From the IMG/VR virus record IMGVR_UViG_3300030012_000400, positions 1 through 31,003 of that record: a stretch of 31,003 bases of DNA; one strand, written 5' to 3'. This stretch comes from a virus. Below are positions 1 to 31,003 of this stretch, piece after piece. Made by a program: the position numbers and the translations under genes. A model generated the notes under the pieces. That model made no database searches, was not told the origin of the DNA, and saw only the letters and a list, made by a program, of their open reading frames with translations. Each line of letters begins with the position of its first letter. The stretch's first letter is position 1.

Positions 1-1215
1 AGTTGTAGGAAATGTACCATCACAAAAATCTGTAGGTGATGCTTTACCAGATGATATAAAATAACTATTACTACCACATACACCTAAGCTTGAAGGTTGT
101 GTTATTGTTTTTGTACAAGTTAAAGTTTGTGATCCATCTCCTGTATTTGAGTAACCACTTGGAATTAGTACAGTAAAATCTACTGATCTATCTGTTGCAG
201 TTGTAACCTCAGCAAAACTAATAGGTGTAAAATCTTGTATTGTACCTAATTGTGTTTTACCTATGTGTATATCTCCTCTTGTACTTATACCTTGCTCTGT
301 AAGATTTGCTATATCACAAGTAAAAGCAGGTAGTGTTGAGGTTGCTTGTTGTGAGAATGTTTTTGAACAAATAACTGTTGCACCAGCATTAGTATATCCA
401 ACTGGAGCAGTTAAATCAAAGAATAAAGTTACATCTTGAGCACTACTTCCTGTATTAGCTGATACACTTGTAATATGAGCACCACCTGATGTTAAACTTT
501 TTGCTGTAATCTCTGCTATTGATACAGGGTCAGTAATAGTACCATCTTGTGCTATACTACCACCACCATTAGCAAGATTTGCTGCTGTACAATCAAAAGC
601 TGCACTTAAACCATTTACAGTAACTGATATAGATTGTACTGCTGTACAAGTACCTGATGCACTCTCAAATGCTTCTATATATATTGTTTTTGTACCTCCT
701 ATTTGATTTGAAGTAAGTGTAAGTGTATTAGATTCTATTGAAGCAGTAACTAGGTTTTGGTGAAAGTTTATGATATTATATCCTGCTATTGAACCACCTG
801 AAAAATAAGAAGATAAATCTACAGTTTTACTATTACCACCTACTGTTATTGTTTGTGCTGGTATACTCCCACTTGTTGTTACATTTTGTGTACAAGTTGT
901 ACCTGCTACAAAAGCTGGTTGTGTTGCTGATACATCACAAGTAATAAAACCATCACTATCTGTATTAGTAAATCCTGTAGGGATCTGAATGGTAAGGGTT
1001 ACTGTTCTACTTGTAGGTGAAGTTACTGTTGCAAACTTTTCTGTATCAACTGCTGTTATTGTACCATAATCTAATGTAGGTAGTGTAAGTATACCTTGTT
1101 GGTTTATACTAAAGTTTCTTGGGTTTGCTATAAAGCAATCAAATACTGGTGTAGGTATTGTAGGCTCACTATAAGCTAAAAAATATGGACTTCTTACATT
1201 TATCTTTGTACTCAT
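1..1215 (-). CDS. Ig-like repeat virion protein, N-terminal 405 codons (runs off left edge)
   Basis: The frame opens with ATG at 1215 and stays open to base 1. The protein starts MSTKINVRSPYFL and then carries repeated beta-rich units. Each unit has a P-x-G-[FY]-[TS]-N core followed by a Cys, and Cys residues flank the units in a regular pattern. A segment near residues 125-210 (from IPAQTITVGG through VDLSSYFSGG) looks like a cadherin/Ig-like domain. The start overlaps the stop of the gp10-like gene as ATGA. It lies between tail-completion genes and tail-tip genes, so a tail-tip or receptor-contact role is likely but inferred. The reading frame is in phase with the open frame entering at the right end of the window, so both are probably one 485-residue protein in a circular genome. 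Confidence 0.8.
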   Translation of the reverse strand, partial: MSTKINVRSPYFLAYSEPTIPTPVFDCFIANPRNFSINQQGILTLPTLDYGTITAVDTEKFATVTSPTSRTVTLTIQIPTGFTNTDSDGFITCDVSATQPAFVAGTTCTQNVTTSGSIPAQTITVGGNSKTVDLSSYFSGGSIAGYNIINFHQNLVTASIESNTLTLTSNQIGGTKTIYIEAFESASGTCTAVQSISVTVNGLSAAFDCTAANLANGGGSIAQDGTITDPVSIAEITAKSLTSGGAHITSVSANTGSSAQDVTLFFDLTAPVGYTNAGATVICSKTFSQQATSTLPAFTCDIANLTEQGISTRGDIHIGKTQLGTIQDFTPISFAEVTTATDRSVDFTVLIPSGYSNTGDGSQTLTCTKTITQPSSLGVCGSNSYFISSGKASPTDFCDGTFPTT

Positions 1216-1733
1216 GGTTTTAATCTTTTTTCATCTAATGAGAATGCTAGTAAATCTTCTACATCTAAACCAAACTTTTCTACTAGCTCATCTGGTAATT
1301 TCTTAAAATATTTTTCAAAGGGTTTAGTAAAAAACAAACTAGGTTTAATACCTTTTTTATATACACTTCTTGCTAATATAAATCCCATTGTTTTATAACT
1401 TCCAAACTTACCCCCTTTTAATCTAGGTTGTAATTTTCTAAATCTTGCCCAATCCATAAAAGGTTTAGCAGGTGGTATTTTATCTCTATATGAGTAAGGT
1501 GTATCATATCTTTTTTCTCTACCACTTACCCCTTTATCTTGGTATAAACCATATTCTTCCATTGAGAAGCTCATCTCAAAACTATTCTTAAATACTTTTA
1601 CATCACCATCTATACTTTCATAGAGTTTCTTAGTTACTCTTTTTCTTTTCTTAGATAGATTGTGTTTAGCTTCTCTTACAACAAGATTCTTAAACTCTTC
1701 TAAAAAATCTTCTGCTTCTTTAAAGTTTAACAT
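1212..1733 (-). CDS. HK97 gp10-like tail completion / head-tail joining protein
   Basis: This 173-residue basic protein has the features I associate with gp10-like neck or tail-completion proteins. These are an EYGLYQDKGVSG segment near residue 60, the following PPAKPFMDW, and a later region FILARSVYKKGIKPSLFF leading to a C-terminal helix. It sits directly between a tail terminator-like gene and the Ig-like repeat gene, which is the usual place for such a protein. It starts 7 bases inside the upstream gene and its own stop overlaps the next ATG, so the three genes are probably translationally coupled. The assignment rests on motif memory and context. Confidence 0.6.
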   Translation of the reverse strand: MLNFKEAEDFLEEFKNLVVREAKHNLSKKRKRVTKKLYESIDGDVKVFKNSFEMSFSMEEYGLYQDKGVSGREKRYDTPYSYRDKIPPAKPFMDWARFRKLQPRLKGGKFGSYKTMGFILARSVYKKGIKPSLFFTKPFEKYFKKLPDELVEKFGLDVEDLLAFSLDEKRLKP

Positions 1734-2182
1734 ACTGTCATATCATTAGGTACTAGCACATCAAAAGTAGAAACCCATCCTGCTAGTTTATTTTCAAATC
1801 TATCTACAAAAGGCTCACAAGTAACATCACCTTCTACTTGGAATTTATCAGCATATAGATCCCCTCTTTGTAATAGTGATAGTAATCTATTTTGTATTGC
1901 TAATTGTGTATTTAAAACATCCTGCTCATTATTGTTGCCTACAAATTCATCAGTAGTTTCTAGTTTACTTTCATCAACTATATCCATACACAACACACTA
2001 ACATTATAGGTAACTATATTTGTATTTACTACTGCATTGTTTACTATAATATGTGATAAAGGAAATATAGTTTGCTTGTTCAGATCTATATCATCTAAGC
2101 TGCCATAGCTTACTGTATTTACAAATGGCTCTGCTTTTAGAGTATCTTTTATCTTATCTGTTAAATCATAAAAACTTTTCAC
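1727..2182 (-). CDS. Putative tail terminator-like protein, GTG start
   Basis: This 151-residue protein has a conserved-looking C-terminal half (LNTQLAIQNRLLSLLQRGDL, then EPFVDRFENKLAGW and VLVPNDMTVC). I recognise it as a family common in Bacteroidetes phages next to the tail chaperone. The alpha/beta size and position suggest a tail terminator, but no catalytic motif proves it. The start codon is GTG at 2180-2182. It overlaps the TGA that ends the -1 frame of the upstream tail chaperone (2179-2181) as GTGA, so translation is probably coupled to the frameshifted product. The 82-base gap to the stop of the zero-frame chaperone is therefore coding. Confidence 0.6.
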   Translation of the reverse strand: MKSFYDLTDKIKDTLKAEPFVNTVSYGSLDDIDLNKQTIFPLSHIIVNNAVVNTNIVTYNVSVLCMDIVDESKLETTDEFVGNNNEQDVLNTQLAIQNRLLSLLQRGDLYADKFQVEGDVTCEPFVDRFENKLAGWVSTFDVLVPNDMTVC

Positions 2183-2927
2183 TTCTTATATTTTTGTATT
2201 TGCATTTTTTCCAGCTCTATTTTTTCTTTTTCAAATGCTAAGTAGAGCAAACACTTGTGTACATTTAATCTTGTAATAGCATCAAATCTGGTAACATCCC
2301 CCTTAGCAAGTCCATAGATAGATTGATACCATCCCCACTTTTTTCCAAAGTTTGTAGTACTGCTGTATTCATCTGATTGGGAGCTTCCCTGTTCAAATAG
2401 TTCAGGATAGTTTCCAGTAACTCCTTGTTTAAATTGTAAAAAAAAACCATAGAACCCATTACAACATCTAAAGGCATCTTCTTCATTAGCTCTGCCCTCT
2501 CTTGGCCTTTGTATTCCTCTATAAGATATTTACCTTTTTTATTAAAGGTAGTAGGCCTATATAGTACAGCCATTGCTTTGTGCATCTGCTCCCACTCAGT
2601 AAGTGTTTCATCTAAATCTACAAACTCACCTAAACTCATATCATCTAGGTTAGGTATAAATCCATACTCTATACCATCCATTATGAAAGTTGGTATAAGA
2701 TCAGGCTTCTCTGAAAATAGTTTATCTATATCTTGTATAATTTCTTTTACACTTGATACTCTTATTTTAGCAATATCTTTTAATTCTAAACCACAAAAGA
2801 TTTCTACTGTTTTGTGTAACAAGAAATTTGTTTGATGATTATCATCAGTATTTATCTTATCAAATTTTTGGTATTGTTCTAGTGTAATCTCTGATAAAGA
2901 TTCTGGTACTGTTATTTCTAGTTTCAT
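2179..2927 (-). CDS. Tail assembly chaperone, -1 frameshift fusion product (249 aa)
   Basis: The zero-frame ORF is read to Phe163 at the nine-T run (minus strand; plus-strand A run 2438-2446). It then slips back one base and continues in the -1 frame to TGA at 2179. The zero frame there reads G GTT TTT TTT TAC, which contains a perfect T TTT TTT slippery heptamer. The extension adds 86 residues, including FGKKWGWYQSIYGLAKGDV and CLLYLAFEKEKIELEKM, which resemble the C-terminal part of siphophage tail chaperone fusions. The -1 frame has no ATG before its last few codons, so independent initiation is unlikely. The design matches lambda gpG/gpGT. The fusion stop overlaps the next GTG start. The slip itself is inferred. 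Confidence 0.75.
2265..2927 (-). CDS. Tail assembly chaperone, unshifted product (220 aa)
   Basis: This is the zero-frame product of the chaperone gene. The N-terminal part (ITLEQYQKF, then FLLHKTVEIFCGL) and the middle (FIPNLDDMSLGEFVDL) match a family found upstream of the tail terminator in flavobacterial phages. After the T9 run the zero frame continues for 57 residues, including MVFFYNLNKELLETILNYL and SGDGINLSMDLL. That is also protein-like, so about 180 bases are coding in two frames. Siphophages usually make this short form in excess over the fusion; both are thought to bind tape measure protein during tail assembly. It follows a terminator and has its own promoter-like element whose TATTGT ends six bases before the ATG. 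Confidence 0.75.
   Translation of the reverse strand: MKLEITVPESLSEITLEQYQKFDKINTDDNHQTNFLLHKTVEIFCGLELKDIAKIRVSSVKEIIQDIDKLFSEKPDLIPTFIMDGIEYGFIPNLDDMSLGEFVDLDETLTEWEQMHKAMAVLYRPTTFNKKGKYLIEEYKGQERAELMKKMPLDVVMGSMVFFYNLNKELLETILNYLNREAPNQMNTAVLQTLEKSGDGINLSMDLLRGMLPDLMLLQD
2438..2446 (-). other. Ribosomal -1 slippery run (T9)
   Basis: Nine consecutive T residues on the coding strand are read in the zero frame as GTT TTT TTT TAC. This contains T TTT TTT, a canonical X XXY YYZ slippery heptamer in the correct phase. Re-reading one base gives TTT TTT TTA CAA and enters the 86-codon -1 frame. The -1 frame is closed upstream near 2540, so this run is the best slip site in the permissible interval. 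Confidence 0.7.
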
Positions 2928-2933
2928 ATAATA

Positions 2934-2959
2934 ACAATAAACTAAACTCTAATATGTAT
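2934..2959 (-). promoter_or_regulatory. Degenerate copy of the TAACAA-N14-TATTGT element before the tail chaperone
   Basis: TATTGT occupies 2934-2939, exactly six bases before the chaperone ATG. The upstream half-site reads ATACAT instead of TAACAA at the same 14-base distance. It lies between the terminator at 2961-2992 and the gene, where a promoter is needed. It is weaker than the other copies because only one half is intact. Confidence 0.45.
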
Positions 2960-2960
2960 A

Positions 2961-2992
2961 AAAAGAAAAAGAGCCACATTTCTGCAGCTCTT
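2961..2992 (-). terminator. Rho-independent terminator before the tail chaperone
   Basis: On the minus strand a 10-bp stem (AAGAGCTGCA pairing with TGTGGCTCTT, two G-T wobbles) closes on a GAAA tetraloop and is followed by TTTCTTTT. It ends transcripts coming from the packaging genes and separates them from the tail module. The central GCAGAAATGT is identical to that of the terminator at 19563-19591. Confidence 0.85.
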
Positions 2993-3015
2993 AAAAACAA
3001 ATGAAAAAACATATA

Positions 3016-3252
3016 CTACCTTTTTTGGTAGTAATCACAATATAATGAATTTATTCTATCATACATTGCATCTCTCTCCTTTTTGTTCTTTTGTGACCAT
3101 ATAATATCACCTGTTCTTTTAAATCCTTGATAGTTTACTTGTATTGCTAATCTTGGTGGCTTTTCAGGATTTGCTTCTTTCCAAATGATAGGATATATCT
3201 TAATATCATTTTCTAAACACCAGCTCATACATTGTGCTATCTTTCTATACAT
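3016..3252 (-). CDS. Small conserved-type hypothetical protein (78 aa)
   Basis: This short mixed alpha/beta protein begins MYRKIAQCMSWCLENDIKIY and contains a segment QVNYQGFKRTGDIIWS. I recall similar small proteins in flavobacterial phages, but I know no function for them. It overlaps the 62-residue membrane protein gene upstream by 8 bases and is followed directly by a strong terminator. It is therefore the last gene of the unit started by the promoter at 3456-3487. Confidence 0.65.
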   Translation of the reverse strand: MYRKIAQCMSWCLENDIKIYPIIWKEANPEKPPRLAIQVNYQGFKRTGDIIWSQKNKKERDAMYDRINSLYCDYYQKR

Positions 3253-3433
3253 AATACAGCCAAAGTATTATATCAAGTATTCCATACATCATTGCAAAGG
3301 CCACTACATTCATTAATGCAGCTAAACCAATTGTTTTTAGTAACCATTTTCTTCTTGCTTTAGATGTAGCTTTCTTTATAAGATAGTACTCTACACTAAA
3401 ATCATTTCTCCAATTATCAGTATCTATTTTCAT
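3245..3433 (-). CDS. Small membrane protein (62 aa)
   Basis: The N-terminal half is polar and basic (to about residue 30, ending KARRKW). The C-terminal half is hydrophobic (residues about 32-62, LLKTIGLAALMNVVAFAMMY and then ILDIILWLYYV). This suggests one or two membrane helices with the basic end in the cytoplasm. No family is recognised. The gene has its own promoter matching the Bacteroidetes consensus, so it and the next gene can be expressed separately from the terminase. Confidence 0.65.
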   Translation of the reverse strand: MKIDTDNWRNDFSVEYYLIKKATSKARRKWLLKTIGLAALMNVVAFAMMYGILDIILWLYYV

Positions 3434-3455
3434 AATTAAAAGTTTTAAAGTTAAA

Positions 3456-3487
3456 CAAAGATATAAACATTTTATTAATATACAAAA
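3456..3487 (-). promoter_or_regulatory. Bacteroidetes-type promoter (TTTTG-N19-TATCTTTG)
   Basis: On the minus strand TTTTG (3483-3487) is followed after exactly 19 bases by TATCTTTG (3456-3463). This matches the known Bacteroidetes housekeeping pattern TTTG-N19-TAnnTTTG. It overlaps the end of the large terminase gene and lies 22 bases upstream of the ATG at 3433. It is the best host-type promoter in the window. Confidence 0.7.
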
Positions 3488-4644
3488 TATTGCCCTTTAG
3501 TTGGGTTTTCTAGTTGATCTGTAAATACATATCTAGCAGCATCTATACAATCAGGATGTGCTCCACTTGGTTTCTGTAAGGTGTTGCCATCTTTATCTTT
3601 TGCCCAAACATAACCCTGTAATTCTTTTTTTAGGTTTCTGCTTCTTGCTGTAATATATATTTCATTTTGGTTTATTAGATTAATACCATATACTATACTA
3701 TCTCTACCTTTGCTTACTGGAAATACATTGTGGCCATAACCTACCAGCTCAGCAATTGATTTTGGTTCTGCTGAATCTGCTATTATATTTTCTTTTATAT
3801 TGTTAGCTTCTAAGAATCTACTTATATCTCTATTGAGCATACCAGTTTTGTATAGTACCTCATCAAATACATAAGCATTATTCCATTTGTATAATCCAAT
3901 TAGTGTAGTAGGATCTATAGAATAACCAAAGTCCATACCATAAGATAGCAATCTTGCTTCAGCAGGTAGTTTATCTATTTCTTTCCAATCTGGTATACAT
4001 GCACCACTTAAAGTACCTTGTAAACCTAATCCATACACATTCCACCAGTTTTGCCAATAAGTTGAGGTTTTAGCTTTATCTCTTGCTTTCTCTATCTCTT
4101 TTATTATTGTTGGTGCTAGTGCATCATTATCTTTATAAGTAAGTGTAATATAATCTACATCTGGTTGGCCTATTACTTCTTTATCTACCCAAAAGGTATG
4201 GCTAGGGTTATAATCTAACCATATTACTCCAGAAGTTCTAATAGATAATTCACTGTAACTAGAAAAAGGAATATTGTTACACTCATTAATAAAGAGATCA
4301 GTTCTTCTAGCTCCCCTGAGCCTTTGAGGTTGATCTGTACTAAAAAATTCAATATAGCTGCCATTGTTAAAAGTATATTTTAGGGTACTTCTGTTAAACT
4401 GTACTTCTCTAAATCTATTTAAACCTTGCATTATAGAAAGAAAATCCTTGAGAGCTCCTCTCTTAATACTTGGTATAGATTCAGCTACTACACTAATTTC
4501 TTTACCCTTGTTAGTAATTGCATCATTAATTAATATTAGTAAAATGCAGAATGTTTTAGAAGCAGATGTACCACCCTTGATAACCCTTGTTCTTTGGGTA
4601 AGTTCTCTAAGTTTGATAAGTGCTTTGGTTTTTTTTATCTGCAT
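3475..4644 (-). CDS. terL: Terminase large subunit
   Basis: This is the ATP-driven DNA packaging motor and nuclease. The ATPase domain shows Walker A GGTSASKT (residues 24-31) and Walker B DLFINE (116-121). The C-terminal RNase H-like nuclease shows acidic residues in YGMDFGYSID (D238), IADSAEP (D290) and HPDCIDAARYV (D365 or D368). The length of 389 residues is slightly short but complete for phages of this type. It lies 30 bases downstream of the small terminase, as usual. The start ATG at 4644 gives a protein beginning MQIKKTKAL just before the Walker A strand. Confidence 0.95.
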   Translation of the reverse strand: MQIKKTKALIKLRELTQRTRVIKGGTSASKTFCILLILINDAITNKGKEISVVAESIPSIKRGALKDFLSIMQGLNRFREVQFNRSTLKYTFNNGSYIEFFSTDQPQRLRGARRTDLFINECNNIPFSSYSELSIRTSGVIWLDYNPSHTFWVDKEVIGQPDVDYITLTYKDNDALAPTIIKEIEKARDKAKTSTYWQNWWNVYGLGLQGTLSGACIPDWKEIDKLPAEARLLSYGMDFGYSIDPTTLIGLYKWNNAYVFDEVLYKTGMLNRDISRFLEANNIKENIIADSAEPKSIAELVGYGHNVFPVSKGRDSIVYGINLINQNEIYITARSRNLKKELQGYVWAKDKDGNTLQKPSGAHPDCIDAARYVFTDQLENPTKGQYFVY

Positions 4645-4674
4645 ATAGGTTGCAGAGTAGGGTTAAAGTTATCC

Positions 4675-4905
4675 CTAATCCACAAATAAAGGTAACTCCT
4701 CTACTAATGTAATATCCTTAGTTTCTTTTGGTTTACCTGCATAATAGTTGTAAAATAACTGTACAAATTTGAAATCTCCTTTTTCCACACCTTTCTTTAA
4801 AGCTTCAAAAGCTGTATCTTCTAAAGGTGATAATTTCTCTATCAGAGATACCTCATCTGCTTTAGATTTTCTACCAGCTCCTGCTCTTTTACCACCACTT
4901 GCCAT
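4675..4905 (-). CDS. terS: Putative terminase small subunit
   Basis: This 76-residue protein starts with a basic GGKRAGAGRKSKADE segment, typical of small terminase N-termini. A helical region (LEDTAFEALKKGVEKGDFKF, then VQLFYNYYAGKPKE) and an acidic tail follow. The size is at the low end for TerS, and no clear helix-turn-helix is visible. The position immediately before terL makes the call likely. The ATG at 4905 is preceded by a leader holding the bipartite promoter-like element and a perfect TAnnTTTG box. Confidence 0.65.
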   Translation of the reverse strand: MASGGKRAGAGRKSKADEVSLIEKLSPLEDTAFEALKKGVEKGDFKFVQLFYNYYAGKPKETKDITLVEELPLFVD

Positions 4906-4925
4906 TTTGAAAAAAATTGATTAAT

Positions 4926-4958
4926 CAAATATACAATAAAAAATATAGTGTTTTGTTA
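4926..4958 (-). promoter_or_regulatory. TAACAA-N14-TATTGT element plus TATATTTG box upstream of the terminase genes
   Basis: On the minus strand TAACAA (4953-4958) and TATTGT (4933-4938) are 14 bases apart, the same spacing as at four other loci. TATATTTG (4926-4933), a perfect match to the Bacteroidetes -7 box TAnnTTTG, overlaps the last T. Here the ATG is not six bases downstream; a leader of roughly 25 bases remains. Two sigma types could use the site. Confidence 0.6.
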
Positions 4959-5663
4959 AAACATTCTTATTTGGGATTGGTGTTGTTTTAGTCTTTTAGT
5001 AGCTGCTTCAAAGTAATCTTTATCTAATTCATACCCTGTTAAATCATATCCTAAATTATGACATGCTATTGCTATGCTACCAGATCCTAAATGTGTATCT
5101 AATATTTTATCTCCTTCTTTTGCATAGTTCATAAGTAACCACTCATACAGCTTTACTGGTTTTTGTGTTGGGTGTATTCTTTTTTCATTTAATTTTTTAT
5201 TTCCATTTTGTTTATTAGCTTTATAATAATTTTTATTAATTTCTTTACCCTGAAACATACCAATCCATTTATACCTGATTAAATCAGTTCTGTTATTAAT
5301 ACTATTGTATGCAATTTCACAATCAAATTGATCACAATTATCATTTAATTTATCCCAAACAATTCTACCACCATTAAAACAATAAACATAATAATTTACA
5401 CCCCAAACTATTTGATTTTTACTTATTCTTTTTAATTCATCAAAATATTTTTTTTTTGGTGTGATATTATCCCAATCCTTATTCTTATAATTATTATTTG
5501 GAGTTTTACTTAATACTCCATTTTTTTGCTTAATTAAATGTTTTTTTTTACTCAGTTTGGAAGCACCTATACCATAAGGAGGATCAACAATGGCTAAATC
5601 AAACTGATTATCTTTAAAATTAACCATTGCTTCTAAACAATTCCCATTATATAAGTTTATCAT
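4956..5663 (-). CDS. Site-specific DNA methyltransferase (DPPY, N6-adenine/N4-cytosine type)
   Basis: The catalytic motif DPPY is at residues 27-30, HPTQKP at 164-169, and the S-adenosylmethionine-binding motif DTHLGSGS at 189-196. This catalytic-before-AdoMet order is that of the beta class. The length of 235 residues is compact but complete. No restriction endonuclease lies beside it, so it is an orphan enzyme, most likely protecting phage DNA from host restriction or marking it for regulation. The target sequence cannot be read from the protein. Its ATG overlaps the stop of the DnaA-like gene (ATGA). Confidence 0.92.
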   Translation of the reverse strand: MINLYNGNCLEAMVNFKDNQFDLAIVDPPYGIGASKLSKKKHLIKQKNGVLSKTPNNNYKNKDWDNITPKKKYFDELKRISKNQIVWGVNYYVYCFNGGRIVWDKLNDNCDQFDCEIAYNSINNRTDLIRYKWIGMFQGKEINKNYYKANKQNGNKKLNEKRIHPTQKPVKLYEWLLMNYAKEGDKILDTHLGSGSIAIACHNLGYDLTGYELDKDYFEAATKRLKQHQSQIRMF

Positions 5664-6064
5664 ACTATCTGCTTCTTTAGTAATCTGTTTTCATTTCTTA
5701 CTTCTCTAAGATTTAAAAGTGCATCTTTATATTTATCTCTATAGTAAGAAGCAGGATCTATTTCTCTTTGGGTTGTATTTTTTTCTCTTCTTATTATTCT
5801 ATCAAGTTTATAAAATATCTTTTTGTATTCTAAAGAATCCTCATATATACCTATATGGGTATCAAATACCTTTATACCATGTAGTACTGTTGCATGATCC
5901 TTACCTACTGATTTACCTATCCTAGATAGTGAAGCTCTGGTATGTTGTTTACAGAGTTTAAAGTATACAGCTCTTGCATATACCATTTCTCTTTTTCTGT
6001 TTCTTATGTTGAGGTTTTGGTTTGTTTCCTGCTCAACTGCTTGTTTTATTTCTTCTAATCTCAT
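5660..6064 (-). CDS. Stand-alone DnaA domain IV-like DNA-binding protein
   Basis: Residues about 20-85 resemble the C-terminal DNA-binding domain of DnaA. They end in the signature helix GKSVGKDHATVLHGIK (residues 50-65), close to the DnaA box-binding motif RDHTTVLHA. The AAA+ ATPase and other DnaA domains are absent. The remaining residues (to 134) form a charged, probably coiled-coil tail. It may bind DnaA boxes to recruit or displace host DnaA, or may regulate transcription. It sits in the replication/nuclease region, overlaps the gene upstream by 32 bases and the methyltransferase downstream by 4. Confidence 0.8.
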   Translation of the reverse strand: MRLEEIKQAVEQETNQNLNIRNRKREMVYARAVYFKLCKQHTRASLSRIGKSVGKDHATVLHGIKVFDTHIGIYEDSLEYKKIFYKLDRIIRREKNTTQREIDPASYYRDKYKDALLNLREVRNENRLLKKQIV

Positions 6065-6269
6065 TTATCTTAGTTTTAATTGCTGTTAATGTTTGTGTTT
6101 TTACTTCTTTTATTGCCTTGTGTATTCCAGCACAAGCTTCATAATCTTCTATAGATTCATAATACTTCATGGCTTTTTGAAGATCTCTAATAGAAGCTCC
6201 ATCTGCTATATCATGTAGTGCCATCAGATAAAACTCTTCTATAAGTTGTGTTGCTTTTCTTTTAGCCAT
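6033..6269 (-). CDS. Small helical hypothetical protein (78 aa)
   Basis: This mostly helical, charged protein contains YLMALHDIADGASIRDLQKA and ESIEDYEACAGIHKAIKEV. I know no function. It overlaps both neighbours by about 30 bases: its start lies inside the PD-(D/E)XK gene and its end inside the DnaA-like gene. The overlap with real genes on both sides in the same direction, and its regular amino acid composition, support a real gene. Confidence 0.6.
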   Translation of the reverse strand: MAKRKATQLIEEFYLMALHDIADGASIRDLQKAMKYYESIEDYEACAGIHKAIKEVKTQTLTAIKTKINEIRRNKTSS

Positions 6270-6757
6270 TCTACTAACTCATCAAAAGTTTTTAAATATC
6301 TTTTCTTTATAAACCAAAACTCTTTGGTGTAATTTCTTTTACTATCTCTTTTCCATTGTGTATACCATTTATCTTGTAAACTACAAGGTACTACAAATGC
6401 AAAACCTGTTTTTTGTGATATTGTGATATAAGCAGTAATAAAATCTTTGTGTTCTTTCTTTTGCCAGTTCTCTATCATTTCAAACATCACATCATCATAA
6501 GGGTATTCTTCTATACAATTAAATTCTTTATCTGATGATTTTATTTCAAATATAAATTGCTTAGTACCTATATTAATAAATAAATCACCAGTATCTATAA
6601 AGTTATCTTTGGCTTTTCTTTTGTTTGGAAGTATTACATCAAATCCTTCTGCTGCAAATCTATCTCTTATTATCTCCTCATACTCATGCCCTTTAGATAA
6701 CTCTGCTAAGAATTTTTCTTTATTCCAATTACCCCCTTGATGATATATGTTCTCCAT
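6239..6757 (-). CDS. PD-(D/E)XK nuclease-like protein
   Basis: The order of acidic residues fits a PD-(D/E)XK nuclease core. GHEYEEIIRDRF gives the first helix with Glu near residues 25-27, DTGDLFIN gives Asp55/Asp58, and IFEIKSSD gives the E-x-K pair Glu71/Lys73. Length is 172 residues. In this setting it could be a Holliday junction resolvase or a DNA end-processing nuclease; it could also be a restriction-like enzyme paired with the nearby methyltransferase. Only the fold-level call is supported. Confidence 0.65.
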   Translation of the reverse strand: MENIYHQGGNWNKEKFLAELSKGHEYEEIIRDRFAAEGFDVILPNKRKAKDNFIDTGDLFINIGTKQFIFEIKSSDKEFNCIEEYPYDDVMFEMIENWQKKEHKDFITAYITISQKTGFAFVVPCSLQDKWYTQWKRDSKRNYTKEFWFIKKRYLKTFDELVEWLKEKQHNL

Positions 6758-6772
6758 TATATTAATATTTTT

Positions 6773-7342
6773 TCAACTCTTTGTTTGTTGTTCTTTTGTA
6801 TATAAATCTTCAATTTCTTTAATTGTAAAATTATCATGTATTATATTATGGCAATTTTCACATAGTATTTTTAAATCTCTTTGATGCTCATGCCCCCATC
6901 TTCTATAAGTTCTATGATGTATATGTAAATACTTAGAATCATTTGGAATATATCCACAATCTTCACATTTTATCCCTCTTTTCTTTAAGAGATATTTTCT
7001 TTTATTTCTCCAAATAAAAGATTTAACATAATTTTTGTGATTTTGTTTATTATCAAGGTCAAGATTTTTACAAAAGTATAAATTAAAAGGTTTTGTTTTT
7101 TCTTTTATATTTTCTGTATCTATAGATATGTTTAACTGACCTAATAACTTATCATTTACTTGTTTTATTACTTGTGTTATTCCAAATAAATGTTTATTAG
7201 TGATAATTCTTTTTTTCTTTATTGATATGGTTAACATACCTTTATAATTAGATGGTACATATCTATAATTTTTATTTTTTTTTATAGTTCTTAATAAGAA
7301 TACTTGATCTTTATTTAAAGGATACCCTCTAATTTTCTTCAT
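6773..7342 (-). CDS. HNH endonuclease
   Basis: The C-terminal third is a zinc-bound HNH module. It has C-x2-C at residues 126/129 (CEDCGY), HIHH at 140-143, and C-x2-CH-x3-H at 161-169 (LCENCHNIIH). The N-terminal 110 residues are Lys-rich and unassigned. The family includes homing endonucleases and phage packaging nucleases. Because terL is far away and the gene sits between two other nucleases, a mobile or recombination-linked enzyme is more likely than a packaging cofactor. Its ATG overlaps the stop of the exonuclease gene. Confidence 0.85.
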   Translation of the reverse strand: MKKIRGYPLNKDQVFLLRTIKKNKNYRYVPSNYKGMLTISIKKKRIITNKHLFGITQVIKQVNDKLLGQLNISIDTENIKEKTKPFNLYFCKNLDLDNKQNHKNYVKSFIWRNKRKYLLKKRGIKCEDCGYIPNDSKYLHIHHRTYRRWGHEHQRDLKILCENCHNIIHDNFTIKEIEDLYTKEQQTKS

Positions 7343-8100
7343 AAAATACCTCTTAATACATATTGATCTAAATCATTTTCATTCTGAAAGAAGTGTTTAT
7401 ATATACCTACTGCTTGTAAAAATTTATGTTTACCAGATTCTATAAACTCATTACTTGTTTCAAATATACCTATATCTGTAGAGCTTTTATCTACCACAAT
7501 AAATGTACACTTCTTTTTATTGAACATCTTTAAATATAAGTATGCTTGTAGATCATATCCAAATTTATTAGCTGAGAATCTAAAGCTAGATAAATCTTGT
7601 GAGCTTTTCAGATCTACTATCATATCATCTCTTAGTATATCTGCTTTTGCTCTAAAAGGTAGGCCTTCTAACATTGCAATCTGTGGTACTTCAAACTCTG
7701 CTTTACTAAGTAGTTTAAGTACTTCTTCATTTCTTAGTAGTGCATCTGTTAATCTTTCTGCATCATTTATTTCTTTTCTTAAATACACTTCTTGGTGTTT
7801 CTCTTTTGCTTCTTTGTAAGCTTTGGTGTTTTTAGTAGTAGCTTCTATAATATTTAACTTATCTATCTTGTGAGGCTCTAGCACCATCCAATGTAACAAC
7901 TTACCTTGTATTAGAGCTGGTGTATCTGTAGATCCATATTTCAATACATTTCTATAAGTTTTAGGTGATTTGAGTAAAGTTTTTAAACTGCTACTGCTTA
8001 AAGCATGTTGGCCTAGATGTCCATAATAAAAATCATCAGAATGTGCCATACCTATTATTTCTTCTTTGAGATAGGTTTCTCCATTTAATAATGTAATCAT
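7339..8100 (-). CDS. RecE/exonuclease VIII-like PD-(D/E)XK exonuclease
   Basis: The N-terminus has the LSSSSLKTLLKSPKTY segment and GKLLHWMVLEPHK (His70). The nuclease core follows with FRAKADIL (Asp154), IVDLKSS (Asp163, Lys165) and YDLQAYLY. This arrangement is that of phage exonuclease VIII-like proteins with a PDDEXK_1-like domain, which resect duplex ends for single-strand annealing. No RecT or Red-beta partner is recognisable nearby. The ATG at 8100 overlaps the preceding gene by 4 bases. Confidence 0.82.
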   Translation of the reverse strand: MITLLNGETYLKEEIIGMAHSDDFYYGHLGQHALSSSSLKTLLKSPKTYRNVLKYGSTDTPALIQGKLLHWMVLEPHKIDKLNIIEATTKNTKAYKEAKEKHQEVYLRKEINDAERLTDALLRNEEVLKLLSKAEFEVPQIAMLEGLPFRAKADILRDDMIVDLKSSQDLSSFRFSANKFGYDLQAYLYLKMFNKKKCTFIVVDKSSTDIGIFETSNEFIESGKHKFLQAVGIYKHFFQNENDLDQYVLRGIL

Positions 8101-8270
8101 GATTCAGATGTTATTTTAGCTAGTTGTTCTTTTACATGGTTAGGATTCTTTGCTCTGTTGTATAATTCTTTTATACATTCTTTTCTGTAACCATCTAATA
8201 AATCTTTGCTAGTTGCATCTTTTAATAGTGTTTCATTAGAACACAATAAGTATAATAATTTTGAAGTCAT
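8097..8270 (-). CDS. Small helical hypothetical protein (57 aa)
   Basis: An ATG at 8318 would give 73 residues, but I prefer the ATG at 8268-8270 (MTSKLLYLLCSNETLL). The longer form would be translated through an AT-rich leader that carries a promoter-like TATCTTAG box. The shorter protein is helical and charged (DLLDGYRKECIKELYNRAKN). It has no recognised function. Its stop overlaps the ATG of the exonuclease gene, which suggests coupling. Confidence 0.55.
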   Translation of the reverse strand: MTSKLLYLLCSNETLLKDATSKDLLDGYRKECIKELYNRAKNPNHVKEQLAKITSES

Positions 8271-8292
8271 AATAATTGTTTTAAAGTTTACT

Positions 8293-8321
8293 CTAAGATA
8301 CAAACTTTTTATTAACAAAAA
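8293..8321 (-). promoter_or_regulatory. Promoter-like leader related to the one at 3456-3487
   Basis: TATCTTAG (8293-8300), one mismatch from TAnnTTTG, follows TTTTTG (8316-8321) after 15 bases. The segment shares TTAATAAAA, GTTT, TATCTT and a downstream ACTTTAAAAC with the promoter at 3456-3487, and lies at the same distance from its ATG. The short spacer makes host promoter activity less certain. Confidence 0.4.
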
Positions 8322-8585
8322 CTATTTTTGCTTTTTTAATTTTTGTATGTATAATGCTGCATCTAATAATTCAGATTGTAACTCATTAAGCCATCTATAA
8401 AATCCATCAGGGTTATCTGCTAAAGTAGTACCATATTCTTCTATACCTTTAGTACTTCTTTTATCCATTATATCTTTTACCTCTTCTACTATAGGATCAC
8501 TTTGTTTTATTTGTGTAGGTATGTAGTTAAGGCCTGTGCTGTAATCTGTCACATACCCTTTGTAAGGTTTGTTTTCACTCTTCAT
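8322..8585 (-). CDS. MazG-like nucleotide pyrophosphohydrolase candidate
   Basis: This 87-residue protein contains STKGIEEYGTTLADN followed by FYRWLNELQSELLDAALYIQ. The pattern of Tyr-Gly, Asp-Asn and E-x2-LLDA-x2-Y is like the metal-binding helices of small all-alpha NTP pyrophosphohydrolases and related phage proteins. These enzymes hydrolyse non-canonical or excess nucleotides, a role that fits next to DNA metabolism genes. The full E-x2-E-x12-28-E-x2-D motif is not clearly complete, so the call is tentative. Confidence 0.45.
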   Translation of the reverse strand: MKSENKPYKGYVTDYSTGLNYIPTQIKQSDPIVEEVKDIMDKRSTKGIEEYGTTLADNPDGFYRWLNELQSELLDAALYIQKLKKQK

Positions 8586-8656
8586 TAATAAAAAAATAAA
8601 CTAATTGTTTTACAAAATATTCTAATATTCTAAATAATATGTACCCAGCAAAAAGA

Positions 8657-8956
8657 TTACCCATAAGCTAATTTATATTTTTGTAATTCTTTTTCTACTT
8701 TTTCAAGTTTTGCCTCAGCTTTTCTAGCTCTTTCTATTGCTCTTAATTTATCTGCTCTGTATTCTGATAAACTCTTCTCCCACATCTCTTGGTTTACTTC
8801 CAACTCATGTGTATAGAAGTACCAGCTTGTAACTGCCTCTATCATTTTATCAAGTGCAGGTACTGGTTTCTTTTTTTTCCACTCTATCAGCTGTGTTGAT
8901 ACTGTAGAGAAATCATTACTAAATTGTATGCTTTTTAAGTTTTGTACTTTTCTCAT
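8657..8956 (-). CDS. Coiled-coil hypothetical protein (99 aa)
   Basis: The N-terminal half includes STQLIEWKKKKPVPALDKMI and an aromatic helix (SWYFYTHELEV). The C-terminal half (about residues 65-97) is a strongly charged heptad-like helix (AIERARKAEAKLEKVEKEL). I recall relatives in Bacteroidetes phages, always of unknown function. It overlaps the gene upstream by 4 bases. The 71 bases downstream (8586-8656) are AT-rich with no convincing signal. Confidence 0.6.
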   Translation of the reverse strand: MRKVQNLKSIQFSNDFSTVSTQLIEWKKKKPVPALDKMIEAVTSWYFYTHELEVNQEMWEKSLSEYRADKLRAIERARKAEAKLEKVEKELQKYKLAYG

Positions 8957-9375
8957 AAATATTGATTATAAACTTTTACTAATTGTTTCCACACTGTGTT
9001 TTTAAAACTACAAGGTATACATTCTACTCTTTGATTGAAAACTCTATTATATATGTTAGTGTATAGTTTTGTTTCTTCTGCTGTAAATTTTACCTTTTTA
9101 GTATCTATTGCCATTTGCATTAAACTAAACTCTTCTTCTGTAAAGCACTCTGGTTTCTTAGAAGGGAATAACTCATTAAGAGATTTTTTTCTAGATTCAC
9201 AGCCACAATCTTTACCTAATTTATCAAACACAGTATCTACTGCTTTCTTAATACCAGTAGCTTTGGTAATTTTTTCTACCTGATCTCCTAAACCATTGGA
9301 AGCTTTCTCATGATTTGCTTTCCACTCTTTATACTCTTTAGTTCTCTTGTCCTTTGGGGGTTTTGATGTATTCAT
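8953..9375 (-). CDS. Conserved-type phage protein with a CGC motif (140 aa)
   Basis: The sequence contains GLGDQVEKITKATGIKKAV, then KDCGCESRKKSLNELFP and later two more cysteines (RVECIPCSFK). I recognise this family from Bacteroidetes phages and prophages, where it lies near the sigma-like or replication genes, but I know no assigned function. The DCGC and ECIPC cysteine pairs could bind a metal; that is inference. It starts inside the sigma-like gene (38-base overlap) and overlaps the next gene by 4 bases. Confidence 0.65.
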   Translation of the reverse strand: MNTSKPPKDKRTKEYKEWKANHEKASNGLGDQVEKITKATGIKKAVDTVFDKLGKDCGCESRKKSLNELFPSKKPECFTEEEFSLMQMAIDTKKVKFTAEETKLYTNIYNRVFNQRVECIPCSFKNTVWKQLVKVYNQYL

Positions 9376-9910
9376 ATTCTCCTGTTTTAAAATCTGTGTA
9401 ATCTTCTTGTAATTTATTTTTTATATCTAACTTAAGGTTTTTTAAGGTATTAAATATACTTACCCAGCTTATCTTGGTTTCACTAGCAAGTTTTCTTATA
9501 CTCATATCTGTTCTAGAGTATAGCTTCCATATCTTCTTATCATACCAATGCCAATCATCAGAAACATCATCTACCAGCATACAGATCTGATGAAAGGCTT
9601 TATTTTCTTCTACATCATCTTGAGCTGGTAATTGTAAGAAGTTCTCATCACTATCTATATTTACTTTTTGTATTTTTTTCTTCTTATTATAGAATTGGTA
9701 GTATATTGATTTAAGTGTAAAAAACATATAACCTCTACTTACCTTACCATCTTTTATTATCTTATTAGGATCAGCATATTTTATTAGTGCCTCATAACTT
9801 TGTTGTACCAGATCCTCAGCATAGAAATGTTCACCAAAACTTTTTATAATACCTACCCAAGTTTTATGTTGTTTAGCTACAATATTTAACCATTCTAGTT
9901 CTCTATCCAT
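9338..9910 (-). CDS. Sigma-70-family-like transcription factor
   Basis: A start at 9910 (MDRELEWLNIV) is preferred over the ATG at 9940 because it leaves only a 16-base overlap with the gene before. A region 2-like segment reads FYAEDLVQQSYEALIKYA, then GYMFFTLKSIYYQFYNKKKK, as in ECF-type sigma factors. Near the C-terminus SIRKLASETKISWVSIFNTL looks like the region 4 helix-turn-helix. About 190 residues is normal for ECF-like proteins. It probably redirects host RNA polymerase to phage promoters; the TAACAA-N14-TATTGT elements are candidate targets. Confidence 0.7.
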   Translation of the reverse strand: MDRELEWLNIVAKQHKTWVGIIKSFGEHFYAEDLVQQSYEALIKYADPNKIIKDGKVSRGYMFFTLKSIYYQFYNKKKKIQKVNIDSDENFLQLPAQDDVEENKAFHQICMLVDDVSDDWHWYDKKIWKLYSRTDMSIRKLASETKISWVSIFNTLKNLKLDIKNKLQEDYTDFKTGEYEYIKTPKGQEN

Positions 9911-10104
9911 TGTACAGTGATACTTAAAAAAGCTATACATACTTGGAAGGTGTGCTCTCTACCTTCATCTAAATCTGTAAATGAATATAAAGAACCCATC
10001 ATAATTCCAATTATTGGTGCAAATGTTATTTCTGCATTATAGTAATAACCAAAAACAATAACACCTAAAGCTATACAACCTAATATAATAAAAAATGTAA
10101 TCAA
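9895..10104 (-). CDS. Small two-helix membrane protein (69 aa)
   Basis: Residues about 2-20 (MITFFIILGCIALGVIVFGY) and about 26-42 (ITFAPIIGIMMGSLYSF) are hydrophobic and should span the membrane; the remainder is polar with a short hydrophobic stretch. No family is recognised. It is placed between the helicase and the sigma-like gene and overlaps both by a few bases, so it is co-expressed with early genes rather than the lysis set. Confidence 0.6.
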   Translation of the reverse strand: MITFFIILGCIALGVIVFGYYYNAEITFAPIIGIMMGSLYSFTDLDEGREHTFQVCIAFLSITVQWIEN

Positions 10105-11015
10105 AATAATATTTCTTTTAAATCTGATTTTTTGCTATGTAAAATATCCTGCCCCATAAATTCAAAACCTACATTGTTTTTTACCATCCTCATTCTTATA
10201 GGCTCTTGGTATGGGGTACATCTTCCACCTGTTTCTGTTTCTTTTATCTTTAGTACATGAAGTTCTGAAAACATCCAATCTGTAGGATGGGAAGTCATTC
10301 TATGGCAACAGATCACATCATCAGCTCTATTACCCCACTTACCCCCACCTTCTACAGAAGATAATCCTAATGGCTGTGGTAAACCAGCATACTCATGTTC
10401 TTTAGGATAAGTTCTTCTCATGGCCTCAGTCACCCCATGGGCATTTAAGTATACAGTTATATTTTCATTCTTTGCAAATAATCTTAATTCACTAGCTACA
10501 TGGTAATCATATAAATGTGAACCTATACCCCTCATCATTTGTGTATCTATAGAAAGAGAGTTATAAGGATCAATTAATATACCATCATAATTCCAAACAT
10601 CTTTTATAGCTTTTGCTTCTTTAAGTAAATCTTTGTAGGTGTATAGATCTTGTACATCTATTACTTTAAAGTAAGTATCACACCATTGTATTTCTTTTGC
10701 TATCTCTGTTTCACTTGCTGTGTGTATAGGTTTACCCATTTTAAACTCAATAATCTTTCTTACTATGCTATCAGGCATATTTTCACTACTCCATATTACA
10801 AACTTTAATTTATGTAATATAGCCCAAGCTGTAAGAAAGTAACAAAGTATTGTAGTTTTACCTACATTGGCATGGCCTATCCAAAGGCAAAAGTTTCCCT
10901 GCTTATACCTAATGTACTCATCAATATCTGGTACACCTATCTTTAAGCCTTCTTGAATCTTTCCATTTTTTATATCAAAGATTCTTTGTTTAATTCTATT
11001 GGTTTCTGCTATCAT
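10101..11015 (-). CDS. DnaB-type (SF4/RecA-like) replicative helicase
   Basis: The RecA-like core carries Walker A GHANVGKT (residues 47-54) and Walker B GILIDP (145-150), followed by a sensor-like YLNAHG near 189-194. Sequence around VEGGGKWGNRADDVICCHR matches the DnaB/Twinkle family. It has no N-terminal primase or DnaB N-domain, so it is a core helicase that probably relies on host primase. The ATG directly follows the T run of a terminator-like hairpin; no other in-frame ATG precedes the Walker A motif. Its stop overlaps the next ATG. Confidence 0.85.
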   Translation of the reverse strand: MIAETNRIKQRIFDIKNGKIQEGLKIGVPDIDEYIRYKQGNFCLWIGHANVGKTTILCYFLTAWAILHKLKFVIWSSENMPDSIVRKIIEFKMGKPIHTASETEIAKEIQWCDTYFKVIDVQDLYTYKDLLKEAKAIKDVWNYDGILIDPYNSLSIDTQMMRGIGSHLYDYHVASELRLFAKNENITVYLNAHGVTEAMRRTYPKEHEYAGLPQPLGLSSVEGGGKWGNRADDVICCHRMTSHPTDWMFSELHVLKIKETETGGRCTPYQEPIRMRMVKNNVGFEFMGQDILHSKKSDLKEILF

Positions 11016-11040
11016 AAAAAAAGGGGGTAATTAACCCCCC
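11016..11040 (-). terminator. Terminator or attenuator touching the helicase start codon
   Basis: The minus strand reads a G-rich arm, GGGGGTTAATTACCCCC, then seven T residues followed at once by the helicase ATG. The stem is 6 bp with a 5-base loop. It would end many transcripts from the SSB-like gene and limit helicase expression. It may also affect ribosome access to the start. Confidence 0.75.
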
Positions 11041-11045
11041 TCTAT

Positions 11046-11360
11046 TTAAAATGGTGTTTCAACTCTTTGAGCATTTTGCTCTTTGTTTGTAACCTCATTT
11101 CTCTCTGCTATTGATATACCTCCTTCATCAACCCATTTCACTGCTGCATTACCTAGTGTAATAGGTTTTACTTTGTTATCTTGTTCTTTTTTTGTTTGTT
11201 GGTGTGTAATCCAAACATTATTACCATATTGAGATTTATCTTGCACCTTCATAGTAAAATTTAAATAACTTTTACCATTCTTGAGTTCTACTATTTTGCT
11301 TTTATCAATTGCTGTAAGTTCAATACTTCCTGAGATAATTGCTGTGTTTTTTTTGTCCAT
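11046..11360 (-). CDS. Putative single-stranded DNA-binding (OB-fold) protein
   Basis: The N-terminal 80 residues have the beta-strand rhythm of a small OB-fold: IISGSIELTAID, then KNGKSYLNFTMKVQDKSQYG and NNVWITHQQT. The tail is polar and ends VETPF, faintly like the acidic PF tip of SSB but without the Asp run. The position immediately before a replicative helicase supports a single-stranded DNA-binding role. This is the best guess rather than a firm family assignment. A near-match to the bipartite element (TAACAA-N14-TATTAT) overlaps its ATG. Confidence 0.5.
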   Translation of the reverse strand: MDKKNTAIISGSIELTAIDKSKIVELKNGKSYLNFTMKVQDKSQYGNNVWITHQQTKKEQDNKVKPITLGNAAVKWVDEGGISIAERNEVTNKEQNAQRVETPF

Positions 11361-11408
11361 AATATTTCTACTTTTGTTTTGTTATAATTAAAATAAGTTT
11401 TTTTGATA

Positions 11409-11729
11409 TTACACTTTAGATAATTCACTTTCTACTTTTTTAGCTACTTTGTATTGGTTTCTAATATCTTTTATTGTGTAACCTTCTTTAATCCACCCTA
11501 ATGCTTTATTGTAATCAGGTGTGTTAAAATTCAGCCAAATCTTTTTATCTTCTGGCATCTTAGGTAAAGCTGGTAGAGCTGTTGTATTCTCTTCTCCTGT
11601 TACCCATTCTACAAATATATTTGCTGTTTCTAGTATTTGTTCTTCATTCCAATTATCTGTTTTAGAATAAAGATCTGTTGCTCTATTTAAGCAACTTTGT
11701 TTTATAATGTACAATTGTGTAGCATCCAT
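11409..11729 (-). CDS. Hypothetical protein near replication genes (106 aa)
   Basis: The N-terminal part (YIIKQSCLNRATDLYSKTDN followed by NEEQILETANIFVEWV) is helical. I recognise it as recurring in phages next to recombination or SSB genes. The C-terminus (ALGWIKEGYTIKDIRNQYKV) resembles a small helix-turn-helix-like segment, which may be coincidental. No function is known to me. It follows the terminator after the NinG-like gene, so it should begin a new transcription unit, but no consensus promoter is obvious in its AT-rich leader. Confidence 0.55.
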   Translation of the reverse strand: MDATQLYIIKQSCLNRATDLYSKTDNWNEEQILETANIFVEWVTGEENTTALPALPKMPEDKKIWLNFNTPDYNKALGWIKEGYTIKDIRNQYKVAKKVESELSKV

Positions 11730-11776
11730 AATTATTTATTTAAAGTTATTTTACTAAGTTATAAAAAAATTATTAC

Positions 11777-11811
11777 AAAAAAAAAGAGGTAAGATTTAGA
11801 ACCTTACCCCT
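11777..11811 (-). terminator. Rho-independent terminator after the NinG-like gene
   Basis: The minus strand has a 9-bp stem (AGGGGTAAG with CTTACCTCT, one G-T wobble), a 9-base loop and then nine T residues. It lies just downstream of the NinG-like gene and closes the unit running from the lysis region. Confidence 0.85.
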
Positions 11812-11832
11812 AACTTCAAAACAAACAATTAT

Positions 11833-12231
11833 CTAAAGAAAAGTGTTGAGCTTGTTAGAATAATAAGTAATCATATCCTTCAGCTCATCAGTTGTAAATT
11901 TAGTTATTAATAAACTTTTTTGATATAATTCTTCTGATAAGTTATTACCAAGATATTTAGAAAACAAGTATACATTTCCATTTTTGTATATATTGCATCC
12001 TACACATTGGACAGCTACATTTCTTTCATCCCATCTGGTACTGTAGTGTTTTCTACTCATAAAATGGCCACACTGCATACCTCCTGTTTTCCAATGCCCT
12101 ACTTTACCACAAGTAACACACTTTACCATTCCATACTTATCAGCATCTTTTATTCTTATGTACTGAGAAAATACTACATCTAGTTTTTTTACTAGTTTAC
12201 TTCTTGTAGGTTTTTTAGAAGTTTTAGGCAT
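11833..12231 (-). CDS. NinG/Rap-like recombination protein
   Basis: The sequence KLDVVFSQYIRIKDADKYGM followed by VKCVTCGKVGHW (C38, C41), MQCGHFMSRKHYSTRWDERN and VQCVGCN (C76, C79) matches the lambda NinG/Rap family. Rap is a zinc-dependent, HNH-like nuclease that resolves recombination intermediates. Length is 132 residues, shorter than lambda NinG but with the whole conserved core. It probably works with the RecE-like exonuclease in phage recombination. It is followed by a strong terminator. Confidence 0.88.
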   Translation of the reverse strand: MPKTSKKPTRSKLVKKLDVVFSQYIRIKDADKYGMVKCVTCGKVGHWKTGGMQCGHFMSRKHYSTRWDERNVAVQCVGCNIYKNGNVYLFSKYLGNNLSEELYQKSLLITKFTTDELKDMITYYSNKLNTFL

Positions 12232-12240
12232 TGTTTTTTT

Positions 12241-12483
12241 TTATACATCCATGTGGTTTAAAAGTAAATTACCATCTTCTGTATTAAAAGTTTTTATTAG
12301 TTTATAAAGATACTTACTATCATTTTTTACTTTGTTCTTTTCTGTTTTAGTAGAATCTGTACCTAGATTAGTGTATTGTGTAGCATCTAGTTCTAGTATA
12401 GCATCTGTTCTATCTTGTACAGAAAGTTGAAAGTCTAGTGCAATTTTTTCAGCTAGTTTTCTAATAGTCATATCTTCACTCAT
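12241..12483 (-). CDS. Small hypothetical protein (80 aa)
   Basis: This charged protein begins MSEDMTIRKLAEKIALDF and has a Lys/Asp-rich middle. No family is recognised. The N-terminal TIRKLAEKIALDFQLSVQDR could be a small helical DNA-binding unit, but the evidence is weak. It lies 9 bases before the NinG-like gene and is preceded by a 98-base gap that contains an inverted repeat. Confidence 0.5.
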   Translation of the reverse strand: MSEDMTIRKLAEKIALDFQLSVQDRTDAILELDATQYTNLGTDSTKTEKNKVKNDSKYLYKLIKTFNTEDGNLLLNHMDV

Positions 12484-12512
12484 TTAGTTATATTTAAAGG
12501 TTATATACTTAG

Positions 12513-12543
12513 CCTCCACCCACCAAAGGTAGAGGTTTTTTTT
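12513..12543 (+). terminator. Plus-strand hairpin with T8 tail (antisense terminator candidate)
   Basis: On the plus strand CCTCCACC and GGTAGAGG form an 8-bp stem with one mismatch and a 7-base loop, followed by eight T residues. On the minus strand the same hairpin has no T tail. Since all genes are on the minus strand, this would stop antisense transcription or serve as a leader hairpin of the gene at 12241-12483. It is in the 98-base gap at 12484-12581, which holds nothing else I can support. Confidence 0.5.
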
Positions 12544-12581
12544 ATCAGTTGTAAAATTTCTTAGATTGTGTTTTATTAACA

Positions 12582-12713
12582 TTACCTTCCTTGCCCTCTA
12601 TATTTTTTACTATAGTTCTTAGAAGATTTTAATGCTGATGTTTTGGATTTACTATGTACACCTTTTCTTTTAATCTTTGTTTTTGTGTAGTTAATAACTT
12701 TTTGCTTTGCCAT
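12582..12713 (-). CDS. Very basic 43-residue protein
   Basis: The protein reads MAKQKVINYTKTKIKRKGVH, then a Ser/Lys-rich stretch and YSKKYRGQGR. It is far below usual gene-finder limits, but the terminal KRKGVHSKSK and KKYRGQGR segments recur, in my memory, in Bacteroidetes phages. Its ATG follows the previous stop directly (TAAATG). The high Lys and Arg content suggests nucleic acid binding, but no function is known. It is the last gene of the lysis-region unit. Confidence 0.65.
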   Translation of the reverse strand: MAKQKVINYTKTKIKRKGVHSKSKTSALKSSKNYSKKYRGQGR

Positions 12714-12998
12714 TTATTTTTTTTGTAATTGTTCTACTTTGTATTTTAAAACAGCATTTTCAAGTTTCATTAAATTAATTTCATCTACAGCTTTTTGTAC
12801 TTGTTTTGGTGGTTCAAAATTATTTACCCATGTATAGTTAGATTGTACCTTTTCATCCATTTTGGATACTTTAATTTTAAGTAATTCAATTTCTGCTGTA
12901 AGATTAAACCATATACTAGCAACAGTAATTACACCTATGATCATACCTATAAGTGCTTTTATATCTAAACTTATTTTTGATGTTTCTGATATATTCAT
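12714..12998 (-). CDS. Single-span membrane protein with coiled coil (spanin- or holin-accessory-like)
   Basis: One membrane segment (about residues 15-32, ALIGMIIGVITVASIWF) is followed by a heptad-like helix (ELLKIKVSKMDEKV) and a second coiled-coil region to the C-terminus (residues 66-92). Size and topology resemble an i-spanin or a holin-associated protein, but no partner lipoprotein is evident. The ATG overlaps the stop of the holin gene by one base (TAATG). Co-expression with endolysin and holin supports a lysis role. Confidence 0.6.
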   Translation of the reverse strand: MNISETSKISLDIKALIGMIIGVITVASIWFNLTAEIELLKIKVSKMDEKVQSNYTWVNNFEPPKQVQKAVDEINLMKLENAVLKYKVEQLQKK

Positions 12999-13414
12999 TA
13001 CTTGTGCTTGTTGTTACCAAATACTTTCTCTACACCTCTACTACCAAAATAACCACCAATAACAATAGTTAATAATCCAGTAATAGAATCTAAAGGGTAA
13101 CCTAAATACCATCCTAATACATAAGAGATAGTAAGAAACACAAGTACTAATGGCCTTACATTAGATGCTAACCAGCTCCCAGATCTAGCATCTGCAACCC
13201 ATCTTCTAGTAGTACCATCTATTTCTGCTCTTTCTATATCTAGTTTTTTAAGTGCAATAGCTTTATCTTCATCACTCATTTCACTACCACCAATAATAGC
13301 TTGTATTACATTACCTGCTAAACTATCACCAGCTACTGCACCTACTACACTAGGTATTTTATCTAAAAGAAATTTACCTACTTGTGTATCTTTAAATTTT
13401 TTCTTTTCAGCCAT
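12998..13414 (-). CDS. Holin, 3TM (GTA-holin-like) family
   Basis: Residues 71-88 (RWVADARSGSWLASNVRP) match the sequence before the membrane segments in the 3TM phage holin family. Two clear hydrophobic spans follow (about 87-106 and 110-124), and a Gly/Ala-rich N-terminal segment near residues 20-42 may be a third. It should form the membrane lesion that releases the M15 endolysin encoded just upstream. Length (138 residues) is normal for the family. Confidence 0.78.
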   Translation of the reverse strand: MAEKKKFKDTQVGKFLLDKIPSVVGAVAGDSLAGNVIQAIIGGSEMSDEDKAIALKKLDIERAEIDGTTRRWVADARSGSWLASNVRPLVLVFLTISYVLGWYLGYPLDSITGLLTIVIGGYFGSRGVEKVFGNNKHK

Positions 13415-13438
13415 AGTGTTGAACCTACTGTGCCAGTT

Positions 13439-13798
13439 TTAACTATATAACCAGAAGCTGTTGGGTTTGTTTGGATCTGTATCACAGTGCAAGAATGTTT
13501 TGGCAATTCCCACTCTTTTAAATCCTGCTTGGATAAGGGCACTGAGTATAATACATCTTTCTTGATTACTTGATACAGCAATATCTGCTGCAACACCAAT
13601 AAGGTGGCTACTATTCTCAACACCTCCTACTTTTTTATTATGTTCTTTTGTTCTATACCCACTTGTAATTTTAAATGGTATACCTGCTATATCTCTAGCC
13701 TTATCTAACTTTTCTAAAAAAGATTGATCCATGTTAATACCTGAGCCACTATGATCAGGACTTTCAAACTCATCAATGGAAAAGTAATTAAGATTCAT
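13439..13798 (-). CDS. Endolysin, peptidase M15 family
   Basis: This 119-residue protein has the M15 zinc peptidase pattern: TSGYRTKEHN (residues 45-54), SSHLIGVAADI with His65 and Asp72, and FLHCD with His104 and Asp106. Such enzymes cut peptide bonds in peptidoglycan cross-links. There is no signal peptide and no cell-wall-binding domain, as usual for Gram-negative phage endolysins needing a holin. Its ATG overlaps the stop of the 50-residue membrane protein (ATGA). Confidence 0.9.
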   Translation of the reverse strand: MNLNYFSIDEFESPDHSGSGINMDQSFLEKLDKARDIAGIPFKITSGYRTKEHNKKVGGVENSSHLIGVAADIAVSSNQERCIILSALIQAGFKRVGIAKTFLHCDTDPNKPNSFWLYS

Positions 13799-13947
13799 GT
13801 TAGTAGCTCATATATAAGTTTCCACAATAGAAAAAATAAAACTATACCTATTGCTATAATCTTACCTTTATCAAATAATCTATCACTATGCCAATTATTT
13901 AAGATGTATTTTTTAATACTTAATTTAATTGTTTCTAATTTTTCCAT
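13795..13947 (-). CDS. Small single-span membrane protein (50 aa)
   Basis: The N-terminal 28 residues are basic and polar; residues about 30-46 (IIAIGIVLFFLLWKLIY) form one membrane helix. It overlaps the CDGSH-like gene by one base (TAATG) and the endolysin by ATGA, so it is translated as part of the same cassette. It may be a small holin, antiholin or regulator. No family is recognised. Confidence 0.6.
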   Translation of the reverse strand: MEKLETIKLSIKKYILNNWHSDRLFDKGKIIAIGIVLFFLLWKLIYELLT

Positions 13948-14030
13948 TACTCATTATTTAAGTGTGAACCATCACAATACCCTTCAATATGTTGAGTATT
14001 ACCACATTCACATTTAGGTTTATTTTCCAT
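13947..14030 (-). CDS. 27-residue CDGSH-like micro-protein
   Basis: The complete product is MENKPKCECGNTQHIEGY followed by CDGSHLNNE. It contains C-x-C-x9-C-D-G-S-H. The CDGSH iron-sulfur motif is C-x-C-x2-[ST]-x3-P-x-C-D-G-[SAT]-H, so all three Cys and the His are present with one extra residue before the last Cys and no Pro. The ORF is coupled on both sides: it starts inside the 139-residue membrane protein gene and its stop overlaps the next ATG. It could bind a 2Fe-2S cluster or another metal. Function in a lysis cassette is unknown. Confidence 0.55.
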   Translation of the reverse strand: MENKPKCECGNTQHIEGYCDGSHLNNE

Positions 14031-14439
14031 TATTCATTGCTTTTTTAGCCATATATCTATCATCATGTTCTAATGCTGCTTTCAATATGATCTTATCCAT
14101 TACATTATCTTGATTCTCTAACATTTGTTTTTGTAGATCAATAACCATTTTTTCTAAATCATCTTTTGCTTTTACAAGTAAATCTATTTGGTTATTTTTC
14201 TTTTCTACTTCATTTTTTAAAGCAGTTATATCATCTGGTTTGGCACCAGTTATGGTTGAAACTACAATACCTATACTGGCTGAGATGGTTCCAATGAGCA
14301 TCATTACAACCTCTTTATTAGTATCTAATACAGGGAATTGTATAAGTGCAACTATAATACCTATTACAAATAGGAATATAAACAAAGAACCTACATAATG
14401 CCTTATCTCTTTTGCTACACCATTTCTTGGTAAATTCAT
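14020..14439 (-). CDS. Two-span membrane protein with coiled-coil tail (holin-like)
   Basis: Hydrophobic spans are at about residues 15-34 (YVGSLFIFLFVIGIIVALIQ) and 43-64 (EVVMMLIGTISASIGIVVST). A charged coiled-coil helix follows (about 71-112, LKNEVEKKNNQIDLLVKAKD). The topology fits a holin or holin-associated protein. Its ATG overlaps the stop of the 47-residue membrane protein. Together with the genes downstream it begins the lysis region after the tail fibre genes. Confidence 0.6.
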   Translation of the reverse strand: MNLPRNGVAKEIRHYVGSLFIFLFVIGIIVALIQFPVLDTNKEVVMMLIGTISASIGIVVSTITGAKPDDITALKNEVEKKNNQIDLLVKAKDDLEKMVIDLQKQMLENQDNVMDKIILKAALEHDDRYMAKKAMNNGK

Positions 14440-14579
14440 TTCTGTATTTTTTTACTAATTGATATTATAGTGTAAATAATAGCTAACAATAAAGATATAG
14501 CTTGCAAAAAAGGATTAATTGCTGAAACACTAAATGCTAATGCTATTAAGTTTACACCATATATCTTCAAATCTTCCAT
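14436..14579 (-). CDS. Small two-helix membrane protein (47 aa)
   Basis: The protein MEDLKIYGVN onwards is almost wholly hydrophobic: residues about 7-20 and 24-41 (with LLLAIIYTIISI) could form a membrane hairpin, ending in a basic tail KKIQK. It starts just before the stop of the tail fibre gene and ends in ATGA with the next gene. The size and hairpin topology resemble very small holins or antiholins. No family is recognised. Confidence 0.6.
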   Translation of the reverse strand: MEDLKIYGVNLIALAFSVSAINPFLQAISLLLAIIYTIISISKKIQK

Positions 14580-14580
14580 T

Positions 14581-15606
14581 TTATGCTATTGCCCAATATA
14601 AATATGAACCACCACTTGCATTAATTCCTACCCAGTTACCAGATTCTACTGTAAAACCTGTTGAAGTTGCATCAATATCAATAGCACTATTTGTAATTTC
14701 TTGTATAGTATCATTAGGTACTAAATAATCATTCATATTTGTTCCACCACTTCTTGCTTGGTCATACTGAATCCAATCATTGCCAAAAACATCTATCCTT
14801 TTTATTATGACGAATCTAGGCTCAAATCCTGTAGTTACTGTTACAGTTGAACTGCTTCCACTATAAAGTCCAATATCTTGAAAAGTAGCCACTGAATGGA
14901 AGCAATATGCAATAAACTCATCTCCACTTTTATTAGTTCCATCTTTTGTTCCTACTGTAAAAACAGTTGATGTTGGTGCAGTATCATTCCAAGGTGCTGA
15001 ATCTGTATCAAATTCATTTCTTGCATTTAAAGAACCTTTTTTGGTAGCACCTGCAGCTGTACTTAAAACCATCCAATTATCTACACTATCTAAAGTTTTT
15101 ACAAAAATAAGTTCTGGAGATGAATTTAACCCATGACCAATAGTAGCAGCTGAACCTGTGCCTGTATACTTCACAATAGAAAATCCTGCTGCTGTATTTG
15201 CTGATACTGAAGAAGTAATACTACCATTACTATTTGATACTGCACTACCACCTGCCTTCCAATTCCAAGCTACATATGTATTAGGACTTCTATTTGTAGC
15301 ACCATTGTTTCCTGTAGTAAATCCATCAGAATCAAAAGATTTTACACCCTCATTTGGACTTGCAGTATCATATGCTGCTGCTGTTAAGTTAGAGGAAATT
15401 TGATTAAGAGTTCCTCTTACAGAATCAAATAGTGCATGATCTTCAGTTGTATTCCTTCTTTTTATCCATACTAAATCTGGTTGGAATCCTACCCCTGTTA
15501 TTGATTGGTCACTGCTATTACCTGTATAAAGTACAGTATTAAAATGATCAGTAGCTGTAATACTTACTGCTTCACCTGTTGTAATTAATCTTTTTCCTAA
15601 ACTCAT
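14581..15606 (-). CDS. Tail fibre-like protein (marine phage DUF7483-type)
   Basis: Segments such as VLYTGNSSDQSITGVGFQP, LVWIKRRNTTEDHALFDSVRG, YVAWNWKAGG and FSIVKYTGTGSAATIGHGL are typical of a large family of marine phage tail fibre proteins. A second related copy of the opening unit is visible near residue 230 (YSGSSSTVTVTTGFEPRFVI). It ends in an aromatic tail (SYLYWAIA). It is probably a receptor-contact or virion-surface protein; the receptor is unknown. The ATG overlaps the previous stop (TAATG). Confidence 0.7.
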   Translation of the reverse strand: MSLGKRLITTGEAVSITATDHFNTVLYTGNSSDQSITGVGFQPDLVWIKRRNTTEDHALFDSVRGTLNQISSNLTAAAYDTASPNEGVKSFDSDGFTTGNNGATNRSPNTYVAWNWKAGGSAVSNSNGSITSSVSANTAAGFSIVKYTGTGSAATIGHGLNSSPELIFVKTLDSVDNWMVLSTAAGATKKGSLNARNEFDTDSAPWNDTAPTSTVFTVGTKDGTNKSGDEFIAYCFHSVATFQDIGLYSGSSSTVTVTTGFEPRFVIIKRIDVFGNDWIQYDQARSGGTNMNDYLVPNDTIQEITNSAIDIDATSTGFTVESGNWVGINASGGSYLYWAIA

Positions 15607-16076
15607 TAGTCAAGATTTGGAAGTTGATAATCTACTACTCCTGCTTTTGTTGTCTTTGCATTTATCTCTGATTCTTTAGTAGCACATTCTGTTCTTAAAT
15701 CACTTCTTTCTGTTGCTATATCACTTGGTATTGCTGTACCACCTTCTGCTGCTCTTATAACATACCAATCAGTCTTTGCAAGTTTGTTATTGTATAAGTG
15801 TTTTAGGTTTGCAATCTTTTGTGCTTTTAACTCTGCTACTGTTTGGGAATAGGTTCTGTTTACAACAGGATAAGTATACACACTATTATCAGTATCAAAA
15901 TAAATATCTCCTAATTTTTGTGATGGATTTGTTGATGGTACTACTACATTATAAAAACCAAATGTTTGTAATTTAGAATCTGAAAGTGTGTTAAATCCAC
16001 AAATAATAGCACCCCAACTTTTAGGTACACTACTATAAGTTATTATGTTTCCATTACTATCTTCTCTTGCTTTCAT
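15606..16076 (-). CDS. Tail fibre-associated protein (tail-fibre-assembly-like)
   Basis: The C-terminal half, VAELKAQKIANLKHLYNNKL then AKTDWYVIRAAEGGTAIP and RSDLRTE, matches the pattern of proteins that accompany phage tail fibres: a helix, then TDW-x-x-x-R, Pro, and R-x-x-L-R. The N-terminal half (FYNVVVPSTNPSQKLGDIYF) is beta-rich. It may be an assembly protein or a virion component. Length is 156 residues. It is placed between two fibre-like genes. Confidence 0.55.
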   Translation of the reverse strand: MKAREDSNGNIITYSSVPKSWGAIICGFNTLSDSKLQTFGFYNVVVPSTNPSQKLGDIYFDTDNSVYTYPVVNRTYSQTVAELKAQKIANLKHLYNNKLAKTDWYVIRAAEGGTAIPSDIATERSDLRTECATKESEINAKTTKAGVVDYQLPNLD

Positions 16077-16080
16077 ATTA

Positions 16081-16650
16081 TTATGGTGTTGTATCTGCTG
16101 TTATTTTTCCTACTGAATAATTTATAATTGCTGCTGCATCTGTATCATCTACACAAACTACTTGTATAAGATTTTTTTCTGATTGATCAAAATCAGTTGC
16201 TCCTATTTTATTTATTGTAGTAGATGAAAAATCTGTTGCTAATGTTATTACTGCACTACTTAATGTACCTGTCATGTGAATATCAATTACTTGACCAAGT
16301 TTCATGTTTTGTATAGTAAGTGTAGCTGTTGCAACATTACCTGTAAGTAAAAAAGTTGTTGCTGCTGAAGCATCTAAATTTTGATTTCCTGTAGATGTAC
16401 TTGTTGCTTTTGCTGTATATCTGTTTTCTAATTTTGCATGAGTAACTCCATTATCATTTAGTGATATAGTTACATCTCCTGTTGCTGAATCTCTTGCTAT
16501 TGGTGCTGTTGCAGTTATACTCCCTACATCACCTGCATCATCAGTGTACAACTCATCAAAGTTATCATTGATTTTATCAAATGCTACTCTGAGAGTATCC
16601 CCAGTGCCATCATTTGCAGTTGTGCCAATTCCTATAGTTTGTTTAGCCAT
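16081..16650 (-). CDS. Fibre-like structural protein with IGTTANDGTGD N-terminus
   Basis: Residues 5-34 (IGIGTTANDGTGDTLRVAF, then DKINDNFDELY) form a motif shared by many phage neck, whisker and fibre proteins, where it starts the virion-attached end. The rest (beta-rich, Thr/Ala-rich) resembles a fibre shaft followed by a small beta domain. It is encoded 10 bases after the 55-residue repeat protein and probably forms part of the same appendage. Confidence 0.65.
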   Translation of the reverse strand: MAKQTIGIGTTANDGTGDTLRVAFDKINDNFDELYTDDAGDVGSITATAPIARDSATGDVTISLNDNGVTHAKLENRYTAKATSTSTGNQNLDASAATTFLLTGNVATATLTIQNMKLGQVIDIHMTGTLSSAVITLATDFSSTTINKIGATDFDQSEKNLIQVVCVDDTDAAAIINYSVGKITADTTP

Positions 16651-16660
16651 ATTTTTTTAT

Positions 16661-16828
16661 TTAAAATTCTGTTGCATCTGCTGTAAATTGAGTTGTATCT
16701 GCTGTTTCTTTAGTAGTATCTGCAGTAAAGAATGAACCATCAGCATTAAAAGGATATACAATCCCCCATCCATTTGCTTCATTTGTGTTACCCCAGTAAC
16801 TAACTGGATATATTGCACCAAAACTCAT
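16661..16828 (-). CDS. 55-residue protein with three TADTT heptad repeats
   Basis: The protein begins MSFGAIYPVSYWGNTNEANG and ends with three near-exact seven-residue repeats: FTADTTK, ETADTTQ, FTADATE. Small proteins of this kind, with a WGxxNEANGWG-like start, recur in Bacteroidetes phages near fibre genes in my memory. It has a well-formed promoter-like element ending six bases before its ATG, which argues strongly that it is a real and separately expressed gene. Function is unknown; a small virion protein is plausible. Confidence 0.65.
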   Translation of the reverse strand: MSFGAIYPVSYWGNTNEANGWGIVYPFNADGSFFTADTTKETADTTQFTADATEF

Positions 16829-16829
16829 A

Positions 16830-16937
16830 TTATAACAATAATTTTTTTTCTAATTTGTTATTTAACTTAGTTATATATTCTTGCAGCTTAACCACATTTT
16901 GCTGCTTAGGTTTGTATTTCTTCTTTAGAGTAGCCAT
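16830..16937 (-). CDS. 35-residue basic protein
   Basis: The ORF reads MATLKKKYKPKQQNVVKLQE, then YITKLNNKLEKKLLL. It starts in another frame within the last codons of the head-tail connector gene and ends just before the 55-residue gene. It is Lys-rich and helical. The TAACAA-N14-TATTGT element of the next gene lies within its last codons. Its size makes it uncertain, but otherwise this interval would be a gap of about 95 bases in a compact genome. Confidence 0.4.
   Translation of the reverse strand: MATLKKKYKPKQQNVVKLQEYITKLNNKLEKKLLL
16835..16860 (-). promoter_or_regulatory. TAACAA-N14-TATTGT element before the 55-aa repeat protein
   Basis: TAACAA is at 16855-16860 and TATTGT at 16835-16840, exactly 14 bases apart. 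TATTGT lies six bases before the ATG at 16828. The flank TAACAAATTAGA is close to that of the copy before 19516 (TAACAAATTAAA). Confidence 0.65.
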
Positions 16938-17425
16938 CCACCAAATACATCTTTATCAGGATACACATCTTCATTGCTGTTTGTAAAGTACTCACTAAAT
17001 TTACTTGGAGCATGAAATGTTAAATACTCTATTAGTCTATTAGTGTAGTATTGTGCTGTGTTTCTTTCTTTCTCTACTAGGTAATCTACCTCTTCTTTTG
17101 TTACACCATCTGCATTTTCACTTGTATGTTTAAACACCCCTTTGTTTGCTATTGTATAATTGCTAAAAGGTAAATATTCTACCATAGTCCAATGTAAAAG
17201 GCAAGGTTTTATTTGTGTATTTACTAAAGATAAATAATCACCAGCAAGTGTACCTGCTACTATATCTGCTTTTATTTTATTTATTAAATCAGATCCTAGA
17301 TAGTTTTCTATGTGTTTATCTTGTGCAATCTTTACATACTGTATAAATTTATCAGTATCTACATTGCCATTCATTGCAGTAAATTTTACTACATCCTTTC
17401 TTGATACAAGTAGTGCTTCTGCCAT
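16925..17425 (-). CDS. Head-tail connector (adaptor) protein, DUF6712-like
   Basis: The helical protein contains DVVKFTAMNGNVDTDKFIQY, then AQDKHIENYLGSDL, KPCLLHWTMVEYLPF and GVFKHTSENADGVTKEEVDY. I recognise this as a family widespread in Bacteroidetes phages immediately after the portal gene. Its helical bundle and position match head-tail connector/adaptor proteins that bind the portal. It ends with YPDKDVFGGWLL. Its ATG overlaps the portal stop by one base. Confidence 0.75.
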   Translation of the reverse strand: MAEALLVSRKDVVKFTAMNGNVDTDKFIQYVKIAQDKHIENYLGSDLINKIKADIVAGTLAGDYLSLVNTQIKPCLLHWTMVEYLPFSNYTIANKGVFKHTSENADGVTKEEVDYLVEKERNTAQYYTNRLIEYLTFHAPSKFSEYFTNSNEDVYPDKDVFGGWLL

Positions 17426-19173
17426 TATCTTGGGTTTTTATATCCTTTATTTGGTCTCTTAGATGGTGGTGTACTTACTAATGTAGGTTCTTGTGCTTTA
17501 GTAGGTGCTTTAATACCTTCTTTTGTTCTTTCTGCTCTATAAGCTGGTTTTGCTTTTGGACTGTTAGGATCAGGTTTTACACCATCTCTAAATATATAAG
17601 TTTTTCTTAGCCAATAATGCTTACAGTTAGCTCCTCCAATGTGTAAAAATATATTGTAACTAGATTCCCCTTTAGCTGCTAGTTCACTATTTGAAGTACT
17701 GTTTTTATCTAGATCTTCTTTTCTATATATTCTTTTTGCTCTTACCATCTTTTTACAAAACTCCCTAGAGTTACCACTTACTATTAATGGTGCATACTGA
17801 TACCTTACTAAGTACCTTTTACCAGTTTCTGTTTCACCATCAAGCTCACTATTTGCTGTTGCTCTATTTGGTACTACAGATGCTAAACTCAGCATTTTAT
17901 CCAAAGCCTCTTCTTGCTCATAATCTACTGCTCTCTCATCAAAAAGTTCCCAGCCCTGCTTTAAAAGCTCCTCCTCACTCTCTCCTAGTCCATCTAGCAT
18001 TTCTAGTAGTTGCTCATCACTAGGCTCTTCTTTGCTGAGCTTTACACCTGTTTCTTCTTCTCTTGCTTCATCTGTTACAGCATTATCTGTTTCTATAAAC
18101 TCAAGAGGTTGCAATGTTTTAAAATATAATTTTAAGCTTATATTATTTACTGCTAGTATAGCATCCATACAATCAATAATTAAATCTTGATAAGGCTTTA
18201 TAGTTACATTTTGGAATAGTAGTGAAGCTGTTTTTATCTCATCAGCATTGTTACCTAAACCATTGTTACCATCTCTAATACCTAAAAGTAGAGGTGAAGT
18301 AACTCTATGTGCTACCATTAACTTTGATGCACATTCATTAGAAAGGTACTCATAGTGAGCTGGTGCATTATCTAAAGGTATATCATCTACAGTTGTTTTA
18401 CTTTCTGCATTGTTGTTAAAAGCAATAATTACTTTTTCACCTCTGCTACCAGTAAGCTTGTGCATTACATCAGATTTAATCTGTAATTGCTTTTCTCTAT
18501 CTGGTACACCATTGTTAAAGTTTACTACTTTAGTACCACTAAAACCATTTTGTACATCATTAATCAGGTAATCTGCTATCTCACTTTCTAATTCAGCATA
18601 GGCCAAACCACCTTGATAATCTACTGGACAATAATAAGAATAAGAAGATACATACTTCTTTACTATCTTGATTTCAGGTTCTATACCATTACCAAAACCA
18701 AATGCTGCTATTCTTTCTGGTTTCTCATGCCTTTTCATTTTTGCCCAATTAGGATGATAGTAGTAAGCTTCTATGTCACCATCATCAGAATACTTTTCTG
18801 CTCTTAGTGTTTCTCTTGGGAAATGTTCAGCTCTTACTACTTTACCATCTTTGTATAATACTTGAAAAGATGCCTCTCCTAATAGTTTAAGATCAAGAGA
18901 TACTTTCTTTAAACATTCATTATGGAATATAGATTTTAAAGCTGCATACTCATCTGTTTTAGTAGAGCTATCTAAAGCATCTATACCCTTACCATATATC
19001 ATATTAGTAACACCATTTATTATAGCATTGTTAGTTGTGCTATTAGTGTATAATTCTATAAGGTATTTGTAATAATCATTATCTTCTCCATAATTTACCC
19101 ACTTGTTTTTTTTATCCTCTTTTATTTTGGGTTTGTTATAAGAAGAAAGATTTATTATATGTAAGTTTTCCAT
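17425..19173 (-). CDS. Portal protein with a C-terminal minor-capsid-like domain
   Basis: The first 400 residues match phage portals: WVNYGEDNDYYKYLIELY at the N-terminus, IINGVTNMIYGKG, then DNAPAHYEYLSNECASKLM and RVTSPLLLGIRDGNNGLGNN. Portals form the dodecameric ring through which DNA enters the head. An acidic linker (about residues 375-440) leads to a second domain (about 445-550) with RYLVRYQYAP, SREFCKKMVRAKRIY and HIGGANCKHYWLRKTYI, resembling a MuF-like minor capsid tail. The last 35 residues are basic and Pro-rich. The length, 582, fits such a fusion. Confidence 0.85.
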   Translation of the reverse strand: MENLHIINLSSYNKPKIKEDKKNKWVNYGEDNDYYKYLIELYTNSTTNNAIINGVTNMIYGKGIDALDSSTKTDEYAALKSIFHNECLKKVSLDLKLLGEASFQVLYKDGKVVRAEHFPRETLRAEKYSDDGDIEAYYYHPNWAKMKRHEKPERIAAFGFGNGIEPEIKIVKKYVSSYSYYCPVDYQGGLAYAELESEIADYLINDVQNGFSGTKVVNFNNGVPDREKQLQIKSDVMHKLTGSRGEKVIIAFNNNAESKTTVDDIPLDNAPAHYEYLSNECASKLMVAHRVTSPLLLGIRDGNNGLGNNADEIKTASLLFQNVTIKPYQDLIIDCMDAILAVNNISLKLYFKTLQPLEFIETDNAVTDEAREEETGVKLSKEEPSDEQLLEMLDGLGESEEELLKQGWELFDERAVDYEQEEALDKMLSLASVVPNRATANSELDGETETGKRYLVRYQYAPLIVSGNSREFCKKMVRAKRIYRKEDLDKNSTSNSELAAKGESSYNIFLHIGGANCKHYWLRKTYIFRDGVKPDPNSPKAKPAYRAERTKEGIKAPTKAQEPTLVSTPPSKRPNKGYKNPR

Positions 19174-19174
19174 G

Positions 19175-19516
19175 TTATAAAACTATAAATTCATTTGCTA
19201 CACTTTGCTCTGTATATGCACTATTGTTTATTGAATAGGTATCTACAGTTTGATTAGTGCAGAATATTTTATCTCTAAATATTAGATTACTACCTTGTGT
19301 TATTTCTAATGTATAAAAGGTATCTTCTACTAAAGTAAAAGTATTACTATATTGATAATAATAATCATTAGCAGTAAAGGAAGTTGTTGTTTGACTAAAC
19401 ACTTCTTTGTTTGTAGTTTCATTAGTAATCTTAATAGTATAGGTTAAACCAGAAGTATAAGATCTTGGTATAAAACTAAATGTTTGGCTGCCTGTAGATT
19501 TTTGCAATACAATCAT
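19175..19516 (-). CDS. Small beta-rich structural candidate (113 aa)
   Basis: The protein MIVLQKSTGSQTFSFIPRSY onwards is rich in Thr, Ser, Tyr and Phe and has the alternating pattern of an Ig-like or beta-sandwich fold (YTIKITNETTNKEVFSQ, then FYTLEITQGSNLIFRDKIF). It ends SVANEFIVL. I recall similar short proteins beside portals of flavobacterial phages, function unknown. It follows a terminator and has its own promoter-like element with TATTGT six bases before the ATG. Confidence 0.6.
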   Translation of the reverse strand: MIVLQKSTGSQTFSFIPRSYTSGLTYTIKITNETTNKEVFSQTTTSFTANDYYYQYSNTFTLVEDTFYTLEITQGSNLIFRDKIFCTNQTVDTYSINNSAYTEQSVANEFIVL

Positions 19517-19522
19517 ATATAT

Positions 19523-19548
19523 ACAATAAATGTTTGTTTAATTTGTTA
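19523..19548 (-). promoter_or_regulatory. TAACAA-N14-TATTGT element before the portal operon
   Basis: TAACAA is at 19543-19548 and TATTGT at 19523-19528, 14 bases apart. TATTGT lies six bases before the ATG at 19516. It sits between the terminator after the tail tube gene and the next gene, exactly where a new promoter is required. Confidence 0.7.
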
Positions 19549-19562
19549 TTAATAGGGTAAAT

Positions 19563-19591
19563 AAAAAAAGGGTAACATTTCTGCTACCCCT
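19563..19591 (-). terminator. Rho-independent terminator after the tail tube gene
   Basis: On the minus strand GGGTAGCA and TGTTACCC form an 8-bp stem (one G-T wobble) with a GAAA tetraloop, followed by seven T residues. Its core GCAGAAATGT is the same as in the terminator at 2961-2992, although the outer stems differ. Confidence 0.88.
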
Positions 19592-19613
19592 TTAAAATCA
19601 AAAATCAAATCAA

Positions 19614-20162
19614 TTATGAATTTGTTCCCTCTGTTACTGTTACAGTTCCTGTTAATCCTGCAAATGGATTAGCTTCTGTAGCACCTTCTAAAAAGTTTGC
19701 TGGTGTTTGTTCTTGTGCATTTAGTGTAAGTGTATAACCACTTAAATCACCCATTGCTGCACCTGTTACTATAGTTCCACCTGTAACATCAGCTCCATGC
19801 TCTGCTCCCATTAAAAAAGCATTACCATTATAATCATGTACCACTACATGAGGCCTTCCATAACTCATTAGCTTCAACTCTTTATGATCTTGTACTGTCA
19901 TCTTCTTTAATGTAAGATTTAAAGTTTGATCAAAAAAAGTTGTACCATTCTCTCTTGAAGAAGTAATAGTTTGCTCAAAACTACTATTCCCTTTTATTTC
20001 ATATTTAAAAGCAGTTACAGTACCCAAGTCATCTACTACATCTGTATCAACACCATCATATCCTATGGTTATATCTCCATAATCCATGAAATATACTGCT
20101 TTGATACCACCTACTACATCTTTGCAGGGTTCTTTTCTACCTTTTGTTAAATCACAAGCCAT
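19614..20162 (-). CDS. Major tail tube protein (putative)
   Basis: The N-terminus MACDLTKGRKEPCKDVVGGI, then AVYFMDYGDITI, is a signature I associate with a tail tube family in Bacteroidetes phages. The middle (FEQTITSSRENGTTFFDQTL and LKKMTVQDHKELKLMSYGRP) is beta-rich with one helix, as in tube proteins. The gene is isolated between two strong terminators, right after the major capsid gene. This suggests separate high-level expression, as expected for the most abundant tail protein. Confidence 0.72.
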   Translation of the reverse strand: MACDLTKGRKEPCKDVVGGIKAVYFMDYGDITIGYDGVDTDVVDDLGTVTAFKYEIKGNSSFEQTITSSRENGTTFFDQTLNLTLKKMTVQDHKELKLMSYGRPHVVVHDYNGNAFLMGAEHGADVTGGTIVTGAAMGDLSGYTLTLNAQEQTPANFLEGATEANPFAGLTGTVTVTEGTNS

Positions 20163-20176
20163 ATTTTTATAGTATT

Positions 20177-20212
20177 AAAAAAGGGTAGGTAGGCACAAGG
20201 CTCACCCACCCT
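20177..20212 (-). terminator. Rho-independent terminator after the major capsid gene
   Basis: On the minus strand GGGTGGGTGAGCC pairs with GGCCTACC-type sequence in the opposite arm (12 positions, two G-T wobbles and one mismatch) and is followed by six T residues. It lies between the capsid and tail tube genes. Confidence 0.82.
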
Positions 20213-20235
20213 CTAAGATTAAACTTATCTACTTA

Positions 20236-21159
20236 TTAAGAGTAAAGTACAATATCAGATCCAATACCATATTGAACCCCTGCACTAAATCTCATTACAA
20301 TTCTTACATTATCAGAACCATCAATATCAGCCATATCAATAACTTTTACTTCATTGTGGTCTGCTAATAAACCAGTACCAAAGTATAAGTTAGATTTTTG
20401 TGATAATACTGCTCTGTTATCTGCTAAGCCTGTTGCTAAGAACAATCTCACTCCATCAAAGAAAGTAGGTTGTAATGCTTGGTTTGTACCTTCAGATCTA
20501 TAACCAGCAGCACCAACACCATTAGCAGCAAATCCACCTAAAGCTCTAATATAAGCTTGATAAATGTTTCTACTTACATATAATGTTAAATCCTCTTGCC
20601 CAAACAGTGCAGAAGGAGCTGCATCTAAAATTGCACCAAGCTGTCCAATAACATTAGAAGAAGTTACTGTAGTTGAAGATACATCAACAACATCAGAATC
20701 TGCTGCCATTAATGTAGTTAAACCATCAAATTCTCCATTGTTAGCAGTAACACCTCTCCAGATGTTTTGCTCAGTTTTCTCAGCTACTTTAGCTGCTACA
20801 TGTCCAATTAAGAAATCAGCAAAGTTAGAAGGTAAGTCATTATGTGCAGAGAATCCCATCTCTTGTGCCATAAATGTACTTATATAATCCTTCTTACATA
20901 ATTGTAAGTTTACTTGCTGAAACTCAGGTTGTATAATTCTTTCAGATATTGTTACAGTAGATGTAGGATCAAAGTCACAAGAAGCATCTTTGATTACATC
21001 ATCAACACCTAATTTTTGCACAACACTTTTAAATTTAATGTTGGGCATAATTTCAATTCCACCATTATCAATGGTTACACCACTTAATAAAGCTGCAGCC
21101 ACATATTTAGATGCACTCTCTCCAGCATAAGAAGTAGTAATAGTTTGCGTAGTTGCCAT
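20236..21159 (-). CDS. Major capsid protein (HK97-fold candidate)
   Basis: The 307-residue protein has the layout of an HK97-type shell protein. It has an N-terminal arm, a central P-domain-like region (IQPEFQQVNLQLCKKDYIST, then FADFLIGHVAAKVAEKTEQN) and an A-domain region with FGQEDLTLYVSRNIYQAYIR. The late segment FFDGVRLFLATGLADNRAVL leads to a strand-rich C-terminus with NVRIVMRFSAGVQYGIGSD. It is encoded after scaffold and decoration genes and followed by a terminator, as expected for a very highly expressed protein. There is no long N-terminal delta domain; a separate scaffold gene is present. Confidence 0.82.
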   Translation of the reverse strand: MATTQTITTSYAGESASKYVAAALLSGVTIDNGGIEIMPNIKFKSVVQKLGVDDVIKDASCDFDPTSTVTISERIIQPEFQQVNLQLCKKDYISTFMAQEMGFSAHNDLPSNFADFLIGHVAAKVAEKTEQNIWRGVTANNGEFDGLTTLMAADSDVVDVSSTTVTSSNVIGQLGAILDAAPSALFGQEDLTLYVSRNIYQAYIRALGGFAANGVGAAGYRSEGTNQALQPTFFDGVRLFLATGLADNRAVLSQKSNLYFGTGLLADHNEVKVIDMADIDGSDNVRIVMRFSAGVQYGIGSDIVLYS

Positions 21160-21184
21160 TTTTTATCTATTTATTTTTTAATTA

Positions 21185-21598
21185 TTAACTAGGATCTGTA
21201 GCTGTTATTGATCCTGCTGCACTTCCTACACCATTCACAAACCAGTTTGATCCATCACACTCAAGTTCTATATAGTCTCCTGCAACAGCAGTAGAAGCTA
21301 CAAAGTTAATTTGATCTTCTTCTACAGCAGCTACACTTGCACCATTTACCACTAAAATACCATCAATGTTATCACCTTCTGCTGAGTCTACAATCCAATT
21401 GGTAGTAGGCTCTGTTGCACCAATGATAAATTTGAAGTTTGATCCTGATTTTAATGAAGGTAATGTTAATGTACCTCCACCTGTAGCATTTAGTATAAAT
21501 ACTTTACCACTATCAGCACCTACAAGAGTTTTGCCTCCTGTTAAGCTTTCTACCTTTTTAAAAATTCTGGTAGCATCATTTGAAATTGTTGTTGCCAT
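21185..21598 (-). CDS. Head decoration protein candidate (137 aa)
   Basis: This Gly-, Ala- and Thr-rich beta protein begins MATTISNDATRIFKKVESLT and ends FVNGVGSAAGSITATDPS. Segments SGKVFILNATGGGTLTLPSL and FKFIIGATEPTTNWIVDSAE suggest a compact beta-roll of the sort used in capsid decoration or fibre tips. Its position between the scaffold and major capsid genes makes a head decoration role most likely. I see no decisive motif. Confidence 0.6.
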   Translation of the reverse strand: MATTISNDATRIFKKVESLTGGKTLVGADSGKVFILNATGGGTLTLPSLKSGSNFKFIIGATEPTTNWIVDSAEGDNIDGILVVNGASVAAVEEDQINFVASTAVAGDYIELECDGSNWFVNGVGSAAGSITATDPS

Positions 21599-21606
21599 TT
21601 TTATTA

Positions 21607-22185
21607 TTAATTATTAGAAATTTTACTTAATACTCTGTCTAAAGTTGTAATACCACTTTTTTGCCCATATAAGAAAACTTCTTTTTGTGCTTCTTTCTCA
21701 GGATTGTGTTTCACTTTAGGTACTGCAGAAAGTTCCTCTTTAGGTTCTTCTACTTTTTCTTCTTCTACTACTTCTGAAGCCATATCTTGTTTTTTATCTA
21801 TCATAGCTTTGATTTCTTTAATCATTTCTTTAACCTCTGATAGCTCTTCTTTTGTAGCATATTTCATTTCTTCTTTATCATCTTCTTCAAGCTGTTGCTC
21901 TTCTGATAAATCCTCCTCAGCAGGTTCTTCTTCTTTAGCTGCACCAATAGATGCAATGATGCCCTCTTCTTTTACCATAAGAATCTGCCCATCTTCTAAA
22001 GTGTACTCACCAACTGGTAAAGCTACTTTTTCATCTTCTGTTATAATAAAAACTTCTTTACCTTCTGATAAAGATTCAGCTTCTATTATAGTTCCATTCT
22101 CTAAAGTAGCTTGTGCTAGTTTAACTTCTTCTGTTTCAATAGAAAGAAGCTCTTTTGCTTTTTTAAGTACTTCTGTTGCTTTCAT
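21607..22185 (-). CDS. Capsid scaffold-like protein
   Basis: The protein is strongly charged, with a Glu-rich stretch (about residues 85-105) and a coiled-coil helix (EELSEVKEMIKEIKAMIDKK). An N-terminal beta unit (VALPVGEYTLEDGQILMVKE, then EGIIASIGAA) recurs in Bacteroidetes phage proteins encoded just before decoration and capsid genes. The C-terminus (GITTLDRVLSKISNN) is basic and helical, as in scaffold proteins that bind capsid. Its promoter-like element lies immediately upstream. Confidence 0.65.
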   Translation of the reverse strand: MKATEVLKKAKELLSIETEEVKLAQATLENGTIIEAESLSEGKEVFIITEDEKVALPVGEYTLEDGQILMVKEEGIIASIGAAKEEEPAEEDLSEEQQLEEDDKEEMKYATKEELSEVKEMIKEIKAMIDKKQDMASEVVEEEKVEEPKEELSAVPKVKHNPEKEAQKEVFLYGQKSGITTLDRVLSKISNN

Positions 22186-22191
22186 GTTATT

Positions 22192-22217
22192 ACAATAAAT
22201 TAAATATTAAGTTGTTA
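22192..22217 (-). promoter_or_regulatory. TAACAA-N14-TATTGT element before the scaffold-capsid operon
   Basis: TAACAA is at 22212-22217 and TATTGT at 22192-22197, 14 bases apart. TATTGT lies six bases before the ATG at 22185. It would drive scaffold, decoration and major capsid genes up to the terminator at 20177-20212. Confidence 0.7.
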
Positions 22218-22222
22218 GATTT

Positions 22223-22579
22223 TTAGTTTGCTGCTATACAAGCATCACAATCACTATAATTAGTTACAGAATTTATTTTTTGATCTCCTGCTGTTTTTAC
22301 TTGGGTAACAGTATAACATCCATTATGATTTGCATTAAGGAAATTAAAATAGTAAACATTATTTACTGTTAGCTCTACACCTATTATATATATTTCTTTT
22401 TGTGAACTGTGCCCACATTTTTGTATTTTATAATAGTAGGTAGTTGCTTTTGTTATGTTACCAATACCTTGTGCTTGGAAACTACCATCACAGCACTTTC
22501 TTGAGTATGTACCATCTGGACACAAGCACCCCCTTCTATCATCTTTAGGGCTTGGTGCTTTTTCATTGTATTCTCTCAT
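22223..22579 (-). CDS. Cys-rich small protein (118 aa)
   Basis: The N-terminus KAPSPKDDRRGCLCPDGTYS, then KCCDGSFQAQGIGNI, is a recurring signature in Bacteroidetes phages near the maturation protease. Eight cysteines in 118 residues, some paired (CLC, CC, CDAC), suggest metal binding or disulfides in the virion. The rest is beta-rich (YYYKIQKCG, then NNVYYFNFLNAN). Function is unknown. Its ATG overlaps the protease stop (ATGA). Confidence 0.62.
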   Translation of the reverse strand: MREYNEKAPSPKDDRRGCLCPDGTYSRKCCDGSFQAQGIGNITKATTYYYKIQKCGHSSQKEIYIIGVELTVNNVYYFNFLNANHNGCYTVTQVKTAGDQKINSVTNYSDCDACIAAN

Positions 22580-24189
22580 TTTGGTGCTTTAGGATGTTTA
22601 GCTGGTAGTAAATCAAAATCACCAGTGTACTTTTTATTCTCAGGCCTACCATTCTTTACTAGATATAGAAAAGCATTTACTCTTGCAAAAGCCCATTGGC
22701 TTGGGTTGTTTACTCTTGGTGAATGTGAAACATTAAATGCACCTAATCCTCTTTGAAATACTGCTTTTAGTTTTCCTACTGTAACACCATACCCTAGCTT
22801 ATCTTTATATCTTTCATTAAACTCATCTGATTTCTTTTGTAAAGTAGCCTCATCTGCTTTGGATACTTTTGCACCTCTACCTGTAGAAGCATCTCCTTTT
22901 GCTGTGCCTTCTCCTTTTGGGTTTTTATTAGGTGTATCTGATTTAGGTGCTTTAGGGCTTTTTTTTACACCACCTCTTTCACCTATCTCTGCTAGATCTT
23001 CTGATAATGGTACACACTTATGTTTTTGGTAATCTTTTTTATACCCCTTTGGGCATTTGTATTTTTTAAATTCTTCTGCTGTAAGTTTATGTTCTTTACA
23101 TGGCATATACCAAGTTTTACCTTCAAACTCATGCTCATGATAATCTTCACAGCCTATATCTTTTGCAGCTTCTATAGCCATCTCTTTTGTAGAGTAAGCT
23201 AATCTATCATCTATTATTGCAAGTGTATCATCTATAATCTCAGATTTTAAACTTAACATATCTAAACTTTTTAATTTAGATTCACTCCAAGATTTACCTG
23301 ATTTACCACCCCATAGTAAAAAACTTATTGTGCCACATGCTTCTGTATCTTCTGGTTTGTAATACTCCTCAGCTCTTGATAAATAGCTGTACATTCTTTT
23401 TATAGTTTCTACACTTATAGGTTTACCTTGTGCTAATTGTTGTGCCCTGATCTTACCTACTGGTGTTGCACATTTGTTGTTTACTTTTTCATTTAATTCA
23501 ATACCTCTTTTAGCATTGTTCTTTACAGCATCAGGATAATCTCTATAAGATTCCATTTCTATAGTAGTACCCTTTTTATATCTGTTATCTTTTTTGATTA
23601 TAGCCTTCATCTCAGAAAGTAAGTACTCAGCTTCTTCTTCTTCCCACTCAGCTAGTTTATTTGGCTCATTAGGCCTTTCTAATTTATCTGCAAAATACCC
23701 TTCTATAGAAAACCCTTTTACTTTACCAGTTTTTACATAATCATTCCATACATCATCATTCTGTACTTTCATTGATAACATCCAAGTACCCTTAGGCATA
23801 CTCATACCATAAGCTGCACTCTTATCTTTTTTAGGATCTTCTACTAACCAAGATTCTACTGCTACTAAACCACTTAGTGCTTTACCATGTTCTAATGTAG
23901 ATTTATTGTAGTTGCCTCTTATGAAAAATAACTCACTTGCTTTTCTTACAGTATCTCTTGAAAAATATATATAGTAATCTTTATCACCACTTTTTCTATA
24001 TATAGGTTTATTAGGAATAAGAGCAGCACCCATAAGGATTCTCTTCTCTTTGTTCACTTCAGCAAATTTAAACTCTTGGTTTTTTAATGCTATAAAGTCC
24101 TCTTCAATTGCAGGGTTCTCTACTATAGATACTGCCTCAATTCCTGATACTTCATCATTTTCATCAATAAAAAGCTCTACTATATCCAT
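22576..24189 (-). CDS. Prohead maturation protease (XkdF/S78_2-like) with C-terminal extensions
   Basis: The N-terminal 170 residues fit the XkdF-type phage serine protease: ENPAIEEDF, then STLEHGK with His101, and VKGFSIEGYF with Ser161 as probable catalytic residues. It should process capsid or scaffold proteins. The middle (about 210-310) has DYPDAVKNNAKRGIELNEKV and MYSYLSRAEEY, then CGTISFLLWGGKSGKSWSES. The C-terminal 80 residues (LGYGVTVGKLKAVFQRGLGA, then WAFARVNAFLYLVKNGRPEN) form a third module, DUF5824-like, seen elsewhere as a separate phage domain. At 537 residues it is much longer than a bare protease. Confidence 0.8.
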   Translation of the reverse strand: MDIVELFIDENDEVSGIEAVSIVENPAIEEDFIALKNQEFKFAEVNKEKRILMGAALIPNKPIYRKSGDKDYYIYFSRDTVRKASELFFIRGNYNKSTLEHGKALSGLVAVESWLVEDPKKDKSAAYGMSMPKGTWMLSMKVQNDDVWNDYVKTGKVKGFSIEGYFADKLERPNEPNKLAEWEEEEAEYLLSEMKAIIKKDNRYKKGTTIEMESYRDYPDAVKNNAKRGIELNEKVNNKCATPVGKIRAQQLAQGKPISVETIKRMYSYLSRAEEYYKPEDTEACGTISFLLWGGKSGKSWSESKLKSLDMLSLKSEIIDDTLAIIDDRLAYSTKEMAIEAAKDIGCEDYHEHEFEGKTWYMPCKEHKLTAEEFKKYKCPKGYKKDYQKHKCVPLSEDLAEIGERGGVKKSPKAPKSDTPNKNPKGEGTAKGDASTGRGAKVSKADEATLQKKSDEFNERYKDKLGYGVTVGKLKAVFQRGLGAFNVSHSPRVNNPSQWAFARVNAFLYLVKNGRPENKKYTGDFDLLPAKHPKAPK

Positions 24190-24195
24190 ACTAAT

Positions 24196-24221
24196 ACAAT
24201 AATAATTTTAAGTTTTTGTTA
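24196..24221 (-). promoter_or_regulatory. TAACAA-N14-TATTGT element before the maturation protease
   Basis: TAACAA is at 24216-24221 and includes the TAA stop of the tape measure gene. TATTGT is at 24196-24201, 14 bases away and six bases before the ATG at 24189. The spacing is identical to the copies before 22185, 19516 and 16828. Confidence 0.7.
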
Positions 24222-25811
24222 CCCAATTGAAGATCCTGTTTCTATTTTTCTATCTAAAGCTTGTTGATTAGATACCTCACTACTTACTACAAATGCTTTA
24301 ACTGGCTTTTGGTTATTCTCTCCTATTGCTTGTGCAAGTTGGTTTTCAGGTGCAGCTCCTACAATATTAAAAGATGGTGCTTGTGCCTCACCTCTACCTC
24401 CTCTAGTTGCACCACCACCTATACCACCACCTGCACTTTTAGCTTTACCTACTGCAGATTTTACAGCCAATATAATTCCAGCAGCTTGAGCTGCATATCC
24501 TATAAGTAATGGTATGTTTTGTGGGAATCCTACCTTAGCTGTTTGTGCTGTACCCTCTGCAACTGCAACTGTACTTCTTGCTACAGCTTGAGATGAAAAA
24601 GCAATAGTTCTACCTACTTCTTGAATTAACTCTTGTGCTATTAAAGCTTGTTTTGCTAAGAAGGCTGCTTTACCTACTTTACTCTCTGCACCTGCTATAG
24701 CAATAACATTATCTAAAGAAGATTGTCTAGCTGCATCTAGTTTTAATTGATTTGTAATATCACTTTGTATTAACCTATCTCTTGCTGCTAATTGTTCAGT
24801 TTCATTATCTAGTTTTAATTCACCAGTAGCTTTTTCTGTTTCTATTTCTTGTAATCCTGTGGCTTTTATTATACCAATAGATTCTACTTTTTCTCTTTTA
24901 ACTGTTTCTACTTTACCATCTCTAATCCTTTTTTGCTCTGCAGCTTCTAAGGCTAGTAACTCAGTTTCTTTTTTAAATATTTCTTCTTTCTCTGCATTGC
25001 TATCTTTTAATTGTTGCAACTCTGCTTCTATAAGTTGTTTTCTAAGTGCATATATTTTCTCTGCTTCTGCACCAGCAGCTTGAGCTACTGCAATTTCTCT
25101 TTCTAATTCTGATATTGTATTGTTTACTGCTTTTTTAGTTTCTATTGCTGCCCTTTCTGCTTCATCTGGTAGAATACCTAAAAACTCTAATACTGGCCTT
25201 GCAGCATCAAATAAATTATTAAATGTTGTTTTTACTGCATCTATAGCCTTACCAATAAAAGGTACATTACTAGCAAATCTTTTTACTGCTTTTGTAATAC
25301 TATCCCAATTGTTTACTATGGCTGCTAATGCAATAGCAAATGCACCTATACCAGTTAATGCTATGGCTCTTTTTGTTGTTGTACCAAATAACTTAGCTGC
25401 AACACCTGATTTCTTAGCTGCTTGTGCAACTTGGCCAAAACCTTCTGATACATCTTTAATACCTAAGCCAACTGCAATAGCAGATGCAGCTTTTTGTTCA
25501 AACTCACCAAAGGCTTCTGATTCTATACCTAAAGTACCTAATGTACCAACTGCTGCTGCTAGTGATCCACCAAACACTTTTGCAGCACCATCTGCAGCTT
25601 GTAGTTTATCATCTAAATTAAAGCCTTCTATCTCATTATTTATCTTTTCTATTTCTTTAGTAAGTAGTTGTGATTTCTTTGCTGCTTCTTTAAATGCATC
25701 AGATTCTCTATCAAGAGTTTTTATTTCTTGATTTACATCTTCAAGCATACTTTCTAACTGCCCTAAAGATTTAGTATTTACATCTATCTCTATTGTTTTC
25801 TTGACTGCCAT
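24219..25811 (-). CDS. Tape measure protein
   Basis: The 530-residue protein is mainly long helix: an N-terminal coiled coil (residues 14-65, from LGQLESMLEDVNQEIKTLD), Gly/Ala-rich hydrophobic stretches including a membrane-like segment at about 149-167 (AIALTGIGAFAIALAAIV), a charged helical middle and a second hydrophobic stretch near 430-455. The C-terminus PVKAFVVSSEVSNQQALDRK recurs in Bacteroidetes phage tape measures. It sets tail length and supports ejection. By the usual rule of about 1.5 angstroms per residue the tail would be about 80 nm. It starts inside the 52-residue gene (22-base overlap). Confidence 0.85.
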   Translation of the reverse strand: MAVKKTIEIDVNTKSLGQLESMLEDVNQEIKTLDRESDAFKEAAKKSQLLTKEIEKINNEIEGFNLDDKLQAADGAAKVFGGSLAAAVGTLGTLGIESEAFGEFEQKAASAIAVGLGIKDVSEGFGQVAQAAKKSGVAAKLFGTTTKRAIALTGIGAFAIALAAIVNNWDSITKAVKRFASNVPFIGKAIDAVKTTFNNLFDAARPVLEFLGILPDEAERAAIETKKAVNNTISELEREIAVAQAAGAEAEKIYALRKQLIEAELQQLKDSNAEKEEIFKKETELLALEAAEQKRIRDGKVETVKREKVESIGIIKATGLQEIETEKATGELKLDNETEQLAARDRLIQSDITNQLKLDAARQSSLDNVIAIAGAESKVGKAAFLAKQALIAQELIQEVGRTIAFSSQAVARSTVAVAEGTAQTAKVGFPQNIPLLIGYAAQAAGIILAVKSAVGKAKSAGGGIGGGATRGGRGEAQAPSFNIVGAAPENQLAQAIGENNQKPVKAFVVSSEVSNQQALDRKIETGSSIG

Positions 25812-25948
25812 AGCTCTCTCTTATGTTGTTTATATGCTTCTCTTATTCCTTCTGGTGCTTTGTTTTTACCTAAAGCAATAAAAGTATATTTTCCTATATT
25901 CTCTTGGTGTTTAGCTATTGCTAACATGTCTAATATATTATTTATCAT
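25790..25948 (-). CDS. 52-residue gene between tail-tip protein and tape measure
   Basis: The ORF reads MINNILDMLAIAKHQENIGK then YTFIALGKNKAPEGIREAYK and a basic tail. Its ATG overlaps the TGA of the 1275-residue protein (ATGA) and its end overlaps the tape measure start by 22 bases. The tight coupling on both sides and protein-like composition support a real gene. It is helical and basic; no family is recognised. It may be a small tail assembly factor. Confidence 0.6.
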   Translation of the reverse strand: MINNILDMLAIAKHQENIGKYTFIALGKNKAPEGIREAYKQHKRELWQSRKQ

Positions 25949-28900
25949 GAACATTCATATTTTGTTACTACTGTTGCTGTATCAATTTCTATTACTATAA
26001 ATCCTACTATTGTTTTATCAAAACAAACTCCTACACAAGTTGATGTTCTTTGTCCCAATGCCAAAGCAAAATATTTTGCAGGTTCACTTTGAAAAGCAGG
26101 TGGGTTAGCATAAAATGCAAAAGAATCTACACCACCATCATAAGTGTAATTTTTTCTTAGTTTAACTTTATCTCCTTCATCTGGGAAATTCTCTGCTCCA
26201 CTATGATAAAAACCACCCATAGCTTTTATATCACCACAATTATATTGTGTTGCTGTAGGGCCTGATATAACACATAAATCAGAAAAAGCAGGTATTTCAT
26301 TAAATCTACCTAAACCAAATCCTGCACTAGATTTACTACCTGCTATAGTACCACCAAAACTTGTGGTAGTTGGAATAACAGTACAAGCACCAAATGAAAC
26401 CCTATTTGTTATTACCCCATTTACTACATGAACACTAAAACCACAATTTCTTAATTTTGATTGTACATTTTGTGCAGTACCATCAGGATTCCATCCCCAT
26501 TGTGCATAGTAACCATCAGGTACATTAGTTTTAGCAGCAGTTGATGTTGTTGCTGTACCACTTATAAATCCATAATCAGATTTTCTTTCATCATTCCAAT
26601 TTGTAAATACACTTGTACCTTCATTATAAAATAAATTATAGTTTTGGTTTGTAGTACTAAAATTAATATTAGATGTACCACTTGGTACAGCCACATCTTT
26701 AAATGGTATAGAAGAAGAAGCAAATACTTGTGAATCATTCTCTGCATCTACTCTTGATGTAGCACTATAAGCAAACCCTACTCCTGAATTTACTTTTACA
26801 CCACCTATTGTAGCAGGAATACTCATTTGTGTTTCTAACATACCAGATAAACCATTAGAAGTAACATTGTATTGTGTTGTTATTGCTCCACTTGGTATTG
26901 GTATACCTTCTACTACATAAGGTACTATTTTAGATTGTATATCAAATGCACCTGATGTAACATAATCTACTAAATCTCCACCATCTGTTTTTATTCTTAT
27001 TGTTCTAATTACATCAGCAGGATTATCTGAAGTAGTAGATATTTTATAGTTTATAGAGTTTGATGTTTCAGTATATGGTGAAGCTGGTACTGTATCAGAT
27101 GAAGTTATTGTAGTCATTGCTTCAGCTTCATCAAAATTACTATCTGTATTTGTCCTTGTATAGAATCTATAATATATAACTGCTGGATGTGTTAAACCTG
27201 TAAGTTCTAATAGTTTCTCTCCTTCTCTTTTATCATCTGTAACCTTGTGTTGAGTTACTCCTGATGTACCTATAATAGTATCTAAATCATCTCCTACTAA
27301 ATCACTATAAGAAGAGCTATATACAAATCCATATTCATCTAAACTTGGTGTTTCACCTATCTCACCTAATTCATCTATCTTACCTCTCAATGTAACAGTA
27401 GTAGAAGAGTTATTTGTAAGTTGATCTACATCAGGTAAACTTATAGCTGCAATAGTTACAACTGGTGGTGTATCTCCTACTACTGGTATATTACTTATTG
27501 CTGTATCTTGTGGTACTTCTTCATCAAATGTTACAATAGGTAATTCTGCACTAGCACAGCTTACATCTGATTTAAGTAAAGTATTATCTGCTGTTATAAG
27601 ATCTGAATCTGCAGTATAACAAACTGAATCAGGTGTAAACTTAAGAGGTATTACTTCTTGTATTTCTTCTGTTTTTGTTTCAATTATACCTACTGTTTCT
27701 TCTTTGATATTTATAAGCTCTAAGCTTGATAGATTAGTTTCAAAGTTTGTAGTAATCTTATTTATTTTATATAACCTATCAAATATTATAACCTTATCTG
27801 CTAGAGATAAATTATGAAGCATCTTAATAGGTAAGTATGCTTTTACAGTTGTTAATCTTCTTTGCTTATCAAATATTTCAGTAACATACTTTTTATAATA
27901 TTGATCAAACAAAGTTTTAGTGTAAGGTATATTTGTAAACTCATTCTTCTCTGCATTGAAGTTTATATTTTCTGTATTCTCTATATTAGTAAAAGAAGTT
28001 TGTGTAGTAGCTACAGAATTAGATGGTACATACATTGAAGCTTGAGCACTAAGTGTACCACCACTATCAATAACACCTATTTGTTGAGTTTTAAGTATAG
28101 GATAAAAAAGAAGAGGTTTACCAAGATTAGGTTGTTGTTTTATATCTGCACTCCACCCCCACTGAGCATTAGTATTTGCACCATCTGCTACATTTACTAA
28201 TCTCTCATATTTAAAATGTTCAAAAGGTAGTTTTACAGTATATGTTTCTCCTTCAAACTTTGCACTTGCTTGGAATCTATTCTCACCCCATTCTACATTA
28301 AATAACTCTTTGTGGTTTTTTGCAAAAAAGTTTTCTAGGCCTTCATAAGTAAAATCAATTTGCTTAAAAGGTAATACACTATCTACTTGTGTACTTTCTT
28401 TATCTAGGTGTTCTGTTATATCCCATTTGTTTGTACTTCTATTGTAAAATTCATCTAATGTTTTTACCTCTATTATACCATCATCATTTTGGAAGGCTGT
28501 AAGATTAAACATCTTAAATAAACCAGTAAGAAAATCTATTACCTTAATCTCTGGTAATTGGTTAGAAGTATTTAGTGTTACATCTGATAAAACTGATGCA
28601 CTACCTGTAAAATGTATATCAGCTGTACCTGCTAATCTTCTTTGTCTTTGCACATAAAATCTTACTTCATAAGTAGAAGGTGTATCTGTTTCTATTCCAA
28701 AACTATAATCACCTCTACCTAATGGTAACTCTCTTATATCTGCATACTCTCCAGTTAAACCATCATATCTTTGGAATACATTCCCATTCTCAAATATTAC
28801 AAAGTTATATTCTACAGTATTATTACTAGGTACAACTGTAACATCTAGTAATCTTTCTTTTTTTGCTCTACCTGTTGATTGATCTGGTGGAGGTGTAGTA

Positions 28901-29772
28901 AAGTAATTATTTCTTAAATCTATTACCTCACCACTAGAATAAGTTACATTAAAACCTCCTACTGTTGCAATGTTATCTTCATCTACAAATAAACCACCTG
29001 TTTTATTATGTAACCATAAATACAAATTGTAAAATTGTGGATTGGTAGTGTTAAAGAAATCTTCACTAAACTCTACACCATATTGAAACTCTATTGCTTT
29101 TATTATTGGGTAAACTCTTAGAGCTGGTTTTAATTGTGATAATTCTAAACCATGCTGTGTGCCTACTTCATAAGCTAGATTATTTTGTGTAGCTGTATTT
29201 GCAGTAGAATCACTTGTATCATATATAAACCTTTTAGTATGTGATATTAAAGGAAATATAATAGCATCAGTATAAGTAACCATTTTAGATGTTATATCTA
29301 AACCATCACTTAAATATGTTTTTATATTAGCATCTGTATATGTAAATGTAAAATCAGATGTAATCATCTTTAAAGCACTTAGGTAATCATCCCCTACAAG
29401 ATCAGGTAGGTTTACAGTACTACCAAAAAATGTTAAGCTATAAGTATGAGGTTTATTTAGTTTTAGTGTAGAACCTTCTAGTTTTACTTTTCCTTTTTTA
29501 AAAGGTTGGTGGTTTAACTCTAATACTGCTTCAAACTTCTTTCTTGCATCAAAATCTAAAATGTTATAATTATAAAAGTGTTTAAATAGTTTGTTGTTAT
29601 TCTTACTGGCTGGTATACTAAAGGTTTTAGTAAAATCAGTAAATACTTTTTCTATATCTCTTACATCTTGAATCTTCTGAGTAAGTTCTACACTTTCATC
29701 ATCAAATAATTCTACCTGCTCATAAGTGCTAGATACATCTAGGTTTTTTATATATAACTGTAGTTTTAACAT
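25945..29772 (-). CDS. Large tail-tip protein (1275 aa, central hub/Tal-like)
   Basis: The N-terminal part (LKLQLYIKNLDVSSTYEQVE, then FTKTFSIPASKNNNKLFKHF) belongs to a tail-tip family I know from Bacteroidetes phages. Residues about 395-445 (VIDFLTGLFKMFNLTAFQND followed by GIIEVKTLDEFY) resemble the hub region of tail-associated proteins. From about 770 an exposed region begins, with a fibronectin-like unit (LDEYGFVYSSSYS and VIYYRFYTRTNTDSN). The C-terminal 200 residues are beta-rich with several Cys and end VTKYECS. It probably forms the tip that contacts the host. The start overlaps the previous stop (TAATG). Confidence 0.72.
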   Translation of the reverse strand: MLKLQLYIKNLDVSSTYEQVELFDDESVELTQKIQDVRDIEKVFTDFTKTFSIPASKNNNKLFKHFYNYNILDFDARKKFEAVLELNHQPFKKGKVKLEGSTLKLNKPHTYSLTFFGSTVNLPDLVGDDYLSALKMITSDFTFTYTDANIKTYLSDGLDITSKMVTYTDAIIFPLISHTKRFIYDTSDSTANTATQNNLAYEVGTQHGLELSQLKPALRVYPIIKAIEFQYGVEFSEDFFNTTNPQFYNLYLWLHNKTGGLFVDEDNIATVGGFNVTYSSGEVIDLRNNYFTTPPPDQSTGRAKKERLLDVTVVPSNNTVEYNFVIFENGNVFQRYDGLTGEYADIRELPLGRGDYSFGIETDTPSTYEVRFYVQRQRRLAGTADIHFTGSASVLSDVTLNTSNQLPEIKVIDFLTGLFKMFNLTAFQNDDGIIEVKTLDEFYNRSTNKWDITEHLDKESTQVDSVLPFKQIDFTYEGLENFFAKNHKELFNVEWGENRFQASAKFEGETYTVKLPFEHFKYERLVNVADGANTNAQWGWSADIKQQPNLGKPLLFYPILKTQQIGVIDSGGTLSAQASMYVPSNSVATTQTSFTNIENTENINFNAEKNEFTNIPYTKTLFDQYYKKYVTEIFDKQRRLTTVKAYLPIKMLHNLSLADKVIIFDRLYKINKITTNFETNLSSLELINIKEETVGIIETKTEEIQEVIPLKFTPDSVCYTADSDLITADNTLLKSDVSCASAELPIVTFDEEVPQDTAISNIPVVGDTPPVVTIAAISLPDVDQLTNNSSTTVTLRGKIDELGEIGETPSLDEYGFVYSSSYSDLVGDDLDTIIGTSGVTQHKVTDDKREGEKLLELTGLTHPAVIYYRFYTRTNTDSNFDEAEAMTTITSSDTVPASPYTETSNSINYKISTTSDNPADVIRTIRIKTDGGDLVDYVTSGAFDIQSKIVPYVVEGIPIPSGAITTQYNVTSNGLSGMLETQMSIPATIGGVKVNSGVGFAYSATSRVDAENDSQVFASSSIPFKDVAVPSGTSNINFSTTNQNYNLFYNEGTSVFTNWNDERKSDYGFISGTATTSTAAKTNVPDGYYAQWGWNPDGTAQNVQSKLRNCGFSVHVVNGVITNRVSFGACTVIPTTTSFGGTIAGSKSSAGFGLGRFNEIPAFSDLCVISGPTATQYNCGDIKAMGGFYHSGAENFPDEGDKVKLRKNYTYDGGVDSFAFYANPPAFQSEPAKYFALALGQRTSTCVGVCFDKTIVGFIVIEIDTATVVTKYECS

Positions 29773-30758
29773 TATCTTACACTATTGATTTTGGTAAATG
29801 CAAATTCAAAATCTATTGTATAGTTTATAAGTTTATCATTTAAACTTGTTTTAAAAGCTAATGATTTTGTTTTTGGTATTATAGGCAATGTTTTACTTTC
29901 ATATCTTATCCATACATTTTCTGATAAAAACAATTCCTCTATAGTACTATTCATATCTTCTTTTATAAATCCTGTATTAAGTGTAAGAGATGTTTGCCCA
30001 TTAACATTATATCTTTCACTTTGCCCTGCATAAGTAGGATAACTTGTAGTATTGTTTACTATTATATTTCTTCTAAACCTTTCATCAGTAACATCTAAAC
30101 TTTCCATGCTTTTCTTAAACAGATATAAATCTTGAAATGCACCATACTTGTTTACAAATGTTATTTTAAAAGGTGTAAACTTAGGCTCACAAACATTGTT
30201 TACTGTTATTGTTTTTCTAAGTGTTGCATCATCTGTATCATATATTTGTATAGTAGAACTGTTTGCAGGTATTGTAATGTATTGTATTTTTTGATTTGTA
30301 TTACCACTATCTGTTACTTGTGTTGTTGTAGAATCTATTATGTATTTTCCAACACCTTCTGCAAATATTGGTAACTTCCCTGCTGTACCTTCTGGTAAGT
30401 ATATATTATTTGAAGTTATAAGTGCATTTGTTGATAGTTGTGGATTTATTTCATCTTCAAAAAAACCATAACCATCTAAAGCTAAATAAGTATTTGTTTG
30501 TGGATTACTATAAGTAAAAGGCTCATTGTTCTCATCAAATAGATTTGCTATAGCTGTAACCCATACACACCTTGATACATAATCATTATTAAAAGTTACA
30601 TCTATATAATCTCTTATAAGATCTGATACTTCAAAGTTGATAACATCATCTGCATTGATTCTTTCTTTTTGTATAGTATATTTTAAATCAGAGTTTTGAT
30701 AAGAACCTGATGTACCTGTATAAATATATAAACTTAATTGTGCTGTACTTATTGCCAT
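29772..30758 (-). CDS. Distal tail-like protein (328 aa)
   Basis: The beginning MAISTAQLSLYIYTGTSGSY and the later CEPKFTPFKITFVNKYGAFQ, then DLYLFKKS, mark a family found in flavobacterial phages directly before the large tail-tip protein. The C-terminal part (TLNTGFIKEDMNSTIEELFL, then WIRYESKTLPIIPKTKSLAF) is beta-rich, with LNDKLINYTIDFEFAF at the end. Position and order suggest a distal tail protein linking tube and tip. This is inferred from context more than from a diagnostic motif. Confidence 0.62.
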   Translation of the reverse strand: MAISTAQLSLYIYTGTSGSYQNSDLKYTIQKERINADDVINFEVSDLIRDYIDVTFNNDYVSRCVWVTAIANLFDENNEPFTYSNPQTNTYLALDGYGFFEDEINPQLSTNALITSNNIYLPEGTAGKLPIFAEGVGKYIIDSTTTQVTDSGNTNQKIQYITIPANSSTIQIYDTDDATLRKTITVNNVCEPKFTPFKITFVNKYGAFQDLYLFKKSMESLDVTDERFRRNIIVNNTTSYPTYAGQSERYNVNGQTSLTLNTGFIKEDMNSTIEELFLSENVWIRYESKTLPIIPKTKSLAFKTSLNDKLINYTIDFEFAFTKINSVR

Positions 30759-30760
30759 AA

Positions 30761-31003
30761 TTATAAATTTGTAAAACTACCTGAACCACCTATATCACAA
30801 TTTGCTATTGCAACATTTGTTATTACTCCATTATTATCTATTAACCATACAATGTAAGAACCAACTCCTATACCAGCTCCAGCATTTATAGAAGAAGTAC
30901 TTACAGCATAGTATAAATTACCACCTGCAAAAGCAGTACCTTGTTTACATACTGTTTTACCTTTTCCTGTTTCTCTATTAGAAGCAGTTGATACTATTGC
31001 AGT
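30761..31003 (-). CDS. C-terminal 80 residues of the Ig-like repeat protein (enters from right edge)
   Basis: The frame is open from base 31003 down to TAA at 30761-30763. The segment includes SNRETGKGKTVCKQGTAFAG and GSYIVWLIDNNGVITNVAIA, followed by NCDIGGSGSFTNL at the end. The Gly-rich beta pattern and late Cys resemble the C-termini of phage fibre and tail-tip proteins. It ends two bases before the distal tail-like gene start. In a circular genome it continues in phase from the N-terminal part at 1-1215, giving 485 residues. Confidence 0.75.
   Translation of the reverse strand, partial: TAIVSTASNRETGKGKTVCKQGTAFAGGNLYYAVSTSSINAGAGIGVGSYIVWLIDNNGVITNVAIANCDIGGSGSFTNL

Follow-up and report, generated by a model that had tools for sequence, protein, structure and literature searches.

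What reads a two-part sequence element that recurs, letter for letter, just ahead of the structural genes of an uncultured marine phage, and where would transcription begin behind it? The DNA that raises this question, hereafter the window, is the whole of a 31-kb virus record (31,003 nucleotides; IMGVR_UViG_3300030012_000400) that codes almost wholly on the minus strand and carries a replication/early block at ~5-14 kb with structural genes on both sides. The phage probably infects flavobacteria, to judge from its kinship with Nonlabens phage P12024S and its AT-rich, Bacteroidota-like context. The original prediction took the element, TAACAA-N14-TATTGT, for a late promoter that might give leaderless mRNAs. 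Conservation, strand bias, placement and a concerted, lineage-specific change of the second box (box2) strongly support the late-promoter reading; leaderless initiation, a strong inference, would fit the geometry without being universal.

Five identical copies lie, as predicted, at 24196-24221, 22192-22217, 19523-19548, 16835-16860 and 4933-4958, all on the minus (coding) strand of the window and none on the plus strand; the shuffled control that the prediction had asked for gave a mean of 0.04 exact copies and a maximum of 1 in 100 dinucleotide shuffles. In all five TAACAA/TATTGT pairs found 0-60 nt apart on the minus strand the spacer is 14. With two mismatches allowed there are 24 matches against 16 expected, not clearly above chance, so the signal is carried by exactness and placement. 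A sixth copy, of the TATACA type (TATACAT...TATTGT, 2934-2961, minus strand), has TATACATA as its first box (box1). The constant TATTGT-N6-ATG spacing announced for five of the six copies holds for those at 24196, 22192, 19523, 16835 and 2934; the exception is the copy at 4933.

Numbered along the direction of transcription, candidate promoter 1 (24196-24221) ends 6 nt before the ATG (24189) of a gene for a head maturation protease-like protein (22576-24189, minus strand; PHROG 24921 and 3017), the first gene behind it, and its TAA doubles as the stop codon of the upstream gene; it stands at the same gene in the related genomes G003, G018 and G030, and in G010 as AAACAA. Candidate promoter 2 (22192-22217) lies 6 nt before the gp192 ATG (22185), ahead of the capsid genes, and in relatives the ATG follows at 6, 7, 8 or 19 nt. 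The third (19523-19548), preceded by a terminator-like hairpin (19593-19566) and kept in all five genomes of the window's clade, is 6 nt from the ATG (19516) of gp113 (19175-19516, minus strand), its first gene, ahead of the portal gene. The fourth (16835-16860), at the same site in G003, G030 and G018, serves a small gene of the 59-codon class (16651-16828; ATG at 16828, 6 nt away) ahead of tail-fibre-like genes. The fifth (4933-4958) overlaps a host-like TATATTTG and lies 27 nt before the terS-like ATG (4905), a leader that is conserved in relatives. The sixth (2934-2961), preceded by a hairpin (2992-2969), is 6 nt from the gp220 ATG (2927).

Some parts of the original prediction needed correction. 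The copy at 2934 had been called half-degenerate; it is present, but its divergence is no accident, TATACATA being box1 at gp220 in all five clade genomes. As this box and the longer terS leader are both conserved, the two apparent exceptions are features of the system. The copies had been said to follow terminators, which is directly so for two of six, promoters 3 and 6. They had also been said to differ from the Bacteroidetes TTTG/TAnnTTTG pattern, a contrast that is correct at five of six sites and breaks down at terS: the host sigma-ABfr arrangement (TTTG at -33, TAnnTTTG at -7) is not what precedes these genes, the terS copy alone overlapping such a host-like sequence. Sigma-70 TTGACA/TATAAT sites are rarer in the window than in shuffles. 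A near match at 11359, where TATTAT overlaps the ATG, is not conserved in relatives and probably due to chance.

Three observations stand apart. The terS leader (4905-4932), which separates the promoter from the start codon, contains the near-palindrome TTGATTAATCAA, and its predicted RNA fold is no better than that of shuffles. Inside the late region, at 3456-3486, a promoter of host-like type, TTTG-N19-TATCTTTG, precedes a small gene (3245-3433), with 22 nt between it and the ATG. Finally, a family of tiny late proteins (34-73 aa, M(A/S)NxINWGxIYC...), encoded at 16651-16828 in the window and in loci retrieved through the motif (e.g. L302 and L320), is always the product of the first gene behind a promoter.

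Related loci were fetched through the gene in the capsid position (20236-21159) and the protease. The coding strand of these relatives has 37 pairs with a spacer of 14 and no more than 4 with any other spacer, and the opposite strand has none; like all our comparative counts, these are drawn from related phages and do not represent independent events. In the clade of five genomes (the window, G003, G010, G018 and G030), [AT]ACA-N15-TATTGT has 5-7 coding-strand matches per genome and a single one on the other strand in all five together. Orthologous promoters precede the protease, gp192, gp113, the small gene, terS and gp220, some members of the set being missing or shifted in single genomes. 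A scan of IMG/VR that started from the motif retrieved at least 116 new loci, and 86 of the 116 listed carry two or more late-gene homologues of the window; a spacer-13 control returned 80 stretches in all, 4 of them related, and an N9 control 1 related stretch among the 84 matches listed. A two-box element thus recurs on the coding strand before late genes, the pattern known from phage 7-11. A literature search, made mostly without subscription papers, found no description of the motif.

More than 50 related contigs and the cultured P12024S keep the layout [A/T]AC-N16-box2, with a box2 that is constant within one phage and differs between lineages: before gp113 it reads AGTTAT, GTTAYT, CGTTAT, CGATAT, TATTAT or GGTTAT in other lineages and CGTTAA in the isolate P12024S. 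With gp113 as the anchor gene, box2 was learned there and then used to search the DNA ahead of every other gene in that phage. A phage's own box2 was found at 39 sites, compared with 0.7 +/- 0.8 for a box2 taken from other phages (maximum 3 in 200 draws) and with at most 6 when the spacing was shifted by 1-5 nt. Several promoters per genome have changed in step, which implies that some trans-acting factor reads their sequence and is not the same in every lineage; at the level of sequence, the counts for own and swapped boxes are the signature of such a factor. Other approaches were less informative: enumerated dyads alone gave too weak a signal, chance matches in AT-rich DNA diluted the pooled spacer spectrum when box1 was loosely defined, and unanchored EM motif finding per genome overfitted coding sequence. 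As a separate observation, locus L236 of G013, a phage with a distant sigma factor, carries a TATATCA-N13-CGGATTA two-box element upstream of its gp192 and gp220 homologues.

Promoters of extracytoplasmic function (ECF) sigma factors have an AAC-N16-box layout, exemplified by TGAAAC-N16-CGTA of Bacillus subtilis SigW. The same layout is found here in most lineages: AAC or TAC is separated from box2 by N16 in 31 and by N17 in 2 of 37 gp113 sites, which were selected for leaderless geometry, the remaining 19 of 56 lacking it. In a freshwater clade with [TA]ATTA[AT] as box2, N16 accounts for 43 sites and no other spacing for more than 18, and a pair of genomes with AATTTT has 4 sites at N16 and none at other spacings. 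The boxes are centred near -30 and -10, as is promoter motif 2 of Bacteroides thetaiotaomicron (PMC7366714).

Transcription would begin at or within ~2 nt of the A of the ATG and yield a leaderless mRNA. Among distinct test sites, the called ATG follows box2 at 6 nt in 25 of 36 and at 5-8 nt in 29 of 36, and at five of the window's six sites box2 spans -12 to -7, the position of the -10-like box ~12 nt before the start codon that is taken as a sign of TA-led leaderless genes (Zheng 2011, PMC3160421). The phage sigma factor of phiEco32 has a measured start 6-8 bp after its box (PMC8948821), and a start of this type would here fall at or next to the A of the ATG. T is enriched at -1 of promoter starts (30/36 versus 328/692, P = 2e-5), as expected of a pyrimidine-purine initiator, although this is a possible explanation among others. 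Leaders this short would be uncommon in hosts of this phylum: 87% of leaders exceed 10 nt in Flavobacterium johnsoniae transcripts (PMC6847099), and ~3.7% of 5' UTRs are below 10 nt in B. thetaiotaomicron (PMC7366714).

The 6-nt spacing is not absolute, since some copies lie 7, 8, 16, 19, 27 or more nt from the ATG, and the promoter might act as proposed with a start several nucleotides up- or downstream, so that leaders are ultra-short or translation begins elsewhere. This is unlikely in our view, although not negligible: in related lineages 14-17 nt separate box2 from the ATG (most sites of the freshwater clade, which would leave an 8-11 nt A-rich leader) and in the window's own clade some sites have 7-27 nt, whereas, at the spacing known for sigma factors, 6 nt after box2 would barely accommodate a leader and the late-gene ATG is the conserved N-terminus, alignments starting from residue 1.

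The likely reader of these promoters, judged from sequence families and a structural model, is a divergent ECF-like sigma factor of 200 aa encoded at 9338-9940 on the minus strand. Its assignment comes from the family matches of its relatives and from the model fold: of the 25 aligned members, every one hits PHROG 1740 (RNA polymerase sigma factor), 19 hit Sigma70_r2 and 13 Sigma70_r4_2, mostly weakly, and the window protein alone has no Pfam match. An AlphaFold model of moderate confidence (pLDDT 75, pTM 0.43) has ECF sigmas as its top PDB fold matches; a search of solved structures with the alignment profile gave one weak sigma match (E 0.51). On these weak sequence matches and this moderate-confidence model, the protein has the make-up of an ECF sigma, regions 2 and 4 only in ~200 aa, and the families and fold of the relatives indicate a phage-encoded sigma factor, as in 7-11. 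A relative turned up in 36 of the 50 records examined, which were partly chosen for having the gene. No phage isolate matching the window protein by sequence was found; P12024S, reached through the protease, encodes a sigma-70 region 2 gene. Promoter types mostly cluster together in the sigma tree, an agreement that, given the largely common ancestry of sigma and structural genes, does not settle the matter. In G013 and G016 the portal groups with the TATTGT clade and the sigma is distant, and the G013 element is also different. The link between sigma and promoter, resting on shared ancestry and this one discordant case, is suggestive.

Immediately downstream of the sigma gene and on its strand, 8953-9375 encodes a Cys-containing protein of 140 aa (GLGDTVEK...CGC...CxxC) whose homologue keeps this position in 38 of 38 records including P12024S, where the gene carries a late-type promoter of its own. 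The protein matches no known family or fold and is possibly a partner of the sigma factor. Its constant company, and the fact that concerted change needs only some trans-acting sequence reader, would also suit a late promoter of the same geometry read by another phage factor, be it an activator working with a host sigma or, for example, this protein itself. We give that reading a slim chance, as a pair of boxes spaced as in ECF promoters, with box2 placed where the DNA is melted, is a pattern read by sigma factors, five of the six sites lack the host-type TAnnTTTG, and the 140-aa protein has no recognised DNA-binding fold. Hardly credible at all is an inverted-repeat operator of a dimeric regulator, entertained in the original prediction, or else a hairpin in the RNA or a signal for translation: in the window's clade the ACAA and TTGT halves do form an inverted pair about two helical turns apart, but elsewhere box1 stays ACAA-like and the spacing is kept while box2 becomes AGTTAT, CGTTAA, GTTAYT or [TA]ATTAW, a loss of symmetry that excludes the palindromic-operator and hairpin readings, and leaders that vary in length do not suit a fixed signal for translation.

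A late promoter read by a phage ECF-type sigma factor, with a start at or within 1-2 nt of the ATG, is in our judgement quite probable. Promoter function, this sigma as the reader and the exact start are what we infer from the element, its spacing, placement, conservation and concerted lineage-specific change as they are seen in the sequences. The sigma factor (9338-9940) would be made earlier in infection and carried by host RNA polymerase, its region 4 binding box1 ([T/A]AC(A), about -31 to -28) and its region 2 melting box2 (TATTGT, -12 to -7); the start would fall ~7 nt beyond box2, on the A of the ATG or no more than 1-2 nt from it, and the mRNAs of five of six late operons would be leaderless or nearly so. 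On balance we also favour, somewhat less firmly, a wider picture in which a large phage family, with flavobacteria as the probable hosts, expresses its late genes from leaderless mRNAs that are made with a fast-diverging phage ECF-type sigma. All late promoters of a phage would then change jointly with the sigma, and at orthologous genes at least one clade would differ in having leaderless or short-leader starts. Late promoters placed on the ATG would offer a natural test of leaderless starts by ribosomes that do not rely on Shine-Dalgarno sequences, with a cultured family member at hand in Nonlabens phage P12024S/L. Matched sigma and promoter types form a series from which the reading of the second box by region 2 could be worked out, and the element can be used to mark late operons in uncultured phages.

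Among known systems, Salmonella phage 7-11 is similar in having a bipartite element before late genes, GTAAtg-16-aCTA, read there by host core polymerase with the phage sigma gp47; in the related phiEco32 sigma and promoter differ (PMC8948821). Unlike 7-11, whose host is a gammaproteobacterium, the phages studied here have different sequences and another sigma lineage, and the text searched of that report mentions no leaderless arrangement for 7-11 (PMC8948821). Late promoters of AR9, AACA-N6-TA/G with UTRs of 26-491 nt, and those of phiKZ share an AT-rich phage late consensus with ours, AR9 also the AACA, but are read by a phage multisubunit polymerase (PMC5312081). Host sigma-ABfr promoters (TTTG / TAnnTTTG) are likewise AT-rich, two-element promoters of the same phylum (PMC7366714, PMC6847099) and differ in sequence and spacing, the terS copy alone overlapping a host-like -7 element. 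TA-led leaderless genes were found in 1 of 37 Bacteroidetes/Chlorobi genomes (PMC3160421); the promoters described here differ from them in belonging to phages and in having a second, upstream box. ECF promoters such as that of SigW have in common with them the AAC element, the 16-nt spacing and a short second box, which here is AT-rich, varies by phage lineage and is abutted by the ATG, in a system that is phage-encoded and tied to late genes. The system is of a known kind, that of phage-sigma late promoters, and unusual in Bacteroidota, where leaderless mRNAs are rare.
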